This document shows, in pieces, positions 1-64,000 of a DNA stretch of 64,000 bases. A model generated the notes under the pieces. The model had not been told where the DNA came from. It worked only from the letters and a program-made list of their open reading frames with translations, and made no database searches. How positions within the stretch are numbered: position 1 is the first letter of the stretch; every line of letters starts with the position of its first letter. Both the position numbers and the translations under genes were made by a program. This stretch comes from Gammaproteobacteria bacterium (GTDB taxonomy: Bacteria > Pseudomonadota > Gammaproteobacteria > Pseudomonadales > Halieaceae): positions 62,001 to 126,000 of the forward strand of contig JAUIEP010000001.1 of NCBI GenBank assembly GCA_030428835.1, in the 5' to 3' direction.

Positions 1-494
1 CAGCGGTCGTCCAGCTCCGCCTTGTCCTTTGCCCAGTCCCGGTCGTCGGCATCGATGATGAAGCTCTCGTCGCGGTTGAAGTCGAGCTTTGCCACGGTGT
101 CGGGCAGCGTTTCCAGCAGGCTGGTCAGGCGCGATTCCATGCTCTGGTAGTAGCGGTTGAAAATGGCAAACCCGGCCTCGAGATTGCCCTTGCGCAACTG
201 GTCGTCCATCACGGTGCGGTAACGCTGGAACTCCTCGATATCCTTGCGCGTAAACAGCATGCGCGTGCGGTCCAGGCTGTCGAGGTAGGCATCCAGGTGT
301 TGTGCGGACAGTTTGTCGTCGTAGGTGAGCTTGGCGTAGTGGCGCTCTTCCAGCTGCTCGACCAGTTGCGCGATCGTCTCGCGCTGTCCCGCAGTGGATT
401 CAAAGGGGGGGTGGGTCGGGGCCGCAATCGCGGTGCTGAGCAGGACAGCGGCGGCAAGCCCCGCCAGCGGATGCAGTAGCGCTCTAATGTTCAA
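1..494 (-). CDS. prc: Prc/Tsp carboxy-terminal processing protease, N-terminal part
   Basis: First 164 residues of a tail-specific (S41A) periplasmic protease; the gene runs off the window, so the PDZ and Ser/Lys catalytic parts are not seen. A hydrophobic stretch ending AIAAP looks like a signal peptide, followed by the Prc N-terminal domain signatures RHYAKLTYDDKL and YLDSLDRTRMLF. The ORF track misses it because the start is TTG. I chose TTG at 494 because an in-frame TGA lies two codons upstream and GGAGCAGGTG precedes it. The family trims or degrades periplasmic proteins with nonpolar C-termini and processes penicillin-binding protein 3 in E. coli. It is divergent from the hydratase/dehydrogenase gene and separated from it by about 380 bp. 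Confidence 0.9.
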   Translation of the reverse strand, partial: MNIRALLHPLAGLAAAVLLSTAIAAPTHPPFESTAGQRETIAQLVEQLEERHYAKLTYDDKLSAQHLDAYLDSLDRTRMLFTRKDIEEFQRYRTVMDDQLRKGNLEAGFAIFNRYYQSMESRLTSLLETLPDTVAKLDFNRDESFIIDADDRDWAKDKAELDDR

Positions 495-806
495 GTTTCA
501 CCTGCTCCGCCGTGGCCAGCGCAGGCCGGTACGGCGGTCTCATCTATGATCCTGCACTATGGAGTCTAGCCCCGTGGCAAAGTTCTGCGCAAGGCGGCGG
601 CGCGGTGCAAGTCCGACGCAACCGGGACCGGTTCCCGCTGCGAAAAAGCAGCATCTATTGTAAGTATAACAACCACTTAGGAAGTATAGGTCACTCGCTT
701 TGTCAAAAACACCCCGAAATCGTGGCGGTGGTCACACCCCGGCCAGGCCGTTGTGGGTCGACCGCGCGCCCGGCGCCGCCCGCGACTGGCCAGGGCGAGG
801 CATTAT
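495..806. other. Non-coding stretch between prc and the hydratase/dehydrogenase gene
   Basis: No convincing gene in either strand; the ORF called across it on the plus strand has no family features. It should hold the prc promoter and leader. The direct words AAGTATA (around 660 and 698) and a GC-rich hairpin-prone patch near 600-650 are visible, but I cannot assign a function. The operator of the next gene begins at 807. Confidence 0.5.
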
Positions 807-823
807 TGACATACTTTCTGCCA
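807..823. promoter_or_regulatory. Operator-like palindrome 1 (TGACA-N7-TGCCA)
   Basis: TGACATACTTTCTGCCA, 53 bp upstream of the hydratase/dehydrogenase GTG. It is one of seven sites in this window that fit TGRCA-N7-TGYCA. The left half forms a TTGACA that could be a -35 element, so a bound regulator would block it. Confidence 0.7.
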
Positions 824-875
824 ATAAAGTTCCGGTCTTAATCCCACCCCGGCATTCGAATTGGAGAGAACTGGC

Positions 876-2918
876 GTGATTGCATTGACGGACAAGGTCA
901 CCTACAGCGTGGAGGACGGCGTCGCCGTGCTCACAGTCGATAACCCCCCGGTAAACGCCCTCAGCCAGGGCGTGCGCCAGGGTATCAAGGACGGGGTGGA
1001 GCGCGCCCTGGAGGACCCCGCCGTGGCGGCCGTCCTGCTGCACTGCGCGGGGCGCACATTCATCGCCGGCGCGGACATCACCGAGTTCGCCTCTGTCCCG
1101 CAGGGCCCCGATTTTCACGCGGTACTCGCGGTGATGGAAAATGCGCGCAAGCCGATTGTTGCCGCTATCCACGGTACGGCGCTGGGCGGCGGCCTGGAAA
1201 CCGCGCTGTGTTGCCACTACCGCGTGGCCGTGGAGGATGCCCGCTTCGGCCTGCCCGAGGTGAACCTCGGGTTGTTACCGGGTGCGGGCGGGACGCAGCG
1301 CCTGCCGCGCCTGGTCGGGGTGGAGAAGGCCGTTGACATGGTCGTGTCCGGCAATCCGATCCGGGCTGCTGAGGCGCTTGAGTTGGGGCTCATCGACGCG
1401 CTTGTCACCGGCGACCTGCGCGCCCAGGCACTGGCGTTTGCGAGGGATGCGGCGGCGCGCGGCGAGTTGCCGCGCGTACGCGACAGGCAGGACAAGCTCG
1501 CCGTGGAGCCCGGCTACTTCGACCAGGTGCGCGCGGCGATCGCGCGCAAGACCCGGGGCTTCCTCGCGCCCGAACTGAACATTCAGTGCATCGAGGCCGC
1601 GGTGAGCCAACCTTTCGACGAGGGCCTCGCCACGGAAGCGAAACTGTTCCGGCAGGCACTTGCGAGTCCCGAGTCCGCGGCGCAGCAATACTTCTTTTTC
1701 GCGGAGCGCCAGGCCGCCAAGGTGCCGGGGCTGCCGAAGGATACACCGGAGCGGCCGATCAACAGGGTCGGCATCATCGGGGCGGGAACCATGGGTGGCG
1801 GTATCGCCATGAATATGGCCAACGCCGGTATTCCCGTTACCGTCGTGGAGATGAGCGACGCGGCGCTGCAGCGGGGCCTGGGCGTCGTGCGCAAGAACTA
1901 CGAAAACACCGCGCGCAAGGGCCGCATCTCCGAGGGGGATGTCCAGGCGCGGATGGATCTGTTCACCGGCTCACTGGATCTTGCAGACCTTGCCGACTGC
2001 GACCTGGTCATCGAGGCGGTGTTCGAGAACATGGCCGTGAAAAAAGAGATTTTTACGAAGCTCGACGCCATCGCGGCGCCGAACGCCATCCTCGCCTCCA
2101 ATACCTCGGCACTCAACCTTAACGAGATCGCCGCGGTCACCACGCGCCCCGAGTCGGTTATCGGGCTGCACTTCTTCTCGCCGGCCAACGTGATGAAACT
2201 GCTCGAGGTGGTGCGCGGCGATAAGACCGCGCCGGACGTGATACAGACCTGTATGCGCTTCGCCAAGCGGATTGGGAAAGTCCCTGTGCTGGTCGGTGTC
2301 TGCCATGGCTTCGTCGGCAACCGCATCCTGTTCCAGCGCCAGGCGCTGGAGGGCGCCACACCCGCGCACATCGACGAAGTGCTGTACGAGTTCGGACTCC
2401 CCATGGGGCCGTTCCAGATGAGCGACCTCGCGGGGCTGGACATCGGCTGGAGCAAGGAGACCTCGACCGGGTCGACGGTCAGTGAGCGCCTCTGTGAGCT
2501 GGGGCGCTTCGGCCAGAAATCGGGTGCGGGCTACTATGACTACGACGAGCAGCGCAACCGCACCCCCGCGGCCGTCGCCGTGGAATTGTTCGAGGAGTTT
2601 GCCGCGAAGCAGGGCATAACGCGCCGGGAGATAGGCGATGAAGAAATCCTGGACCGCCTGTTGCTGCCGATGATCAACGAGGGCGCGAGGATTCTCGAGG
2701 AGGGCATCGCGAGTCGCGCCAGCGATATCGATGTGGTGTATGTCTACGGCTACGGCTGGCCGGTGTACCGCGGCGGCCCCATGCACTACGCCAACAGCCT
2801 GGGCCTCGCGGAGGTGCGGGCGCGGCTGGAGCGCTATCGGGGCAAGACCGGCGATGCGGCGTTTGAGCCGGCTGCCCTTCTCGTGGAGCTGGCGGAGAAG
2901 GGCGGCAGCTTCACCTGA
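876..2918 (+). CDS. Enoyl-CoA hydratase / 3-hydroxyacyl-CoA dehydrogenase fusion (FadB/FadJ-like)
   Basis: Bifunctional beta-oxidation enzyme of 680 residues, cytoplasmic. Residues 1-190 are a crotonase fold with the oxyanion loop IAGADITEF and both catalytic-glutamate contexts (GGGLETAL, LPEVNLGLLPGAGG). Around residue 295 the NAD-binding motif GIIGAGTMGGGIA starts the 3-hydroxyacyl-CoA dehydrogenase, with the catalytic His in GLHFFSP, and two C-terminal dehydrogenase domains follow. The arrangement resembles the peroxisomal bifunctional enzyme and FadJ. No thiolase gene is adjacent. The track starts at TTG 861, but GGAGAG at 863-868 lies seven bases before GTG 876, which I take as the start. 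It probably acts on a specific acyl-CoA of the local pathway, since it shares the window's operator motif. Confidence 0.93.
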   Translation: MIALTDKVTYSVEDGVAVLTVDNPPVNALSQGVRQGIKDGVERALEDPAVAAVLLHCAGRTFIAGADITEFASVPQGPDFHAVLAVMENARKPIVAAIHGTALGGGLETALCCHYRVAVEDARFGLPEVNLGLLPGAGGTQRLPRLVGVEKAVDMVVSGNPIRAAEALELGLIDALVTGDLRAQALAFARDAAARGELPRVRDRQDKLAVEPGYFDQVRAAIARKTRGFLAPELNIQCIEAAVSQPFDEGLATEAKLFRQALASPESAAQQYFFFAERQAAKVPGLPKDTPERPINRVGIIGAGTMGGGIAMNMANAGIPVTVVEMSDAALQRGLGVVRKNYENTARKGRISEGDVQARMDLFTGSLDLADLADCDLVIEAVFENMAVKKEIFTKLDAIAAPNAILASNTSALNLNEIAAVTTRPESVIGLHFFSPANVMKLLEVVRGDKTAPDVIQTCMRFAKRIGKVPVLVGVCHGFVGNRILFQRQALEGATPAHIDEVLYEFGLPMGPFQMSDLAGLDIGWSKETSTGSTVSERLCELGRFGQKSGAGYYDYDEQRNRTPAAVAVELFEEFAAKQGITRREIGDEEILDRLLLPMINEGARILEEGIASRASDIDVVYVYGYGWPVYRGGPMHYANSLGLAEVRARLERYRGKTGDAAFEPAALLVELAEKGGSFT

Positions 2919-3050
2919 GTTGCGCGCGAGTTACCCGCCGCGGGGCAATGCCGCCCGTATCCCCTGCCAGGGGTGTTCGTTCAGCGGTCGGCGCCTCCGC
3001 GCTGCAGGCATCACGCCGTGACCACTGCCCACTGGCATTTCCATTTCATT

Positions 3051-3067
3051 TGGCATAAATTGTGCCA
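3051..3067. promoter_or_regulatory. Operator-like palindrome 2 (TGGCA-N7-TGCCA)
   Basis: TGGCATAAATTGTGCCA, perfect half-sites, 87 bp upstream of the nitronate monooxygenase-like gene. Same 17-bp layout as the other six sites. Confidence 0.7.
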
Positions 3068-3153
3068 CTTCAAATTTACCGCTCCGGGTCGAGCGCTTCC
3101 CCAATCCGGCGTGCGCACCCGCGCACGGACTTTTGCAAACAGGAATCCTATCT

Positions 3154-4125
3154 ATGAAAACCCGACTGACTGAACTGCTCGGCATCGAGCACCCGATCAT
3201 TTGTGGCGGCATGATGCGCGTCGGCACGCCCGAGCTGGCCGCGGCCGCGTCCAATGCCGGCGCCCTGGGTGTGATGACTGCACTGACCTCGGGCAGTCCG
3301 GAGCAGCTCGAGAAGGATATTGCCCTGGCCCAGTCGCTGACCGACAAGCCGTTTGCCGTGAACCTCACGGTGGGAGTCGTCGCCACACCGATCAACTACG
3401 ACGATCTCGTCGATGTCATCGTAAAAAGCGGCGTGAAGATCGTCGAGACCGCGGGCCGCAGCCCCGAGCCCTTCATGGAGATCTTCAACGCGCACGGCGT
3501 CAAGGTCATCCACAAGTGCGTCGCCGTGCGCCACGCGCTGAAGGCGGAGAAGCTCGGCGTTGCGGCGGTGAGCATCGACGGCTTTGAATGCGCCGGCCAC
3601 CCGGGCGAGGAAGATGTCCCGGGCCTTATCCTGATCCCGGCCGCGGCGAACCGCCTGTCCATCCCCATCGTCGCCTCGGGCGGTATCGCCGACGGTCGCG
3701 GACTCGCTGCCGCGCTGGCGCTGGGCGCCGACGGCATCAACATGGGTACGCGCTTCATGGTGACCAAGGAGGCGCCTATCCACGAGGGTATCAAGCAGAA
3801 GATCGTAGAGATGGACGAAACGCAGACGCGACTGATCTTCCGCAGCTTTCGCAACACGGCGCGGGTCTACAAGAACGGCATCGCGGACAAGGTCGCCGAA
3901 ATCGAGGCGCAGGGCGGCGAGTTCGGCGATGTGCACGAGATGGTGTCCGGCAAGAACCAGGAGAAGGCCTGGTCCACCGGCGACATCGAGGCGGGTATGG
4001 TCACGGTGGGTATGTGCGGCGGCCTGATCAACGACATCCCCACCTGCGAGGAACTGGTGAACAACATCATGTCCGACGCCGAGGCGATCATCAAACAGCG
4101 GCTCGGGGGGATGGTCGCCGCCTGA
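3154..4125 (+). CDS. Nitronate monooxygenase-family flavoprotein
   Basis: FMN-dependent TIM-barrel enzyme of 323 residues in the NMO / 2-nitropropane dioxygenase family, which also covers FabK-like enoyl reductases. Visible hallmarks are HPIICGGMMRV near the N-terminus, the GFECAGHPGE segment with the family's conserved His, and the phosphate-binding IVASGGIADGRG plus GADGINMGTRF. Such proteins sit in many acyl-CoA catabolic clusters without a defined substrate, so the family is firm and the reaction open. ATG 3154 follows AGGA by nine bases; the track start at TTG 3133 is less likely. A paralogue lies at 34932-35876 in the second block. Confidence 0.88.
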   Translation: MKTRLTELLGIEHPIICGGMMRVGTPELAAAASNAGALGVMTALTSGSPEQLEKDIALAQSLTDKPFAVNLTVGVVATPINYDDLVDVIVKSGVKIVETAGRSPEPFMEIFNAHGVKVIHKCVAVRHALKAEKLGVAAVSIDGFECAGHPGEEDVPGLILIPAAANRLSIPIVASGGIADGRGLAAALALGADGINMGTRFMVTKEAPIHEGIKQKIVEMDETQTRLIFRSFRNTARVYKNGIADKVAEIEAQGGEFGDVHEMVSGKNQEKAWSTGDIEAGMVTVGMCGGLINDIPTCEELVNNIMSDAEAIIKQRLGGMVAA

Positions 4126-4132
4126 CCCTGTA

Positions 4133-5347
4133 TCAGGTTGTCGCTGCGTGCTCGGGCAGGCGCAGCGGCAGCAGGATCGCCATGGCGCATAACGTGGCGA
4201 CTGCGAAAACCAGCATGGGGTAGACGAAAGTCCCGTAGGTATCCACGAGCCGGCCCACCAGCACGAAGGTCGGCAGCACGCACAGTGTCACGAGAGGCGA
4301 CACCAGCCCCATGGCGAGCCCATAGCTCTTCAGGCCGAACAGCCGCGCGAGGATAGCTCCCCACACGGGCAGCAATCCGCCGGAGGCCAACCCCATGCAA
4401 ATCGCCGCGGCCAGCATGATGGTGAAGCTGTCGCCCGCGAAGGCGAACAGGGCCAGCGCCGCGATGGCCAGTGCCTCGGCCAGCCACAGGGCCGACCTCA
4501 GGTTCAGGCGGTCCGCCGCGCTGCCGAAGATCAGCTTGCCCACCAGGCCGAAGACCGCCAGCACCATGATCAGCGTCGAGCCGGCGCCGCCGTCGAAGCC
4601 GGCGGCAATCGCATAGGGCGTCAGGTTGGACAGCACGGCGCTGTAGGCGCCCAGCACCAGGCCGAGGCTGATGCCCACGTACCAGAAGTTGCCACTGCTG
4701 AGGATATCCTTTGCACTGAGTGCCGAGTCCGCGCCTGCAGCCGTCGCGTGGGGGTCGTGCTCGGGCGCCATGCCCACATCCTCGGGGCGGCCCCTGACCA
4801 GGAAGAAGGCGGCGGGCGTCATGACCAACAGCACGCAAAGGGCGAGCTTGTCGAGGGCGGAGCGCCAGTCCCCGGTCTCCAGCCAGAATTCCAGCAGGCC
4901 GGGCAGCAGGGCGCCGCCGGCTGAGGTGCCGATGGCGGCGATGCCCAGTGCGCGCCCCCGGTTCACCGTGAACCAGCGCGACACCGCGGCGGCCGCGGGA
5001 ATCATGGCGCCGAAACAGTTCGCCAGCGTCATGGTGAGGCCGAAGCACCAGACGTACTGCGTAATGTTTGCACTGCGCGCCATAAGCGCGAGCCCGCCCG
5101 CGAAGGCGAGACTCCCCGCGACCATGATGGCGCGCACGGACATACGGTCCACCAGCGCGCCCGCGACGGGTGACACCACGAGGCCGGTGAACGTGCCGAT
5201 CGTCATGCCGTACATCACCTGTTCCAGGCTGACGTCGAACTCGCGTTGCAGGTGTGGGATGAGCAGGCTTGCCGCGTAGGTAAAAAAACCGACAATGAAC
5301 AACTGCGTGGTGAAGGCGCCGGCGACTATGCGCCATCCGTAGAACAT
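4133..5347 (-). CDS. MFS transporter
   Basis: 404-residue inner-membrane carrier with about 12 hydrophobic segments. The opening MFYGWRIVAGAF resembles the OxlT / monocarboxylate-porter branch of the major facilitator superfamily, and the loop between helices 2 and 3 carries GALVDRMSVR. The probable cargo is an organic acid feeding the neighbouring CoA pathway; this is context only. CTGGAG precedes the ATG at a normal distance. It ends eight bases from the convergent NMO-like gene and is divergent from the VOC gene across 50 bp, where I see no copy of the palindromic operator. Confidence 0.88.
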   Translation of the reverse strand: MFYGWRIVAGAFTTQLFIVGFFTYAASLLIPHLQREFDVSLEQVMYGMTIGTFTGLVVSPVAGALVDRMSVRAIMVAGSLAFAGGLALMARSANITQYVWCFGLTMTLANCFGAMIPAAAAVSRWFTVNRGRALGIAAIGTSAGGALLPGLLEFWLETGDWRSALDKLALCVLLVMTPAAFFLVRGRPEDVGMAPEHDPHATAAGADSALSAKDILSSGNFWYVGISLGLVLGAYSAVLSNLTPYAIAAGFDGGAGSTLIMVLAVFGLVGKLIFGSAADRLNLRSALWLAEALAIAALALFAFAGDSFTIMLAAAICMGLASGGLLPVWGAILARLFGLKSYGLAMGLVSPLVTLCVLPTFVLVGRLVDTYGTFVYPMLVFAVATLCAMAILLPLRLPEHAATT

Positions 5348-5397
5348 GCAGGACTCCAGTTGGCCGCGGTGTCGCCCCGGCAGGATTCAGGTGAGAT

Positions 5398-6153
5398 ATG
5401 AATATACGGCAGATAGCACTCGTCGCAAGCGACCTGGCGGCAACACAGGACGGGCTGTTCAAATTGTTGGGACTTGAGCGGGGATTTCACGACCCGCTGG
5501 TGGGGCAGTTCGGCCTGCACAACGTGGTGATGCGCCTCGGGGATACCTACCTCGAGGTCGTGGCGCCCAACGAGGCGGGCACCACGGCGGGGCGCTTCCT
5601 GGAGCGCCGTGGCGGCGACAGCGGCTACATGGTGCTCGTCCAGGTCGATGACCTGCAACGGGAGCGCGCGCGGGTGGCGGAGGCGGGCATCCGCATCGTG
5701 TGGGAGGTCCATACCGACACGGCGAGCGGCGTGCACCTGCACCCGAAGGATGTACCGGGCGCCATCGCGTCACTCGACGCCATGGCGCCGCCGCGGCAAT
5801 GGTTCTGGGCAGGGGAGGCCGGGGGCGATGACCTGCCGCGCGCCCGCAACGTGGGCGCCATCGTCGCGGCCGAGATCCAGAGTGCGGAGCCCGCGGCCAC
5901 GGCGGACTGCTGGTCTCGGGCCTACGGGGTGCCCCTGGCGGGCGACGCAGCGGCTCCGGATCTCCAGTTCGACGACACCGTCCTGCGTTTCCGGATGTCG
6001 CGTGACGGGCGCGGGCCGGGACTCGCCGGGATAGACATCAGCGTTCGTGATCTTCCCGCCATTCGCGCGGCGGCGGCGACACTGGGGCTGTCGCTGAACG
6101 GCAACGCGCTGGTGTATTGCGGTACGCGCTTTAACTTTGTTGCACCGCCTTGA
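5398..6153 (+). CDS. VOC-fold (glyoxalase-like) protein
   Basis: 251 residues with the vicinal-oxygen-chelate start MNIRQIALVASDLAATQD, followed by VQVDDLQRERARV and a second, weaker repeat from about residue 150. It resembles the Glyoxalase_3-like group of ring-cleavage and isomerase relatives rather than a classical glyoxalase I. Metal ligands cannot be assigned by eye. CAGGTGAGAT precedes ATG 5398. Its last 23 bases overlap the 3' end of the convergent enoyl-CoA hydratase gene. Confidence 0.8.
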   Translation: MNIRQIALVASDLAATQDGLFKLLGLERGFHDPLVGQFGLHNVVMRLGDTYLEVVAPNEAGTTAGRFLERRGGDSGYMVLVQVDDLQRERARVAEAGIRIVWEVHTDTASGVHLHPKDVPGAIASLDAMAPPRQWFWAGEAGGDDLPRARNVGAIVAAEIQSAEPAATADCWSRAYGVPLAGDAAAPDLQFDDTVLRFRMSRDGRGPGLAGIDISVRDLPAIRAAAATLGLSLNGNALVYCGTRFNFVAPP

Positions 6154-6829
6154 GCGACTTCTGAAGTTCGTCGCGCATGGTGGCCAGCGTCGCGGCGCGC
6201 GCGGAGAGTTTGTTGTTGGCGTAGTGGGCAGTGGGTAACTGCGCCAGGCCCTCGGCAATCTCCCGCGCTCGTGGCAACACCTGTTCCGGCGCCACCACCT
6301 CGTCGAGGAAGCCTGCCGCAACCGCGAGTTCCGGCCCGAATATCTCGGCCTGGATGGCGGCGCGCGTCGCATAGGCGGGTGCGAGGCGCGCCATCGTCAG
6401 GGCAACGAGCGGTGTCGGTATGTCCATGTTGATGCGGGTTTCGGGCAGGCTCCACTGGAACGCACCCTGCGCCCCGACGCGGTTGTCGCACGCCAGCAGC
6501 AGGAAGGCGCCCATGGCGATACCGTGGCCGGTGCAGGCCGCCACGACCGGCATCGGGTAGCTGTACAGGCGGATTGCGAGTTCGATGCCCTTGAGCACCA
6601 TGCCGATGCCTTCCTCCGCGCTGCGCTGGAAGATCTTCAGGTCAAAGCCCGCGGAGAACATGCCCTCGCGTCCGCACAGCAGCACCGCGCCCGCGCCGTC
6701 GGCCTCGGCCCTGTCGAGACAGTCGTTCATGGTGTCGCTGAAGGTGGGGCTGACCACGTTCGCCTTGCCGTCGTCGAAGCGGATGAGCGCAACCCTGTCC
6801 TGCAGCGTGTAGTCCATCGTGTCACTCAT
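6131..6829 (-). CDS. Enoyl-CoA hydratase/isomerase family protein
   Basis: Crotonase-fold protein of 232 residues. The oxyanion-hole segment is MFSAGFDLKIFQ, and LPETRINMDIP keeps one catalytic-type Glu. At the other catalytic position the sequence reads GHGIAMGAFLL, without the usual Glu, so it may be an isomerase or another crotonase variant rather than a classical hydratase. The ATG at 6829 is preceded by AAGGGTGACAAG; the longer ORF in the track has no RBS and would overlap the divergent TetR gene. It starts 95 bp from the TetR gene with palindrome 3 between them. Confidence 0.87.
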   Translation of the reverse strand: MSDTMDYTLQDRVALIRFDDGKANVVSPTFSDTMNDCLDRAEADGAGAVLLCGREGMFSAGFDLKIFQRSAEEGIGMVLKGIELAIRLYSYPMPVVAACTGHGIAMGAFLLLACDNRVGAQGAFQWSLPETRINMDIPTPLVALTMARLAPAYATRAAIQAEIFGPELAVAAGFLDEVVAPEQVLPRAREIAEGLAQLPTAHYANNKLSARAATLATMRDELQKSLKAVQQS

Positions 6830-6864
6830 CTTGTCACCCTTTACGCGGCTGGCTTGCAAACATA

Positions 6865-6881
6865 TGGCACATATGGTGTCA
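6865..6881. promoter_or_regulatory. Operator-like palindrome 3 between hydratase and TetR gene
   Basis: TGGCACATATGGTGTCA in the 95-bp divergent intergenic region, 43 bp upstream of the TetR start and 35 bp upstream of the hydratase start. The placement fits autoregulation of the TetR gene plus control of the hydratase. Confidence 0.75.
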
Positions 6882-6924
6882 TTAAAAATCACAGCGAGCA
6901 AGCGCTCCAGAACGCGGTGCATGC

Positions 6925-7512
6925 ATGACACAGACGACAGAACCTGTCTCCGACGGCCGCAGGCAGCGCAGCGAACGCAGCCGCCGTGCCATCACGGAGG
7001 CCCTGCTCAGCCTGATCGCAGAGGGGGTGCTTGTGCCGACCGCGCAACAGGTCTCGGAGCGCGCCGGGGTGGGTATCCGCTCGGTGTTCCGGCATTTCTC
7101 CGACATGGAGAGCCTGTTCGTCACCGCGGACGAACTCAACCGCGCGAAGTACCAGAACCTGTTTGCGGGCGGCGACCGCAACGGGCCGCTCGACAAGCGC
7201 ATCGAACACGCCGTGGAACAACACGCGGTTGCCTACGAAGCGGCGGGGCATGTATTTCTTTCCACCACGTCGCAGCTGTGGCGCTACGAGATCCTGCAGG
7301 AGCAGTATGCCCGCGCGCAGCGCCAGATCCGCAGAGACCTCGAGGACTGGCTGCCAGAGTTGAAGGACCTGCCGGCCGACCGCCGTGAAATGGTCGACAT
7401 GCTGGCTTCATTCGAATGCTGGCACCGCCTGCGCGAGACCCAGGGCCAGAGTCGCAAGACCAGCATTCGGCTCGTTACCGACATGCTGCGCCGGGTCATC
7501 GCGGGCGACTAG
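6925..7512 (+). CDS. TetR family transcriptional regulator
   Basis: 195 residues. The N-terminal helix-turn-helix covers roughly residues 18-65 (RRAITEALLSL, TAQQVSERAGVGIRSVFRHF), which is the TetR signature; the C-terminal ligand domain is unassigned. Divergent from the enoyl-CoA hydratase, with an operator-like palindrome between. It is the only local-type repressor in the catabolic region, so it is my candidate for the protein that reads all seven TGRCA-N7-TGYCA sites. The ligand would be an acyl-CoA or the substrate itself (inference). Start ATG 6925; an out-of-frame ATG at 6921 is ignored. The next two genes may be cotranscribed. Confidence 0.92.
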   Translation: MTQTTEPVSDGRRQRSERSRRAITEALLSLIAEGVLVPTAQQVSERAGVGIRSVFRHFSDMESLFVTADELNRAKYQNLFAGGDRNGPLDKRIEHAVEQHAVAYEAAGHVFLSTTSQLWRYEILQEQYARAQRQIRRDLEDWLPELKDLPADRREMVDMLASFECWHRLRETQGQSRKTSIRLVTDMLRRVIAGD

Positions 7513-7572
7513 CCCTGCAGGTTGAATCAGTCCACACTCCCACCGCAGAAAACAATAACCAGGAGAATCGCC

Positions 7573-7953
7573 ATGCTCGACAAGATCATCAAGGGCCTCG
7601 CTTACCTATTGTCCGCACTGTTACTGATCAACGGCATCCAGTGGCTCGCCGTCCCCGCGACGACCGCGGAGAGCTTCGGCATGCCATTGCTGGACGGTAT
7701 CGGCCGCAGTACCCAGATCGGGGACCTGAGCGCCTTTTTTATCGTCGCCGGTGGCATGGGCCTCGCGGGCCTGCTGCGCGGGGACAGGAGCCTGCTGCTC
7801 GCCCCGGCGGCGCTGGTGGGCGGTGCGGCCGCGTTCCGCACTCTCGCCTGGGGGGTACACGGGGCGCCCTTTGCCACCCAGTTCATCGTGATCGAGATAG
7901 TCATGCTGGTCGTTTTCCTCGCCGCGCGCAGCCGGCTCGGCAACGCCGGCTGA
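7573..7953 (+). CDS. Small four-helix membrane protein
   Basis: 126 residues with four hydrophobic segments (LAYLLSALLLINGIQWL, LSAFFIVAGGMGLAGLL, LLLAPAALVGGAAAF, FIVIEIVMLVVFLAA) separated by short loops. It looks like the DUF4345-type small membrane proteins, though I could not confirm the family. AGGAG lies seven bases before ATG 7573. It sits between the TetR gene and the DsbA-like gene on the same strand, so it is probably part of that operon. Function unknown. Confidence 0.8.
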   Translation: MLDKIIKGLAYLLSALLLINGIQWLAVPATTAESFGMPLLDGIGRSTQIGDLSAFFIVAGGMGLAGLLRGDRSLLLAPAALVGGAAAFRTLAWGVHGAPFATQFIVIEIVMLVVFLAARSRLGNAG

Positions 7954-7960
7954 GCATGCA

Positions 7961-9340
7961 ATGAGCGAGCAATTCAAGGACCAGGGAGGCGCGGCAACCT
8001 CCAACCCCAGTCGGTTGCTGCGCTGGCTGACGTCCCGATTCATGACTCACCTGAGCCAACGCAGCGTCGTGGAGAAACGACGCGCCAAGGCGGAGCGACT
8101 GCGCCGGAAAAACGACGCGCCACATGTTGTCGAGTATTTCCACCAGGTGGAGGACGGCTACAGCCATCTCGCGATCCAGATGCTGGAGCCGTTGTGCCGG
8201 CGCTATGACATCCGGCTCGTGTGTCACCTTGTCAGCGGTCCCCGGGGGGCCAACTCCCCGGAGCCCGACCTGTTGCTGCGACTGTCGCGCTACGACGCCG
8301 GCCTGGTCGCACCCGAGTACGGCCTAGATTTCCCCGGCGGGAATGACGCTCCCGACGAGACCTGTCGCGAACAGGCTGCGCGGATTCTCGCCGCGCTGGA
8401 CGACGAGGCGTTTGTCGCGCATGGCGCCGGGGTCAGCACCGCGCTCTGGCGCGGCGACAGGCAGGCGCTGGCCGCGCTGGAGAAGGATCTCGGCAGCGCC
8501 GACGCTGCCGGGGCGGCCGCGCGTCTCGCAGCGGGGGACGCGCGCCTTGCACAGCTCAAACACTATTCCGGCGCGATGTTCTTCTATGGCGGCGAATGGT
8601 ACTGGGGGGTCGACCGGCTGTATCACCTCGAGGCGCGGCTGGGTGACGTCGGCGCGCTGCAGCAATCCGGTCGCGACCCGCTTGTGCCCAGGCCTCCCAT
8701 CGAGGCCGGGCCGTTGCGCGACAACGGGCGCCTGACGCTGGAAGTCTATCCCTCCCTGCGCAGTCCCTATACGGCGATCAGCTTCGACCGGGCGGTAAAA
8801 CTCGCGCAGGACACCGGGGTGAACCTGGTGGTGCGCCCTGTACTGCCCATGGTCATGCGCGGCGTTCCCGCCACGCGGCAGAAAGGTATATACATCTTCA
8901 CCGATACCGCCCGCGAGGCGCGCTACGCCGGCGTGCCCTACGGCAACTTCTACGACCCCATCGGCGCGCCCGTTCGCCGTGCCTACGCCCTCTACCCGTG
9001 GGCCTGCGAGCAGGGCAAGGGGAACGCGTTGATCAGCGCCTTCCTCAACTGCGCCTTCGCGCGCGGCGTCAACGCCGGGACCGACAAGGGCCTGCGCGAG
9101 GTCGTCGAAAGCGCCGGGCTGGACTGGGATGAAGCCCGGCAGCACCTCAAGGATACGGACTGGGAGCCCCTGCTGGAGGAGAACCGCCTGGCGATGTACA
9201 AGCATGGCCTGTGGGGCGTGCCGAGCTTTCGCCTGGCGGACGAGAATGGCCAGACGCGGCTGGCACTGTGGGGCCAGGACAGGCTGTGGCTGATCTCGCG
9301 GCATATCCAGCGCTTGCTCGCGCACCGGGCGGCGGCCTGA
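7961..9340 (+). CDS. Double DsbA-like / 2-hydroxychromene-2-carboxylate isomerase-like protein
   Basis: 459 residues with two thioredoxin-fold DsbA-like halves. The first spans about residues 50-200 (VVEYFHQVEDGYSHLAIQM). The second runs from about 245 to the end and opens LTLEVYPSLRSPYTAISFDR, the SPY pattern of HCCA isomerases and kappa-class GSTs. No CXXC is seen, which argues against a disulfide oxidoreductase. The family catalyses glutathione-dependent isomerisation in ring degradation; the substrate here is unknown. The gene starts seven bases after the membrane-protein stop. The N-terminal 45 residues are basic and of uncertain role. Confidence 0.8.
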   Translation: MSEQFKDQGGAATSNPSRLLRWLTSRFMTHLSQRSVVEKRRAKAERLRRKNDAPHVVEYFHQVEDGYSHLAIQMLEPLCRRYDIRLVCHLVSGPRGANSPEPDLLLRLSRYDAGLVAPEYGLDFPGGNDAPDETCREQAARILAALDDEAFVAHGAGVSTALWRGDRQALAALEKDLGSADAAGAAARLAAGDARLAQLKHYSGAMFFYGGEWYWGVDRLYHLEARLGDVGALQQSGRDPLVPRPPIEAGPLRDNGRLTLEVYPSLRSPYTAISFDRAVKLAQDTGVNLVVRPVLPMVMRGVPATRQKGIYIFTDTAREARYAGVPYGNFYDPIGAPVRRAYALYPWACEQGKGNALISAFLNCAFARGVNAGTDKGLREVVESAGLDWDEARQHLKDTDWEPLLEENRLAMYKHGLWGVPSFRLADENGQTRLALWGQDRLWLISRHIQRLLAHRAAA

Positions 9341-9376
9341 TTTGACCGGTGGCGCCGGTTGCCGTGTGTATTGTAA

Positions 9377-9393
9377 TGGCATATAGTCTGCCA
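9377..9393. promoter_or_regulatory. Operator-like palindrome 4 (TGGCA-N7-TGCCA)
   Basis: TGGCATATAGTCTGCCA, perfect half-sites, 160 bp upstream of the first acyl-CoA dehydrogenase in the 212-bp gap after the DsbA-like gene. Confidence 0.7.
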
Positions 9394-9552
9394 CAACACA
9401 ATGTAAGCGGTAATCACATTGCCCGCGTATAGCTTTACTCCAGTCCCGGACTAGCGCCGGGAGTGTCTCGCCGGCGGCGCCGGGAACCCCCCGAAAGGAA
9501 GCACCACAGTTATCGGGCCGCGCCGTCGCCCTGCATTCTTTGAGGAGCAACC

Positions 9553-10731
9553 ATGGATACACGACTGAGCGACGAAGACCTGGCTTTCCGCGACGAGGTC
9601 CGAGCCTTTTTCGCGGAGGCCTTCGACGAGGACATTGCCGCAAAGGTGAGCAATACGGCCACCATGAAAGAGGGCATGATCGAGTGGCAACACCGCCTCA
9701 ACGCAAAGGGCTGGATGGCCCCCAACTGGCCTGTTGAACACGGCGGGACGGGGTGGAGCGTCACCCAGTCCTTCATCTTCCAGTCCGAGCGCGCGATGTC
9801 GGGTGCGCCGGATGTCATTCCCTTCGGTGTCGTGATGGTCGCGCCCGTCATCTACACCTACGGCACGCAGGAGCAGAAGGAGCGTTTCCTGCCGCGCATC
9901 CTGAACAGCGAGGACTGGTGGTGCCAGGGTTATTCCGAGCCGGGCGCCGGCTCCGACCTCGCGTCGCTAAAGACGAAGGCGGAGCTCGACGGCGATCACT
10001 ACGTCATCAACGGCAGCAAGATCTGGACGACCTACGCCCAGTACGCCGACTGGATCTTCTGCCTCGTGCGCACCGACAACTCCGGCAAGAAACAGGAGGG
10101 CATCACGTTCCTGCTCATCGACATGAAGTCGCCGGGTATCACCGTGCGTCCGATCGAGACCATCGACGGCTTCCATCACCTGAACGAGGTGTTTTTCGAT
10201 AACGTGCGCGTGCCCGTCGAAAACCGTATCGGTGAAGAGGGCAAGGGCTGGACCTATGCGAAGTCGCTGCTGGTGCACGAGCGCCTGTCCATTGCCGAGG
10301 TCGCAGACTCCAAGCGCGCGCTGGCGGAGCTGCGCGAGTTTGCCCGCCGTGAGGTGAACGGGGGCGCGAGCCTGCTCGACGACCCGCATTTCGCGCAGCG
10401 TCTTGGCGATGTCGAGATCGACCTGATGGCGCTCGAGTACACCGAGTTGCGGACTCTCGCCGACGTTGCGGAGGGCAAGCACCCCGGGCCGGAGTCGTCG
10501 CTGCTCAAGCTGCAGGGCACGGAAATCCAGCAGGCGTTACAGGAACTGCGGATGGATGTTGCCGGCTACTACAGCCAGGCGCTGCAGGGAGACCTGTCCG
10601 ACGATGACTACGGGCATGATTTCGCCAGCATCGCACAGAAGCTCTACTTCCGCGGGCGTGCCTCGTCGATTTACGGGGGCTCCAACGAAGTCCAGAAAAA
10701 CATCACGTCCAAGTTCGTTTTGGGCCTGTAG
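9553..10731 (+). CDS. Acyl-CoA dehydrogenase, subunit 1
   Basis: 392-residue FAD-dependent acyl-CoA dehydrogenase. It has the flavin-contact stretch WWCQGYSEPGAGSDLASL, the mid-domain KIWTTYAQYADW, and near the C-terminus SSIYGGSNEVQKNI. At the position of the catalytic Glu of medium-chain enzymes (YEG) it reads YGG, so the base is elsewhere or comes from the partner. GAGGAG precedes ATG 9553. The partner gene follows after 10 bp. Such tandem pairs form alpha2beta2 enzymes in actinobacterial steroid side-chain degradation (FadE28/FadE29 type); the analogy is inferred from pairing and length. Confidence 0.93.
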   Translation: MDTRLSDEDLAFRDEVRAFFAEAFDEDIAAKVSNTATMKEGMIEWQHRLNAKGWMAPNWPVEHGGTGWSVTQSFIFQSERAMSGAPDVIPFGVVMVAPVIYTYGTQEQKERFLPRILNSEDWWCQGYSEPGAGSDLASLKTKAELDGDHYVINGSKIWTTYAQYADWIFCLVRTDNSGKKQEGITFLLIDMKSPGITVRPIETIDGFHHLNEVFFDNVRVPVENRIGEEGKGWTYAKSLLVHERLSIAEVADSKRALAELREFARREVNGGASLLDDPHFAQRLGDVEIDLMALEYTELRTLADVAEGKHPGPESSLLKLQGTEIQQALQELRMDVAGYYSQALQGDLSDDDYGHDFASIAQKLYFRGRASSIYGGSNEVQKNITSKFVLGL

Positions 10732-10741
10732 GAGGTAAGCC

Positions 10742-11911
10742 ATGAACTTTAACCTGAGTGAAGAACAGGCCCTGATTCGCGACAGCATCGCGCGCTTCGT
10801 GCAGGACAACTACGCGTTCGACAAGCGCAACGCGTACGTCGCCATGGAGCACGGTTTCAGCCCGGACAACTGGCAGCAGATGGCCGAACTCGGCTGGCTC
10901 TCCATTCCGTTTGCCGAGGAGTACGGTGGTTTTGGCGGCGGCCCCGTGGACGCCATGGTCATCATGCAGGAATTCGGCAAGGGCCTCGTGGCGGAGCCCT
11001 ACCTGCCTACCGTACTGCTGTTTGGCGCTCTCCTGCAAAAAGGTGCAGAGGCGGAAATCGCGGGCGAACTTATCCCGCGGGTCATCGCCGGGGAGCTGCA
11101 GGGAGCCGTTGCGTATGTCGAGCGGCAGAGCCGCTACGCCCTCAACGATGTGGCGACCCGTGCCACCCGCGACGGTGACGGCTGGAGCATCAGCGGCGAG
11201 AAGACCGTGGTGCTGAACGGCGGCGTGGCACACAAGCTGGTGGTCGCGGCGCGCACCGCGGGCGAGCAGGCCGACGAGTCAGGCATCTCGCTGTTCCTGG
11301 TGGACGCGCAGGCGCCGGGTCTCTCCCGCAGCGTGTACCGCATGACCGACGGCATGGAGACCGCCAACATCCGCTTCGACGGCGTGGCCGCGCAGGCGCT
11401 TATCGGCGGTGAGGGCGCTGGCCTTTCGTTGCTGCAGGAGGTCATCGACCAGGCCATCCTGGCGGTCTCCGCGAACGCCCTGGGCGCGATGGAGTTCCTC
11501 AATGCCACCACGGTCGAATACTGCAAGACCCGCGAGCAGTTCGGCGTGGCGATCGGCAGTTTCCAGGCGCTGCAGCACCGCATGGTGGATACCTTCGCGG
11601 CCTGCGAGAACACCCGTTCGCTGTTGTATCGCGCCGTGTGTGCCTTCGACGCGGGGGACGAGGACGCGCAGCGCAGCCTGCACGCCCTCAAGGTCATGGT
11701 CGGCAAGGCCGGCCGGCACATCGGCGGCGAAGCCATCCAGCTACACGGCGGCATGGGCATGACCAACGAGTTGCCGGTGGGCTACTACGTAAAGCGCCTC
11801 ATGCTGATCAATACCCTGTTCGGCGATGCGGACTACCATCGCGCGCGGTTCCAGGCACTGGTCAATACGAAGCCGCAGACGGTCGCCAGCGCGAAATCCG
11901 CCGCGGCCTGA
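10742..11911 (+). CDS. Acyl-CoA dehydrogenase, subunit 2
   Basis: 389 residues, same superfamily as the preceding gene but divergent. The N-terminal helical domain is MNFNLSEEQALIRDSIARFV, the substrate region includes NALGAMEF, and the C-terminal domain carries QLHGGMGMTNELPVGYYVKR. The YEG-type catalytic Glu is not present at the usual end position (LFGDADYH). AGGAGG precedes the ATG, and the 10-bp spacing indicates cotranscription and probably a heteromeric complex. A strong terminator follows. Confidence 0.92.
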   Translation: MNFNLSEEQALIRDSIARFVQDNYAFDKRNAYVAMEHGFSPDNWQQMAELGWLSIPFAEEYGGFGGGPVDAMVIMQEFGKGLVAEPYLPTVLLFGALLQKGAEAEIAGELIPRVIAGELQGAVAYVERQSRYALNDVATRATRDGDGWSISGEKTVVLNGGVAHKLVVAARTAGEQADESGISLFLVDAQAPGLSRSVYRMTDGMETANIRFDGVAAQALIGGEGAGLSLLQEVIDQAILAVSANALGAMEFLNATTVEYCKTREQFGVAIGSFQALQHRMVDTFAACENTRSLLYRAVCAFDAGDEDAQRSLHALKVMVGKAGRHIGGEAIQLHGGMGMTNELPVGYYVKRLMLINTLFGDADYHRARFQALVNTKPQTVASAKSAAA

Positions 11912-11936
11912 CCGGCCACCGGCTAACCGGACAAGC

Positions 11937-11966
11937 GGCGCACCCCGCAAGGGGTGCGCCTTTTTT
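11937..11966 (+). terminator. Rho-independent terminator of the acyl-CoA dehydrogenase operon
   Basis: GGCGCACCCC-gcaa-GGGGTGCGCC followed by six T. Perfect 10-bp stem starting 25 bp after the dehydrogenase stop. Confidence 0.95.
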
Positions 11967-11983
11967 ATGACCGGACCTGTGGG

Positions 11984-12256
11984 GGTCGAATTCATTCGAC
12001 CTGGCGCCGCTCCCCAACTCTGGAGGGTCGAATACATTCGACCTGTCGCCGCTCCCCAATTCTGTGGGGTCGAATTCATTCGACCTGGCGCCGCTCCCCA
12101 ACTCTGTAGGGTCGAATTCGTTCGACCTGGCGCCACTCCTCAATTCTGTGGGGTCGAATTCATTCGACCTGGCGCCGCTCGCCAATTCTGTGGCGTCGAA
12201 TTCATTCGACCTGGCGCCACTACCCCAACTCTGTAGGGTCGAATTTATTCGACCTG
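11984..12256. repeat. Tandem array of seven 42-bp units containing a palindrome
   Basis: Seven units begin at 11984, 12026, 12068, 12110, 12152, 12194 and 12237, a period of 42 bp (43 once). Each starts with the 18-bp palindrome GGTCGAATTCATTCGACC or a near copy, followed by about 24 bp close to TGGCGCCGCTCCCCAACTCTG. Because 42 is a multiple of three, several frames stay open across it, which explains the ORF-track entries here. The same palindrome occurs singly elsewhere in the window. Confidence 0.95.
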
Positions 12257-12307
12257 GCCGGACAGCTCTCGATAGCCACATCGCCTTGCATTGAGAGCGT
12301 TGTTCTA

Positions 12308-12327
12308 CGTCGAATGAATTCGACCCT
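12308..12327. repeat. Single copy of the GGTCGAAT palindrome, opposite orientation
   Basis: ACGTCGAATGAATTCGACCC, 51 bp after the tandem array and inverted relative to its units (CGACCC end outward). Same family as 33688-33707, 49808-49825 and 49878-49897. Confidence 0.85.
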
Positions 12328-12380
12328 ACGAGCTACCGGGCCGTAATCAGGGTGCTTTCTCTGACAGCGGAGGTCCTGCG

Positions 12381-13010
12381 CTAACTCTCATCCTTGATGG
12401 AGTGCAGCCAGTAGTGGTAGGTTTGCTGCGCCTGGTAACCGAGCGCGAGGATAACCACCGCGAGCGCGAACAACGCCAATCCGTTGCTTGACCAGAAGCA
12501 CAGGATGATCCCGTCTACCACCAGGACAATCACCGTCGCAATCGATTCCTTGAAGTCGCGCCAGGTGCCTAGTTCCACCTGGCTGAAAAAGTACGCGTTG
12601 GCGGGCTCCCTGCGCGCACGGACCAGTGACCTGCGCGCGGTCATCACCATGAGGGCGAAGATACCTCCCATCAGCAGCAACCAGATGCCGATGTAGTCGG
12701 GCTGCATGGTCTCGATCATGCCGAACTCGAGCAGGCCGACGAAGAAGGGCGTCAGGGCGTCCTCCAGGGACGGCAGCCACGTGAAGCGCAGCACGATGCT
12801 CACATAGAACACCCAGACCTGCAGGATGCCCCAGAGCACAACGACGACCTGTAACCCGCCGAGCAGGGCAGGCCAGCCACCGTCCAGCAGGAAGTCGCTG
12901 GCGATCAGTTGCGCCCAGTAGAATTCGAGTGCGAGGGCCTGGATCATGCTGAGCAGCGTCAGCATTACCGCGGGTAGTAATTCTTTCGCCCGATCTGCCT
13001 GTTTGCTCAT
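12381..13010 (-). CDS. Membrane protein, unknown function
   Basis: 209 residues with about six hydrophobic segments, among them VMLTLLSMIQALALEFYWAQL, VVVVLWGILQVWVFYVSIVL, IGIWLLLMGGIFALMVM and ATVIVLVVDGIILCFWS. I recognise no family. It is the last gene of a minus-strand series SDR, GST-like, membrane protein, lying 66 bp after the GST-like stop, and so may respond to palindrome 5. Confidence 0.8.
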   Translation of the reverse strand: MSKQADRAKELLPAVMLTLLSMIQALALEFYWAQLIASDFLLDGGWPALLGGLQVVVVLWGILQVWVFYVSIVLRFTWLPSLEDALTPFFVGLLEFGMIETMQPDYIGIWLLLMGGIFALMVMTARRSLVRARREPANAYFFSQVELGTWRDFKESIATVIVLVVDGIILCFWSSNGLALFALAVVILALGYQAQQTYHYWLHSIKDES

Positions 13011-13076
13011 GCTGCTGCCTGTTCCGGGTTGCAGCGCGCATGATTGCAGGCTCGGGCCGGCGGGGCAATGCCGCGC

Positions 13077-14165
13077 TCAGACCATCGTGGCATTGCCGCG
13101 AAAGGGGGGATCGAGGCCGACGTTGACGTCGGTCTCAGGCAGGTCCGAGCGCCAGAGGGGTTCCCAGCAACCGTGCCGCTCGAGCAGGGCGCGGGCGTCC
13201 TCTTTCGCGGGCTCGGGCAGCGCCTCGAATTCCTCGCGCAGGCGGGCGAGGCACCACACGCGGTACGGTGAAATCCGGGCGCCGGGGTAGGTGACGCCTC
13301 CCGCGGTGAGATCGGCGCGCTGCCTGCCGGCGCGCACCGCCTCGGCGAGTTCGCAGAGGTAGGGCAGGTAGGTCGCCCCGATGTCCCTGAGCAGGGGGCC
13401 CCAGTCGTCGGGAATGCCGCTGACCCAGTCGCCGCGGGTACCCTGCGGCCCGGCGGCCCAGGTGCGTGCCACCCATTCCCAGACGCGGGGTGCGGTCGTG
13501 CGCATGATCTCGGCCGGGACGGGGTCCTGGGAGAAGTGACGGAACATCGGCCCCATGAACGCCACGTCCGCCAGGCTGGGACTGTTGCCCAACAGGTACG
13601 GCCGCTCCTCCAGCATGGCGGACAGCCACGCAAGGTTGTCGTGATACGCCTGTTCAACCTGTTTGCAGTTGGCTTTGGTCACGCCGTCGCCGGTGACAAA
13701 GCCGCCGAGCTGGCGCCGCCGTATCATTGCGCGCTTGAGCGGGGCGGGCAGCGGCATCTCCGCCATCAGCTCGGCCGCCAGGTGCCAGCCCAGCGCGGCG
13801 CGCCCCTCCGGGTACCACCAGCGGTAGTGCATGGCGGGGCGCCACAGCCACTCATCGGCGTAGTCCTCCATCAGCAGCGAGAAAAAGCGCTGCAGGGGAT
13901 CCGCGGGAATCACGGGCGGCGCGGGTTGTTGCGCTTCGAGCCAGGCAATCAGCGGCGTGGTGTCGGTCACCCAGCGCCCGTCCGCGAGCGTGCAGGCCGG
14001 CATCTGTTGTACGCCCGTCTCCTTGCGTATGCGGTTCCACACCCGCGGCGACACCATCGGCTCGAAGGTATAGTCCATGCCCTTGAGGCGCAGATACATT
14101 TCCAGCTTGCCGGTAAAGTACGACACATCGGAGCCGTACACGACCATGGGGAAGATTGCGCTCAT
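13077..14165 (-). CDS. Glutathione S-transferase-like protein (long form)
   Basis: 362 residues. The N-terminal thioredoxin-fold GST domain begins FPMVVYGSDVSYFTGKLEMYLRL and includes the QQMPACTLADGRWVTDTTPLIAWL stretch (cis-Pro and substrate-binding segment). An all-helical C-terminal part runs from about residue 95, with MHYRWWYPEG and YLLGNSPSLADVAFMG. It is longer than ordinary GSTs (about 210 residues) and shares this extended architecture with the protein at 33877-34917. The SDR gene ends 36 bp upstream on the same strand. Whether glutathione is used is unknown. Confidence 0.85.
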   Translation of the reverse strand: MSAIFPMVVYGSDVSYFTGKLEMYLRLKGMDYTFEPMVSPRVWNRIRKETGVQQMPACTLADGRWVTDTTPLIAWLEAQQPAPPVIPADPLQRFFSLLMEDYADEWLWRPAMHYRWWYPEGRAALGWHLAAELMAEMPLPAPLKRAMIRRRQLGGFVTGDGVTKANCKQVEQAYHDNLAWLSAMLEERPYLLGNSPSLADVAFMGPMFRHFSQDPVPAEIMRTTAPRVWEWVARTWAAGPQGTRGDWVSGIPDDWGPLLRDIGATYLPYLCELAEAVRAGRQRADLTAGGVTYPGARISPYRVWCLARLREEFEALPEPAKEDARALLERHGCWEPLWRSDLPETDVNVGLDPPFRGNATMV

Positions 14166-14201
14166 CGCCGGCTCCCGGGTGCGTTCGCGGTCGTTGCGAC
14201 C

Positions 14202-14978
14202 CTAGTCCACCCCGGTAATGCGCCGGAGCATCTTGTTCATGCCGCCGATCCAGCGGTCGTAGTCGCCGGCCTTGCGCGCCATGTAGGTTTTGACTTCCTC
14301 GTGGGTGAGGATGAGGAACGCGTCGCGCGCCAGGTGCTCTACCACGATATCGGCCAGCACATCGGGTTCCATCATCCCGTCGGTGGAGGCCGCTTGTGTT
14401 GCGTTGGTGTTGTTGTCCGTCATCGCGGTGCGCACGGCCTGCGGGCACAGCACAGACACGTTGATGCCCTGGTGTCGGTAGGTCATCGCTATCCACTCCG
14501 CGAATCCCACGGCGGCGTGCTTCGTGGTGCCATAGGCCGCGCCGCCGAGCTGGTTCAGGAGTCCCGCGGCGGACGCAGTATTCATGAGGTGGCCGCCGCC
14601 ACGCGCAATCATGCGCGGAATCATGTGGCGCGCGGCGTACACGTGGGACATCACGTTTACGTCCCAGCAGAATTGCCACTCGTCATTCGGTGACTGCTCG
14701 CTTTCACCCGCGCCGACGCCGGCGTTGCTGCAGAACAGGTCGATGGGGCCGACCTGTGACTCCGTGTCCTCGATAACGCGCAGTACGTCCTCCTCTTTCG
14801 CCACGTCAGCGGTCATGGGGATGCAGCCCAGTTCATCGGCCGTTTGCTGCGCGGTTGCGGCATTGAGGTCTACACCGACGATGGCCTTCGTGCCCTCCGC
14901 ATTGAAGCGCCTGACCAGCGCCTTGCCGATGCCGCTCCCCGCACCGGTAATTACGACGATCTTGTCCTGCAACTGCAT
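14202..14978 (-). CDS. Short-chain dehydrogenase/reductase
   Basis: 258-residue classical SDR. The nucleotide motif is TGAGSGIG at residues 12-19, the CSNAGVG segment is present, and the YGTTK catalytic Tyr-Lys lies near residue 155. GGAG precedes ATG 14978 by about nine bases. It probably oxidises or reduces a hydroxyl/keto group of the pathway substrate. It is the first gene of a three-gene minus-strand unit and divergent from the DUF1330 gene across a region with palindrome 5. Confidence 0.92.
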   Translation of the reverse strand: MQLQDKIVVITGAGSGIGKALVRRFNAEGTKAIVGVDLNAATAQQTADELGCIPMTADVAKEEDVLRVIEDTESQVGPIDLFCSNAGVGAGESEQSPNDEWQFCWDVNVMSHVYAARHMIPRMIARGGGHLMNTASAAGLLNQLGGAAYGTTKHAAVGFAEWIAMTYRHQGINVSVLCPQAVRTAMTDNNTNATQAASTDGMMEPDVLADIVVEHLARDAFLILTHEEVKTYMARKAGDYDRWIGGMNKMLRRITGVD

Positions 14979-15006
14979 TGAGGGAATTCTCCGGGGCTCC
15001 GATTTG

Positions 15007-15035
15007 TTGACATAATAACTGCCATTACCTATAAA
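15007..15035 (+). promoter_or_regulatory. Sigma-70 promoter overlapping operator 5
   Basis: TTGACA at 15007-15012, a 17-bp spacer, then TATAAA at 15030-15035, 33 bp before the DUF1330 GTG. The palindrome at 15008-15024 covers most of the -35 box and the spacer, which is the classical layout for repression. Confidence 0.8.
15008..15024. promoter_or_regulatory. Operator-like palindrome 5 (TGACA-N7-TGCCA)
   Basis: TGACATAATAACTGCCA between the divergent SDR and DUF1330 genes, overlapping the -35 element of a good promoter. Confidence 0.78.
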
Positions 15036-15067
15036 GTCATGATCAAAATGCGCCGGAGAGTTGCATC

Positions 15068-15487
15068 GTGGAAGTGAAAAACGCGCTCGAACCCAACGAG
15101 CAACAGGTGGCCGGATTCAGCGATCCCGATGACAGTAAAGCCATCTACATGGTCAACCTGCTGAAGTACCGCGACAGGGCTGAATACCCCGATGGGCGCG
15201 ACAGCGAGCTGAGCGGCCGGGACGCCTACGCGCGCTACGCCGCGGCGGTCGGGGATTGCCTGGCGGCGGTCGGCGGGAGTTTCGTTTTCGCCGGCACCGT
15301 GCGCCGCCTGCTGCTGGGAGAAGTCGAAGAGTTGTGGGACGACGTCGCGATCGCAATGTACCCGAGTCGCGCCGCGATGCTGGAGATGATCATGAGTCCC
15401 ACCTACCAGGCCATCGCGGAGCACCGCGCTGCCGGGCTGGAGGGGCAGCTCAATATCGAGACCGTGGACAGCGCACTGGGCGCCTAG
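15068..15487 (+). CDS. DUF1330-family protein
   Basis: 139 residues. IYMVNLLKYRDRAEYPDG followed by GRDAYARYAAAVGDCLAAVGG and AIAMYPSRAAMLEMIMSPTYQ is the DUF1330 pattern, a ferredoxin-like dimeric alpha/beta-barrel fold with no assigned reaction. The start is GTG 15068 with GGAGAG ten bases upstream. Its stop overlaps the convergent next gene by four bases, and it is divergent from the SDR operon. Confidence 0.88.
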   Translation: MEVKNALEPNEQQVAGFSDPDDSKAIYMVNLLKYRDRAEYPDGRDSELSGRDAYARYAAAVGDCLAAVGGSFVFAGTVRRLLLGEVEELWDDVAIAMYPSRAAMLEMIMSPTYQAIAEHRAAGLEGQLNIETVDSALGA

Positions 15488-16119
15488 CCGGCCGGTTTGC
15501 GTGGTATGAACGCCTCCAGCAGGCCGTACAGCGCCAGCAGCAACAGTCCCAACAATCCGCGCGGGTCACCGAGATTGAGCTGCGTTTCCACGGGGTAGGC
15601 GATGGTCTTGGTCAGCGCCGCCACCTTGAATGCGTGGCTGTCCCGCATCTCCGGTCTCGCGACGATTTCCATGAAGGTGCGGCGACTGCGGTAGCGCATC
15701 ATTCCGCCCATGTCCCAGTTGTCCGCGTTGTCGATACCGACGACATCCATGGCGGGGAATACCGCGGTGCCGAGTATCACGGGATGACTGGCGCGGCGGA
15801 GCAGGTTGGGGAACATGTAAGCCATGTAGCGACCCATGAGCTGCTGTGCCGTCTCACCGGGTTGCGCGCCCTCGACGTCGGGCGGGTTATCGTTGTAGTC
15901 CACCGCGTTAAGCATGAAGAACTGCCGGCCGGAATCCTCGCGCATGAATCGCTCAAGCTTCGCGATGAACTCCGGCTGGTGATCCTCGCGAGCCCTGATC
16001 GGGTCGAGGAATGCCGAGATTTCCTCCTCGGACAGTGGGCCCCCGAAGTCCGTGTACCACCCCACAAACAGGGCGTAGAGAAGGGCGATGGGCAGCAGGA
16101 TACCGGGTCTGGGACGCAT
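15484..16119 (-). CDS. Membrane-anchored DUF1330-fold-like protein
   Basis: 211 residues. An N-terminal hydrophobic helix (ILLPIALLYALFVGWY) and a C-terminal one (LLGLLLLALYGLLEAF) flank a soluble middle. The middle reads QFFMLNAVDYNDNPP, YMAYMFPNLLRRASHPVILGTAV and MMRYRSRRTFMEIVARPEM, the same order of elements as the DUF1330 protein next door. That resemblance is my inference from pattern, not a family hit. ATG 16119 has GGAGAG upstream; the longer ORF in the track would run through palindrome 6. Confidence 0.75.
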   Translation of the reverse strand: MRPRPGILLPIALLYALFVGWYTDFGGPLSEEEISAFLDPIRAREDHQPEFIAKLERFMREDSGRQFFMLNAVDYNDNPPDVEGAQPGETAQQLMGRYMAYMFPNLLRRASHPVILGTAVFPAMDVVGIDNADNWDMGGMMRYRSRRTFMEIVARPEMRDSHAFKVAALTKTIAYPVETQLNLGDPRGLLGLLLLALYGLLEAFIPRKPAG

Positions 16120-16168
16120 GGGTGACTCTCCGTCGGTCTTATTGTTCGTTGCGGTGCTGTGAAGGAGT

Positions 16169-16185
16169 TGGCAAATGATTTGCCA
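16169..16185. promoter_or_regulatory. Operator-like palindrome 6 (TGGCA-N7-TGCCA)
   Basis: TGGCAAATGATTTGCCA, 50 bp upstream of ATG 16119 on the minus strand. It is nearly a complete palindrome (TTGGCAAATGATTTGCCA). It also fits a sigma-54 GG-N10-GC pattern, which several other sites do not. Confidence 0.68.
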
Positions 16186-16212
16186 TGCCAGGCCCGGCGT
16201 CAACCGCGCGCT

Positions 16213-17106
16213 CTACACGCTGTCGGTGATAGGTATCGTGGCCAGCCAGATGCTGTCGCTGACGGAGTTGCGGCTCCAGATGTCGTGGTAAAAGCGGCTC
16301 GTGACGAGCTGTGCGAAGTAGAGCGGGCTGGGAAAACAGGCGATGAACACGTCGTCGAAACGGGCGACGCCCTCGAGCGCAACCGAGCGCCCGGTATGCA
16401 TGGGGCCGTGCCCGTTCACGGCCATGAGGTCCAGCATGGCGTCGTTGAAACGCTCCTGCGCCGCCTGCTGCGTCGCGTTGCCGCGCTTGATGAGGTTAAC
16501 GGTGACGAGGCCGCTTGAATTTACCTGCTGCGCAGCCTCCAGTCGCCGGACGCGCCGGCGCCACTCGTCGTAGCGCGGTGACGTGGGGTAATCCGGCTGT
16601 ATCGCCAGGTCAGGCCGGCGCCAACGCCCCTTCAGGAGTTGGCCGATGCGCAGCCGCAGCAACCAGAGGGGCACCATCAGGTTCGCCTGCTGGTGGCGCC
16701 GCATGGCGTGCAGGTAGCTGTCGTCGAACAGTTCCATGACCGCCCCGTTCAGTATCCGCGCGCCGCGCTCCTCGTATTCGAAGCGCGAGCGGTACTGGAG
16801 GAGCGCCACGCCGTCGAAGGGCCGGTGACCCAGTTGCTCGGAATCGACTGTAAACGCGGCTTGCCCCGCGTAAATCAGCTTCGCCCGGCGGCGATTGGTG
16901 GTGCGCTGCACCAGCGCGCGCAAACTCTCCGCGGCGCGCGCACCGCCCTTGACCCTGAAGAACACGAGCACATGGAAAGCCTCGGTGGAATGCATGCAGA
17001 ACTGCCTGTCCTGCGCGTGCACGCGGCGCACGTAGAGGAAGCGCAGGTACTGCACGCCCATGATGGCCAGCACCGCGACGACGAGGGCGATTAGCGCGGG
17101 ATGCAT
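16213..17106 (-). CDS. Membrane-anchored protein with two DUF1330-like domains
   Basis: 297 residues from ATG 17106 (CAGGTAATC upstream; the track start at 17145 is less supported). One N-terminal membrane helix (LIALVVAVLAIMGVQYLRFL) precedes two similar soluble halves: FHVLVFFRV ... FDGVALLQYRSRFEYEE, and LVTVNLIKRGNATQQAAQERFNDAML ... DDVFIACFPSPLYFAQLV. Both follow the strand-helix order of dimeric alpha/beta-barrel proteins. No function is known. With its two neighbours it makes three consecutive genes of this apparent fold. Confidence 0.72.
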   Translation of the reverse strand: MHPALIALVVAVLAIMGVQYLRFLYVRRVHAQDRQFCMHSTEAFHVLVFFRVKGGARAAESLRALVQRTTNRRRAKLIYAGQAAFTVDSEQLGHRPFDGVALLQYRSRFEYEERGARILNGAVMELFDDSYLHAMRRHQQANLMVPLWLLRLRIGQLLKGRWRRPDLAIQPDYPTSPRYDEWRRRVRRLEAAQQVNSSGLVTVNLIKRGNATQQAAQERFNDAMLDLMAVNGHGPMHTGRSVALEGVARFDDVFIACFPSPLYFAQLVTSRFYHDIWSRNSVSDSIWLATIPITDSV

Positions 17107-17194
17107 GATTACCTGAGTCCGTTCAAGGGCCGCGCAAAACGGCACGGCCTTGGGATACTAGTTCATTGGCGGGTCCGCCGCCAACTGGTGCGGC

Positions 17195-17638
17195 CTAGCG
17201 TCGATACATGACAAACGGCGTGAGGCTGGCCACGCGGTCGTACAGGCGCCTGCCCACCGCGTTGAAGTGCTGGGTGTGCCAATACACGCTCGCGGCGCCG
17301 GCCTTGTCCGCCTCCGCGTACACGGCCTCGATCAAGGCGCGGCCGAGGCCGGTGCCGCGCAGTTCGACGTCCACATACAGGTCCTGCAGGTAACAGACCG
17401 GATCGATATGCCAGCAGTGACCATGGTAGAGGTAGTGCACCAGCCCTCGGGGTTCGCCGTCGACCAGGGCGAGCAGGCAGTGGTAGTCGGCCTGCTCGCG
17501 GGAGATCAGGCGGGCGAAAGTGGTGGCGTAGACCGCTTCCGGGACCGTGGACTCGTAGAACGCCAGGTAGAGGGTCCAGAGGCGGCGCCACTCGGCCTCG
17601 TCGGCTTCTGCGAGTGGTCTAATGATCGTCTTGTGCAT
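17195..17638 (-). CDS. GNAT family N-acetyltransferase
   Basis: 147 residues. The acetyl-CoA binding motif A is plain: LQDLYVDVELRGTGLGRALIEAV, preceded by strands for GLVHYLYHG. This group acetylates small amines or protein N-termini; no substrate can be read from the sequence. It marks the end of the high-GC host stretch on this side; DNA to the right up to the satellite is clearly lower in GC. Confidence 0.88.
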   Translation of the reverse strand: MHKTIIRPLAEADEAEWRRLWTLYLAFYESTVPEAVYATTFARLISREQADYHCLLALVDGEPRGLVHYLYHGHCWHIDPVCYLQDLYVDVELRGTGLGRALIEAVYAEADKAGAASVYWHTQHFNAVGRRLYDRVASLTPFVMYRR

Positions 17639-17674
17639 TCAGGGTTTCCGCGGGCGGGGTCGGTGTTAGATCCA

Positions 17675-17732
17675 GGGGTTAAATTTTAATCCCTCCGTCC
17701 CCTTTATTTTCGCTCCGTCCCCTTTATTTTCG
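17675..17732. repeat. Palindrome plus duplicated CTCCGTCCCCTTTATTTTCG, copy A
   Basis: GGGGTTAAATTTTAATCCC (imperfect palindrome) followed by two tandem copies of about CTCCGTCCCCTTTATTTTCG. A closely related direct copy lies at 18687-18723, so the pair brackets the PEP-CTERM-like gene. Confidence 0.8.
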
Positions 17733-17740
17733 TGCTACCC

Positions 17741-18406
17741 CTACTGGGTTGTGGTGTTGCTCGCGGCGTGCGGAAAGCCACTGCTATATTGCCGCCTTTG
17801 CACAACAACCAAGGCGAGTCCCAGGACAAACAATGCAAGAGACACAGGCGCAGGGATAATATACGTCCGGAAATTCTGATCAAAGCTCCCTGGTTCCCAG
17901 TCCGGTATTCCGAAACGGGTGTTGAAGAAGAAGCTATCGCCTCCCGCGTAGCCGGCAGAGCCGGTGCCCGCGGGTATATTTCGCCCCACCCAACTGGCGT
18001 TGGGAATGCCAAACAATTCTAAGGCCAGTACGTCACCAGCACTTACAGGAAGAAAATTCTCAGAAAAGTCGAATGTGAAAACATCACCGACCTTATTAAC
18101 AATTGAAGATGTCGCCAGAACAACCGAGCCATTGCTCCCTCCGATCGGAGTTCCATCGGAGGTAGCCAGTATGCGTGCCATGGTGAATTCGCCGGTCTGA
18201 GTATGTTGAACATCAACGCTGCCCAAGAATCCACCGAGGCCCACCGTGAAGGTTTGTGATCTCCCGAATGTCGCTCCATCAGAAATTCTGGCCCATGCAG
18301 AGACGTCCTCCGTCCAGTGCTCTTGGTCAAGTATCAGACTGGCAATTACCGGTTGACAGAATGTGAGCGAGATGAGCAGTGAAAACACACGACGCATAAT
18401 CTTCAC
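17741..18406 (-). CDS. PEP-CTERM-like exported surface protein
   Basis: 221 residues from GTG 18406, which has GGAGAG six bases upstream. A signal peptide (RRVFSLLISLTFCQPVIASL) is followed by a beta-rich body, then IPAPVSLALFVLGLALVVV and QRR. That is a PEP-CTERM-type sorting tail with PAP in place of PEP, extended by about 17 extra residues after the arginines. Proteins of this type are exported and processed by an exosortase, none of which is in the window. GC is low compared with flanking host genes, and related repeats lie on both sides. Confidence 0.75.
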   Translation of the reverse strand: MKIMRRVFSLLISLTFCQPVIASLILDQEHWTEDVSAWARISDGATFGRSQTFTVGLGGFLGSVDVQHTQTGEFTMARILATSDGTPIGGSNGSVVLATSSIVNKVGDVFTFDFSENFLPVSAGDVLALELFGIPNASWVGRNIPAGTGSAGYAGGDSFFFNTRFGIPDWEPGSFDQNFRTYIIPAPVSLALFVLGLALVVVQRRQYSSGFPHAASNTTTQ

Positions 18407-18686
18407 GTAGGACTCTCCACTAGCGAAAGGGCCGGCCCGCCGACTCACTACTCCGATAAGATACCTGGGATTCGCTCCCTTCGTCATTCGTTAGTGTTGC
18501 TACGACCGGTCACGGCAGGATCGAGTGTCCGGTTTGAGGCGTTAGCGGGACTAGTATTAGTCTAGCTCAAAATCGCGTTAACGGTGGCTTTCTGTTACGG
18601 GCGGATCGCATCTCCGCACTCTTCGCGATATGGATGAAGCGATAATCCCGGCCCAGGTCAGGCCGAAGCTTGAAGATTGGGACGAA

Positions 18687-18723
18687 GGGATTAAAGTTTA
18701 ACCCCTCCGTTCCCTTTATTTCG
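18687..18723. repeat. Palindrome plus TCCGTTCCCTTTATTTCG, copy B
   Basis: GGGATTAAAGTTTAACCCC followed by TCCGTTCCCTTTATTTCG, same orientation as copy A about 1 kb to the left. Together they flank the PEP-CTERM-like gene as direct repeats. Confidence 0.8.
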
Positions 18724-18886
18724 AAACAGGGGGTGGCGATGTATCCCTGCCTCCCCCGTTTCCTAAGCGGGACTCCATCGGCTGCTTTGTGCCAATAATA
18801 GGCCTTCCGTCCCATCGTCTGAGCTAGTTCTTGCAGCAGGCAGGAAGGCTGCCTCAGCGGCCTCCTCAAGCGTATCGGAATCGTCA

Positions 18887-19879
18887 TCAGCTATTTACGC
18901 ATACAGGTCCTCCGCAGCCGTTGATGACGCAGGCATCCCCACAGCCGTCTTCATCGCTATCTTCTTGCTGCGGATTCGCGATTCTACGGCAGTTGTCATA
19001 ATCGTCCTCCCAGCCATCATTATCATCGTCAGAATCGCAAGCGTCTCCGCCATCATCGGCCCCATCAGTATTGACTTGATCAGGATTGGCGAGCAGTGGA
19101 CAGTTATCTGTTTCATCAGGCACGCCATCACTGTCTACGTCCCCGACTTCGGGATCTTCGTTTCCTGTATCTAACTGATCAACGATTTCTATGGATGAGT
19201 AGCTTCCCTCAGAATTGCCGAAGTCTCCGTCGAAGGCCTTCATTTCCATGGTGATGAAAGCTGAACCCGATTTGGAATTCTCAGAGTAGACACAGTTAAC
19301 ATGCACGACTTGGCCAGGAAGAGTCACATCAAAAGGACCTGGTGACGAGGTCTCGAAATTGATGTCCTCAAGTACTGGTTGAGGCGGGTTGTAGCAGCCT
19401 GACTGATGCACTTGGGTTTTCACATAAAGTGAGACCCATCCGCCTGTAGACACGTTCCCTCTGATACGTATTGGGGATCTCCTGTACGTGTGGAAGCCAT
19501 ATTCGGCCGCGTGGAATCTGTTCTCTCCATAGTAACGAGTCCGAGCGGCGCCCTCGAAGAGCGAATTGTCGGCATGTTGCGATACCGACGTTCCTGACCC
19601 GATGTAGATGACAAATTCATCCAAGGTCATGACGCGGCCTGAGGAAACGAAATGCAGTGATCGGCCGGTCGTCGAGCTTACTTCTTCATCAAGTACAGGG
19701 ACGATCTGCCCCTCAGTGTATGGGATATCGCGAACGATCGTATATGAAGCTGCAAGCTCGTCATCGTCATACTGTAGATTTATTTCATTGACGCCCCAGT
19801 ACCCGACAAATCCTGCATGGGAAACAGGGGGGCACGCCAAGCATAAGAAAATCATTGCCCTGAGGTATCGGATAGTCAT
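18887..19879 (-). CDS. Secreted protein with thrombospondin type-3 calcium-binding repeats
   Basis: 330 residues. Signal peptide MTIRYLRAMIFLCLACPPVSHA; the body has no family I recognise. From about residue 245 come TSP type-3 repeats with Asp-rich loops (DSDGVPDETDNCPLLANP, DSDDDNDGWEDDYDNC, DSDEDGCGDAC), which bind calcium, ending in a short Cys-rich tail. ATG 19879 has GGAGG upstream and is better than the track start at 19894. It is probably outer-surface or extracellular. Low GC. It may be cargo of an older integrated element whose right end seems to be at about 20.1 kb. Confidence 0.82.
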   Translation of the reverse strand: MTIRYLRAMIFLCLACPPVSHAGFVGYWGVNEINLQYDDDELAASYTIVRDIPYTEGQIVPVLDEEVSSTTGRSLHFVSSGRVMTLDEFVIYIGSGTSVSQHADNSLFEGAARTRYYGENRFHAAEYGFHTYRRSPIRIRGNVSTGGWVSLYVKTQVHQSGCYNPPQPVLEDINFETSSPGPFDVTLPGQVVHVNCVYSENSKSGSAFITMEMKAFDGDFGNSEGSYSSIEIVDQLDTGNEDPEVGDVDSDGVPDETDNCPLLANPDQVNTDGADDGGDACDSDDDNDGWEDDYDNCRRIANPQQEDSDEDGCGDACVINGCGGPVCVNS

Positions 19880-20030
19880 GTGTAAGTCCTCCAAGGTAGC
19901 GGTGAAATCGCGCCTTCACCAAGCCCACGTCCGAAATATACGTTCGCTGTGAGTTGAAAGCAGGCATCGTAGCTAGTATAGCCATGGGGCTGGGTAGGCA
20001 ATCGGAGGGCAGGCTAATAGAAAATCGGGT

Positions 20031-20106
20031 GTGTGGGTTGGTGTGCCTGTAGACTGAAAGGCGGCAAATTAAAAGCCTTATATATCAACAGGGTACATTC
20101 GCAACA
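20031..20106. other. Element right-end-like sequence outside the satellite (older attR arm)
   Basis: GTGTGGGTTGGTGTG at 20031-20045 and TTATATATCAA at 20078-20088 stand 76 and 19 bp before the left core repeat. The same two motifs stand 75 and 19 bp before the right core (30101 and 30147). Because this copy is outside the element, it looks like the right end of an earlier tandem integrant. Confidence 0.65.
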
Positions 20107-20126
20107 TGGCGGAAGAGGTAGGAGTC
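20107..20126. other. Left attachment core (selC 3'-end duplicate)
   Basis: TGGCGGAAGAGGTAGGAGTC, identical to the 3' end of selC at 30176-30195 and in the same orientation. It carries only the tRNA 3' end, as expected for the copy generated by integration. Confidence 0.92.
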
Positions 20127-20251
20127 GAATAGCCCTGATTTTACTGACGATCTTCTGTCAGACAAACGCAAATAACACTATAAATACAGTACTTTTCACG
20201 CATTTCCGTTCCTAGCCGTTCCCGTGGTTTCTTGCCCTATCCCGTGATATT

Positions 20252-20343
20252 GTGTGGGTAGGCGTGTGGGTAGAGTCGTGCTCTTACCGGGGCCGCAGGG
20301 GCCAGAATCGAACCCTGAGCCTACCCACACAAGCTACCCACAC
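20252..20343. promoter_or_regulatory. Integrase/excisionase arm-type repeats before int
   Basis: Two direct GTGTGGGTAG words at 20252-20272, then two inverted copies, CTACCCACAC, at 20321-20330 and 20334-20343, ending 18 bp before the int start. The same word family stands near the right end (30101-30122). The 234 bp between core and int has no gene and should also hold the int promoter. Confidence 0.7.
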
Positions 20344-20360
20344 AGAGCAGGAAGCGCAAT

Positions 20361-21596
20361 ATGGCGAAGCATCTACTCAGTGCCGTGAAGGTGAAGAACG
20401 CGAAGGGTGCCAACAGTAAGGGCGGCAAAAAATATTGGGCTGATGGTGCGGGCTTGTTCTTGCAAGTCTCGCCTACCGGCTCTAAGTCGTGGGTATTCCG
20501 TCGCAGGCAATCAGACGGTAGAACCCCGGAGGTCGGACTAGGCAGTTATCCGTCGATTGGACTGGCGGAAGCCAGAGACCGTGCCGGGGATATTCTGGCA
20601 CTGGCGAGTGCTGGTGTGCCGGTGAAGGTCGCCCGTGACAAGGTGCTGGCGATTGAGTCCGCCGAGGTACACGAGGAACTAGAGCTACCCCCGCCCGGTA
20701 CGATGACGTTCGACAAGGCCGCCGAGGAATACGTGGCGACGAAAATCGAGCCGGAATCTCGGTCAGAGAAACACGTCAAGGAATCCCGCGCCAAGCTGGC
20801 GACGTATGCCTCCCCGGTGTTCGGCTCCCTGCCTGTCGAAGAGGTCGAGCTACAACACATACGGGCTGCACTCGAACCGATCTGGCTGACGAAAAACCCG
20901 AGTGCGGTCAAACTGCGCGGGCTGATAGAGCAGGTTATCGACTACGCCACGGTCATGGGGTACCGGAAGGGCGAGAACCCGGCCCGGTGGCGCGGTAATC
21001 TCAAGCACGTACTCGCCAGCCCTAGCAAGGTGATCGGCGTCAAGCATCTGCCCTCGCTCCACTATGACGCGATGGGCGAATTCATGGCGGCATTGAAAGG
21101 TAGGGAAGGGCATCGCGCCCGGTGCCTAGAGCTGACCATTTACACGGCGGTACGGAGCGGCGAGAGCAGGGGTGCCCGGTGGGCAGAGATCGACCTTGCC
21201 AAAAAACTGTGGGTCATTCCCGGCGACCGTATGAAGGCAGGGCGGGAGCATCGCGTTCCGTTGTCTGCGCAGGCCGTGAAAATTCTCAAAGGGCAGGAAG
21301 GGCACCACGAAGAATTTGTATTCCCCGGTGCGCGAGGTAACAGCTACTTGTCGAATATGGCGATGACCATGCTATTGCGCGATATGGGCCGGGCAGATAT
21401 CAGCGTTCACGGCTTTCGCTCCACCTTCCGAACATGGGCGGCAGAGACTACCGGGCATCCACACGATATTTGCGAAGCTGCGTTATCGCACGTTGTCGGT
21501 GATAAGACGGTAGCAGCGTATCAGCATTCCGACTTGCTAGAGCGACGACGCGAGCTAATGACCGATTGGGCGAAGTTCCTGACAGTGAGTAAGTAA
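20361..21596 (+). CDS. int: P4-type tyrosine integrase
   Basis: 411 residues. The N-terminal DUF4102-like domain (KVKNAKGANSKGGKKYWADGAGLFLQV) is followed by a SAM-like core-binding domain and the catalytic domain. The active-site set reads Arg in TAVRSGE, Lys in DRMKAGREHR, HGFR, His in ALSHVVG, and the nucleophile Tyr in VAAYQHSD. This family integrates into tRNA 3' ends, and selC is a classical target. It reads away from the left core, the usual position for a satellite or P4-like island. Confidence 0.96.
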   Translation: MAKHLLSAVKVKNAKGANSKGGKKYWADGAGLFLQVSPTGSKSWVFRRRQSDGRTPEVGLGSYPSIGLAEARDRAGDILALASAGVPVKVARDKVLAIESAEVHEELELPPPGTMTFDKAAEEYVATKIEPESRSEKHVKESRAKLATYASPVFGSLPVEEVELQHIRAALEPIWLTKNPSAVKLRGLIEQVIDYATVMGYRKGENPARWRGNLKHVLASPSKVIGVKHLPSLHYDAMGEFMAALKGREGHRARCLELTIYTAVRSGESRGARWAEIDLAKKLWVIPGDRMKAGREHRVPLSAQAVKILKGQEGHHEEFVFPGARGNSYLSNMAMTMLLRDMGRADISVHGFRSTFRTWAAETTGHPHDICEAALSHVVGDKTVAAYQHSDLLERRRELMTDWAKFLTVSK

Positions 21597-21714
21597 CGTG
21601 TCCCGATCAATTAATTACGCCAGAATGTTCAACCCCTGGCCCTAATGGGCTTGCATGGGAAGGTGGGAAAGTCCCATAATCGAATGACCTGCTAGAGGCA
21701 GAGACAACGAGCCG

Positions 21715-21774
21715 AAAGGCTCCATATAGAGCACGGATGACACCACCAGTTCGCGTTCTTATGGAGCCTTTTTT
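21715..21774 (+). terminator. Possible terminator downstream of int
   Basis: AAAGGCTCCATA pairs with TATGGAGCCTTT, then T residues; the loop is about 33 nt, longer than typical. The 220 bp between int and alpA hold no other gene I can support; a small RNA ending here is possible. Confidence 0.55.
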
Positions 21775-21816
21775 GTGCCCATCTGAAACGTGAACCCGAG
21801 ATTCAGGGTTCATGCA

Positions 21817-22125
21817 ATGACAGCATCACTACACGGCGACCAGATTCGCCAGATCGTTCAACACCACCTCGGCCCCACTGAAGTCGGTTCCGATGTTCAG
21901 ACAGAACTGACGCGGGATATTGGTGTGTTGTTCAGCACGTCCTACCCCGACCGCATCCTACGTCGCCCGGAAGTCGAGCAGATGACCGGACTATCCCGCT
22001 CAGAAATTTACCGTCGAATTGCATTAGGCGTATTCCCGAAAGCGCGAAAACTCGGCTCGAATGCCGTGGGCTGGCTGCTGAGTGAGATTCAAGCGTACAT
22101 CGCTGGGCTGGAAGTAGCGGCATAA
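21817..22125 (+). CDS. alpA: AlpA-family regulator/excisionase
   Basis: 102 residues from ATG 21817; a GTG at 21790 in the same frame is the track start and cannot be ruled out. The AlpA/MerR-like helix-turn-helix is clear: RILRRPEVEQMTGLSRSEIYRRIALGVFPKARKLG, followed by VGWLLSEIQAYIAG. In Gram-negative PICIs and P4-like islands AlpA controls int and excision. It sits directly after int on the same strand. Confidence 0.92.
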   Translation: MTASLHGDQIRQIVQHHLGPTEVGSDVQTELTRDIGVLFSTSYPDRILRRPEVEQMTGLSRSEIYRRIALGVFPKARKLGSNAVGWLLSEIQAYIAGLEVAA

Positions 22126-22168
22126 AAAAAGGCCGCAGCGAGGGGTGAACACGATGCGACCTTCAAAA

Positions 22169-22186
22169 ATGAAGTGGAGACTTCAT
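22169..22186. promoter_or_regulatory. Perfect hairpin between alpA and the replication gene
   Basis: ATGAAGT-GGAG-ACTTCAT, in the 169-bp leader after alpA. There is no T-run, so it may be a binding site or RNA hairpin rather than a terminator. Confidence 0.4.
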
Positions 22187-22294
22187 GCATCAACCAGAGG
22201 TCGGCTAACCACCGGGAGTGCTGCGCACAGTTTACCAGCACTCCCACCAAAACACTATTTTTCAAGGCCCAAACGAGGGCCGGGAGTTGTTGGA

Positions 22295-23164
22295 ATGAGC
22301 TTAGAGGCTTACCAGTACATTGAAAATCAGAGCAACAACGTTACTGACCGGCAATACAGAGTGCTGTCTGCGTTGGCAGGTTTCGCCAACAAAGACGGTG
22401 AGTGTTTCCCGAGTATTCAGCGGATTGCGGAACGTGCAGGGAAGCACCGACGAACGGTAGAGAGAATCTTAAGCGAACTGGAGGCTAAGGGCATGGTAAC
22501 GATTGTGCGTAGACGGTGGGACGATTCAGGCAAACAGCGGACGAGTGTGTATGTCCTACCGGTCAAACCAAAGAGCGGAGCGGCGGTTTCACCGGGCGGC
22601 GGTTCCGTCCATAGCGGAGCGGCGGTTCTGTCCAAAAGCGGAGCGGCGATACTGCCGCTCGAAGAATCTGTCACCTATGAATCAGTCACTAAAGAATCAT
22701 TAGACGGACCAATAGAGGTAGAGGGTGCGCAAGAAATCTGCGCACCGGGAATACAAGGGGAATTCTCTGAACAACCGGGCAAGAAGGAAAAGACACCAGA
22801 AGAGAAGATGAGTGCTTTTCCAGTCACTCAGAAATTTCTACACAGCATCAATACGAAAACGAAGAACGATGCAAAAGCGAAGGTCTGTTTCTGGTTCGAG
22901 CTATTGAGAAAGTATCACCCGAAGGCAAAGACGAAAGGGAAGCTGAGTCCGTGGAATCTCGATAGGTTGTACACGGTGTTCAAGTACTTCGATAAACCGA
23001 TACACGCGAAGGTTGTTCTTGAATGGACTGCACAGCACTGGGAGGAAATCACTGGTGGAGAATATGAGCCACCTAAATCGCCGTCGCTGAAATGGATACA
23101 CGAGCATCTAGAGGATTGTGTTAGTTACTTCAATTCAACTGCACCCGTGGAGCTAAAAAAATGA
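22295..23164 (+). CDS. Helix-turn-helix replication-initiator-type protein
   Basis: 289 residues from ATG 22295 (GGGAG upstream); the 50 residues the track adds in front look non-coding. Residues 1-90 form an HTH_36-type winged helix (NNVTDRQYRVLSALAGFANKDG, FPSIQRIAERAGKHRRTVERILSELEAKGMV), common in phage and plasmid replication initiators. The linker (about 95-125) is encoded by G/C-rich repeats. The C-terminal half (KVCFWFELLRKYHPKAK, LEWTAQHWEE) has no family I know. Its place in the satellite matches the replication module. The next ORF overlaps its stop by four bases. Confidence 0.8.
   Translation: MSLEAYQYIENQSNNVTDRQYRVLSALAGFANKDGECFPSIQRIAERAGKHRRTVERILSELEAKGMVTIVRRRWDDSGKQRTSVYVLPVKPKSGAAVSPGGGSVHSGAAVLSKSGAAILPLEESVTYESVTKESLDGPIEVEGAQEICAPGIQGEFSEQPGKKEKTPEEKMSAFPVTQKFLHSINTKTKNDAKAKVCFWFELLRKYHPKAKTKGKLSPWNLDRLYTVFKYFDKPIHAKVVLEWTAQHWEEITGGEYEPPKSPSLKWIHEHLEDCVSYFNSTAPVELKK
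22573..22656. repeat. Iteron-like repeats inside the replication gene (candidate origin)
   Basis: GAGCGGCGGTT occurs at 22578 and 22617, with the variants GGGCGGCGGTT at 22594 and GAGCGGCGAT at 22641. Three copies are extended on the left to AGCGGAGCGGCG. An A/T-richer stretch follows (22665-22705). Lambda-type origins also lie inside the initiator gene, downstream of its DNA-binding domain. Confidence 0.6.
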
Positions 23165-23394
23165 GTGATACAGCCACACGAGACTTTGAAGGTTATAGAG
23201 TTGGCGGGATGGTCACGCTACGTCAAATCCGCTGGTATCAGAATCAATTCCGCAAGCACTTGCGAGAGCAGGAACGGCGCGGCGGTATTCGTGGGGCACG
23301 GCGTAAAGCGTTCGGGAAGATGCAACCTGTTCTCTCTCGGAAGCCAGCGAAACAGTGCTATCAGATCATGCAGGCGCTGGAACTCGTGCAGTGA
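23161..23394 (+). CDS. Small protein of unknown function
   Basis: 77 residues, strongly basic (RQIRWYQNQFRKHLREQERRGGIRGARRKAFGK). No family recognised. The ATG overlaps the upstream stop (ATGA), which suggests translational coupling and a real gene in the satellite operon. Confidence 0.6.
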   Translation: MSDTATRDFEGYRVGGMVTLRQIRWYQNQFRKHLREQERRGGIRGARRKAFGKMQPVLSRKPAKQCYQIMQALELVQ

Positions 23395-23406
23395 CATTAA
23401 TTGCAC
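23391..23406. repeat. 16-bp repeat GTGACATTAATTGCAC, copy 1
   Basis: Identical to 27531-27546. Here it spans the stop of the 77-residue ORF. It is an imperfect palindrome (GTG...ATTAAT...CAC). Confidence 0.75.
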
Positions 23407-23443
23407 CCAACACAGTTTTTACACAACAACAGGGGATTATCAG

Positions 23444-23941
23444 ATGGGCAAGTTAGTGAACACGGTAGAACTGGCAGCGATGTTGAGCTTGCATCGGTAC
23501 ACGGTGGGGAAGTTGTTCAAAGCCAGTTTCAAAACACACTCACGGGTCAGACACCATCCGTACAAGCTGTATGACGTTGATCTAGTAGCAGCACAGATCA
23601 GTAAAGCCAGTGGGCACGAGATTACAGCCGATGAACTCCCCGACCTTATCCGGTTGCGTGAGGCAAGGGCGTACCTTGCCGCACAGGATAAGCCGCGCAG
23701 TGTCACAAGCTGGGACTACTGGCACAGGACGAATGTCGGCCCGCGCCGTTTCAAAGTGGGCTGTTTCCGGTACTACCTGCGCCACGAGGTAGAGCAGTGG
23801 GCGGAGTCGCTGCCCGTTGACCATCCCAATGGATTCCAGGCGGGCCAGCCGCCCGAGACCAAGCGCGCTAATGGTCCCAATGGCTGCCCGGCTGGCTCCA
23901 CAGGGGGCGCGGGGGTGAGTCTTGCAGCCACAAATAGCTGA
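23444..23941 (+). CDS. HTH protein upstream of terminase, possible small terminase subunit
   Basis: 165 residues from ATG 23444 (AGGGG eight bases upstream); the track's longer ORF runs in from another gene. An N-terminal winged-helix-like segment (NTVELAAMLSLHRYTVGKLFKA) and a second one (LIRLREARAYLAA, FKVGCFRYYLRHEVEQWAESL) resemble Nu1/AlpA-type DNA binders. It lies directly before TerL and overlaps it by 20 bp, the position of terS in packaging operons. The TerS role is inferred from place and fold only. Confidence 0.65.
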   Translation: MGKLVNTVELAAMLSLHRYTVGKLFKASFKTHSRVRHHPYKLYDVDLVAAQISKASGHEITADELPDLIRLREARAYLAAQDKPRSVTSWDYWHRTNVGPRRFKVGCFRYYLRHEVEQWAESLPVDHPNGFQAGQPPETKRANGPNGCPAGSTGGAGVSLAATNS

Positions 23942-25424
23942 TGCCCTGCTGGCCTATCTGGCGGGCCGTACGGTCACAGAGGGGCCTCTGAGCGGCCAGA
24001 AATTCACGGTACTGCCGTGGCAAGAGACGTTTATTCGTAATGCCTTCCTCGCTGCGGTGTTCTGTGCAGCCCTGTCAGTATCGAGGGCGGCAGGTAAGAC
24101 AACCCTCACGGCCCTGATTGCGGGCGCTTTTCTCAATGGGCCTCTGCGGGTAGAGCGTGGGCAGGTCATCATTGTGGCGTCATCCTTCGGACAGGCGAAA
24201 ATTCCCTTTCGTCACGTCCTAGCTGATCTGGGCCTAACTGCCCCGACCCCTGCGCAGCGGAAGATATGGCGGGTACAGGACAGCGCGAACACTGCCACGA
24301 TTGAACACAAGCCAACTGGGGCCATGCTGAAATGTATCGGCTCCGACCCCAAGCGGGCGCATGGTCTCGCGCCTTCCCTCATTCTCGCGGATGAACCTCC
24401 CCAATGGCCTGCGGCGACCGCTGAGGCGATGGTGGCCGCATTGCAGACCAGCATGGGGAAACAGGTAGGGTCAAAGCTGCTATTTCTGGGCACTCGCCCT
24501 GCGACGGAAGATCACTTTTTTCAGCGGATGCTAGACGGTGGCGCGGATTACGCACAGACGCATTGCGCGGGGCCTGATGATGACCCGCTAGACCCGGAGA
24601 CGTGGGCTAAGGCGAACCCCAGCCTAGCGCATATCCCGACACTGAGAGCCTTGTACGAGACAGAGGCGAAGGCAGCGGCAAAGGATGCGGCAGCAATGGC
24701 CAGCTTCCGTGCCCTGCGACTGAATCAGGGCGTTGCCGATGTGGTGGAGAACGTCTTAATTGGCGTATCCGCATGGCAAGGCTGCGAGGTAGACATTCTC
24801 CCTGCCAACACGGGTGCTCCGATTCTGGGCGTTGATCTGGGCACCACGGCGAGCGCGAGCGGCTTTGCAGCCTACTGGCCCAATGGCAGGGTAGAGGGTC
24901 ACATGGCGTTCGGAGATGACCCCAGCCTAGAGGAAAGGGCGCGGGCCGATCACGCGGGCAATACCTATCTGCGAATGTACGAGGAAGGCGGTATCAAGCT
25001 GCACTCCGGCTGCGTCCCCGATGTTTCCCTAATGCTGGCGGAAGCCTTTGAAGTGTACGGAACCCCGCGCCTGATTGTCTGCGACCGCTGGCGGCTGGGT
25101 GAACTGACAGACGCACTGCGCAAGCTGGGGGCGAATATTCCCATCCTGACCCGTGGGCAAGGCTTCCGCGACGGTGCGGAAGATGTGCGGCAATTCCGTA
25201 AGGCCGTGCTGTCCGGCAATGTGCATGTAAAACGCTGCCTCACTTGGCGGGTGACTATGGCGGGTAGTCGCGTGGAAACAGACGCGGCAGGCAATGCCAA
25301 GCTATCGAAGAAATCCCAAAAGGCCCGCGACGATCTGGCAGCGGCTGCAATCATTGCGATTGCCGAAGGCTACAGACAAGCGAACAAGCCAGAATCGAAG
25401 GCTCCCAAATATGCGTGGGCGTAG
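23922..25424 (+). CDS. terL: Phage terminase large subunit
   Basis: 500 residues. The ATPase domain has the Walker A-like SRAAGKTT at about residue 53 and Walker B LILADEPPQW near 153. The C-terminal RNase H-like nuclease has acidic residues in ILGVDLGTT, LIVCDRW and KARDDLAAAA. It pumps DNA into the prohead and cuts it. The start is TTG 23922 behind GGGGGTGAG; no better in-frame start precedes the motor. Full length for the family. Confidence 0.95.
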   Translation: MQPQIADALLAYLAGRTVTEGPLSGQKFTVLPWQETFIRNAFLAAVFCAALSVSRAAGKTTLTALIAGAFLNGPLRVERGQVIIVASSFGQAKIPFRHVLADLGLTAPTPAQRKIWRVQDSANTATIEHKPTGAMLKCIGSDPKRAHGLAPSLILADEPPQWPAATAEAMVAALQTSMGKQVGSKLLFLGTRPATEDHFFQRMLDGGADYAQTHCAGPDDDPLDPETWAKANPSLAHIPTLRALYETEAKAAAKDAAAMASFRALRLNQGVADVVENVLIGVSAWQGCEVDILPANTGAPILGVDLGTTASASGFAAYWPNGRVEGHMAFGDDPSLEERARADHAGNTYLRMYEEGGIKLHSGCVPDVSLMLAEAFEVYGTPRLIVCDRWRLGELTDALRKLGANIPILTRGQGFRDGAEDVRQFRKAVLSGNVHVKRCLTWRVTMAGSRVETDAAGNAKLSKKSQKARDDLAAAAIIAIAEGYRQANKPESKAPKYAWA

Positions 25425-25713
25425 ATTCCCGCGCACTGCTGAACACATCTACCGCAGTAAGCGGTGGAAAAGCCTCCGCTGGGAAGTTCTAAAACGGGAT
25501 AACTTCCAGTGCGTGCAGTGCGGAACTAAACGTTATCTACAGGTAGATCACATTATTCCGTTGCGGGACGGTGTAAGCGAGTTTGAATGTTTTACCATGA
25601 GTCGGCTCCAGACGCTTTGCCGTGCCTGTCATGGCAAAAAAACACGGACGGAAGTGCATGGGCCTTTAAGCCCGGAGCGCGAAGCGTGGCGAGAACTAGT
25701 GCTAAAAACGTGA
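25411..25713 (+). CDS. HNH endonuclease of the packaging module
   Basis: 100 residues from ATG 25411, overlapping the terL stop. The HNH fold is complete: FQCVQCGTK, LQVDHIIPLRDG and LCRACHGKKT give two CXXC zinc pairs and the DH active site. In HK97-type phages a small HNH protein next to TerL is required for specific cos cleavage, and HNH genes are standard in capsid-forming PICIs. Confidence 0.93.
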   Translation: MRGRRFPRTAEHIYRSKRWKSLRWEVLKRDNFQCVQCGTKRYLQVDHIIPLRDGVSEFECFTMSRLQTLCRACHGKKTRTEVHGPLSPEREAWRELVLKT

Positions 25714-25724
25714 GGACGTGTGAC

Positions 25725-26981
25725 ATGCTGGAAAGTACCAAGATTGAACTGCGTATGCGGGAGATTGGCCCGCGTCTAGATGAACTACATGTGATCGAGA
25801 ATCCCAGCGATGACGAGATCACAGAAATGCGCTCACTGAATAAGGAGTTTCGTACCCTTGAGACGCGCATTTCATCTGCAAAAATTTCCGAGGCACGAGA
25901 GCGCGAGGAAGCCAAGGACGAGCTAGAGACTCGCAGCGAAAAGGAATACGCGGAGCTGCTGGCCGGTTTCGAGTTGCGCCAGATCGCGGCGGCGCTCGAT
26001 GACGGCTCCCAACTGAGCGGCCAGACGCTGGAAGTGGTGCAGGAAATGCGGAACCAGGGCAGCTATCAGGGCTTGCCCGTGCCGTTGGAAGCACTCGAAG
26101 TGCGGGCCGGTGAAACCGTGGCCAGTGGTACCCCTGACCCGGTACAGACACGCCCGATCATCGACCGGCTGTTTCCTTCCTCGGTCGCTGCCCGTATGGG
26201 CGGGAGCCTTATCAACATCACCAGCGGCGAGGTTGAATGGCCTGTAGCAACCGCTGGCGCCGTTGTGGGCTGGGGTGATGGTGAACTGGCGAACGTGGGG
26301 GCATCTACCCAATACACCACGGTAGACAAGTCCCTTGCCCCTGACTATCACATGGGCGCACAGATGACCCTGAGCCGGAAGGCGCTCAAGCAATCCGGCA
26401 AGGCGGTAGAGCAAGCCGTGCGCCGTGATCTGAATTCAGCAATGTCTGCCGAACTTGACCGCGTGGCGTTTCTCGGTGCCGGTGCCAGTGGTGAACCGCT
26501 GGGGCTTGTGACTGGTGTCGGTACCTACGGATTTGACGTTAACGACATTGGCGCGGCTGCAAGCTATGCCGCCTTCCGTGCGGCGGCGGTGGAATTCCTG
26601 ACCCGGAATGCCGCGACCACGTTCAAGGATATTCGCCTGCTACTGCGGCATGAAATCCTGAATACGCTGGACAGCACCATTTTTGAGACTGGCAGCGCGA
26701 CTACGGAATGGGATTTTGTGGTGTCGCGTTTCGGCTCTGTTATCAGTACAGGCAATGCGCTGTCCGCACCTACCGGCTCCCCGGCAGAATCCACGGCGGT
26801 AATGACTACCAGCGTGGGCGGTGTGCCGCCGTTCTTCATGGGCATTTGGGGCGGTGTCGATCTGATACGCGACCCCTACACGAAGGCCGCGAGCGGACAG
26901 CTAATCTTGACCGGACTGGTAACGGCAGACGTGACGTGCTCCCGTGCCGCGCAAGTGGGCATCATTACCGGATTGCAGTAA
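25725..26981 (+). CDS. HK97-fold major capsid protein
   Basis: 418 residues from ATG 25725 (GAGG upstream). The first 100 residues are a charged coiled-coil delta/scaffold domain (EIGPRLDELHVIENPSDDEI, ISEAREREEAKDELETR) expected to be removed by the protease. The HK97 core follows: RPIIDRLFPSSVAARMGG, YHMGAQMTLSRKALKQ, VRRDLNSAMSAELDRVAFLG and WDFVVSRFGSVIST. Length and domain order are normal for the family. Confidence 0.94.
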   Translation: MLESTKIELRMREIGPRLDELHVIENPSDDEITEMRSLNKEFRTLETRISSAKISEAREREEAKDELETRSEKEYAELLAGFELRQIAAALDDGSQLSGQTLEVVQEMRNQGSYQGLPVPLEALEVRAGETVASGTPDPVQTRPIIDRLFPSSVAARMGGSLINITSGEVEWPVATAGAVVGWGDGELANVGASTQYTTVDKSLAPDYHMGAQMTLSRKALKQSGKAVEQAVRRDLNSAMSAELDRVAFLGAGASGEPLGLVTGVGTYGFDVNDIGAAASYAAFRAAAVEFLTRNAATTFKDIRLLLRHEILNTLDSTIFETGSATTEWDFVVSRFGSVISTGNALSAPTGSPAESTAVMTTSVGGVPPFFMGIWGGVDLIRDPYTKAASGQLILTGLVTADVTCSRAAQVGIITGLQ

Positions 26982-27592
26982 TGCTCTACGGGTACGCGGA
27001 GGGCGCGTTAGAAGTCCGGCGCGGTCGTGAGGGAGGCGCTACAGTTAGTGGGCGCTTCCCTTACAACTCACGCGCCACGCTGCACAGCGGTGGGAAGAAA
27101 AGCCGACCGCGTAAAGAGCAGTTCGCGCCCGGTGCTTTCACTTACTCGCTCGATGTGGGCGAGTTGGATATTCACTTCCTGTCTGGCCATGACTTCAGTA
27201 AGGCGCTGGCGTCCCGTGACGCTGGCTCCCTGATTTTGAGGGACACGCCCGAAGCCCTGACCTTTGAGGCGCGGCTGTCTGCCGATGTGTTGGATACGAC
27301 ACACGGGCGGGATTTTATGGCGATGCTGTCCGCTGGTTTGGTGGGCGGTGTTTCTCCGGGCTTCCGTGTCGCGCCTGTAGACAACGCTGAATCGGTGGAG
27401 GAAGAAAACCCCGCCGAAGGCCGCGCGCTTATCAGGACGATCAGACAGGCCGTGCTGTATGAACTCTCGGCAGTAACCCGACCCGCCTACAGCGAGACAG
27501 ACATTCAATCACGGAACTGGGAATTACCCGGTGACATTAATTGCACTCGCGCAGTTAATTGCACTGCGCCCCGTTTTCGCTGGAGGCTGTGA
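26981..27592 (+). CDS. Prohead protease (HK97 family, S78)
   Basis: 203 residues; the ATG overlaps the capsid stop by one base (TAATG). Typical segments are EQFAPGAFTYSL, LDIHFLSGHDFSKALASR, DTTHGRDFMAMLSAGLVGGVSPGF and LYELSAVTRPAY, which carry the His and Ser of the active site. It matures the capsid by removing the delta domain. The gene follows the capsid instead of preceding it as in HK97-like phages. The last 20 residues are encoded by the 16-bp repeat and a partial second copy, and look like an acquired tail. Confidence 0.9.
   Translation: MLYGYAEGALEVRRGREGGATVSGRFPYNSRATLHSGGKKSRPRKEQFAPGAFTYSLDVGELDIHFLSGHDFSKALASRDAGSLILRDTPEALTFEARLSADVLDTTHGRDFMAMLSAGLVGGVSPGFRVAPVDNAESVEEENPAEGRALIRTIRQAVLYELSAVTRPAYSETDIQSRNWELPGDINCTRAVNCTAPRFRWRL
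27531..27546. repeat. 16-bp repeat GTGACATTAATTGCAC, copy 2
   Basis: Identical to 23391-23406, here within the 3' end of the protease gene and followed at 27553 by a partial third copy (AGTTAATTGCAC). The two full copies bracket the terL-to-protease block. Confidence 0.75.
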
Positions 27593-28150
27593 ATGGAAAT
27601 TCTACACTTCGAGGAAGCGGCCCCGGCTTCATATCCTGAGTTACCCGTCTATTGGGATGAGGGTTCAGACTTTGAAAATATCGCGCCGCTGCGTCATCTG
27701 TGGAGCCGGATAGAGAAGTGGATTTGTTGGCGCTGGTCTCCCCGGCAATGCGTCTGGACTGTGCGCGGCCCCGGTGTGTGGGAGCCGCACCTAAAGCCAG
27801 TCTCCAATCTCACTGTTGATAAGTGGGATGACAGTACATACACATGGAGCGCAGCTACTCCCCATGCGTCTCCGCTCGGTGGTTTCTGTCTGCCGGAACG
27901 GGCGACCTACAAAATCTCGGGCACGGTAGGCGATACACAAGAGGCAGTGCCGCAACTCGTGGTAGAGGCTTACCAGCGACTGCACGGCTATTACAACGAA
28001 ATGCAGCGGGACGCTGCTCCGGCTGGGAGTAGTTCTTACTCGCTCAATATCGGTGAGACCCTAGCCGAACAAATAGAACGCTCCCCAAACTGGAAGGCGA
28101 AGGCTCTGCAACACTCCGGGGCGGCTGATTTGCTCCGCTCGTTTCGGTAG
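27593..28150 (+). CDS. Head-tail connector-like protein
   Basis: 185 residues, starting directly after the protease stop (TGAATG). The second half (ERATYKISGTVGDTQEAVPQLVVEAYQRLHGYY) resembles the phiE125 gp8 / gp6-like connector group that docks under the portal. The first 90 residues are Trp-rich and unassigned. Its place between protease and portal supports a connector or adaptor role. Confidence 0.75.
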   Translation: MEILHFEEAAPASYPELPVYWDEGSDFENIAPLRHLWSRIEKWICWRWSPRQCVWTVRGPGVWEPHLKPVSNLTVDKWDDSTYTWSAATPHASPLGGFCLPERATYKISGTVGDTQEAVPQLVVEAYQRLHGYYNEMQRDAAPAGSSSYSLNIGETLAEQIERSPNWKAKALQHSGAADLLRSFR

Positions 28151-28158
28151 GTGTGACC

Positions 28159-29217
28159 ATGTGGCCCTTTCGTAAGAAACAGCCTGAGACCGAGACCCGT
28201 AGCAGCGGGCAAGGCTTTACCGCTGAACTCATGGCAGCGCGGGAGAGTTACCTTGCTGGCCGCTCCGGTTTAGGCGAGCTAACGGCAACGGTGCAAAGTT
28301 GTGTCAGTCTGTGGGAACACGGCCTGAGCATTTCAGACGTAAAGGGAACCGAACTGCTGACCCCCGCTCTGTTAGGTACTACCAGCCGTTGCCTAGCATT
28401 GCGGGGTGAGGCAGTGCTGTACCTGACCCCAGAGCAGCTATTGCCGGTGTCAGATTGGGAGTTGTCTACACGGTATGGACAGCCCCGCGCCTACCGTCTG
28501 TCGATCAGTGAAGCCGGTGGCGGTCAGTCTGTTACTGCCCTCGCGGGTGAAGTCCTGCACTTCCGTATCGGTAGCGACGCGGCCAGCCCCTGGACTGGTA
28601 CCGCGCCCCTGCACCGCGCCAATCTCACGGCGTCAATGCTCCACGCGGTAGAGGCTGCACTCGCGGAAGCGTTTGAAAACATGCCGCTGGGTACTCAGGT
28701 ATTACCGTTTCCAGAATCTCCCAGCGTTGATTTAGACAAGCTGGGGCAAGGCTTCCGTGGCAAGCGTGGCAGAGTGTTACTGCGTGAATCTGTGAACGTA
28801 ACAAGTGCAGGCGGGCCGGTACCCAATACCGATTGGAAGCCCTCAGACGTAACCCCGGACATATCCAAAGCCATGACCGCCGAAACGCTGGCAGCGTCCC
28901 GTGCGTCTATCCTCGCGGTGTATGGTGTGTTGCCTTCCTTGTTCGATGCGAACACTACCGGCCCACTGGTGAGGGAGGCACAGCGCCACCTTGCCCAATG
29001 GATGCTACAACCCGTTGCGAACGGCATTGCAGCGGAAGCCAGTGAAAAACTGGGAACCCCGATCAAGCTAGATGTAATGCAACCCCTGCAAGCGTTCGAC
29101 GCTGGCGGTCGGGCACGGGCTGCGGCTCAAGTGGTGGAGTTGTTGGCTCTAGCTAAAGAGGCGGGGGTTAATCCCGATGACGCGCTGAAGCTGGTGAACT
29201 GGTCTGAGGGAAATTAA
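28159..29217 (+). CDS. Phage portal protein
   Basis: 352 residues from ATG 28159 (TAGGTG upstream). HK97-type portal features: WPFRKKQ at the N-terminus, LALRGEAVLYL, GEVLHFRIGSDAASPWTGTAPL, and the C-terminal FDANTTGPLVREAQRHLAQWMLQPVANGIAAEASEKL that forms the clip and crown. It is slightly short for the family (often about 400). It is the last packaging gene; its 3' end overlaps the convergent HNH-repeat gene by four bases. Confidence 0.9.
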   Translation: MWPFRKKQPETETRSSGQGFTAELMAARESYLAGRSGLGELTATVQSCVSLWEHGLSISDVKGTELLTPALLGTTSRCLALRGEAVLYLTPEQLLPVSDWELSTRYGQPRAYRLSISEAGGGQSVTALAGEVLHFRIGSDAASPWTGTAPLHRANLTASMLHAVEAALAEAFENMPLGTQVLPFPESPSVDLDKLGQGFRGKRGRVLLRESVNVTSAGGPVPNTDWKPSDVTPDISKAMTAETLAASRASILAVYGVLPSLFDANTTGPLVREAQRHLAQWMLQPVANGIAAEASEKLGTPIKLDVMQPLQAFDAGGRARAAAQVVELLALAKEAGVNPDDALKLVNWSEGN

Positions 29218-30083
29218 CTCTCTATCAGATCGCCCTTGCCTAGATTGCAGGCGTTGCAGAGCACTCTCAAATTCTCCTCAGTAGTAGCCCCGCCCTTCGA
29301 GTAAGGAAAAATATGATCGATGTGCAAATATACTCTAGGGTCTTTTGCTGGGCTTGCACCGCAGAGAGTACACTTAAAGCAATCCCTTTTTAGTACTCTA
29401 TATCGAAGTCTGAGGGGAATATCTCTAGGCCCTTGATTGACTTTGGCTGCGGTCTCCTTCGTTACGGAAGGTTCGCGCAACAACTGCTGGTCTGGTACGT
29501 CAAGTTCGCTCTCGGCACGTTCCACAAACGCGAGCAGGGCCTTTCGCCAGCTCCCCCATCGCATGTAAGCCTTGGGGCCAATTCTTGATGGAGGGAGCTT
29601 CATCTCCCCATACTTTGGTTGTCTGCCGTAATGGGTCCACACATCAAGAAGATTCTCATAGCAATCTTCATCTGTGTACCTCATCGAAAGATGATGACGC
29701 TCTAGGCCAGCTTGTTCGATGAGGTTTGCCCATGAGCCGAACTTACTATTTATCGCTCTCGCACCGATGCCGGTGTGCTTAGTGAATTGATTTCTTGTGA
29801 GGGCTTTGCCTTCCAACTGTTCCGCTAATTCTTGTGCTCTAGATATGATTTCTTCGCTGGTAATTTGTCGCGCTTGGGGGGAGACAGCCGGGGCAATGCC
29901 AGCTTTTTCAAGCGCCAACGCCCAACCCCCGAGCCTTTTACTTACGGTGCTTGAATGAACCTTGGAATGTTTATCAAATTCGCTCATTGTCAGTTTGCCT
30001 GCCACGCGCTGACTGACTCGCCTGATTTCTTCGAGTAAGTCCTCATCCTTGTATGAGGGGAGCGATTCAAGTTCGAACTTCAT
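29214..30083 (-). CDS. HNH endonuclease with homing-endonuclease-type repeats, satellite cargo
   Basis: 289 residues from ATG 30083. Three repeats of about 50 residues share a W-x-x-A core (LGGWALALEKAGI, FGSWANLIEQAGL, WGSWRKALLAFV) preceded by helix-turn-helix-like segments, matching the HNH-associated repeat. The C-terminal HNH has FKCTLCGASP, LHIDHIFPYSKGG and LCNACNLGKG. It lies opposite to the packaging operon between portal and attR, where satellites carry cargo such as phage-interference genes. Nuclease fold firm; a defence or helper-interference role is inference. Confidence 0.85.
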   Translation of the reverse strand: MKFELESLPSYKDEDLLEEIRRVSQRVAGKLTMSEFDKHSKVHSSTVSKRLGGWALALEKAGIAPAVSPQARQITSEEIISRAQELAEQLEGKALTRNQFTKHTGIGARAINSKFGSWANLIEQAGLERHHLSMRYTDEDCYENLLDVWTHYGRQPKYGEMKLPPSRIGPKAYMRWGSWRKALLAFVERAESELDVPDQQLLREPSVTKETAAKVNQGPRDIPLRLRYRVLKRDCFKCTLCGASPAKDPRVYLHIDHIFPYSKGGATTEENLRVLCNACNLGKGDLIES

Positions 30084-30100
30084 TCTGACCAAAATTCATT

Positions 30101-30157
30101 GTGTGGGTTGGTGTGTGGGTAGAGTAGACTATCTAATATAAAAATGTTATATATCAA
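30101..30157. promoter_or_regulatory. Arm-type repeats and AT box at the satellite right end
   Basis: GTGTGGGTTGGTGTGTGGGTAG at 30101-30122 and TTATATATCAA at 30147-30157, 75 and 19 bp before the right core. Same word family as the repeats before int. Confidence 0.7.
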
Positions 30158-30175
30158 GTATTTATAATCGTATTC

Positions 30176-30195
30176 TGGCGGAAGAGGTAGGAGTC
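30176..30195. other. Right attachment core inside selC
   Basis: TGGCGGAAGAGGTAGGAGTC, the complement of the selC 3' end including its CCA. Identical to 20107-20126. Confidence 0.92.
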
Positions 30196-30269
30196 AAACC
30201 CACCAGGCACCACGTCGGCGCCTCGCTGGTTTTGAAGACCAGGCACCCCACCGGGGATGTCGCTCTTCC
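30176..30269 (-). tRNA. selC: tRNA-Sec (anticodon UCA)
   Basis: On the minus strand the gene reads GGAAGAGCGACATCC ... ACTCCTACCTCTTCCGCCA, 94 nt with encoded CCA. The anticodon arm CTGGT-CTTCAAA-ACCAG carries TCA, and the long variable arm (GCGAGGCGCC-GACG-TGGTGCCTGG region) is typical for Sec. The acceptor GGAAGAG pairs with CTCTTCC. Integration of the satellite keeps the full tRNA. selB and selA lie immediately upstream on the same strand. Confidence 0.97.
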
Positions 30270-30282
30270 GGGGTAGTCGAGT

Positions 30283-32196
30283 TTAGCCGCCGTACAGGCG
30301 TTCGGGTAGCTCCGCGTCCAGCACCACGCGCTCATTGTCTCGACGCTGGGTAAATCTGATGTTGTCGAAGTACTCCAGTACTTCCACCGTCAGATTGCGC
30401 CCCGCGGACCATTCATTCTTCACGTTGATGACAGTCACCGCCTCACCGCGGGCGACAACGCGCAGGAGTCCCCGCGCGAGTTGCAGCAGGTGTACCGGGA
30501 GTGCACTGCGCCTGTCGGAGACTCGGTGGAGTTCGCCTGTCTTGACCTTCTCGCGGATAATTTTCTGCAGCCGGGACTGTTCCAGCCTCGTGCCCTGTAA
30601 CAGTTCCGAGAACAGCGGTATCTGCCTGCCGTGCGCATCCAGTGCCTGCCTGATCGTCTGCCAGGCCTTTTCATCCTGCGACGATACCCGCGGCCTGAAG
30701 TCGGTCTGTGCAACAAGGCCATCCCTCAGAGTGAAAGCGCCGCTGTAGATCATATCGCCAAGGACCGCGAGCAGCAGGTGTTGGGGTGTCGCCCTGCGCA
30801 GTGGTGCTGTCAATGTGGAAATCTTCAGGCCGGCTTCCTGATTGTGCTCGCGGTGATACGCCGTAACGCCGGCCTGCAGTGCGTCGCGCACCGCGCGCCA
30901 GCGCGTCTCGCTGACGAGCCAGCGCGTGTTGTCCCGCGTGTAGGCGCGCGCGCCGTCGGGACGCAGTGCGTCGGTCGCGGTGCCCGTGAGGTTGCAGGAA
31001 CCCGCGAAGCGCTCGACGTTTACCGGCTCATCCAGGGCGAGGCGGGCAGCCAGGGCCGCCGCGGGTGTTTCCGCCTGCATCGCCCGCACGTGCTCCACGT
31101 GCTTTTCCCGCGGGCGGCGCGGCATTGTGCCGCCCGGGTCCAGAACCTGTCCGCCACCCAGCAGTTCGCTGCCCGAGTCGTCGCGCAGCAGGAACCGCTC
31201 GCCGCGTGCGCAGGCGACCGGCTCGTCTGTCAGTAGCTGTCCGAGCAACTCATCGCCGGGTCCGATGCGCGTCGTCCCGAACAGTGCGAGTCGCGCGGCC
31301 ACGCGTCGAGCGCCTATGTGGAGCTTGACCGGCGCCATGTGCTTGAGCGGGAAGGGCGCGTGGGGGAGGAGGCCGCAGCTCACATCGAGGCGAGTGGACG
31401 GCGCCGCGGCATCGCTGCCAACGAGCCAGTCGCCGCGCGCCACATCGTCCAGCGCGACGTCGCCGGTAAGGTTCAGGGCGCAACGCTGGCCCGCAACCGC
31501 GAGTTCTGCCTCGCCGTCATGCACGCGCAGTGAGCGCACCCGCACCTCGCGGCCGGCGGGTTCGAGGCGCAGTGTCTCGCCCGTGGCGACAGCGCCAGCG
31601 GACACGGTACCGGTAACCACAAGGCCGCTACCCTTGAGGTGAAACGCGCGGTCTACTGCGAGTCGAAAACACTGTCCGTCGTGCGCATGGGATCGGTTGT
31701 CACACAACGCCAGCAGGTGGTTCTTCAACGCGTCCACGCCTTCGCCGGTCGCGTTGCTGAGCGGGAAAACGGGGGCATCCTCCCAGCCGCGTGCTCGGCA
31801 TAGCGCGGCCACGCTCTCCGTCGCGGCCTCCCTCTGCGCCTGCGTGGCGCGATCGATCTTGCTCAATGCGATCGTGAGCGCCGGCACACCGAGCAGACGG
31901 AGTACATCTAGATGCTCAATGGTCTGCGGCATCGGGCCGTCGTCCGCCGCGACCAGCAGCAGGCCGCGGTCGATGCCGCTCACGCCCGCGATCATGTTGT
32001 TGATGAAGCGGTGGTGTCCCGGCACGTCGATGAAGCCGATGGGCAGGCCGACAGCGCGCGGCAGGTAGGCGAAGCCGAGGTTGATGGACAGGCCGCGGCG
32101 CTTTTCCTCCTCCGTGCGGTCGGTGTCGACGCCAGTCAGGTGCGCGATGAGGGACGTCTTGCCGTGATCGACGTGGCCGGCGGTCGCGATGATCAC
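30283..32196 (-). CDS. selB: Selenocysteine-specific elongation factor SelB
   Basis: 637 residues. It delivers Sec-tRNA to UGA codons next to a SECIS element. The GTPase part shows [28 protein letters not shown] and the SKID form of the NKxD box. EF-Tu-like beta domains follow, then C-terminal winged helices for mRNA binding (from about residue 370). I use GTG 32196, which overlaps the selA stop (GTGA), instead of the longer track ORF, because the protein then begins [13 protein letters not shown] as in other SelB proteins. Confidence 0.97.
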
Positions 32197-33590
32197 CGGT
32201 TGAGCTGGCGGAACTGGTCCAGGAAGTGCTGTTCGTCGCCGCTGTCCAGGCAACGCAGGTCCAGCCAGAGGGCGCCGCGGTGCACGCGGCCGATGACCGG
32301 GCGGGGCAGGTCGCGCAGCCGCGCCGCCAGTGCGCCCACTGACTGCCCGCTGTCGCCTGACGGTCGCAGGCAGAGGGCGCTACTCGGCAGTGTTTCCACC
32401 GGCAGTGAGCCGCTGCCGATCTGGCTCTGGCAGTCCTCCACGCTCACGCTGCAGAACGCTCCGATCAGTTCCGCGACGGCGGGAGCGAGGCGCGCGGCCT
32501 GTGCGCTGATCTGCGCGGCATCGCGTGTCAGCAGGCGCAACGTGGGCAACTCCCGCAGCAGGCGTGCCGGGTTGCGGTACAGCTTGAGCACCTCCGCCAG
32601 GGCGGCGAGGGTGACCTTGTCAAGTCGCAACGCCCGTTTCAGCGGGTTCTGCCGCACAATGCGGACCAGGTCCGCGCGTCCCGCGATGATGCCGGCCTGG
32701 GGGCCGCCCAGCAGCTTGTCGCCGCTGAAGGTGACAAGGTCGGCGCCGCCGGCGATCGCCTCGGCGGCGGTGGGCTCGGGCGGCAAGCCAAGCGCGGCGA
32801 AGTCGACGAGGTTGCCGCTGCCGAGATCGGTGACAAACGGCAGCGCGTGCTCGTGCGCCAGCGCCGCGAGGTCGCCCTCCGGCACTGCCTTGGTAAAACC
32901 CTGCACCTCGTAGTTGCTCGTGTGCACCTTCATCAGCAGTGCCGTGTCGGGGCCGATGGCCCGGCGGTAGTCCTTGAGGTGCGTGCGGTTGGTCGCACCG
33001 ACTTCCACGAGCCTGCAACCGGAGCGCTCCATCACCTCGGGTATGCGGAACGAGCCGCCGATCTCCACCAGTTCGCCGCGGGAGACCGGCACCTCGCGGC
33101 CGAGTGCGAGGCTGTTCAACACGAGCAGCACCGCGGCGGCATTGTTGTTCACGACGGTGGCGGCTTCCGCGCCTGTCAACGCGCAGACCAGGTGCTCCAC
33201 GTGCGTCTCGCGTTCACCGCGCCCCCCTGTCTCCAGGTCGAACTCCAGGTTACTGGGATTCGCGGCGGCGATGGCCATGGCGTCGATGGCGCGGCGTGGC
33301 AAGAGCGCGCGCCCGAGGTTGGTGTGCAGCACGGTGCCGGTCAGGTTGTACAGCGGTTTGAGTGTCGGCGTGTCCGCGGCTTCCAGGTGCCGGTTGAGGT
33401 CGGCGCGAAGGGATTCGACGTCCACGGTGCCGCCCGCGGCAATCTCGCGCCGCAGTTCCGACAGGCGCTCGCGCAGCGCCTCGGTGACGGCTTCGCGGCC
33501 CCAGCGCTCTATCTCGCCCGGCAGTGCGCGCAGCACTTCGTCGATGGAGGGCAGTTGGCGGTAGGGGTTGTCGCGGGTGGTGTCTGTCAT
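32193..33590 (-). CDS. selA: L-seryl-tRNA(Sec) selenium transferase SelA
   Basis: 465 residues, close to the E. coli length. This PLP enzyme turns Ser-tRNA(Sec) into Sec-tRNA(Sec) with selenophosphate. It opens RQLPSIDEVLRALPGE; the core has LYNLTGTVLHTNLGRALLP, NNNAAAVLLVLN, the PLP lysine in TFSGDKLLGGPQAG, and GRVHRGALWLDLRCL near the end. ATG 33590 is chosen since the track extension reads through repeats; no clear Shine-Dalgarno is visible. Upstream, 33612-33645 holds three GGGTGAAG words in tandem. First gene of selA-selB-selC. Confidence 0.97.
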   Translation of the reverse strand: MTDTTRDNPYRQLPSIDEVLRALPGEIERWGREAVTEALRERLSELRREIAAGGTVDVESLRADLNRHLEAADTPTLKPLYNLTGTVLHTNLGRALLPRRAIDAMAIAAANPSNLEFDLETGGRGERETHVEHLVCALTGAEAATVVNNNAAAVLLVLNSLALGREVPVSRGELVEIGGSFRIPEVMERSGCRLVEVGATNRTHLKDYRRAIGPDTALLMKVHTSNYEVQGFTKAVPEGDLAALAHEHALPFVTDLGSGNLVDFAALGLPPEPTAAEAIAGGADLVTFSGDKLLGGPQAGIIAGRADLVRIVRQNPLKRALRLDKVTLAALAEVLKLYRNPARLLRELPTLRLLTRDAAQISAQAARLAPAVAELIGAFCSVSVEDCQSQIGSGSLPVETLPSSALCLRPSGDSGQSVGALAARLRDLPRPVIGRVHRGALWLDLRCLDSGDEQHFLDQFRQLNR

Positions 33591-33687
33591 TGGTCTGTAC
33601 GGGTTGGCCTGGGTGAAGAATGGGTGAAGTGTGGGTGAAGTGTAGCTGTAAATCTGTCTGGTTCTCGCTGCGTGCGCGCTGCGCGCC

Positions 33688-33707
33688 AGGTCGAATGAAT
33701 TCGACCC
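33688..33707. repeat. GGTCGAAT-family palindrome near selA
   Basis: AGGTCGAATGAATTCGACCC in the gap between selA and the GST-like gene. A degenerate copy, GTCGACCGAATTCGGCCCC, lies at 33755-33773. Confidence 0.85.
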
Positions 33708-33824
33708 CACAGGGGGCTGGGCGGTGTGCGCGCCGCTGCTCGTCGCCCCGAGCCGTCGACCGAATTCGGCCCCACACAAAGGGAAGCGCAGAACGGCCGA
33801 CGATCTGGTGAGAAGGTGACATAT

Positions 33825-33841
33825 TGGCATTAATCGTGTCA
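33825..33841. promoter_or_regulatory. Operator-like palindrome 7 (TGGCA-N7-TGTCA)
   Basis: TGGCATTAATCGTGTCA, 35 bp upstream of the GST-like gene's ATG, in an A/T-rich patch (GTGTCAATATAT) that probably includes the promoter. It links this block to the 0.8-16 kb region. Confidence 0.72.
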
Positions 33842-33876
33842 ATATATCGGCCGCCCACGACTCGAGGAGACCCCGC

Positions 33877-34917
33877 ATGTCCCGCTCCGACCGCCTGCGC
33901 CTGATCGGCGGCACCGGCTCGCCCTACACCCAGAAGATGATCGCGGTGCTGCGTTACCGCCGCATTCTGTACGCCATCACCTGGGGCGACCCCGTCGCCG
34001 TGCTCGACCAGATGGGGCTGGAAAAGCCGCGCCCGACGTTTCACCCGACCTTCCTCTTCGAGGACGACAACGGCGCCGTCCAGCCGACCTGCGACTCCAG
34101 CCCGATCATCCGCCGCCTGGAAGCGGACCACGCGGGGCGCGAGGTTATCCCGGCAGACCCGGCGCTCGCCTTCCTCGATTACCTGATCGAGGACTTCGGC
34201 GACGAGTGGTGCACCAAGTACATGTTTCACTACCGCTGGTACCCGGCCGAGGATGCCGACAATGCCGGCACACTGCTGCCCCTGAGTATGGACCTGGGCC
34301 TGTCGGACGAGGAACTGGCGCAGTTCAAGCGCTTCTTCTCCGACCGGCAGATCAACCGCCTCTACGTGGTCGGTTCCAACGACACGACCGCGCCCGTCAT
34401 CGACGCCAGCTACCGGCGTTACCTCGCCGCCATGGAGGCGCACCTGCAGCGGCAGCCGTTCATGCTGGGCAACCGCCCGGGTTCCGGCGATTTCAGCATG
34501 TACGGGCAACTGACACAGTTGGTCGGCTTCGACCCGACGCCCCGGGCCATCACCCACGAAGTCTCGCCGCGCACGGTGGCCTGGGTGGACCGCGTGCGGG
34601 ACCTCTGCGGCCTGGAGCCAGCCGACGCCGACTGGATTGCGGTGGAGGACCAGCCCGCCACGCTGCGCGCGCTGTTTGCCGAGATCGGCCGCGTCTACGC
34701 GCCCGCGCTGCTCGCCAACGCCGCCGCGGTGGAGGCGCAGCAGGACACCTGGGAGGCCGAAATCGACGGCGCCCCCTGGACCCAGAAGACCTTCCCCTAC
34801 CAGGCCAAGTGCCTGCGCTGGATCCGGGAGGAATACGCAGCCCTCGGCGCCGCCGACCGCGCGCGCGTGGACGGTGTCCTCGATGGCACCGGCTGCGAAA
34901 CCCTGTTCAACGCCTGA
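33877..34917 (+). CDS. Glutathione S-transferase-like protein (long form), paralogue
   Basis: 346 residues. GST thioredoxin-like N-terminus LRLIGGTGSPYTQKMIAVLRYR, then QPTCDSSPIIRRLEADH and a long helical part with MFHYRWYPAEDAD and FMLGNRPGSGDFSMYGQL. The HYRW(Y)P and LGN-P segments match the 13077-14165 protein, so the two are paralogues in one extended subfamily. GAGGAGA precedes ATG 33877. It heads a four-gene plus-strand run with 14-15 bp gaps and sits just behind palindrome 7. Confidence 0.87.
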   Translation: MSRSDRLRLIGGTGSPYTQKMIAVLRYRRILYAITWGDPVAVLDQMGLEKPRPTFHPTFLFEDDNGAVQPTCDSSPIIRRLEADHAGREVIPADPALAFLDYLIEDFGDEWCTKYMFHYRWYPAEDADNAGTLLPLSMDLGLSDEELAQFKRFFSDRQINRLYVVGSNDTTAPVIDASYRRYLAAMEAHLQRQPFMLGNRPGSGDFSMYGQLTQLVGFDPTPRAITHEVSPRTVAWVDRVRDLCGLEPADADWIAVEDQPATLRALFAEIGRVYAPALLANAAAVEAQQDTWEAEIDGAPWTQKTFPYQAKCLRWIREEYAALGAADRARVDGVLDGTGCETLFNA

Positions 34918-34931
34918 CAAGGATCTACGAT

Positions 34932-35876
34932 ATGGCACCAAAACCCATCAAGAACCGCGTGACGGCCATGACCGGCGCCGACTACCCGATCATCCAGGCC
35001 CCCATGGGCTGGATCGCACGCGCCCAACTGGCCTCTGCCGTGTGCGCCGCCGGGGCCACGGGCATCATCGAGACCTCGTCGGGGGAACTCGATAACGTGA
35101 AGGCCGAGGTGGCGAAGATGCGCGAACTCACGGACCGGCCGTTCGGCATGAACGTGGCCCTGGCCTTCGTGCGCGGCACCAACATCGTCGACTTCGTGAT
35201 CGAGCAGGGCATCAAGTTCGTCACCACGTCGGCGGGCAGCCCCTCGGTCTGCACCGCGCCGTTCCAGGAGGCCGGCATCAAGGTCTTTCACGTGGTGCCG
35301 ACCCTCGAGGGCGCGCTCAAGGCGATCGACGACGGTGTGGACGGACTGCTGGTGGAAGGCGGGGAGGGCGGTGGCTTCAAGAACCCGAGTCCCGTGTCCA
35401 CGATGGTGCTGCTGCCCCTCGTGCGCAGCCGTACCGACCTGCCCATCATCGCCGCGGGCGGCATTACCGACGGCGCCACGATGGCTGCCGCGTTCGCCCT
35501 CGGCGCCGACGGCGTGCAGATGGGCACGCGCATGCTGACCTCGGCGGAATCGCCGGTGCACGACAACTGGAAGCAGGCGGTAATCAACGCCGCCGAGACC
35601 GATACGGTATTCCTCAACCAGGAATCCAAGCCCGCCCTGCGCGCACTGAAGACCGAGCGCACGGCCGCGCTCGCGCCGCTGGGCAAGTTCAACGTGTTCG
35701 AGCACATGGCCGACATACAGGATCTCTACTTCGGCGGCGACATGGAGGCGGCGATCCCGTTGATCGGGCAGGTGTGCGGGCGCATCGACGCCGTGCGACC
35801 GGTGCGCGAGGTGATCGAGGAGACGATGAGCGAGTTCTACGACGTCATCGGCAACCTGCACAACACGTACGGCTGA
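34932..35876 (+). CDS. Nitronate monooxygenase-family flavoprotein, paralogue
   Basis: 314 residues from ATG 34932; the track's longer ORF overlaps the upstream gene out of frame. Family marks: YPIIQAPMGWIARAQLASAV, FGMNVALAF, LLVEGGEGGGFKNP in place of the usual GHxG segment, and PIIAAGGITDGATMAAAFALGADGVQMGTRM. The paralogue at 3154-4125 keeps the GHPG His; here that position reads GEGGGF, so the catalytic detail may differ. AAGGA precedes. Follows the GST-like gene by 14 bp. Confidence 0.88.
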   Translation: MAPKPIKNRVTAMTGADYPIIQAPMGWIARAQLASAVCAAGATGIIETSSGELDNVKAEVAKMRELTDRPFGMNVALAFVRGTNIVDFVIEQGIKFVTTSAGSPSVCTAPFQEAGIKVFHVVPTLEGALKAIDDGVDGLLVEGGEGGGFKNPSPVSTMVLLPLVRSRTDLPIIAAGGITDGATMAAAFALGADGVQMGTRMLTSAESPVHDNWKQAVINAAETDTVFLNQESKPALRALKTERTAALAPLGKFNVFEHMADIQDLYFGGDMEAAIPLIGQVCGRIDAVRPVREVIEETMSEFYDVIGNLHNTYG

Positions 35877-35891
35877 CAACGGGGCGCGAAC

Positions 35892-36983
35892 ATGACTGAC
35901 GTAACCACGCTCGAAGTGAACAAGTCCGACTGGGCGCAGACGCGCGTGGTGACCGAGTCGGTCGGCCCTGTCGGAGCGAACGAGGTGCTCCTCAAGGTGG
36001 ACCGCCAGGCGCTCACCGCCAATAACATTTCCTACGCGGGCGCCGGCGACAGCATCGGATACTGGGGATTCTTCCCCGCCGAGGACGGCTGGGGTCGGAT
36101 TCCCGCCATGGGATGGGCGGACGTGTTGGAATCCGGACACCCGGACATCGCGGTCGGTGAACGTGTCTGGGGGTTTTTCCCCTTCAGTACGCACCTGCGG
36201 ATACTCGCGGGTAACGTGAGTGCAGACCACTTCGACGATGTCTCGCCGCATCGCGCCCAGTATGCACCTGTGTACGCGCGCTTCGACCGGGCAGCCGCCA
36301 ACCCGATCTACGAGAAAGACCGCGAGGACCAGGACAGCCTGCTGCGCGGCCTGTTTCTTACCTCGTGGCTGGTGGAGGACTTCCTCACCTGTAACGACAG
36401 TTTCGGGGCGGAAGCCTGCCTTGTTACGAGCGCCTCCAGCAAGACCAGCATCGCGCTAGGTTTCTGTCTGAAAAAGCGCGGCAGGCTGGAGAGAGTCGGC
36501 CTCACCTCGCAGCCCAACCGCGCCTTCTGCGAGTCGCTGGGTTGCTACGACCGGGTGCTGGCCTACGACGAACTCGATGCGCTGGACGGTTCGCGCCCCG
36601 TGGTCAGCGTGGACATGGCGGGCAACATGGGCTTGCTCAGCGAGCTGCACTATCGCTACGCCGACAACCTGAAGCACTCGTGTCGGGTCGGCGCGACGCA
36701 CCATGCGCAGTTCGGTGCTGCTGGCGCTATGCCCGGGCCAGAGCCGCAGTTCTTCTTTGCCCCGGGGCATATCCAAAGCCGCAGCAAGGAGCTGGGCGCC
36801 GCCAACCTGATGCTGGCGATGGGGGCGGACTACGTGGCGTTTCGCCGGGATGCGGACCGCTGGTTGCAAGTGCAGCGCAGCTACGGGCCCGAGGCCGTGG
36901 AGCGGGTCTACCAGTCGGTGCTCTCGGGCGGGGCCGCACCCGACACTGGCCAGATCATCTCCCTGTGGCCAGCACAGAATTAG
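35892..36983 (+). CDS. DUF2855 family protein
   Basis: 363 residues beginning MTDVTTLEVNKSDWAQTRVV, with GERVWGFFPFSTHL, CLVTSASSKTSIALGFCL and VVSVDMAGNMGLLSELHY. This is the DUF2855 pattern, a medium-chain-dehydrogenase-like fold with a Rossmann segment. Neither substrate nor reaction is known. It follows the NMO-like gene by 15 bp, and its stop overlaps the convergent LLM gene by four bases. Confidence 0.85.
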   Translation: MTDVTTLEVNKSDWAQTRVVTESVGPVGANEVLLKVDRQALTANNISYAGAGDSIGYWGFFPAEDGWGRIPAMGWADVLESGHPDIAVGERVWGFFPFSTHLRILAGNVSADHFDDVSPHRAQYAPVYARFDRAAANPIYEKDREDQDSLLRGLFLTSWLVEDFLTCNDSFGAEACLVTSASSKTSIALGFCLKKRGRLERVGLTSQPNRAFCESLGCYDRVLAYDELDALDGSRPVVSVDMAGNMGLLSELHYRYADNLKHSCRVGATHHAQFGAAGAMPGPEPQFFFAPGHIQSRSKELGAANLMLAMGADYVAFRRDADRWLQVQRSYGPEAVERVYQSVLSGGAAPDTGQIISLWPAQN

Positions 36984-38029
36984 AGCAGTTCCTCGGCCAG
37001 CAGCGTAAGCCCTTCCTCCTGCGTCGAGGTCACCAGCAGCATGTCGAGTGAACCGCGCGCCTCGGCCTCGCGCCAGGCGCCCAGGCGCTCGCGGATGCGC
37101 GCCGGCGGGCCGATGAGATTGGTGCGATCGATGAGATCCAGCGGTACCGCGGCCACCGCCTTGTCCTTGTCGCCGGCAAGGTACAGCGACTGGATCTGTT
37201 CGACCTCGTCGTCATAACCCATGCGGCGTGCGAACTCGGCGTAGAAGTTCTTGCTCTTCGCTCCCATGCCGCCGAGTTGGCGGGCGAGGGTGGGGCGCAT
37301 GGCCTCCAGCACCGCCTTGTAGTCGTCGTGCACGATCGCGCTGGCAAATGTGGAGACCGTGAAGTCCTCGCGTTTGCAGCGTGCGCCGGGTTTGGCGAAG
37401 CCTTCCGCGAGGTGCCTGTCGACAGTCTCCGTGGTGTCGGTGGGATCGACAAAGGACAGCAGTATACCCTCGGCGATCTCCGCGGTGAGGCGAATGCCGC
37501 CCGGGCTGATGGAGGCGAGGTAGATGGGTTGCGCGGGGTTCGTATGCGCCACGCTGCGCAGCGGTTTGCCCAGGCCCGTGGCCGTGGGGCCCTGCGCGGG
37601 CAGGTTGTAGTGATAGCCCTCGTAGGTCACGGGAACGTCACGCGCCAGCACCTTGCGTACGATCTCGACGTACTCACGCGTGCGTACCAGCGGCTTGTCG
37701 TAACTCACGCCGTGCCAGCCCTCCACGACCTGTGGGCCCGAGGGCCCCAGGCCCAAAATAAAACGGCCACCGGACAGCGCGTCCAGGCCGATGGCCGCCA
37801 TGGCGGCGGCGGTCGGCGTGCGCGCTGGCATCTGCATGATGGCCGTGCCCACCTGCAGGCGCTCACTATGGGCCGCGAGCCAGGCTGCGCAACTCACGGC
37901 GTCGCAGCCGTAGGCCTCGGCGACCCAGGCGGAGTGGTAGCCGAGGTTTTCCACGGTGCGTAGCAGTTCGAGATCGAGGGTGGGGTGTGCGCTGAACGCG
38001 GTCTGGATCAAACCCAGGCCAAGCTTCAT
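36980..38029 (-). CDS. LLM-class (luciferase-like) oxidoreductase
   Basis: 349 residues from ATG 38029, preceded by AAGGAAAGG. Bacterial-luciferase TIM barrel: MKLGLGLIQTAFSAHP, LGYHSAWVAEAYGCDAVS, RLQVGTAIMQMPARTP, GRFILGLGPSGPQVVEGWHG. The GPSGPQVVEGWHG stretch is typical of the F420-dependent branch (MER-like), but F420 versus FMN use cannot be settled from sequence. No palindromic operator is seen upstream, and it lies opposite to the GST/NMO/DUF2855 unit. Confidence 0.87.
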   Translation of the reverse strand: MKLGLGLIQTAFSAHPTLDLELLRTVENLGYHSAWVAEAYGCDAVSCAAWLAAHSERLQVGTAIMQMPARTPTAAAMAAIGLDALSGGRFILGLGPSGPQVVEGWHGVSYDKPLVRTREYVEIVRKVLARDVPVTYEGYHYNLPAQGPTATGLGKPLRSVAHTNPAQPIYLASISPGGIRLTAEIAEGILLSFVDPTDTTETVDRHLAEGFAKPGARCKREDFTVSTFASAIVHDDYKAVLEAMRPTLARQLGGMGAKSKNFYAEFARRMGYDDEVEQIQSLYLAGDKDKAVAAVPLDLIDRTNLIGPPARIRERLGAWREAEARGSLDMLLVTSTQEEGLTLLAEELL

Positions 38030-38291
38030 GGGCCTTTCCTTGTCGCTGCGATGGATGTGCATAGTGTCACACGCTGCGCCGTGAAGCGATGCGTGGGGAA
38101 CGACGGCTGATTCCTGGGAATATCTTGATATAACCGCCGTGATTTTTGCGCCTATTTATACCCAGCGCCAGTAGAACGCTGTTTTTGTAACTTGTCGACA
38201 CCTCCGCGCTTTGGGGCATAGCCACCCACCTCTATACTCCCCGCAGGGACAAGAAAACCGCTGGTAATAAAAAGCGGGCAGGGGACAGACA

Positions 38292-40025
38292 GTGATCAAG
38301 TTGCGGGCGATTCTCGCCGCCGGGGCCACAGCCCTGGTGGTACTTTGCGCGGGGGCTCCACATAGTTTCGCCGGGGACGGGAAAGACCGGGAGCGGGTCG
38401 CCCCCTCATTCGAGCAATTGCAGCGCAAGGCGCGCCGGGAAGGGCGGGTCCGGGTGATCGTGCAGCCGCGCGAAGACGCACGCGACGGTGTGCTCGTGCG
38501 GGAGGCGAGCGCAAAACAGCGCGCGCGCAAGTTCGCCGAGCGGCACAAGCAGCGACCATTGCGGGAATTCCGGCGCAAGGCGCTGCAGGTCTACGCATTG
38601 AACGCGGATGAACTCGCAAGTTTTACCGACAGCGGCCAGTTCGACGCGATCGTCGAAGACAGCCTCAACAAACCCAGCCTGCTGCAGTCCGTACCCCGCA
38701 TCGGCGGTAATGTGGCGCACAACACCGCCCTGACGGGCAACGGCGTGGCTATCGCCATACTCGATACCGGCGTGGATGCCAGTCATATCAATTTCGGCGG
38801 CCGCGTGATCGAGGAAGCCTGTTTCTCGACGACCTATGCCGCACACAACGCAACGAGCCTCTGCCCGGGTGGCGGTGATGAGCAATACGGCGCAGGGGCG
38901 GCCGCGCCCTGCGCCAACGATTGCTACCACGGCACCCACGTCGCCTCGATTGCCGCGGGCAGCGACGGTGTGGTAACCGGCGTGGCGCCCGATGCGGGCA
39001 TTATCGCCGTGCAGGTATTTTCGCGTTTCCACAACCCCGGCTATTGCGGCAGTAACGATCCCGACGGCTGCGTTCTGGCCTACGACTCCGACATTCTCGC
39101 GGGCATGCAGTACGTGGCGGGACTGGCCTCGAACCACGTGATTGCCGCGGTAAACCTCAGCCTGGGTGGCGGCTACTATGCCGCGCCCTGCGACGGGTCG
39201 TTCCACAAGGGAACAATGGACTATCTCGCCACCCTCGGTATCGCGACGGTGGCCGCGTCCGGTAACTCGGGTTACATCGACGGCATCGGTTCGCCCGCCT
39301 GCGTCTCCACGGCGATCTCTGTGGGCGCCGTTGGCGATACCAACGACGCAGTACACAATTACTCCAACAGCGCCAGTTTCGTCGATGTGCTGGCACCGGG
39401 CGGACCGATCACCGCCGCGCTGCCCAACGGCGCCTACGGCACACTCTCGGGGACTTCCATGGCCACACCGCACGTCGCGGGCGCCATCGCGCTCGTGCGC
39501 GCCGCAGCACCCGGTATGAGCGTGGCGCAGATTCGCAGCCTGTTGTCGAGCCACGCGGTCAGCGTGACGGACGCGCGCAACGGACTGGTCTTCCCGCGGG
39601 TCGATATGGCGCAGGTTACGAGTATGCTGCAGGCGGGGGATGCGCCCGACATCACGATTCTGGCTCCCGGCAGCAACCTCGAAGTTGCGGGTGGCGGGGG
39701 TCCGGTGGCGCTGCTCGCGGTGGCGAGTGACCCGCAGGACGGCGACCTGAGCAGTGCCGTCACCTGGCGTTCCAGCCTCGACGGCGCTATCACCTCGCCT
39801 GCAACACTGCGCGCGGGTTCCCACACACTCACCGCGAGCGTTACGGACAGCAGCGGCCTGTCGGCGCAGGCCAGCGTGCAGGTTACCGTCCTGGCCGGCA
39901 ACGACGGCGACGGCGACGGCGTGGCGGATGCTGTCGACAACTGTCCCACGGTGGTAAACCCCGAGCAGGGGGACCTGGACAGCGACGGAATCGGCGATTT
40001 CTGCGACGCCACACCGGGCTGCTGA
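38292..40025 (+). CDS. Secreted subtilisin-like serine protease (S8)
   Basis: 577 residues from GTG 38292 (GGGGA upstream). Signal peptide up to about residue 28, an I9-type propeptide (RVRVIVQPREDARDG, LQVYALNADELASF), then the catalytic domain with the triad in AILDTGVDASH, HGTHVASIAAG and SGTSMATPHVAGA. Next come an Ig-like domain (about 460-540) and one thrombospondin type-3 repeat at the C-terminus (DGDGDGVADAVDNCPTVVNP). An extracellular or surface protease; calcium probably stabilises the tail. No sorting signal is seen. Confidence 0.94.
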   Translation: MIKLRAILAAGATALVVLCAGAPHSFAGDGKDRERVAPSFEQLQRKARREGRVRVIVQPREDARDGVLVREASAKQRARKFAERHKQRPLREFRRKALQVYALNADELASFTDSGQFDAIVEDSLNKPSLLQSVPRIGGNVAHNTALTGNGVAIAILDTGVDASHINFGGRVIEEACFSTTYAAHNATSLCPGGGDEQYGAGAAAPCANDCYHGTHVASIAAGSDGVVTGVAPDAGIIAVQVFSRFHNPGYCGSNDPDGCVLAYDSDILAGMQYVAGLASNHVIAAVNLSLGGGYYAAPCDGSFHKGTMDYLATLGIATVAASGNSGYIDGIGSPACVSTAISVGAVGDTNDAVHNYSNSASFVDVLAPGGPITAALPNGAYGTLSGTSMATPHVAGAIALVRAAAPGMSVAQIRSLLSSHAVSVTDARNGLVFPRVDMAQVTSMLQAGDAPDITILAPGSNLEVAGGGGPVALLAVASDPQDGDLSSAVTWRSSLDGAITSPATLRAGSHTLTASVTDSSGLSAQASVQVTVLAGNDGDGDGVADAVDNCPTVVNPEQGDLDSDGIGDFCDATPGC

Positions 40026-40345
40026 ACACCCCTCTGCTGTGCCATGTGCGGCGGGGCACACCCGGCTGGCGGGACTGCGCCGCGCAACCACGGTTTGCAA
40101 TTACGCTCTGCAACTGCCCGGGCTTCTGGCTGATATTTAGTGATCGCTATCCTTAAATCGTCAGCAATTTTTACAAGCGTTGCGAGTGACTCTCCGCCGA
40201 CACCGGTAGCCTCTTCAAATATTCCAATAAAATCAATGAGATAAATTTATTGGCGTAATAATTGCTTTTTATGCTCCAGAAATTGATTTTCACCGTCGCG
40301 GCGCTGGCTCACAGCCAGCCGTGCCGGAGATGAGGGAGCAATAAA
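40026..40345. other. A/T-rich intergenic leader before the PEP-CTERM-like gene
   Basis: 320 bp with no gene. The part from about 40200 is A/T-rich (AATATTCCAATAAAATCAAT, AATTTATTGGCGTAATAATT) and should contain the promoter of the next gene. No terminator with a clean stem and T-run is visible after the protease. Confidence 0.5.
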
Positions 40346-41143
40346 ATGGTTTCGAAGGGCAAACTTACAGGTTTCGCGGCACTGGGGCTTGCCGCTGCGT
40401 TGAATGCCGCACCGGCCCTGTCGGCGGTGCAGGTATGGGACTTCAACAGCGGTAGCCAGTCGTTCAGCAGCAACAACTTCGGGAATACCCTTAGCCTGAC
40501 GTCAAGCGACGGCATTAACCTCACCGTAACCGCCTGGTCAGATACCAACGATTCGAGCGGTCCCGACGAAATCGAAACCGCGCGCCTGCACTGGGCGAAT
40601 AGTGGTGCGCTGGGCGTCGTCAACCGCGATGAGGATACCAGCTCCCCCAACCACTCGGTCGACAGCGTCACCTCTGACTCCGACGGCGAGTACGACATGC
40701 TTCTGCTCGAATTCGATACCGCGGTCAACCTGACGAACATCAACCTCAACTGGGCGCAGGGCGGCGGCACCAACCGCGCGGATGTATCCATCCTCGCCTG
40801 GAATGGTATCGGCGACGACACCCTCAATGGCGAAACCTGGAGCGGCGTTCTCGCGGGTAACGGCGGTGGCTTCAACTCCGTGGGCAACTACACGGGCGTG
40901 CCCCTCGGCTACTACGCTGTGAACCCCGGCGATGTCGTTTCCACCCAGTGGCTGGTGGGCGTGTACAACCCCGTATTCGGCGCCGGTGGCGATGCCGGTG
41001 ACGACGGCTTGAAGCTATCGGCGATCAAGACGTACACCGACGACATTCCGCCGCCGCCCACGGATGTTCCCGTACCGGGCAGCCTGCCGCTGGTACTGTT
41101 GGGCCTTTACGGGCTGCACAGGCGGATGCAGCACCGCGCCTAG
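40346..41143 (+). CDS. PEP-CTERM-like exported surface protein
   Basis: 265 residues. Signal peptide (LTGFAALGLAAALNAAPALSA), a beta-rich body rich in Asn, Ser, Gly and Asp, including GVVNRDEDTSSPNHSVDS and YDMLLLEFD (reminiscent of the exosortase-dependent XDP1-type proteins, from memory). The C-terminal sorting tail is DVPVPGSLPLVLLGLYGLHRRM: short motif, hydrophobic helix, basic end. GAGGGAG precedes ATG 40346. Likely anchored or released at the outer surface by an exosortase encoded elsewhere. A terminator follows. Confidence 0.85.
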   Translation: MVSKGKLTGFAALGLAAALNAAPALSAVQVWDFNSGSQSFSSNNFGNTLSLTSSDGINLTVTAWSDTNDSSGPDEIETARLHWANSGALGVVNRDEDTSSPNHSVDSVTSDSDGEYDMLLLEFDTAVNLTNINLNWAQGGGTNRADVSILAWNGIGDDTLNGETWSGVLAGNGGGFNSVGNYTGVPLGYYAVNPGDVVSTQWLVGVYNPVFGAGGDAGDDGLKLSAIKTYTDDIPPPPTDVPVPGSLPLVLLGLYGLHRRMQHRA

Positions 41144-41164
41144 GCCCCAACCAAACCCAGTTCA

Positions 41165-41197
41165 AAAAAGCGGAATCACCAAATTCCGCTTTTTTTA
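41165..41197 (+). terminator. Rho-independent terminator after the PEP-CTERM-like gene
   Basis: AAAAAGCGGAAT-caccaa-ATTCCGCTTTTTTT; good stem and T-run, 22 bp after the stop. Confidence 0.93.
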
Positions 41198-41247
41198 TGC
41201 CTGCGCTACCATGACGACCGATATGCGTCCCCCAGTAGAGGTTGTCC

Positions 41248-44052
41248 GTGCGTAGCATCATCCTCCAGACCGGCTTTACCCTGTGTTTTCTCCTCTCCTC
41301 GCCGGCGTTTGCCCAGACCGCCATTGACCACTACGAGGACGCCACCGAGGCCTTCTACGCCAACGAGCTCGAAGAGGCCTTCATCCACCTGAAGAATGCC
41401 CTCCAGGAAGATCCGAACCTGGCGCCGGCGCGTGTATTGCTCGCGCGCGTGCAGTTCAATGTCGGCAATGCGGCCGCCGCGGAGAAGGAGATCGACGAGG
41501 CACTGCTGCTGGGTACCGACATCAACGAGGTCCTGCCGGTCTACGGCACCGCCCTGATCATGCAGAGGAAACTGGACAAGCTCCTCGAACTGGAGTCGCT
41601 GGCGAACGGATTTACCAGGGAAAACCAGTTCGAATGGCGCCTGCTAAGGGGCCAGGCCTACCTGATCCAGGGGGAGCGCGAGCGGGCCCTCAAGGAGTTC
41701 GAGGCAGGCGCGGCCATGTTTCCGGCGGACGTGCGCTCCAACAATACGCTGGCCGCGATCTATATCGACAGTGACCTGCCGCTGCAGGCGCGGCGCGCGA
41801 TCGACAAGTCAAAGTTACTGGACCCGGAAAACCCGAAGACGTGGGAGCTGGAAGGGCAACTGGCAATGTCGGAGGGCCGCCAGGTCGATGCCCTCGCACA
41901 CTATGAGAAAGCCTACAGCTATGCGCCGGAGGACCTCCAGATCCAGCGCTCACTCGCGCGTGTGAATATGCTGCTTGGCAACATGGACGAGGTGAAGAAG
42001 TATCTCGAACTGATTCTCGCCCAGTCACCCAATGACCCCGCCGCGACCCTGCTGAGCGCGATCATCCAAATCCAGGAGGGAGAGATCGCGGAAGGGGAGT
42101 CCATGCTGGCGGATTTGAGCAACAGGCTCTCGGAGTTGGATTCCGTGCAGGACGGTGCGGATGACGGCATGTTGTTCATCCAGGCTTCCGCGGACTACAT
42201 GCGCGGTAATGACCAGAGCGCCATCAGCCTGCTCAACGCCTACCTGACGCGCAACCGGAACGACCTCGGTGCTATCCGTATGCTCGCTGACCTGTACCAG
42301 CGCAACGGCCAGACACGTCTGGCCATGGACCTGCTGGATACGCGCCGCGACACGGTACTGCGTGATATGGGCCTGACGCTGCAGTTGCTGCAACTGTACA
42401 TCCAGAACCAGAACAGCTACAGCGCCAAGGAACTGCTCGGCCAGCTGAAACAGACGGGGGCTGATACGCCCGTCGTCTACGTTATGGAAGCGGAGCTGAT
42501 GCGGGCGAAGGGCGAACAATCCAGGGCGCTAGCGCTGCTGGAGACGAAACCCTTCGGTGAGCGCGAACCGTTGACCGCGACGCTGCTGCGCGGAGCCCTG
42601 CACCTGGATCTCGGGGAGATAGAAGCGGCGGAACAGATTGCGCAGCAGTTGGCCGAGGACAACGCCCGGAACGTCCGCGTACACAATTTCGGTGCGGTCA
42701 TCGCGATGCGGGCCGGGGATCTGGCACTCGCGGAACAGCGCATCAATCGCGCATTGGAACTGGACCCCGATAATGCCGAGGCGCAGTTCTACCGCGCGAT
42801 GCTGGCCAAACTCCGCGGGCAGCTCGATACGGCCGTGACGCTGGCAAGCGAGATTATCCAGAGACGGCCGGAGGATACGAGGGCGCACCTGCTGCTTGCG
42901 AACACGTACCTGGAACAGGAAAAGTATGAACAGGCGCTGGCGCAGAGCTACAAGGTGCGTGAATTCGACCGCCTGTCGATGCTGCCGGCCGAACTGCAGC
43001 TCAACATCTACTCCCGGACCGGCGATTTCGACATGGCGGTTAAAGTCGCGCTGGAACTGATCAACGCGGATCCCCTGAACGATGACTACCTCGTGCGCCT
43101 GGCAGACCTGTACATGCGCGAGGAGCAGAAGGACCTCGCCCAGATGCCCCTGCGGCGCCTCAAGGCGCTGTGGGAAGGACAGCCCGAGAAGCTGCGCCAG
43201 TTAGCGGCCATGCAGGCAGACTCCGGCGAGTATGCAGAGGCGAGGCAGTCGCTGCAGACCGCGCTGAAGGGAGACCCGGGTTCGATAGACACGCGTTTTG
43301 ACCTGGTCAGGATCGACCTCGCTGAGGGCGATCTCAGGACGGCGGAAAAGACGCTGGATGGGCTGGAACAGGAACTGGGCTCGCGCGCCGACATCGCCTA
43401 CCTACGCGGGGAAGTTGCCCTCGCCAGGGACCAGCCCGAACAGGCGCACAAGCACTACCTGCGCTCCTTCGAAATGCAGCATGAGAACGGCTTTGCCATC
43501 AGGCGACTGTACGAGCTGAGCAGGCGCGGCGTCGGGGAGAAGGCCTTTACTGATGCCCTGGAGCAGGCCCTGAAGGAGTCCAGCCTGCCGGTCTGGGTGG
43601 TCCGGCTGCTGGCAGACAGCTTCCTCCTGCAGGGTTATACGGGTAAGGCCGCGGACTACTACGAGAAGATGCTGGCGATTCCCGAACTGTCGGGTGACCC
43701 CGGCATTCTCAACAACCTCGCCAACATCTATGCCGATGTCGATCTCGAGAAGGCCGAGGCAACGGCCAGGAAGGCACTGGCATCCGGCGGGGAGGGCAGT
43801 TCGGCGGTACTGGACACCCTCGGCTGGATACTGGTCCGCCGTGGCCAGCAGGCCGAGGGGCTGAACTTCCTGCGGCGGGCTTATGACCTGAATGCCGCCG
43901 ACCCCGGCATTCGCTATCACACCGCAGTGGCGCTGATCGACCTGGACCGTCCGGATGAGGCCGAGAAAGAGCTCAGGGCGGCGCTGGCGATTGGCGGTAA
44001 CGTCCCCGAAATCGAAAAGTCACGCGAGCTTCTCGAGCAACTGCGCCAGTAA
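41248..44052 (+). CDS. prsT: PrsT-like TPR protein of the PEP-CTERM system
   Basis: 934 residues from GTG 41248 (AGAGG six bases upstream; the track uses TTG 41242). Signal peptide ending PAFAQ, no lipobox Cys. The rest is a series of about 20 tetratricopeptide repeats, starting HYEDATEAFYANELEEAFIHLKNALQEDPNLAPARVL, with later clear units (INRALELDPDNAEAQFYRAML, AYDLNAADPGIRYHTAVAL). Length and N-terminal repeat match PrsT proteins linked to exosortase loci, where it is thought to be a periplasmic scaffold for export. The usual lipoprotein form is not seen here. Confidence 0.82.
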   Translation: MRSIILQTGFTLCFLLSSPAFAQTAIDHYEDATEAFYANELEEAFIHLKNALQEDPNLAPARVLLARVQFNVGNAAAAEKEIDEALLLGTDINEVLPVYGTALIMQRKLDKLLELESLANGFTRENQFEWRLLRGQAYLIQGERERALKEFEAGAAMFPADVRSNNTLAAIYIDSDLPLQARRAIDKSKLLDPENPKTWELEGQLAMSEGRQVDALAHYEKAYSYAPEDLQIQRSLARVNMLLGNMDEVKKYLELILAQSPNDPAATLLSAIIQIQEGEIAEGESMLADLSNRLSELDSVQDGADDGMLFIQASADYMRGNDQSAISLLNAYLTRNRNDLGAIRMLADLYQRNGQTRLAMDLLDTRRDTVLRDMGLTLQLLQLYIQNQNSYSAKELLGQLKQTGADTPVVYVMEAELMRAKGEQSRALALLETKPFGEREPLTATLLRGALHLDLGEIEAAEQIAQQLAEDNARNVRVHNFGAVIAMRAGDLALAEQRINRALELDPDNAEAQFYRAMLAKLRGQLDTAVTLASEIIQRRPEDTRAHLLLANTYLEQEKYEQALAQSYKVREFDRLSMLPAELQLNIYSRTGDFDMAVKVALELINADPLNDDYLVRLADLYMREEQKDLAQMPLRRLKALWEGQPEKLRQLAAMQADSGEYAEARQSLQTALKGDPGSIDTRFDLVRIDLAEGDLRTAEKTLDGLEQELGSRADIAYLRGEVALARDQPEQAHKHYLRSFEMQHENGFAIRRLYELSRRGVGEKAFTDALEQALKESSLPVWVVRLLADSFLLQGYTGKAADYYEKMLAIPELSGDPGILNNLANIYADVDLEKAEATARKALASGGEGSSAVLDTLGWILVRRGQQAEGLNFLRRAYDLNAADPGIRYHTAVALIDLDRPDEAEKELRAALAIGGNVPEIEKSRELLEQLRQ

Positions 44053-44322
44053 CTCGACGTCCTGTTGCGACAATTCCACGGCGGCGGTTGGTGACGACCG
44101 GCCGCACATCTGTCATCTCAATTCAGGTCGGCTCCTGGTAACGCGGAGGGCCGGCGCGTCCGCGCAACAGCACCCGGTAACGTGATTGGTCGCGCTTAAA
44201 GGAATAGGCGGGGGCCGTTGTGGGTAACTGTGTGGCCAGATTCGTAATTTAACATAATATATATTATACGTAGTTGTGGATAAAACCAGCAGTGGCCGGG
44301 ACTGGGCGCTCTTCAGGGGTTT
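44053..44322. other. Intergenic stretch between convergent genes
   Basis: 270 bp between the convergent prsT-like and SDR-fusion genes; no gene. Includes an A/T island (TAATTTAACATAATATATAT) near 44245-44270. Confidence 0.5.
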
Positions 44323-46173
44323 TCAGGGTTTGCGGTGCGTTTCAGGGCCTTGCGCGCCGTTACGGTATGCATCAAGGCTGCGCCGCCCCTTGTCCTCGAG
44401 ACGCTTCGCGCCCAGCAGCGACAGTCTGGGATACATGCCCATAAACCGCGCCATCAGTGCGCGTCCGGCCGGCAGCGCGAATTCCATGGGCTGTTCGTTC
44501 CAAACGTGCCCGAGTATCGCGCTGCAGACTTCCTCAATACTCAGCACGCGGTCGCCGCTGAATACGATGCGTGCGTGATCGCCGTATTCGAGCTGGTGGT
44601 CGAGCATGGGCGTCGCGACCAGGTCCGGGCACACGAGTGACACTTTTACGGGTGAACCGGCGAGTTCCAGGTCCATCGCGAGGCCGTTCGAGAACGTTCG
44701 CACGGCGCTTTTGGATACGGTGTAGCCCACGACGCCCGGGACGGGCCCGAAGGATGCCAGGGAGCCGATGTTGATGATATGGCCGCTGCCGTGTTGCTCC
44801 AGGTGCGGCAACAGCGTGTCGCAACCGTTGAGCGTGCCCGTGAAGTTGACCTTGACCTGTACGCCGACATCGCGGGCGGTGTTTTCGAAGCTGTAGCCAG
44901 GGCGGATAATCCCGGCCACGTTCAATAGATGGCTGAAGGTGCGGCCGTTCGCACATTGCTGCGCGAGCAGATCCTGCCACTGCTTGCGCACGCCGACGTC
45001 CAGTGCCGCGCACTGTACGCGGCGCGCGGGCCAACAGTCCGCGCTTGCGGACTGCTCGAGTGCAGCAAGGTCCTGGTCGGTCGCCAGCACGCAGCGGCCC
45101 TTTTGCAGGAGTTGGCCCACAAGGTGTCGTCCGAGGCCGCTGGCGGCGCCGGTGACCCAGATCCACGGTCCCGTGGGCTCCCTGGGCGTTGTGCCGAAGT
45201 GCCCTGCAAGTTCTTGCATGGCCTCCTCGAAGCCGAATTGCGGGCGGTAGCCCAGGCACTGTTTCGCCTTGTCGATGGCAAACCGGTTGGGGCCGCCCAT
45301 GAGGCGGTAGAGCTGTCGCGTCATCGCGGGGCGCTCTACCCTCCCCGCCAGGCGACCCAGCACCTCGAGCGGCCACCCGCTGCAGCGCGCAAGGGTGCGA
45401 TTGACACTGGCGGGAGGTTCAAGGCCCGCCGCCTCCGCCAGCCGGTGCAGGTAGGTGTTCCAGGTGACGCCGAAGCCGTCGGCCGCGTTGAAGATGTCGC
45501 CGCCGGTGCAGCCGGAACCCGGGATCGCGAGCAACAGCGCCACGAGGTTGTGCACGTGGCAGAGGCCCGCGTCCCAGTCGCCGCTGCCGATCATGACGGG
45601 CCTGCCCTGGCGCATCATCTCCAGCATCGTGTTCACCCAGGGGCCGCTGCCGACGCCGTAGACATTGCCCGGTCGCACGATGGTGCCCTTCAGCCGCTGG
45701 ATACCCACCGCCTTGCGCGTGACCCGTTCCTGTTCCTGTTTGCAGAACTCGTACGGCGAGGACACGCTGCCGATCGGTGTCTTTTCAGAGATATCGCCCG
45801 TCGCGAGACGGGATGCGTAGGCGCACACACTGGTCGTGACAATAAAGTGCGCGTCCCATACAAGGGCGAGTTCGATGGCCTGCTCCGTGCCGCCCACGGT
45901 GGTCGCCACGTGTTCGTCCTGAGCGCCCCAGTCGCTGACGATGGCGGCGAGGTGGAAGATCACGTCTACCCTGCCGATGTCCTCCTCGAGTTCGCGCAGC
46001 CGGCGCACGTCGCCGGTCACCGTGCGCACGGCGTCACCCCACTCCGCCGGTACCGGCTCGCCGGGCAGCATGAGGGCGACCACGCGCACGTTCTCGGCGA
46101 GCAGTGCCGCCACCAGGTGGCGGCCTATGAATCCGCCCGCGCCGGTGACGAACGCGCTGTCGAAGGCGGCCAT
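44323..46173 (-). CDS. Fusion of an extended SDR (3beta-HSD/epimerase-like) and a classical SDR
   Basis: 616 residues from ATG 46173. Residues 1-335 are an extended SDR with TGAGGFIG at 10-17, the VIFHLAAIVSDWG segment and YEFCK, resembling 3-beta-hydroxysteroid dehydrogenase/epimerases. From about residue 345 a complete classical SDR begins (WVTGAASGLGRHLVGQL), with HLLNVAGI and the catalytic YTVSK. Both halves keep nucleotide and Tyr-Lys motifs, so two redox steps on one substrate are plausible. The stop of the cupin gene lies two bases before this start, so the pair is translationally coupled. Confidence 0.88.
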   Translation of the reverse strand: MAAFDSAFVTGAGGFIGRHLVAALLAENVRVVALMLPGEPVPAEWGDAVRTVTGDVRRLRELEEDIGRVDVIFHLAAIVSDWGAQDEHVATTVGGTEQAIELALVWDAHFIVTTSVCAYASRLATGDISEKTPIGSVSSPYEFCKQEQERVTRKAVGIQRLKGTIVRPGNVYGVGSGPWVNTMLEMMRQGRPVMIGSGDWDAGLCHVHNLVALLLAIPGSGCTGGDIFNAADGFGVTWNTYLHRLAEAAGLEPPASVNRTLARCSGWPLEVLGRLAGRVERPAMTRQLYRLMGGPNRFAIDKAKQCLGYRPQFGFEEAMQELAGHFGTTPREPTGPWIWVTGAASGLGRHLVGQLLQKGRCVLATDQDLAALEQSASADCWPARRVQCAALDVGVRKQWQDLLAQQCANGRTFSHLLNVAGIIRPGYSFENTARDVGVQVKVNFTGTLNGCDTLLPHLEQHGSGHIINIGSLASFGPVPGVVGYTVSKSAVRTFSNGLAMDLELAGSPVKVSLVCPDLVATPMLDHQLEYGDHARIVFSGDRVLSIEEVCSAILGHVWNEQPMEFALPAGRALMARFMGMYPRLSLLGAKRLEDKGRRSLDAYRNGAQGPETHRKP

Positions 46174-46175
46174 GC

Positions 46176-46709
46176 TCACTCGCCGAGCACGATGACCTTG
46201 TCGCAGCGTTTGCCCTCGGCCTCGCACAGGCCGCGGTATGCCGTGAGTACGATGCGCGCGTCGATGATGCTGGTCACGTCACCGGCGTCGTTGATGTTGA
46301 TATTGCTGCCGAATACCGCAAACCAGACGACCGCGTCCTCCTTGGCGTCGTCCGCCACGGTCAGGGTGTGCACGGAATGTGCGGGTTCGTACAGGTAAGA
46401 GCCCGCCTTGTTCACCTTGTCGGGGTATTCCTTGTAGAACCACTCGCCGGACTCGGTCACCGCGAACACCGGCCCCGTGTGATAGTGCGTGTCGATCGCA
46501 AAGCCCGGGCGGAAATGGTTGCGTACTATCCAGAGGTTCTGGTTGAGGTCCACCTGCAGCAACTGCAATGTGGAGCCGTCGGGTAATTCCACGTGGGGCA
46601 GGTCCTCGTCGTGGATGAGGATAGCCTCCCGCGGATTGTCCCGCGGCACCACGCCGCCTTCCATCATGTCGGCGAGCATCTGCATCGCGGGGCTCATCGT
46701 GTCTGTCAT
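46176..46709 (-). CDS. Cupin-domain protein (dihydroxyacetophenone-dioxygenase-like)
   Basis: 177 residues. A single cupin barrel: NHFRPGFAIDTHYHTGPVFAVTESGEWFYKEYP with two His ligands and a Glu of motif 1, and AGSYLYEPAHSVHTLTV of motif 2. Resembles the 2,4'-dihydroxyacetophenone dioxygenase / ChrR-type cupins, Fe- or Zn-dependent. GGAGG precedes ATG 46709. First gene of a two-gene unit with the SDR fusion and divergent from the FNR gene. Confidence 0.83.
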   Translation of the reverse strand: MTDTMSPAMQMLADMMEGGVVPRDNPREAILIHDEDLPHVELPDGSTLQLLQVDLNQNLWIVRNHFRPGFAIDTHYHTGPVFAVTESGEWFYKEYPDKVNKAGSYLYEPAHSVHTLTVADDAKEDAVVWFAVFGSNININDAGDVTSIIDARIVLTAYRGLCEAEGKRCDKVIVLGE

Positions 46710-47012
46710 GGGGCGTGCCTCCAGGTTATTTTGAGCAGTAAGTGTAGATCACATCGCGATCGCGGTAGAGCGTTGCGCCTCGGCGCCGGTTGTGTCCACA
46801 CCGTGCGCGTGACGCCGGCCGTGCTTTCCTATAAACCCTAATAATATCAAGGCTTTTCCGGCGCCGGTGGTGGTGTGAACAGCGCGGCTTCGGCGTTACT
46901 ATAGGGCGCGCGCCTGCCCTGCCCCGGAATCGCAGGACACGGCGATACCGCAACCGCCAGCCGCCACCGGCTCGGCGAGGTGCGCCCGACCTGTCCAGAG
47001 AGGCCGTACGAT
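46710..47012. other. Divergent intergenic region between cupin and FNR genes
   Basis: 303 bp without a gene; should hold both promoters. An A/T-rich patch lies at 46830-46855 (CCTATAAACCCTAATAATAT). I looked for an FNR box (TTGAT-N4-ATCAA) and found only a half-site there. Confidence 0.5.
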
Positions 47013-47801
47013 TTGAACAAGCCCGAGACCACACTGCTGGCCTGTACCGATCCCTCTTGCGGGCCACAACAGGGCGCCAGGTGCGATGCCTGCAGGCTGC
47101 GCTCGCTCTGCCTGCCGGCGGGCCTGCAGCCCGACGAGGTCGCGGTGCTGGAGGGCATCATAGAGTACCAGTGCAAATTCGCGGCCGGCGCACACATCTA
47201 CAAACAGGACCAGCCGTTCGCCTCCCTGTACGCGGTACTGTCGGGTGCGGTGAAGACCTACCAGTCACAGGGCGGGGAAGAGACGAGTATCACGGGTATT
47301 CACCTGCCCGGTGAACTGTTCGGATTTTCAGGTATCAACGAGGCCCATTACCTGACCAGCGCCATGGCCCTGCAGGAGAGCTACGTCTGCGAGATTCCCT
47401 TCGATGAGCTGGAGAGCCTGTGCCGCACTGTTCCGGGCCTGCAATCGCAACTGCTGCACCTGATGAGCCACCGCATCAACGATTACCAGCAACACCTGAG
47501 CCAGTTGAGCGCGAACACCACCGCCACCAGTCGCATCGCGGCCTTCCTGCTGGGCCTTGGCCACCGCTCCCAGCGGCGCGGCGAGTCGAGCAGTGAATTC
47601 CGCCTTCCCGCTACCGGGCGCGACATCAGCAATTACCTGGGAATCCGCCTGGAAACCTTCAGTCGCAACCTCAGCGAACTGGTCCGATCCGGGCTTATTG
47701 CCAAGGACAAGCGCTACATCACCATCCTGGACCACGCCGGCTTGCGCGAGGCGTTGCGCGACCCCTCCGGCCTTCAGCAGCCCGGCGGGATCGGTTCGTA
47801 A
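47013..47801 (+). CDS. fnr: FNR-type oxygen-sensing transcriptional regulator
   Basis: 262 residues from TTG 47013 (AGAGG upstream; the track's GTG at 46980 has no RBS). The [4Fe-4S] ligands are present: CDACRLRSLC (C-x2-C-x5-C as in E. coli Fnr) and the central Cys in SYVCEIPF. A cyclic-nucleotide-type beta roll follows, then the HTH in RDISNYLGIRLETFSRNLSELVRSGLI, whose E-SRN recognition helix matches Fnr's E-SRL. Activates anaerobic or microaerobic genes. Its 3' end overlaps the convergent PhoD-type gene by 28 bp. Confidence 0.95.
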   Translation: MNKPETTLLACTDPSCGPQQGARCDACRLRSLCLPAGLQPDEVAVLEGIIEYQCKFAAGAHIYKQDQPFASLYAVLSGAVKTYQSQGGEETSITGIHLPGELFGFSGINEAHYLTSAMALQESYVCEIPFDELESLCRTVPGLQSQLLHLMSHRINDYQQHLSQLSANTTATSRIAAFLLGLGHRSQRRGESSSEFRLPATGRDISNYLGIRLETFSRNLSELVRSGLIAKDKRYITILDHAGLREALRDPSGLQQPGGIGS

Positions 47802-49393
47802 TCGAGCGATAGCGTCTCGATACCGGGAACGCCGTTGCGCACCCGGAAGCGACCGCGGGTCACAGCCTCCGCATTGGGGTCGAGCGTATCGATCACGCGA
47901 AACTGCACGATCGTCTGTTCCGGCGTGATGTCGACCACCACGTAGCCCTGGTTGAGCAGGTCAATATGTCGCAGGTAGGGACTGTTCGCCCCAAGCATGA
48001 TCTCCTCCGCCAGCAACAATAATTCCAGCGGTGCAATTTCGGTGGGCAGCGGGTCCGCGGTCAGCGAACCGCTCACGAATTCCATGGCGGTAACGGGAGA
48101 ATTCTCGTCGTCGCAGTCGGGCTGGATATTGCTCGCCTTGTAGAAATGCGTGTGGCCCGACGACACCAGGACGTTGGACACGGCGTTGTCCGCAATGTGG
48201 CGCATCAGTTGCCGGCGCTCGTCCTGGTAATCGTCCCAGCCCTCGTTCGACACGTACACGCCGCCGTTTTTCTGCAGGTCGGGGTCTGCGGCACGCAGTT
48301 CGGGGGTGTCGTAGTCCACGAGCTTCCAGGGTGCCATGTCATAGCTTGAGCCGAGGATTTTCCAGCGCGCGCGGGTTTGCGCCAGGCGCCGCTTCACCCA
48401 GGTCTTCTGGTCGTCGCCGAGTACGGTGCGCCCCGGCGCCAGCATGTCGCCGCCGGGCGGGAAGGTGGTGTCCTGGGCGTCCAGCAGTCCCGCGAACGTG
48501 GTGTTCGGCGGCACTTCGGGGTCGCGGTATTGCCGCGTATCGAGCAGCATCATTTCCGCGAGATCGCCCCAGTGCAGGGAGCGAAAGGTGCGGTCTTTAA
48601 CGTTCAAGACGGGCATGGCCTCGAACCATGCCTGCCGGGCATTGGCCAGGCGCGCCGGGTCACCCGTGCTGTCGACGCCGTTGTAGAACTCGCCGTCGTC
48701 CCAGACTGCGACCAACGGCACCTGCGCGTGCAGCGCCTGCAGCTCGGGATTGGAGTGAAAGCGCCGGTACACTTCGCGGTAGTCGTCGACGCTCAGCGTC
48801 GCAAAGTCGTTGACGTAGATGTAGTCGCCGAGGTGGAGGAAGAAATCCACGTTTTCACGCGCGATCTCGCGGTGCGCGACATAGTAGCTCTGGGTGCGCT
48901 GCTGGCAGCTGGCAAAGGCGTAGCGCAGGCGGTCGGGCGAGGAACCGGGTTCGGGCGCGGTGCGCAGGCGCCCGACCACGCTGCCGACGCCGGCCGTCTC
49001 GAAACGATAGTGGTACCAGCGATCGGGCTGCAGATCCTGCACCTGCACGTGCAGGTTGTGGCCCGTCGCGGCGGTGACCTCCGCCAGCCCGCCGCGCACC
49101 ACGTTCTGCATGTCGGCGTCTTCCGCCACCGACCAGAGCACCGCTACCGGCTCCGAAGATTGTGCCGCTACCCGTGTCCAGATCACCGCGCTGCGCGGCG
49201 TCGGGTCGCCCGACTTGATGCCGTCCGGGAATGCGGTCGCGCTGCCCGCGTCGGCAAGCGCCCCGCCCGACTTGAGCAGATGTGCGCCCGCGGAACCGGC
49301 GGTGGCCATGGCAGCGAGTGCCTTGAGGAATTCGCGGCGCGGCATGGTGCGGCCGGAACGAAAAGGGGGTGTGACTACAGTATCGCGTTTCAC
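47774..49393 (-). CDS. phoD: PhoD-family alkaline phosphatase/phosphodiesterase
   Basis: 539 residues from GTG 49393 (GAGG upstream). Twin-arginine signal (RREFLKALAAMATAGSAGA), a fibronectin-like PhoD_N domain (GDPTPRSAVIWTRV), then the metallophosphatase domain: FASCQQR, HLGDYIYVND, WDDGEFYNG, WKILGSSYDMAPW and VSSGHTHFY. The usual PhoD box reads WDDHE; here His is replaced by Gly, so metal or substrate handling may be altered. Exported phosphate-ester hydrolase, probably for phosphate scavenging. Confidence 0.92.
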   Translation of the reverse strand: MKRDTVVTPPFRSGRTMPRREFLKALAAMATAGSAGAHLLKSGGALADAGSATAFPDGIKSGDPTPRSAVIWTRVAAQSSEPVAVLWSVAEDADMQNVVRGGLAEVTAATGHNLHVQVQDLQPDRWYHYRFETAGVGSVVGRLRTAPEPGSSPDRLRYAFASCQQRTQSYYVAHREIARENVDFFLHLGDYIYVNDFATLSVDDYREVYRRFHSNPELQALHAQVPLVAVWDDGEFYNGVDSTGDPARLANARQAWFEAMPVLNVKDRTFRSLHWGDLAEMMLLDTRQYRDPEVPPNTTFAGLLDAQDTTFPPGGDMLAPGRTVLGDDQKTWVKRRLAQTRARWKILGSSYDMAPWKLVDYDTPELRAADPDLQKNGGVYVSNEGWDDYQDERRQLMRHIADNAVSNVLVSSGHTHFYKASNIQPDCDDENSPVTAMEFVSGSLTADPLPTEIAPLELLLLAEEIMLGANSPYLRHIDLLNQGYVVVDITPEQTIVQFRVIDTLDPNAEAVTRGRFRVRNGVPGIETLSLDYEPIPPGC

Positions 49394-49455
49394 AGTGCTA
49401 CCTCGCCTGTATCAATCCCCTTTCGTTTGCACTGTCCCCTTGCCGCGTGGCGGCG

Positions 49456-49767
49456 TCAACCGGGCGGCAGGACCACCCACTCCGGTGCTTCATATTCCCC
49501 TATCATCCTGACCTCGACGAACTCGGCCTGCTCCTCGATGATAGCACGCACTCTCGCGTCCATGCCCTCTTCCATCGCCAGGCGCTGCTCGCGACTCTCC
49601 CAAGTGGCTATCGCGAGCAGGACATCGGGCGCGCCGATCTTCCGGTGCAGGCGCGTCCCCTGTGCGCCGGCCGCCTGCTGGATGATCTCGCTGGCCTTTA
49701 CCCAGGCCTGTGCATAGTTTTCGGGCGGGTAGCCGGGTCGCATGTGGATTTCGAAGATGAAGTGCAT
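49456..49767 (-). CDS. Small antibiotic-biosynthesis-monooxygenase-like protein
   Basis: 103 residues from ATG 49767; the track extension reads through the palindromic repeats. MHFIFEIHMRPGYPPENYAQAWVKASEIIQQA, then LLAIATWESREQRLAMEE and a closing strand, fits the dimeric alpha/beta-barrel (ABM/EthD-like) fold. No catalytic residues can be named. Weak RBS. Confidence 0.65.
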   Translation of the reverse strand: MHFIFEIHMRPGYPPENYAQAWVKASEIIQQAAGAQGTRLHRKIGAPDVLLAIATWESREQRLAMEEGMDARVRAIIEEQAEFVEVRMIGEYEAPEWVVLPPG

Positions 49768-49807
49768 GGCAGGAGTATAGAGGCTGCTGGACAGGGGGGT
49801 TACTGTA

Positions 49808-49897
49808 GGGTCGAATTTATTCGCCGCAAAACTCATTGCTCGATACCCAGTGATGTTGGTATCGAGAACGTCGTTCCAGGTCGAATAAATTCGACCC
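49808..49897. repeat. Pair of GGTCGAAT palindromes around a hairpin
   Basis: GGGTCGAATTTATTCGCC at 49808-49825, then the hairpin CTCGATACC-cagtgatgtt-GGTATCGAG at 49839-49866, then AGGTCGAATAAATTCGACCC at 49878-49897. The arrangement resembles a REP/BIME-type mosaic element between two genes. Confidence 0.82.
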
Positions 49898-49914
49898 GAC
49901 AGGGACATGCGCAA

Positions 49915-51087
49915 TCAGGACAGCGCCGCGATTTCCTGTCCCAGCACCTGCAAAAACTGTGCACCCACCGCGCCGTCGATCACGCGGTGGTCGCAGGACA
50001 GTGTCGCGCTGATCACGGTGGCCACGCTCGGCTCGCCGTCTTTCACCACCACTTTCTGCTCGCCCTTGCCGAGTGCGAGTATCGCGCCCATGGGTGGGTT
50101 GACGATGGCGGTGAAGTTGCTGACCCCGAACATGCCCAGGTTGGACACGGTGAAGGAGCCGCCGCTGATGTCCTCCGCGGAGAGCTTGTGCGCTTTTGCC
50201 TTTTCCGCGAGTTCGCCGACCGCCGCGGCAATCCCGGCGGGCGACAGGGTTTCCGCGCCGCGCACCGTGGCCGGGTAGAGGCCGTCATCGGTGGCGATGG
50301 CGACGGAGATATTCGCGCTCCTGAACTGGTGGATGTCGTCGCCCACCAGGTTCACATTCACGCGCGGTTCCTTCATCAGTGCCTGCGCCACGCACCAGAC
50401 GATGAGATCGTTGACCGAGACCTTGTCGTCACCGGCCTCCTGCAGCGACCTGCGCTTCGCCAGCAGGCCGTCCAGCTCGTACTCCACCGTGAGGTAGAAG
50501 TGCGGGATCTCCTGCTTGGCCTGGGTGAGGCGACGCGCGATGGTTTTGCGCGTGGGCGTCAGCGGGATGATGTCGACGGCATCGCCCTCCCCTCCAGCCT
50601 CGCCGGACGCGGCGGCGCGCACATCGTCTTCCGTGATGCGCCCGCGACGGCCGGTCCCGGTCACCGTGTTGAGGTCGACGCCCAGCTCCTGCGCCAGGCG
50701 CCGCACGGAGGGGCTGGAACGCGTGTTCGCATCACCCGCGCCGCCGGTTTTCGGCGCCGTTGCGGGTGCGTCCTGTTTTCCGGCGGCGGGTTTGCCCCCG
50801 CCGAAGTCGGCGATGAAGGCATCGATGGTCGCGTCATCTACATCGGCCGCGGCAATGACACCCAGCAGCGCGCCGACGGGCCGCGTATCGCCCTCCTGCG
50901 CGACGATGCGGCGCAGCACGCCGGCCACCGGGGAGTCCCACACGTTCACGATCTTGTCGGACTCCATTTCGAAGACCTCGTCGCCCTTGCTGACGGTGTC
51001 GCCCTCGGCCTTGTTCCACGTGTTGATGGTGCCTTCGACCATCTCGATGCCCCACTTGGGCACCGCTATCGGGTAAATCTCGCTCAT
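49915..51087 (-). CDS. 2-oxoacid dehydrogenase E2 (dihydrolipoamide acyltransferase)
   Basis: 390 residues from ATG 51087, four bases after the E1beta stop. N-terminal lipoyl domain with the lipoylated Lys in EMESDKIVN, a peripheral subunit-binding domain (SSPSVRRLAQELGVDLNTVTGTGRRGRITEDDV), and the catalytic domain with SNLGMFGVSNFTAIVNPP and the active-site CDHRVIDGAVGAQFL. Acyl transfer to CoA in a pyruvate-, acetoin- or branched-chain-type complex. The E3 subunit is not in the window and must be supplied from elsewhere. Confidence 0.94.
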   Translation of the reverse strand: MSEIYPIAVPKWGIEMVEGTINTWNKAEGDTVSKGDEVFEMESDKIVNVWDSPVAGVLRRIVAQEGDTRPVGALLGVIAAADVDDATIDAFIADFGGGKPAAGKQDAPATAPKTGGAGDANTRSSPSVRRLAQELGVDLNTVTGTGRRGRITEDDVRAAASGEAGGEGDAVDIIPLTPTRKTIARRLTQAKQEIPHFYLTVEYELDGLLAKRRSLQEAGDDKVSVNDLIVWCVAQALMKEPRVNVNLVGDDIHQFRSANISVAIATDDGLYPATVRGAETLSPAGIAAAVGELAEKAKAHKLSAEDISGGSFTVSNLGMFGVSNFTAIVNPPMGAILALGKGEQKVVVKDGEPSVATVISATLSCDHRVIDGAVGAQFLQVLGQEIAALS

Positions 51088-51091
51088 GCCG

Positions 51092-52099
51092 TTATGCCAG
51101 TGTCGCCTTGATTGCCGCGCTGATTTTGTCGACGCTCGGCAGGTAGGCCGCTTCCAGTTCCGGTGAGAACGGCGTCGGGCTGTGCGGCGCACAGACCTGC
51201 TGCACGGGGGCTTTGAGTGAATGGAATGCCTTGCTGGCAGCCAGGCCGGCAATGTCCGCCGTGAGCCCGCAGCGCGGCGGCGACTCGTCCACCACCACGA
51301 GCCGGCCGGTGGCTTCCACGCTTTCCAGGATGGCGCCCTCGTCGAGCGGCGAGCTGGTGCGGGGGTCGATGAGGTCGCAGCTGATGCCCTCGCCCTCCAG
51401 CGCGTCGATGGCGGCCGCGGCGCGGTTCACCATCTGGCCGAACGCCACCACGGTGACGTCGTCGCCCTCGCGCACGAAGCCCGCCTCGCCGAACGGGATG
51501 GTATACATCTCGTCCGGCACCTCGCAGGCCTCCTGGTAGAGCGCCTTCGGTTCGAAGAACAGCACCGGGTCGTCGTCCGCGATCGCCTGCAGCATGAGGC
51601 CCTTCGCGTCGTAGGCGTTCGACGGGATCACCACCTTCAGGCCCGGGAACGAGGTCATCACCTGGTACATGGACTGGCTGTGCTGGCCCGCCGCGGAGAA
51701 GCCGCCGCCCGAGGCGAAACGAATCACCGCCGGGCACTTGCTCTTGCCGCCGAACATGTAGCGGAACTTCCCCATCTGGTTGACGATCTGGTCCATGCAC
51801 ACACCGATGAAGTCGGCGAACATGATCTCCGCCACGGGGCGCATGCCGACGAGGGCCGCCCCGGCCGCCGCGCCGACGATCGCCGACTCGGAGATCGGTG
51901 TATCGATGCAGCGATTCGGGCCGAACGCCTTGTACAGCCCGCCGGTGACGCCGAACACGCCGCCCACGGCGCCGACGTCGCCCGAGGGGCTGCCGTTGCA
52001 GCCCGCCACGTCCTCGCCGATGACGAACACGGAATCATCCTGCGCCATCGCCTGGTGTAACGCCTCGTTGATGGCGTCGCGCATTGTCTTCTCTGCCAT
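51092..52099 (-). CDS. 2-oxoacid dehydrogenase E1 beta subunit
   Basis: 335 residues. Transketolase-type beta subunit: TMRDAINEALHQAMAQDDSVFVIGEDV, FGPNRCIDTPISESAIVGAAAGAAL, GVCMDQIVNQMGKFRYMFGG and the C-terminal LVVVDESPPRCGLTADIA. Pairs with the E1alpha gene 10 bp upstream to bind thiamine diphosphate. Closest in style to the acetoin/PdhB group. Confidence 0.95.
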   Translation of the reverse strand: MAEKTMRDAINEALHQAMAQDDSVFVIGEDVAGCNGSPSGDVGAVGGVFGVTGGLYKAFGPNRCIDTPISESAIVGAAAGAALVGMRPVAEIMFADFIGVCMDQIVNQMGKFRYMFGGKSKCPAVIRFASGGGFSAAGQHSQSMYQVMTSFPGLKVVIPSNAYDAKGLMLQAIADDDPVLFFEPKALYQEACEVPDEMYTIPFGEAGFVREGDDVTVVAFGQMVNRAAAAIDALEGEGISCDLIDPRTSSPLDEGAILESVEATGRLVVVDESPPRCGLTADIAGLAASKAFHSLKAPVQQVCAPHSPTPFSPELEAAYLPSVDKISAAIKATLA

Positions 52100-52109
52100 G
52101 GTCGTTCTC

Positions 52110-53087
52110 CTATGCGGCGCCGTAGTTGATGTACACGTCCTGGGTCACCTGCTCGGCGGTGGGACGCGGCGCGGCCTTGGCGGCGGCGACGGACGCCTCG
52201 ATCAGGGCCATGACCTCGGCGTCGATGGCGTCGAGTTCCGCCGCGCTGATCTCGCCGGTCTGCGCCATCTTTGCGCGGAAGTTTTTCAGGCAGCAGCTGT
52301 TTTCCCTCAGGTCGTCCAGTTCACCCTCGGCGCGGTAGGCCTGCGGGTCACCGACGAAGTGGCCGTGAAAGCGCCCCGTCTCGGCGAAGACGCCGGCGGG
52401 GCCATTGCCGGAGCGGGCGTGCTCGATGGCCTTGCCCGCCGCTTCGTACACGGAGAAGAAGTCGGCGCCGTCGGCGACGAACACGGGGAAGCCGAAGCCC
52501 TCGGTGCGCGCCTTCAGGTCGTCACAGCCGACGGCATAACTGATGTTGGTGTGCTCGGAGTAGTAGTTGTTCTCGATGACGAACACCGCGGGCACCTGCA
52601 GCACCACGGCGAGGTTCATGGCCTCGAAGCAGGTGCCCTGGTTGACCGAGCCGTCACCCGAGAATGACACCGCGACGCGGCCGTTGTTGCGAATCTTCGC
52701 GGCGAGTGCCGCGCCGACGGAGATGGGCGGGCCGCCCGCGACGATGCCGTTGGCGCCCAGGATGCCCTTCTCCATGTCCGCGACATGCATGGAGCCGCCC
52801 TTGCCCTTGCACAGCCCTTCCGAGGAACCGAACAGTTCCTTCATCATGCCGATGACGTCGGCGCCCTTGGCGATACAGTGGCCGTGGCCGCGGTGCGTCG
52901 AAATGATGGTGTCCTCGTCGTTGAGATGCTCGCAGACGCCCACCGCGTTGGCCTCTTGGCCTGTATAGAGGTGGGTGAAACCGGCGATCTGGCCGTTCAT
53001 GATCTCCGCGTGGGTTCGCTCCTCGAACTCCCGGATCGTTTTCATCTGGCGGTAGGCCCGCTCAAGCCTGTCCCTGGGTATGCTCAC
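52110..53087 (-). CDS. 2-oxoacid dehydrogenase E1 alpha subunit
   Basis: 325 residues from GTG 53087 (AGGAG seven bases upstream; the 60-residue track extension is not credible). ThDP motif SFSGDGSVNQGTCFEAMNLAVVLQVPAVFVIENN (GDG...NN), the entry RGHGHCIAKG, and the phosphorylation-loop-like GRFHGHFVGDPQAYR. Resembles AcoA/PdhA-type subunits; acetoin, pyruvate or a branched keto acid are all possible. First gene of E1alpha-E1beta-E2, divergent from the TonB receptor at 53365. Confidence 0.94.
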   Translation of the reverse strand: MSIPRDRLERAYRQMKTIREFEERTHAEIMNGQIAGFTHLYTGQEANAVGVCEHLNDEDTIISTHRGHGHCIAKGADVIGMMKELFGSSEGLCKGKGGSMHVADMEKGILGANGIVAGGPPISVGAALAAKIRNNGRVAVSFSGDGSVNQGTCFEAMNLAVVLQVPAVFVIENNYYSEHTNISYAVGCDDLKARTEGFGFPVFVADGADFFSVYEAAGKAIEHARSGNGPAGVFAETGRFHGHFVGDPQAYRAEGELDDLRENSCCLKNFRAKMAQTGEISAAELDAIDAEVMALIEASVAAAKAAPRPTAEQVTQDVYINYGAA

Positions 53088-53364
53088 CTGGCATCTCCTG
53101 TCACTAGACGTGCGTGAATGTCGCAGCGGCGCGCCGGACGAAAAACCGGGGCGCGGATGTTCCGGAATATAGGTGAAATCCGGGGCAAAAACAATCAGGA
53201 TTGCCGGTTTTTTATGGGGCGTACGGGCGGGCCGCAGATCGCCCCACCGCACTTGCCGAAGCAATAGTTATACCGCGCGTGTCCGACCCTATTGGGCAAG
53301 CGACAGGCCGGCAGACGGAGGCCTATAATCTTCGCACAAAATTCCAATAAACAGGTTACTCACC

Positions 53365-55644
53365 ATGCAGCGCTCTACTCTCCCCGTCGCCGTCGCGATG
53401 TGTCTCGCGACTTCCTTCGCTTGCGCCGCGCCTACCCTTGAAGAAGTCATCGTCACGGCGGAAAAGCGCGAGGAGTCGCTGCAGGATGTGCCGATCTCGA
53501 TAGCGGCTTTCAGCGAAGACACCCTGGAGAAGATGGGTGTCAGCGATATCAAGGGTCTGGCTTCCAAGGTCCCGAACCTGGTGGTAAACGAGTTCACCGG
53601 GTCCTCCACGACGGTCCGCCTGTTCATCCGCGGTGTCGGCCAGAACGACGTGCAGGTGACGCAGGACCCCTCGGTGGCGCTGTACATGGACGGCGTGTAT
53701 ATCGGTTCCTCCGTGGGCACGGCATTCGAGACGGCGGACATCCAGCGCATCGAGGTCCTGCGGGGGCCGCAGGGCACGCTCTACGGGCGCAACGCGACGG
53801 GCGGGGCCATCAATCTCATTACCAACAAGGCCGATCCCGAGGAACTCTACTTCCGCCAGCGCCTGACCGTGGGCAGCTTCGACCTGTTTCGCTCGAGGTC
53901 CATCCTGAACCTGCCCCTCGGGGAGTCGATGGCGCTCAAGGTCGGGTACTCGCGCTCGGAGCGGGACGGCTTTGTCGATAATCAGGGAGCCGGAAAAGAC
54001 TTCGGCATGCAGGACCGCAGCAATATCACCGCGGACTTCCACTGGGACGCGGGTGACGCGACGACGCTCGACTACAAATTCGAAAAGTCCACGATAGAGG
54101 ATACGGCGCGGCTCTCGCAGATACTGCGCTATGACGCGACCGCGCCGTTGACGGCCCTCATCCGGTTCGCAAACCCGGCGTTGAATGACCGTGGCCAGCC
54201 CGTCGATACCGGCAGCGACCGCAAGGCACGCGCCACCTCGTTCGATACGCAGCAGCGCGGCGACGTCGAGATCGACGCGCACACACTGAACATCGGCTGG
54301 GATATCAACGAGACGCTGACGTTCCGTTCGATAACGGGTTATCGCGATGTCGACGCGTTCACGCAGAACTCCCAGTCGCCGACGACTTCCCTGGGCGGCG
54401 TCTTCAGTGTGACGGACGGGCGGCCCGATACCCGCTTCGAGCAATTCACCCAGGAGTTCCAGCTCCTGGCGACCACGGATACCGTTACCTGGGTGGGCGG
54501 CCTGTTCTACTACGAGGACGAGTCCGAGGAGGAGAACCTCGGGGACACGTCGGGCACCGAGGCCCTGCCCCCGGGGGTACTGCAGGACCTTACCACCACG
54601 GAAAATACCTCGATCGCCCTGTACAGCCAGGGTACCTGGAGCCCCCCCCGGCTCGAGGACTGGCATTTCACGCTCGGCCTGCGCTACTCCGATGACAATC
54701 GCAAGGCATTTCGCGACAACAACCGCGTATCGTTCGGTCTCGGCGGCTCGCCGACGCCGATACCCGCGTTCATGGCCAACTACGACCAGGACTTCGACGA
54801 GTTCAATCCCTCGTTCACGGTTGAGTACGACCTGAACGAGTTTTCCAACGTGTACGCCAAGGTCGTTACCGCCTATAAATCCGGCGGTACCAGCCAGCGC
54901 TCCACGAGTACCGAGAATTTCCAGGCGGGGTTCGACCCGGAGGACCTGATTTCCTACGAACTGGGTTACAAGGGCGATCTCATGGGCGGGCGCATGCGGT
55001 TTAACGCCGCGCTTTTCTACATGGAGTTCGAGGGATACCAGCAGAGCGTGCAAACGGGGCGCAATGCGGGGGAACGCGACTTCGTAAACATCGACGACGC
55101 CGAGATCAGCGGCCTGGAATTCGACCTGACCCTGGCCCTGACCGATGCGCTGACCGGCACGTTGAGCTACGGCTACCTCGACACCAGCTTCGGCCCGGAT
55201 TCCATCAGCTACCTGCAGATCGACGCCGGCTCACCCACCGGTTTCAGCACGGTCACCGAGCCGCTGACCGACGACCTCGCCCTGGCGCCTGAGCACACGA
55301 TCACGGCCTCCCTGGATTACCGCAAGCCCCTGCACTTCGGCGTACTGGATGCGAACATCAACGCGCAGTACCAGGACGAGTCACTGGGCGGCGTGCAGGT
55401 TCCCACCGGACAACTGAACGACCGCACGCTGCTCGCCGCGACCCTCGGCGTTTCGGATATCGAGCTGGGTGAGGACTACGGTACGCTGCGCATATCCCTG
55501 TGGGGCAACAACCTGCTCGACGAGGAATACCACGTCGGCAACATCCGCCAGCCGACCTTCGATGATTTCGGCTTTGTCGGCGGTCTCGCCACGTTCGGGG
55601 ACCCGCGCACTTACGGCGTAACGATGGAATACAGTTTCCGCTAG
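53365..55644 (+). CDS. TonB-dependent outer-membrane receptor
   Basis: 759 residues. Signal peptide to about residue 22, TonB-box-like EEVIVTAEKREESLQDVPISI, plug domain to about residue 150 (VRLFIRGVGQNDVQVTQDPSVALYMDGVYIG, RIEVLRGPQGTLYGRNATGGAINL), then a 22-strand barrel ending YGVTMEYSFR with the terminal aromatic. The substrate is unknown; this plug type is abundant in marine sphingomonad- and Halieaceae-like genomes for hydrophobic or complex organics. Promoter in the 277-bp divergent gap to the E1alpha gene. Confidence 0.95.
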   Translation: MQRSTLPVAVAMCLATSFACAAPTLEEVIVTAEKREESLQDVPISIAAFSEDTLEKMGVSDIKGLASKVPNLVVNEFTGSSTTVRLFIRGVGQNDVQVTQDPSVALYMDGVYIGSSVGTAFETADIQRIEVLRGPQGTLYGRNATGGAINLITNKADPEELYFRQRLTVGSFDLFRSRSILNLPLGESMALKVGYSRSERDGFVDNQGAGKDFGMQDRSNITADFHWDAGDATTLDYKFEKSTIEDTARLSQILRYDATAPLTALIRFANPALNDRGQPVDTGSDRKARATSFDTQQRGDVEIDAHTLNIGWDINETLTFRSITGYRDVDAFTQNSQSPTTSLGGVFSVTDGRPDTRFEQFTQEFQLLATTDTVTWVGGLFYYEDESEEENLGDTSGTEALPPGVLQDLTTTENTSIALYSQGTWSPPRLEDWHFTLGLRYSDDNRKAFRDNNRVSFGLGGSPTPIPAFMANYDQDFDEFNPSFTVEYDLNEFSNVYAKVVTAYKSGGTSQRSTSTENFQAGFDPEDLISYELGYKGDLMGGRMRFNAALFYMEFEGYQQSVQTGRNAGERDFVNIDDAEISGLEFDLTLALTDALTGTLSYGYLDTSFGPDSISYLQIDAGSPTGFSTVTEPLTDDLALAPEHTITASLDYRKPLHFGVLDANINAQYQDESLGGVQVPTGQLNDRTLLAATLGVSDIELGEDYGTLRISLWGNNLLDEEYHVGNIRQPTFDDFGFVGGLATFGDPRTYGVTMEYSFR

Positions 55645-55672
55645 CGCTTGGCCGTAAGCGGCACCGCGGTGC

Positions 55673-56839
55673 TCAGTCGGAGATAGGCCAGCGCGGGTCG
55701 CCGGTATAGAACGCGAACCGCTGCGCGATGAGTTCGCTGGTCAGGCCGTATGCCGCCAGGTCGTATTCGTGTTTGCCGTGCTTGCCCTTGGGGTTGTCAT
55801 CGACATGAGCCTGCAACGCTGCACGGGTATCTTCGCTGAGCGCCATGCCGAAGGCGTCGTAGACTTTCTGCACCACCCCCATCGGGTCATCCACGAATTC
55901 GGCCTGGGAGCAGTCGACGAACAGCTCCGGCGGCAGCCTGTCACGCATGGCGAGGCCCTTTTCCAGTGACATCGCGTACCAGTCCATCACGGCGCGGCCG
56001 ATCTCGCCCGCGTCGAGATGGCTGTGGTCACCCGCGTACATGCCCATGACAACCTTGTTCATGCTGTTGATCGAGGGCACGACTTTCTGCGGGTCGCGGT
56101 GGCACCAGATGAAACGCGCGTCGGGGAAGACCTCCAGGATGGCGTCGATGCCCCACATGTGCGCCGGCGCCTTCAGCATCCACTGGCCGCCCGGGCTGCG
56201 CCAGCTCAGCATCTGCATCTGGCGTTTCTGGTAGGCGTACATGGGCACGAGATCCTGCTGCAGCAGCCAGCTGCGCCAGGGTTCCAGCATGATCTCGAAA
56301 CCCAGTTGCACCCCGGTGAAAGCGTAGGCGTGCAGGAGCACGCACTCTTCCGGGGTATCGGCGTCGATGTAGTGAATCTTGGCGAACTCGGAATCGCGCG
56401 ACGCTTCCAGCGCCTTGGCGAGATAGGGGTAGCGCGGGTCTTCCTCGCCGGGTTTGCTGCCTGGCCAGGGATCGGGGAACTGGACTTCCCACTGCAGCAG
56501 GCCGCGATTCTCCGGCGCCGACACCAGCAGGTTCAGCAGCGCCGACGTGCCGGAGCGCGGCAGGCCGGTGACGAAAATAGGCGCGGTGATCTCCTCGTCG
56601 GCATACTCCGGGATGGTGCGGAAGGCATTCTCGCATTTCAGGCGCGTCGCCAGTTGCGTCACCACGCGCTGGCGGCAACGCTGGCGACCCTCGGGGTCCC
56701 GCACGTTGCGATCGTAGGTTTCGAGCAGCACCTCGAGACCCTCGCGGTACGGCGGCTCGCCGAACTCGCTGAAACCCGTCTGTTCCCTGGCTTCCGCAAT
56801 AACCTCGTCCGCGACGAAGGTGACGTCTTGCGCAGTCAT
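55673..56839 (-). CDS. Sulfotransferase-family protein
   Basis: 388 residues. PAPS-binding 5'-phosphosulfate loop PIFVTGLPRSGTSALLNLL near residue 90 and the 3'-phosphate segment ARFIWCHRDPQKVVPSINSMN; also WMLKAPAHMWGIDAI. This branch of stand-alone sulfotransferases is frequent in catabolic clusters of marine bacteria and mycobacteria without proven activity. The ATG overlaps the DUF1214 stop (ATGA), so the two are translationally coupled. Confidence 0.88.
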   Translation of the reverse strand: MTAQDVTFVADEVIAEAREQTGFSEFGEPPYREGLEVLLETYDRNVRDPEGRQRCRQRVVTQLATRLKCENAFRTIPEYADEEITAPIFVTGLPRSGTSALLNLLVSAPENRGLLQWEVQFPDPWPGSKPGEEDPRYPYLAKALEASRDSEFAKIHYIDADTPEECVLLHAYAFTGVQLGFEIMLEPWRSWLLQQDLVPMYAYQKRQMQMLSWRSPGGQWMLKAPAHMWGIDAILEVFPDARFIWCHRDPQKVVPSINSMNKVVMGMYAGDHSHLDAGEIGRAVMDWYAMSLEKGLAMRDRLPPELFVDCSQAEFVDDPMGVVQKVYDAFGMALSEDTRAALQAHVDDNPKGKHGKHEYDLAAYGLTSELIAQRFAFYTGDPRWPISD

Positions 56840-57939
56840 TGCAACTCCGCGAGCTTGGCAACACGGGAATTCAGCGTCGGGTGGCGGTCGGCGCCAATCC
56901 AGCGCCAGCACATGGTCCCCATGCGGTGACCCGCGGTCTCGATCCAGTTGGGAACTCCGGGATCGGTGTGGGACACCACGACGCGTACGCTGCCGTCGTC
57001 CTCGTAGTGCGCGGTGTGCTTGTTCACGTGGATGTTGTGATGCCGGTAGTCGAGGGATTCCATCCACCAGTTGTCGAGCTGGAAGTTCCAGGTCTGGCAT
57101 TCCGGGATATCCGGCGCCTCGATAATAAACACCTCGTCGTCCGCGAGTTCCCAGGCGCTGTGGAAGTAGAAGATGTTCGGGTCGCCCCCGATGGACTGGC
57201 AGTAGTCCTGGTCGGCCGGCGGCAGGTCATTCAGCGTGGGCAGGAAACTCTCCGCCCAGTCCTCGAACATCTGCGCGGAGCCGTGCACGAACATCACGGC
57301 GCCCTGCAGTCCACGCACCAGCTTCTCCGGGGTCAGCGGTTCGGGCCGGTCCTCGGTCGCACCGATGCGCTCGATTTTCATCTCGGCGGGTTTTTCGTTC
57401 ACCCTGTCCTGGAAGGTCTGGCGCACGGTGATCGAGTTGGTGTCTTCCCCCAGCGGCAGCCAGTTGCCGGGCTTCTCCTCGCGGCTGAGGATAATCTCGA
57501 TCTCGCCGTTGGGCCCGATATCCATCTGGCGGTGATCGATGTGCCCGGTTACCGCCATGGTGCCGTCGATCGCGTAGCGGTTGATGATGGAACTGATGCC
57601 GAGGTAGTCGACGGTGCCGCGCGTACCGGTGATGCGGTAGTCGTAGCGCGGGTTGATCGGCGCGCTCTCGTAGCGGTTGTCCGGGTTGTCCGCGCCGAGC
57701 TTGATCGTCTCGTGCGCGCCACAGCGCAACTGCGGGAACAGCGGGTCCCGGTATTCGAGGAAACTTTCCAGGCCGCCGCGCAGCAGTCGGGCGAGATAGC
57801 GGTACCCCTCGGCCTGGTTGAAGGGGTCGCCGGGTGCCTTCTCACTGCGGATGATCTTGCCGGCATCTTTCAGCGCATCGCAAAATTCATCCCAGGCGGT
57901 GCCGTCAATCACTTTCTGTTCTGCTTCGCTCAGGGACAT
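56836..57939 (-). CDS. DUF1214 domain protein
   Basis: 367 residues. The DUF1214 region is at the C-terminus: NIFYFHSAWELADDEVFIIEAPDIPECQTWNFQLDNWWMES and ETAGHRMGTMCWRWIGAD. The N-terminal half (YLARLLRGGLESFLEYRDP, YRITGTRGTVDYLGISSI) is the usual companion region of the cytoplasmic long form. The reaction is unknown. CTGGAGAG precedes ATG 57939. Immediately upstream of and coupled to the sulfotransferase-like gene. Confidence 0.85.
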   Translation of the reverse strand: MSLSEAEQKVIDGTAWDEFCDALKDAGKIIRSEKAPGDPFNQAEGYRYLARLLRGGLESFLEYRDPLFPQLRCGAHETIKLGADNPDNRYESAPINPRYDYRITGTRGTVDYLGISSIINRYAIDGTMAVTGHIDHRQMDIGPNGEIEIILSREEKPGNWLPLGEDTNSITVRQTFQDRVNEKPAEMKIERIGATEDRPEPLTPEKLVRGLQGAVMFVHGSAQMFEDWAESFLPTLNDLPPADQDYCQSIGGDPNIFYFHSAWELADDEVFIIEAPDIPECQTWNFQLDNWWMESLDYRHHNIHVNKHTAHYEDDGSVRVVVSHTDPGVPNWIETAGHRMGTMCWRWIGADRHPTLNSRVAKLAELQ

Positions 57940-58119
57940 GGCGTCTCTCCAGACTGTTATTCGGTTTCCACGGGAAGCGGCAAGTTTGGCAAAACGCGCT
58001 TGCGAATCAAGCGCCTGGGCACGCCGCGCGGTCGCGTTCGCCGGGAGGTCTATACCCTTGAACCAGGACAGTGGAATGTGGCCAGGTCGGTCGTGCCTAC
58101 CCGGCGCCCGGGCAATCGT

Positions 58120-60222
58120 TCAGAAGGCGGGCGCGGCGCCGTACTCGAGATAGATCGGCGAGGTCCACGCCCGCGGTGCAGCTGGTGCCAGGCAGTTTTC
58201 CTGTGGTCCCGCGCGTTCGCCGATACAGTACTCGCGCCGCTGGCACACGCCCTCTTCGTCGTAGACGCAGCCGAAAGGGTCGCCGCCGATCAGCGGTTCC
58301 TCCTCCTGGATGACCCGAGCGTAGTAGACGGCCGGGCGCTCCGCGAGAATGTAGTCGGTGTCCTCGAATTCGAACTCGCAGCCGCTGCCGTCCGCGGGAC
58401 ACTCGTGCACCTGCCAGGTATTCTCGATAAGGTCTGCGACGGCCTCGTCCGGCGCGACCTGCGGACGGATGCGCACGATCTCTATGCGGGTGATGGCCTT
58501 GCGTCGATCGCCCGGGCGGTAGCAGTCGCCGCCGCAGAGCGACGCCACGCGCTCACGGCCTAGCGCCGCGACGGCGAAATCGGGACACCCGGGCTGCTGT
58601 TCGAACGCGCCCAGTGCGCGCACCCGGAAGCGCGGCGTATGGCCCAGGGTCACCGCGCTGCCCATGGGTGCGGTGCCCTCGGGCCCGTTGAGCAGGTCGA
58701 ACCACACGAGGGTCCGGTCGCCCGAAGTCGCGTACACCTCGCGGCTGTGCAGGCCTTTCCAGATCGCATCGCGGTCCCTGCCCTGCGCATGCACGGCCAC
58801 GAGTCCTCCCGTGTAGTAGAAGGCCGCGGACTCCCGGTCTACCCCGAGCGGAAAGCCCCGCTCGCCCTTGACCTCCTTGTGGTCGGTGTAGAGGCGGCGA
58901 TTGGTGTCCTTGAAACTGTTACCCGGGCGCGCCATGTGATTGTCCGAGGAGCCGATCAGGCCGAAGCGCGTGCGTTTGGCGTTGCCGTCGGCGTCGAAAC
59001 CAAGGGCCAGGTTGTACTGCGTGGACTGGCGCGGCACATACATCGACGCCGGCTGGAACGCGTTCTGCAGCTGGCCACACCCGGCCCAGTCATCGAGGGT
59101 GGCATCGGGCAGAAGCTTGCGCCCCGCGGGTGCGCCGCGCTCGACGAAATCCTGCATGGCGGTCTGTACCCGGTCTTCGCACGCGGGCGCTGCGGGGTCA
59201 TCGCAGGCCTGCCGCACCAGCTCCCCGGCGCGGCGGCAGCACGGGGTGAAATTGTCGGTCGCCGGTGGGCAGTAGGCCTCCCCGCCCTCGAGGTAACCGA
59301 TGCGCTGGAAGTCCTCGAAGCGCTCTGAATTGCCGTGCCCGGAGTACGTCTCGAGCAGACGCTGGTAGCGCGCCTCGTACTCGTCCAGTTGGTCGCGAAA
59401 ATCCGCCGTCAGGGGGTTCGTGGTGCCCCAGGCGAGGCCGTGGGGAATCACGAGGCTGTCATACCCCCACTCGTCCAGCTTGCGGTACAGCGCCGTGGGC
59501 GTGAGCGCCACCTCGCGGCAGTCCGCGGGCAGCTCGGTGACCGGCACCCCGTCCGCACAGGTGGGGGTATCGCGCACCTCGGCCATGTACCAGCCCAGGT
59601 CGCTGATCGCCTGCACGGTATCGCTCAGTGCGGCGAGCCCGAGCAGGGGCGCGGGCACCTTGGCCAGTATGTAGGTGTCGCGCGAGGCGATCGGCCGGGT
59701 CGGAGTACTGCCCTCCTCCCAGGTGCGGAAGATGACGTTCTTGTGGCCGTAGTGGCTCGGCACATCGTCGGCATTGCTGTTGGACCACTCCCAGCCCACG
59801 AAGGACACCATGTCGGGTGCAGCCGGGTCGCCGGCCCCGGCATTGCAGTCGCGGATCACCTCGAGCGTGTCCGCCCAGACGCGCGGCGTCAGCGATTCCG
59901 CGTGGTCGTTGATGCTCCAGAAATCCAGCGCCGAGCAGTAGCGTGCAAAATCGCACGCGTCGGCGGGTGTGGTGATGCCGACGTCTTTCATCAGGTTGGT
60001 ATTGAAGATATAGGCATCGAGTGAGTAGTTCGTGTGCGTGTGCAGGTCCCCGAACAGGATCTGCGGCTCACCGGTTGCCGCCGGGGGAATGACGGGGCGC
60101 GGACCGGGCAACGTCTGCGCCGAACGCCAGGGTTCCCCCATCGAGCCGCTGCCGATAAACCATAGCGGGAGCACGATCGCGGCCACCACCAGCACCAGTC
60201 CGAGCAGAATTTTCCTGATCAT
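58120..60222 (-). CDS. DUF3604 family exported protein
   Basis: 700 residues. N-terminal hydrophobic helix (ILLGLVLVVAAIVLPLWFIG) as export signal or anchor. PHP-like metal motif FGDLHTHTNYSLDA near residue 58, SINDHAE around 105, and IGSSDNHMARPG later; together they suggest a metal-dependent hydrolase site. DUF3604 proteins sit beside sulfatases and TonB receptors in marine genomes, function unproven. Lies 16 bp after the first sulfatase and on the same strand. Confidence 0.87.
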   Translation of the reverse strand: MIRKILLGLVLVVAAIVLPLWFIGSGSMGEPWRSAQTLPGPRPVIPPAATGEPQILFGDLHTHTNYSLDAYIFNTNLMKDVGITTPADACDFARYCSALDFWSINDHAESLTPRVWADTLEVIRDCNAGAGDPAAPDMVSFVGWEWSNSNADDVPSHYGHKNVIFRTWEEGSTPTRPIASRDTYILAKVPAPLLGLAALSDTVQAISDLGWYMAEVRDTPTCADGVPVTELPADCREVALTPTALYRKLDEWGYDSLVIPHGLAWGTTNPLTADFRDQLDEYEARYQRLLETYSGHGNSERFEDFQRIGYLEGGEAYCPPATDNFTPCCRRAGELVRQACDDPAAPACEDRVQTAMQDFVERGAPAGRKLLPDATLDDWAGCGQLQNAFQPASMYVPRQSTQYNLALGFDADGNAKRTRFGLIGSSDNHMARPGNSFKDTNRRLYTDHKEVKGERGFPLGVDRESAAFYYTGGLVAVHAQGRDRDAIWKGLHSREVYATSGDRTLVWFDLLNGPEGTAPMGSAVTLGHTPRFRVRALGAFEQQPGCPDFAVAALGRERVASLCGGDCYRPGDRRKAITRIEIVRIRPQVAPDEAVADLIENTWQVHECPADGSGCEFEFEDTDYILAERPAVYYARVIQEEEPLIGGDPFGCVYDEEGVCQRREYCIGERAGPQENCLAPAAPRAWTSPIYLEYGAAPAF

Positions 60223-60238
60223 GGTCAGCCCCGTGTCC

Positions 60239-61798
60239 TTACATGAACTTCATGAGTTGTTCCATCAATCGAATGACGGGCCCGTGCCACCAGGGCACTT
60301 CAGGGTCCGTCTCCGGTACCGCATACTGCGCGCGCAGTGCCGCCAGGCGCTGCTTCAGCTCCGCCGTCAGCGCCTCCTGTCCGGGCCTGCCGTAGAGATT
60401 GACCTGGTCGGTGGGATCCGACGCGAATTCGAACAGCTCCCACTCGTCGTTCTCATAGTAATAGGCCAGCTTGTGCGTCGGCGTGTGGATGCCGTAGTGC
60501 CGGGCGACACCGTGAAAGCCCGGGTTCTCATAGAAGTGGTAGTACAGGTCGCGTGGGGCGATGTTGCCGTCGCCGCCAAGGTGTGGCAGGAGGCTCATGC
60601 CGTGCATGGGCGTTTGTGGCGCCAGGCCGGCGGCGGCCAGCAGCGTGGGTGCGAAATCGATGTTCTGTACCATGTCCGTGTTGACGCTGCCGGGCGCCAC
60701 CCTGCCGGGCCAGCGCACCAGTAGCGGGATGCGCGCGGACGCCTCGTCTATCCAGCGCTTGTCGAACCAGCCGTTCTCGCCGAGGAAAAACCCCTGGTCG
60801 GAGGTGTAAACGACAATCGTGTTGTCCGCCAGTCCCTTTTCCTGCAGGTAGTCCAGCAGGCGGCCGATCTGCCGGTCCATACTCTTGACGGAGCCGATGT
60901 AGCTCTTGATGTAGCGCTGGTATTTCCAGCGCACCTCGTCGTCGCCGTCGAGGTCGGCCTCCTCGAATGCCCGGTTCCCCGCGGCAAATGCGCCGTCCCA
61001 CAGGGCCTGTTGCTGCGGCGTGAAGTTCTTGCTCTGGGACAGCTTGACGTCGTTGTCTGTCATGTAGTCGCGAATGGTCATGCGCGCTTCGCGGCGCGCC
61101 TCGGTCAGGCCCTCGAGATCGCGCAGCAGGGTGGGCGGTTCGGGCACCCTCGCGCCCTCGTCCCAGTTCCTGAGTTCCTCGGGCCCGGGCATCCAGTCGC
61201 GGTGCGGCGTCTTGTGGTTATAAATAAGAAAGAACGGTGCATCGCTTCCCCGCGCCTCTTCCAGCCAATTGATCGCCTTGTCGGTCACCAGGTCCGCCAC
61301 GTAACCGGTAGTCTCCTCGACGCCCGCCGCGCTGCGAAAGTGGGGATTGAAGTAGGTGCCCTGCTCGAAGGCGTTGGTGATGACTTCCCAGTGGTCGAAG
61401 CCGACCGGGTCGCTGTACAGGTGCCACTTGCCGACGACGGCGGTCTGGTACCCGCCGGCCTTGAGCAGCTTCGGCAGGGTCTGCTGCGAGCCGTCGAAAG
61501 GGCCGGACCACTCGTTGCTGTAGAAGCCGTTGCCGTGGCTGTGCATGCCGGTCAGCATCGTCGCGCGGCTCGGCCCGCAGATGGCGTTGCCCACGTAGGC
61601 CCGGTCGAAGCGCATGCCCTCCTGTGCCAGGCGGTCGATATTGGGCGTTTGCATGATCGCGTTGCCGTACGCACTGACGGCCTTCACCGCGTGGTCGTCC
61701 GACATGATGAACACGATGTTGGGGCGCTCCGCGGCCACCGAGTGTGCGCCGGCCAGGAGGGCCAGTGCCGCTAACAGCGATTTTGCAACTATCTGCAT
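60239..61798 (-). CDS. Type I sulfatase (formylglycine-dependent), first copy
   Basis: 519 residues. Signal peptide to about residue 23, then RPNIVFIMSDDHAVKAVSAYG (metal ligands) and the maturation motif ICGPSRATMLTG with C-x-P-S-R for conversion of Cys to formylglycine. TSDQGFFLGENGWFDKRW is the C-terminal metal-binding part. Exported hydrolase of sulfate esters. Needs a formylglycine-generating enzyme, not in the window. Starts 15 bp after the second sulfatase gene's stop. Confidence 0.95.
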   Translation of the reverse strand: MQIVAKSLLAALALLAGAHSVAAERPNIVFIMSDDHAVKAVSAYGNAIMQTPNIDRLAQEGMRFDRAYVGNAICGPSRATMLTGMHSHGNGFYSNEWSGPFDGSQQTLPKLLKAGGYQTAVVGKWHLYSDPVGFDHWEVITNAFEQGTYFNPHFRSAAGVEETTGYVADLVTDKAINWLEEARGSDAPFFLIYNHKTPHRDWMPGPEELRNWDEGARVPEPPTLLRDLEGLTEARREARMTIRDYMTDNDVKLSQSKNFTPQQQALWDGAFAAGNRAFEEADLDGDDEVRWKYQRYIKSYIGSVKSMDRQIGRLLDYLQEKGLADNTIVVYTSDQGFFLGENGWFDKRWIDEASARIPLLVRWPGRVAPGSVNTDMVQNIDFAPTLLAAAGLAPQTPMHGMSLLPHLGGDGNIAPRDLYYHFYENPGFHGVARHYGIHTPTHKLAYYYENDEWELFEFASDPTDQVNLYGRPGQEALTAELKQRLAALRAQYAVPETDPEVPWWHGPVIRLMEQLMKFM

Positions 61799-61813
61799 TT
61801 CATAGGTTCCCGG

Positions 61814-63490
61814 CTAATTCCTGATGTCGAACTCAACGGTCTCGCTCTCGATCCAGCCGTAGCGGACCGCCTTCGCTGTCACCCCGGCCGCGCCGTGCGG
61901 GTCGAACGGGCCGGTGTACAGCCGCCACGCGCCGTCGTCGAGGCGGTAGCCGATGGAGGCGCCATCGGGAGCGCTGATCTGTACCCTCCCCTGTGTCGAG
62001 CGGATAACGGGCGCGGCGCTGACAGGCACCGCGCCGCCCGGGTTGAAGCCGGCCACCATGGCCTCCTCGGACTGCTCGCTCCAGTCCCCGACGCGTTCCT
62101 GCCACGCGGACAGGGCGCCGCGCAACCGCTCGAGTTGCGCGGCATACCCCGGGTCGCCGGCCAGGTTGTGCAGCTCCAGAGGGTCGGCGTCGATGTCGTA
62201 CAGCTGCTCCTCGCCCGGCCCCTCGAACCAGCGGCGCTGCACGCTGTCCAGCTTGCCCTGCGCGTACAGGGCGCGCATTTCGCGCATCATGTCGATATTG
62301 TCGCGATAGGCGAGTTCGTGCCCGCCGCCCTGCTCCGGGTACCAGCTGCGGATGTACTTGAATGTCGCGTCGCGCACCGCGCGCTGGCGATCGGCCACCT
62401 CGTCGATGCGATCGCGGGAGGCGTAGATATAGGTGCGGGGTTCACCCTGCACGAGGTCGCGTCCGTGCATGTAGGCGGGCACCCTGGCACCGGCGAGCCT
62501 GAGGATCGTCGGACCGAGGTCGACGAAGCTCACGAGGCGCGTATCCAGCCCACCTGGCGGCGCGTCCGCCGGTCGGTACTGTTCCGGCCAGCGTATGATC
62601 ATGGGCACCTTGATGCCGGTGTCGTAGAGCTCGCGCTTGGAGCGCGGCAGGCCGTCACCGTGATCCGTGGTCCAGATGACGATCGTCTCGTCCGCCAGTC
62701 CGTCCTCCTCCAGTTGCGCCAGGAGTTGCCCCACCTCGTTGTCCATGGCCGCGATGTTGTTGTAGTGCCGGGCGATATCGGCGCGCACCGTCGAGGTGTC
62801 GGGGAAGTACGGGGGCACAGTGACCGCCGCCGGTTCCACTAACTCCTCCACCGGCGGCGCGCCGACGCGACTCACCGCGCGCATGACCTGCATGGCGAAG
62901 TGCATGACGCTGTTGGGCCAGCTACCGAGCGGGCGGAACACGCCGCTCTCGTGGGTCACCGCGAAGTTCAGCAGCCCGTAGAACGGCCTCTCATCGTCGC
63001 GGTCGCGCCAGTGCCCGCCCGAGCCCTCGACGTCCCAGATCGTGAAGGGGCCCGAGCCGGACATCGGCCCGCTGAACTGGTAGTCGAGCTTGGAATCGGT
63101 GAACGTGAAATAGCCGGCGGCGCGCAACAGTTCGGGATAGGCCTTTACCTGCGGCGGCGGCACGCTCTTGTAGCCGCCGCCGGGCGCCGAGGATGTGCGC
63201 ATGTGCTGTGCGCCGATGGCGATCTGGTGCATGCCGGTGATATGCGCCGCCCTGCTCGGTGCGCAGACGCCCGCGGTGGTGAACGTGTTGGGATAGCGGG
63301 TGCCCGCGGCCGCGAGCCGGTCGAGGTTCGGGGTGACCGCGACGGTGTCGCCGAACGCGCCCACGCGAGCGCTCATGTCCTCGGCCATGAGCACGAGGAT
63401 GTTGGGTCGCTCGGCAGCCGTCGCGTGGCCGGCGCCCAGGCAGAACAGCACCCAGGCGAACGGCCACCACCGGAGCAGCCGGCTAGTCAC
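61814..63490 (-). CDS. Type I sulfatase (formylglycine-dependent), second copy
   Basis: 558 residues from GTG 63490, which overlaps the TonB-receptor stop (GTGA). Signal peptide, RPNILVLMAEDMSARVGAFGD, the maturation motif VCAPSRAAHITG, and TTDHGDGLPRSKRELYDTGIKVP. Belongs to the heparan-N-sulfatase-like branch (family call from layout). The C-terminal 60 residues look like a beta domain (RVQISAPDGASIGYRLDDG). Clearly diverged from the first sulfatase, so the two likely act on different positions or substrates. Confidence 0.94.
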   Translation of the reverse strand: MTSRLLRWWPFAWVLFCLGAGHATAAERPNILVLMAEDMSARVGAFGDTVAVTPNLDRLAAAGTRYPNTFTTAGVCAPSRAAHITGMHQIAIGAQHMRTSSAPGGGYKSVPPPQVKAYPELLRAAGYFTFTDSKLDYQFSGPMSGSGPFTIWDVEGSGGHWRDRDDERPFYGLLNFAVTHESGVFRPLGSWPNSVMHFAMQVMRAVSRVGAPPVEELVEPAAVTVPPYFPDTSTVRADIARHYNNIAAMDNEVGQLLAQLEEDGLADETIVIWTTDHGDGLPRSKRELYDTGIKVPMIIRWPEQYRPADAPPGGLDTRLVSFVDLGPTILRLAGARVPAYMHGRDLVQGEPRTYIYASRDRIDEVADRQRAVRDATFKYIRSWYPEQGGGHELAYRDNIDMMREMRALYAQGKLDSVQRRWFEGPGEEQLYDIDADPLELHNLAGDPGYAAQLERLRGALSAWQERVGDWSEQSEEAMVAGFNPGGAVPVSAAPVIRSTQGRVQISAPDGASIGYRLDDGAWRLYTGPFDPHGAAGVTAKAVRYGWIESETVEFDIRN

Positions 63491-64000
63491 AGCCAGCGAT
63501 AACCGAGCTGGAGCCCGAACGTGCGTTCAGATGCCTTGCTGTACAGGTGGTTGTAACCATTGGGCAGGATGTTCTGGTTATTGGGCACGATGATCGACGG
63601 GTAGAACTCATCGGTCAGGTTCTTGATGAACAGTGACGCCTTCCAGGTGTCGTCCTTGGCCGCGAGGGCGAGCGACAGGTCGTAGATAGTATAGCCGTCG
63701 CCGATCGTCTCGCTATCCTGCGTTAACGAGTACTGTACCTTGTCCTGGGAACGCACCGCACCGGTCAGGTGCAGGTCGAAGTCGCCATCGAGCAGGAAGG
63801 AATACGTGGCCGCGAGGTTGACTTTCCAGTCGGGGCTGAACGGCAGTTCGCCGCCGGACAGGTCCTGCAGGCCTGCCTCGGGACACTCGCCGCGAAACTC
63901 CTGTCCGCCGCTGCAGGGCTCGCCCGGATAGTCCTCGATCTCCGCGTCGATCCAGGCCGCGCCACCGGTCACGCGCAGGTGCTCGGAAAGCTGGGCGAGG
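63487..64000 (-). CDS. TonB-dependent receptor, C-terminal part
   Basis: The last 170 residues or so of a TonB-dependent outer-membrane receptor; the gene continues past the window. Barrel-type strands (WKVNLAATYSFLL, DFDLHLTGAVRSQDKVQYS), the KNLTDEFYPS motif and the terminal ERTFGLQLGYRWL are typical. Its stop overlaps the sulfatase start, so receptor and sulfatase are translationally coupled and probably handle the same sulfated substrate. Confidence 0.9.
   Translation of the reverse strand, partial: LAQLSEHLRVTGGAAWIDAEIEDYPGEPCSGGQEFRGECPEAGLQDLSGGELPFSPDWKVNLAATYSFLLDGDFDLHLTGAVRSQDKVQYSLTQDSETIGDGYTIYDLSLALAAKDDTWKASLFIKNLTDEFYPSIIVPNNQNILPNGYNHLYSKASERTFGLQLGYRWL

Follow-up and report, generated by a model that had tools for sequence, protein, structure and literature searches.

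An apparently undescribed TetR-family regulon marked by a palindromic operator in a Halieaceae bacterium and its relatives

Results

A TetR-family protein encoded at 6925–7512 of a 64-kb stretch of a Halieaceae genome (the window) is predicted to control catabolic genes through a single palindromic operator, TAWTGRCAYWNWNWRTGYCAWTA. We put the probability at about four in five that this palindrome is the operator of that protein, that a TetR dimer represses the window promoters until a ligand appears, and that a TetR paralog on another contig, C247, shares the operator. The regulon is real and apparently undescribed and its control is of an ordinary, known kind; no description of it was found in the searchable literature, which left out most subscription papers. 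The same TetR/operator switch appears to recur in dozens of related genomes. The sites, their spacer specificity, promoter positions, conservation and co-occurrence with TetR were established by computation; direct TetR binding, repression, a ligand and a substrate are inferred.

The core palindrome, TGRCA-N7-TGYCA, matched seven times in the window against 0.25 expected, and none of 100 shuffles reached seven. A sequence-only reading of this DNA had listed seven 17-bp sites with an exact 7-bp spacer, each in a promoter region; all seven were recovered at the coordinates claimed, and flanks and open reading frames place every one upstream of a gene (Table 1). Allowing one mismatch gave 12 matches against 6.8 expected, barely over background. 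A matrix trained on relatives' sites only, with the window left out (training median 30.5 bits), lengthened the operator to a palindrome of about 23 bp. Scored with this matrix, six of the window sites reached 27.0–32.7 bits, inside the range of the training sites, and nothing else in the window reached 8 bits, where chance gives about 0.5 matches of at least 8 bits per window. That the seven sites form one operator thus stands for six of them; the site at 16169 has an inner A/T pair found in about 1% of sites, and poor flanks. We read it as a doubtful, weak or decayed site rather than an established member, because its score is at chance level and yet, of 12 orthologs of the adjoining DUF1330-like gene, 8 have an upstream site of at least 15 bits.

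Table 1. Operator sites and genes of the two blocks in the window
Feature	Position	Strand	Remarks
Operator site (17-bp core)	807..823		32.7 bits; ~52 bp before likely GTG of FadB-like gene
FadB/FadJ-like enoyl-CoA hydratase / 3-hydroxyacyl-CoA dehydrogenase fusion	876..2918	+	Likely GTG start
Operator site	3051..3067		27.8 bits; upstream of NMO1
NMO1: nitronate monooxygenase / FabK-like flavoenzyme	3154..4125	+	
ECH: crotonase-family hydratase	6131..6829	-	ATG 6829; divergent from tetR
Operator site	6865..6881		28.0 bits; ECH/tetR divergent promoter; putatively autoregulatory
TetR-family regulator, 195 aa	6925..7512	+	Proposed operator-binding protein
DsbA / 2-hydroxychromene-2-carboxylate isomerase-like protein	7961..9340	+	Downstream of tetR; adjoins tetR in many relatives
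Operator site	9377..9393		27.0 bits; 159 bp before acyl-CoA dehydrogenase pair; covers candidate -10 TATAGT
Acyl-CoA dehydrogenase pair	9553..11911	+	PimC-like 9553-10731; PimD-like 10742-11911
SDR and GST1	13077..14978	-	SDR 14202-14978; GST1 13077-14165; likely operon
Operator site	15008..15024		29.9 bits; between divergent SDR (14978) and DUF1330 (15068)
DUF1330 protein	15068..15487	+	
Membrane DUF1330-like protein	15484..16119	-	Likely ATG 16119
Weak match	16169..16185		6.7 bits; ~50 bp before likely ATG (16119) of DUF1330-like gene
Operator site	33825..33841		32.4 bits; 35 bp before GST2, in divergent selA/GST2 gap
Second block: GST2, NMO2, DUF2855	33877..36983	+	GST2 33877-34917; NMO2 within 34206-35876; DUF2855 35892-36983; likely operon

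It had also been stated that no site stands in front of the sel genes. Position alone leaves this ambiguous, since the site at 33825 shares the selA/GST2 gap and lies some 240 bp from the likely selA start; the statement is favoured by relatives without sel neighbours, in which the site stays with GST2. In another genome (locus L080), selA and selB (61% and 41% identical) are likewise no more than 10 kb from a TetR ortholog and two operators, as in the window, an arrangement that may be coincidence.

The whole genome (5.23 Mb) was searched by patterns and the fetched stretches were then scored with the matrix. There were 26 core matches, against 9 for a reversed control, and seven of the 26 fall inside the window. 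Eight reach 20 bits or more: the six in the window, one on contig C23 (C23:27117, 27.4 bits) and one on C247 (C247:3946, 22.0 bits). By our own arithmetic, random placement would put six of eight strong sites in this 1.2% of the genome with a probability near 1e-10. Apart from a second C247 site of 14.7 bits, scoring the rest of contigs C133 and C247 gave no further site of at least 11 bits. The regulon extends past the window, and the strong sites, far from occurring at random density across the genome, are promoter-biased and kept in several orthologous promoters. A possible extra member is the FAD/NAD(P) oxidoreductase gene at the C23 site (L128:5001); its open reading frame is over-extended at the 5' end, and the site lies about 140 bp upstream of where the gene probably starts.

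Members of the TetR family have an all-helical fold of nine or ten helices, are released from DNA by a ligand and bind a palindromic operator, commonly in their own promoter. The 6925 protein matches the TetR_N helix-turn-helix domain (PF00440) marginally, at 23.9 bits against a cut-off of 24, and a profile of its orthologs gave weak TetR matches among solved structures, mainly across the helix-turn-helix. Its AlphaFold model (pLDDT 89, ten helices) confidently predicts a TetR fold, and the top Foldseek matches of the model are TetR structures. Distant fold matches include DesT, KstR and FadR-type proteins, which would be compatible with an acyl-CoA inducer without being evidence for one. Structure and PDB searches on the regulon proteins identified no ligand or substrate.

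TetR orthologs were present in 41 of the 97 genomes searched, its own included. A profile built from 28 of them led to 80 named loci in Halioglobus, Haliea, Parahaliea, Pseudohalioglobus, Seongchinamella, Luminiphilus, Porticoccaceae/SAR92, Zhongshania and others. The make-up of this set suggests that the window belongs to a marine, Halioglobus-like member of the Halieaceae. Sequence totalling 1.35 Mb around the 80 TetR genes holds 132 sites with the 7-bp spacer, whereas every other spacer from 0 to 20 gave between 1 and 21 and palindromes of permuted half-sites averaged 7; 115 of 139 sites, those of the window included, are intergenic. The site that had been noted 43 bp upstream of tetR is present, and 49 of the 80 orthologs have a counterpart of at least 12 bits in the 250 bp before the gene, against a background of 4.6%; the other 31 have none by this measure.

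Operator and regulator also go together at the level of genomes, in statistics that ignore shared ancestry: within the family, the median number of core sites is 11.5 in TetR-positive against 4.5 in TetR-negative genomes (p = 7e-7; a control pattern was equal in both), the operator precedes 25 of 36 GST2 copies in TetR-positive against 1 of 10 in TetR-negative genomes (p = 0.001), and for NMO1 the counts are 16 of 26 against 0 of 3. In the family's other genera, at least one match to the 23-bp pattern (two mismatches or fewer) was found in 17 of 17 TetR-positive and 9 of 23 TetR-negative genomes. Core matches still slightly outnumber control matches in the TetR-negative genomes. The single one of these with a strong GST2 site (G005) was assembled into about 180 contigs, and incomplete assembly, not true absence, may explain why it shows no TetR. 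Spacer specificity, the site before tetR itself, genome co-occurrence and TetR-dependent conservation all support the proposal that the 6925 protein is the operator's regulator.

Four palindromes of unchanged spacing but altered third base (TATTGTCAY..RTGACAATA) surround a TetR homolog of 36% identity from another family (L252; G068, C1:1168000-1187999), as would be expected had protein and operator changed together; such a natural specificity change would be useful for contact mapping. Another genome, G066, has 36 core matches against 5 for the control and no TetR match, and many of these read TGACAG-N5-CTGTCA, perhaps the operator of another regulator.

Judged from ortholog promoters, membership of the regulon is partly labile. 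The operator is conserved before tetR, GST2, ECH, the DUF1330-like gene and NMO1, with a site of at least 12 bits within 250 bp upstream of 15 of 22 GST2, 8 of 12 DUF1330-like, 5 of 5 ECH and 5 of 12 NMO1 orthologs. It precedes about 11 of 29 SDR orthologs and 4 of 29 orthologs of the acyl-CoA dehydrogenase pair, all four in close genomes. The expectation that FadB-like ortholog promoters would keep the site was ruled out: it was found in 0 of 29 relatives, with one distant exception (L101). The earlier claim that the 6925 protein represses all seven promoters accordingly holds in part: the regulator link is supported, but the 16169 site is weak, the FadB site is not conserved and a paralog has its own site-bearing cluster.

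The 15008 core site lies over the -35 hexamer and much the greater part of the spacer in TTGACA-N17-TATAAA, a promoter that matches 11 of 12 consensus bases and reads into the DUF1330 gene. Among relatives, operator and core promoter elements overlap in more than a single register, and a fixed -35/-10 register tested across all sites was not uniform; the motif itself supplies much of the -35 signal.

Discussion

Repression is the likely mode of TetR control, because the operator overlaps core promoter elements, where a bound dimer would exclude RNA polymerase. We propose that a TetR dimer occupies these elements at its own promoter, shared with the divergent ECH gene, and likewise at the promoters of the FadB-like gene, NMO1, the acyl-CoA dehydrogenase pair, SDR/DUF1330 and GST2/NMO2/DUF2855, keeping RNA polymerase out. 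A ligand would release the protein, plausible candidates being the substrate and an acyl-CoA derived from it, and the C247 paralog probably recognises this operator too, at another cluster. The six promoter regions named would then all be bound by one protein, and all be released by deleting its gene alone or together with that of the paralog.

The C247 paralog is 55% identical to the 6925 protein, and its cluster also encodes a WS/DGAT acyltransferase, an MBL-fold enzyme, an acyl-CoA dehydrogenase, an MFS transporter and a GST, the last with the cluster's second site (14.7 bits). One alternative is that the C247 protein, or both paralogs, mainly read the operator, which would make the 6925 protein one of two regulators. 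The two share a genome, the 22-bit site is 2.8 kb from the C247 gene and, given the conserved helix-turn-helix, a near-identical recognition region is expected; the paralog could be the true regulator for some window promoters. We consider this improbable as a general account, as a lone TetR copy is the rule among relatives, which hold many sites nonetheless, and the C247 copy has no site of at least 11 bits in front of it whereas the 6925 copy has one 43 bp upstream.

Less probable still is that an unrelated regulator reads the palindrome and tetR is simply one of its targets. TetR binding is a prediction from sequence, some TetR orthologs have no upstream site and some TetR-negative genomes hold several core matches, all of which such a regulator would accommodate; however, it would leave the dependence of the GST2 site on the presence of TetR, the co-occurrence of TetR and operator across genomes and the variant operators around the diverged homolog to be explained, and we regard it as very unlikely. 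Clustering of a short palindrome, by chance or through composition, may describe the roughly 18 of 26 genome-wide core matches that fall below 20 bits and look like background, and 16169 by its own score, but for the six strong sites it is refuted by conservation across genomes, together with the window excess, spacer specificity, matrix scores, co-occurrence and the GST2 contrast, and its probability as an overall account is negligible.

The control by TetR that we propose resembles that by KstR of Mycobacterium, an autoregulated TetR repressor whose single palindrome precedes many scattered lipid and CoA-catabolic genes, in many cases lying between divergently transcribed genes and across core promoter elements (PMC1995591). 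KstR is, however, actinobacterial, its operator is TnnAACnnGTTnnA rather than TGRCA-N7-TGYCA, its regulon of 74–83 genes is much larger (PMC1995591), and sequence and fold searches gave no close sequence relation between it and the 6925 protein. BkaR, also of Mycobacterium, likewise governs a small autoregulated regulon with local and distant targets through a 24-bp palindrome with a conserved 16-bp core, but this operator reads GTTA(N)T(N4)A(N)TAAC, the targets are branched-chain keto-acid genes (PMC3920632) and the lineage is another. Operator and sequence rule out membership of either regulon. With the acyl-CoA-responsive regulators of the DesT/FadR type (PDB 3lsj, 3anp, 5gpc) the overall fold is shared, and DesT appeared in both sequence and fold searches; the match to the 6925 protein is weak (TM ~0.6, 20% identity), and their targets are other ones.

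In the window the regulon comprises FadB-like and ECH hydratases, an NMO/FabK flavoenzyme, PimC/PimD-like acyl-CoA dehydrogenases, an SDR, GSTs, a DsbA/HCCA-isomerase-like protein, DUF1330 and DUF2855. In relatives (L046-L125) the operator stands before genes of an MBL-fold family in 23 cases and before S1 sulfatase genes in 13 and 3 (clusters c2, c3 and c6), and also before TonB receptors and a DJ-1 family; the best solved relative of the MBL-fold family, 8gyg, is labelled an arylsulfatase. The sequence-only reading had no sulfatase behind the operator, which is true inside the window but not of the relatives, where it repeatedly precedes sulfatase genes. The window's own sulfatases, at most about 29% identical to these, were ruled out as hidden members. 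The sulfatase-linked operators hint at a sulfate ester as substrate, and a sulfated, bulky and lipophilic one is a lead only.

A tentative reading, which we hold to be possible rather than probable, is that the regulon serves an undescribed route by which marine Halieaceae, Porticoccaceae and Spongiibacteraceae break down a sulfated, bulky, lipophilic and perhaps algal compound. After uptake through TonB receptors, enzymes of two unrelated classes would remove the sulfate, and glutathione-dependent reactions and CoA-dependent breakdown of a chain would complete the route. The genes would be dispersed along the chromosome, acquired or lost one promoter at a time, and joined by the operator. The matrix allows the genes of an uncharacterised pathway to be gathered genome by genome in coastal and open-ocean bacteria, and the operator links genes of unknown function, such as DUF1330 and DUF2855, that could not otherwise be linked.

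In a structure search, the closest solved relative of the first acyl-CoA dehydrogenase was 4x28, a two-subunit steroid side-chain enzyme of M. tuberculosis. At 36980-38062 on the minus strand lies a luciferase-like oxidoreductase gene, with no operator seen upstream of its orthologs; its 3' end abuts the GST2/NMO2/DUF2855 block, and its product, in a gammaproteobacterium, passes the NCBIfam cut-off of the F420_Rv3520c subfamily.

Follow-up and report, generated by a model that had tools for sequence, protein, structure and literature searches.

A palindrome across two opposed overlapping promoters as the predicted operator of a TetR-family regulator in a Halieaceae bacterium

Described systems and the SDR/DUF1330 locus

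Most TetR-family regulators with divergent targets less than 200 bp away act as repressors; TetR of Tn10 represses both divergent promoters (PMC3511530). The tetA and tetR promoters of Tn10 overlap and are divergent, according to Bertrand et al. 1983 as cited in PMC11686294. Here we analysed a 64-kb stretch of a Halieaceae genome (the window), in which the genes of a short-chain dehydrogenase (SDR) and of a DUF1330 protein diverge from each other. This locus is similar to tetA/tetR in having a TetR-family regulator, putatively a dimer at its site, a palindromic operator, a short divergent gap and, as we predict, double repression. It also differs from Tn10. Tn10 has two 15-bp operators, whereas we found one 17-bp operator of another sequence; and the regulator gene is adjacent in Tn10, whereas here it is 8 kb distant and the targets are two enzyme-type genes. 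The tetA/tetR type of arrangement, in which the regulator is itself one of the two divergent genes, does not occur at SDR/DUF1330 and occurs in several SAR86-labelled loci.

DesT and FadR from Thermus thermophilus are also comparable, since they have the TetR fold, their solved structures are among the fold matches of the protein encoded at 6925-7512, and fatty-acid-type genes are in the regulon; however, their identity to that protein is about 20% or less. TGRCA-N7-TGYCA, the form of the palindrome at 15008-15024, is not known as the operator of DesT or T. thermophilus FadR. No description of the motif or of the regulon was found in the literature searched, whose coverage was partial; within that coverage the operator and the regulon appear undescribed, and the mode of control is classical. 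We think it likely that 15008-15024 is the operator of the TetR dimer encoded at 6925-7512, which would exclude RNA polymerase from two overlapping sigma-70 promoters and would be released by a ligand. For an unstudied gene cluster common to uncultured marine bacteria, this puts forward a regulator, an operator and a regulatory mode as candidates, with predictions at single-base level for two start sites and one common operator.

The candidate regulator and the copies of its site

The palindrome at 15008-15024 (TGACATAATAACTGCCA) is one of seven exact copies of TGRCA-N7-TGYCA in the window, compared with 0.13 expected from an order-3 Markov model. The copies start at 807, 3051, 6865, 9377, 15008, 16169 and 33825, all inside 33 kb around the gene of the TetR-family regulator that likely binds them (6925-7512, plus strand, with a 195-aa product). 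An exact operator (6865-6881) is located 60 bp 5' of this gene and is common to the enoyl-CoA hydratase gene on the minus strand. The product carries the N-terminal TetR helix-turn-helix domain; Pfam TetR_N gave E 3.6e-5 and 23.9 bits on the whole protein, against a cut-off of 24, and 26.3 bits, above the cut-off, in the genome search. It also has the all-helical TetR fold, as the model has a pLDDT of 88.9 and its top Foldseek matches are TetR-family regulators (TM <=0.71). Across 20 homologs there is hardly any variation in the recognition-helix segment, IRSxFRHF.

The motif is associated with genes of this TetR subfamily. We searched 250 bp upstream of 35 homologs (32-100% identical) and found it exact in 18 of the 35 and with at most one mismatch in 30, compared with 2% and 8% in random windows of the same loci and 0.2% and 4% in shuffled upstream regions. 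At six loci (L062, L064, L066, L067, L068 and L085), DUF1330 is divergent from the TetR gene and the two have a single exact site in common; several of the loci in which DUF1330 faces the TetR gene are SAR86-labelled and others are related. This directly links the regulator, the operator and DUF1330. Rfam gave no match near the 15008-15024 site.

The whole genome (5.23 Mb) has 26 copies of TGRCA-N7-TGYCA, compared with 9 for the reversed control pattern. The 19 copies outside the window are mostly within ORFs, and the clearest exception precedes an acyl-CoA dehydrogenase-like gene. About 3 kb away is the gene of a TetR paralog (contig C247), a protein 55% identical to the 6925-7512 product and one of about 50 other TetR_N matches in the genome search. 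The presence of this paralog and the copy close to it would fit a different regulator that binds the operator, with the local TetR not the main controller. However, the 578 bp upstream of the paralog gene contain no site with two or fewer mismatches, whereas the TetR gene in the window has an exact one, and 7 of the 26 genome sites cluster around the latter. Control mainly by such a different regulator is thus unlikely. Bare pattern counts in 57 relatives failed to separate genomes with the TetR gene from those without it and are uninformative, because a 10-base pattern is too loose. We also noticed an exact copy in an A/T-rich stretch at 1518-1534 of L168 (contig C23), just 5' of a gene (1548-2843) whose product resembles a PAS-type regulator by eye; it is possibly a distant regulon member.

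Besides the copies at TetR and at SDR/DUF1330, the window has operators 5' of a gene for a FadJ/FadB-like multifunctional beta-oxidation enzyme (operator 807-823, gene 861-2918), upstream of a nitronate monooxygenase-like gene (3051-3067), upstream of two acyl-CoA dehydrogenase genes (9377-9393), upstream of the gene of an uncharacterised 212-aa protein (16169-16185) and upstream of a GST-like gene (operator 33825-33841, gene 33877-34917), after which nitronate monooxygenase and DUF2855 genes follow. We tentatively suggest that this could be a TetR regulon widespread among marine bacteria of the Halieaceae and SAR86 types, in which a promoter-embedded operator would control an uncharacterised CoA/GST/nitronate-monooxygenase pathway. 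The DUF2855 gene (35892-36983) behind the operator at 33825 is accompanied by a luciferase-like monooxygenase gene (36980-38062). The 33825 operator is separated from the main operator cluster by a phage-type integrase gene (20361-21596) and a tRNA-Sec with selB/selA-like genes (30176-33590); the regulon may have been divided by a mobile element.

Two opposed promoters in one gap

The SDR gene (14202-14978, minus strand) and the DUF1330 gene (15068-15487, plus strand) are separated by a gap of 89 bp. The DUF1330 gene has a GTG start, which is consistent with homologs matching from residue 1, and GGAGA is located at 15055-15059. Its predicted promoter is composed of a -35 box TTGACA (15007-15012), a 17-nt spacer (15013-15029) and a -10 box TATAAA (15030-15035). 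The sequence-only reading had called this the best sigma-70 promoter of the region. We confirmed the bases, and by a position-weighted sigma-70 hexamer score TTGACA-N17-TATAAA outranked every other position of the window on either strand; it is also the sole 11/12 sigma-70 match in the 64 kb. Its -10 box is without the conserved final T, and the promoter is missing from a consensus promoter scan for this reason alone, as the scan accepts nothing but T at that position. The same reading had placed the palindrome over the -35 box and most of the spacer, and this agrees with our count: the left arm overlaps the -35 box, and 5 of 6 bases of that box and 12 of 17 spacer bases are in the operator.

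On the minus strand, ATGACT (15040-15035)-N17-TATTAT (15017-15012) ranked seventh in the window and faces the SDR gene, with a leader of about 27 nt and GGAG ahead of the ATG. At the level of sequence, therefore, two opposed promoters, 15007-15035 (plus) and 15040-15012 (minus), overlap across 15012-15035, and the operator lies across core elements of both, spanning the entire -10 box of the minus promoter in addition to the -35 region and spacer of the plus promoter. The palindrome had been regarded as an operator of DUF1330. It does sit on the DUF1330 promoter, but not on that promoter alone, as the second promoter, that of SDR, had been missed. Judging from the overlapping promoter elements, the palindrome is probably a switch common to SDR and DUF1330.

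Two genomes of the same genus, G010 (L028/L137) and G014 (L022/L140, on the same contig as L051), keep the SDR/DUF1330 arrangement, with DUF1330 proteins that share 59-67% identity with that of the window. The string common to the orthologous gaps is TGTTG-CA-AATA--TG-C------TATAA-GTCA. In G010, the plus promoter is TTGGCA-N17-TATAAT, the minus promoter is GTGACA-N17-TATTAT and the operator is exact; in G014, the right arm of the operator carries a single mismatch. The DUF1330 -10 box is TATAAA and TATAAT in the two relatives, and TATAAT in a relative with the same gap supports the hexamer register of TATAAA. Both relatives thus retain in this gap the operator, the N17 spacing and the two promoters, with conservation of TTGRCA partly forced by the operator itself. 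In the block 15030-15039, which is outside the operator, 9 of 10 positions are invariant, compared with 9 of 54 gap positions outside the block (binomial P about 8e-7, a rough value as the block was chosen after inspection). This invariance gives independent support to the DUF1330 -10 box and the opposed SDR -35 box. No more than three genomes were found to have exactly this SDR/DUF1330 arrangement; in other relatives, DUF1330 or SDR is located elsewhere, at times without a nearby site.

These gaps also bear on the possibility that an extended -10 element within the operator (TGACATAAT, 15008-15016) drives transcription of DUF1330 from about 15023. TGR-CATAAT is present in 2 of the 3 orthologous gaps, but no -35 box is evident upstream, and a separate TATAAA or TATAAT at the fixed N17 spacing is kept in 3 of 3 gaps despite being outside the operator. 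We therefore regard this start as quite unlikely and favour 15007-15035 as the DUF1330 promoter.

Operators overlie predicted promoters elsewhere in the window. The operator at 9377-9393 is over the -10 box (TATAGT) of TTGCCG-N17-TATAGT (9359-9387), and that at 16169-16185 is over the -10 box (AATCAT) of a minus-strand promoter (16203-16175); these promoters rank second and ninth. Four of the nine top-scored promoter sites in the window overlap operators, and when rank 4, a second reading of the DUF1330 plus promoter, is left out, 4 of the 8 best distinct predictions do so. Since the -10 box is within the operator at 9377 and 16169, the promoter at 15007-15035 is not typical of the whole regulon. 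A search for the composite of operator and -10 (TTGRCA-N7-TGYCA-N5-TATAA) gave one match in this genome; of 392 genomes in the order, 5 contain it. This pattern is rare, and the layout with the -35 box in the arm was therefore rejected as a general design of the regulon. When -10 scores were profiled by offset over 56 sites, a modest peak was seen at the register of 15008 (6 strong -10 boxes at offset 22), and bigger peaks were seen inside the operator; a shuffle test on this profile is confounded by A/T-rich flanks and was excluded as evidence.

Predicted double repression and its alternatives

In the mechanism that we propose, the TetR dimer from 6925-7512 would bind the palindrome at 15008-15024, and the bound repressor would block RNA polymerase at both the DUF1330 and the SDR promoters. 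The operator spans the -35 box and spacer on the DUF1330 side and the -10 box on the SDR side, a position consistent with RNA polymerase being excluded from both promoters. The operator would be freed by an inducing ligand, which may be an acyl-CoA or an intermediate of the pathway. With transcription expected to start at about 15042 (plus) and 15005 (minus), the two leaders would be about 26-27 nt long. From the almost complete overlap of the two promoters we infer that two polymerases would exclude each other there. A TTGRCA arm could act as a -35 box and the A/T-rich 7-bp centre could hold a -10 box, so that one site could throttle two opposed promoters. It had been stated earlier that the palindrome fixes the mode of action as steric repression. 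Steric repression is the likeliest mode, since the operator overlaps core elements and is conserved, but "fixes" was too strong.

The TetR protein could also bind 15008-15024 and activate one or both promoters, as a few TetR-family members do, e.g., AtrA (PMC3511530). However, the site is inside the core elements of both promoters and not 5' of a weak -35 box, the plus promoter is close to consensus as it stands, and other regulon members have the site over the -10 box. Activation is thus improbable. That the palindromes are sigma-54 -24/-12 elements is hardly credible, as the sequence-only reading had argued: TGGCA-N7-TGCCA, found at 3 of the 7 window sites, does contain GG-N10-GC at sigma-54 spacing, by coincidence, and this may be why sigma-54 came into question, but the 15008 site has no GG-N10-GC on either strand, it is present in no more than 9 of 41 distinct sites, and the sites are palindromic and G/A-variable in both arms, with TGRCA and TGYCA varying alike as a dimer site would.

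Repeats of another family, with no relation to the operator, also occur in the window. Copies of a perfect or near-perfect palindrome, GGTCGAATNNNTTCGACC, are present at 11984-12325, where seven are spaced 42-43 bp apart and one more is at 12308; two others are located far off, at 33689-33706 and 49879-49896. In total, GGTCGAATNNNTTCGACC has 20 matches on both strands, compared with 0.02 expected by chance. In addition, a 36-nt A/T-rich sequence is repeated in both direct and inverted orientation at 17674-17729 and 18679-18721, with about 1 kb between the copies.
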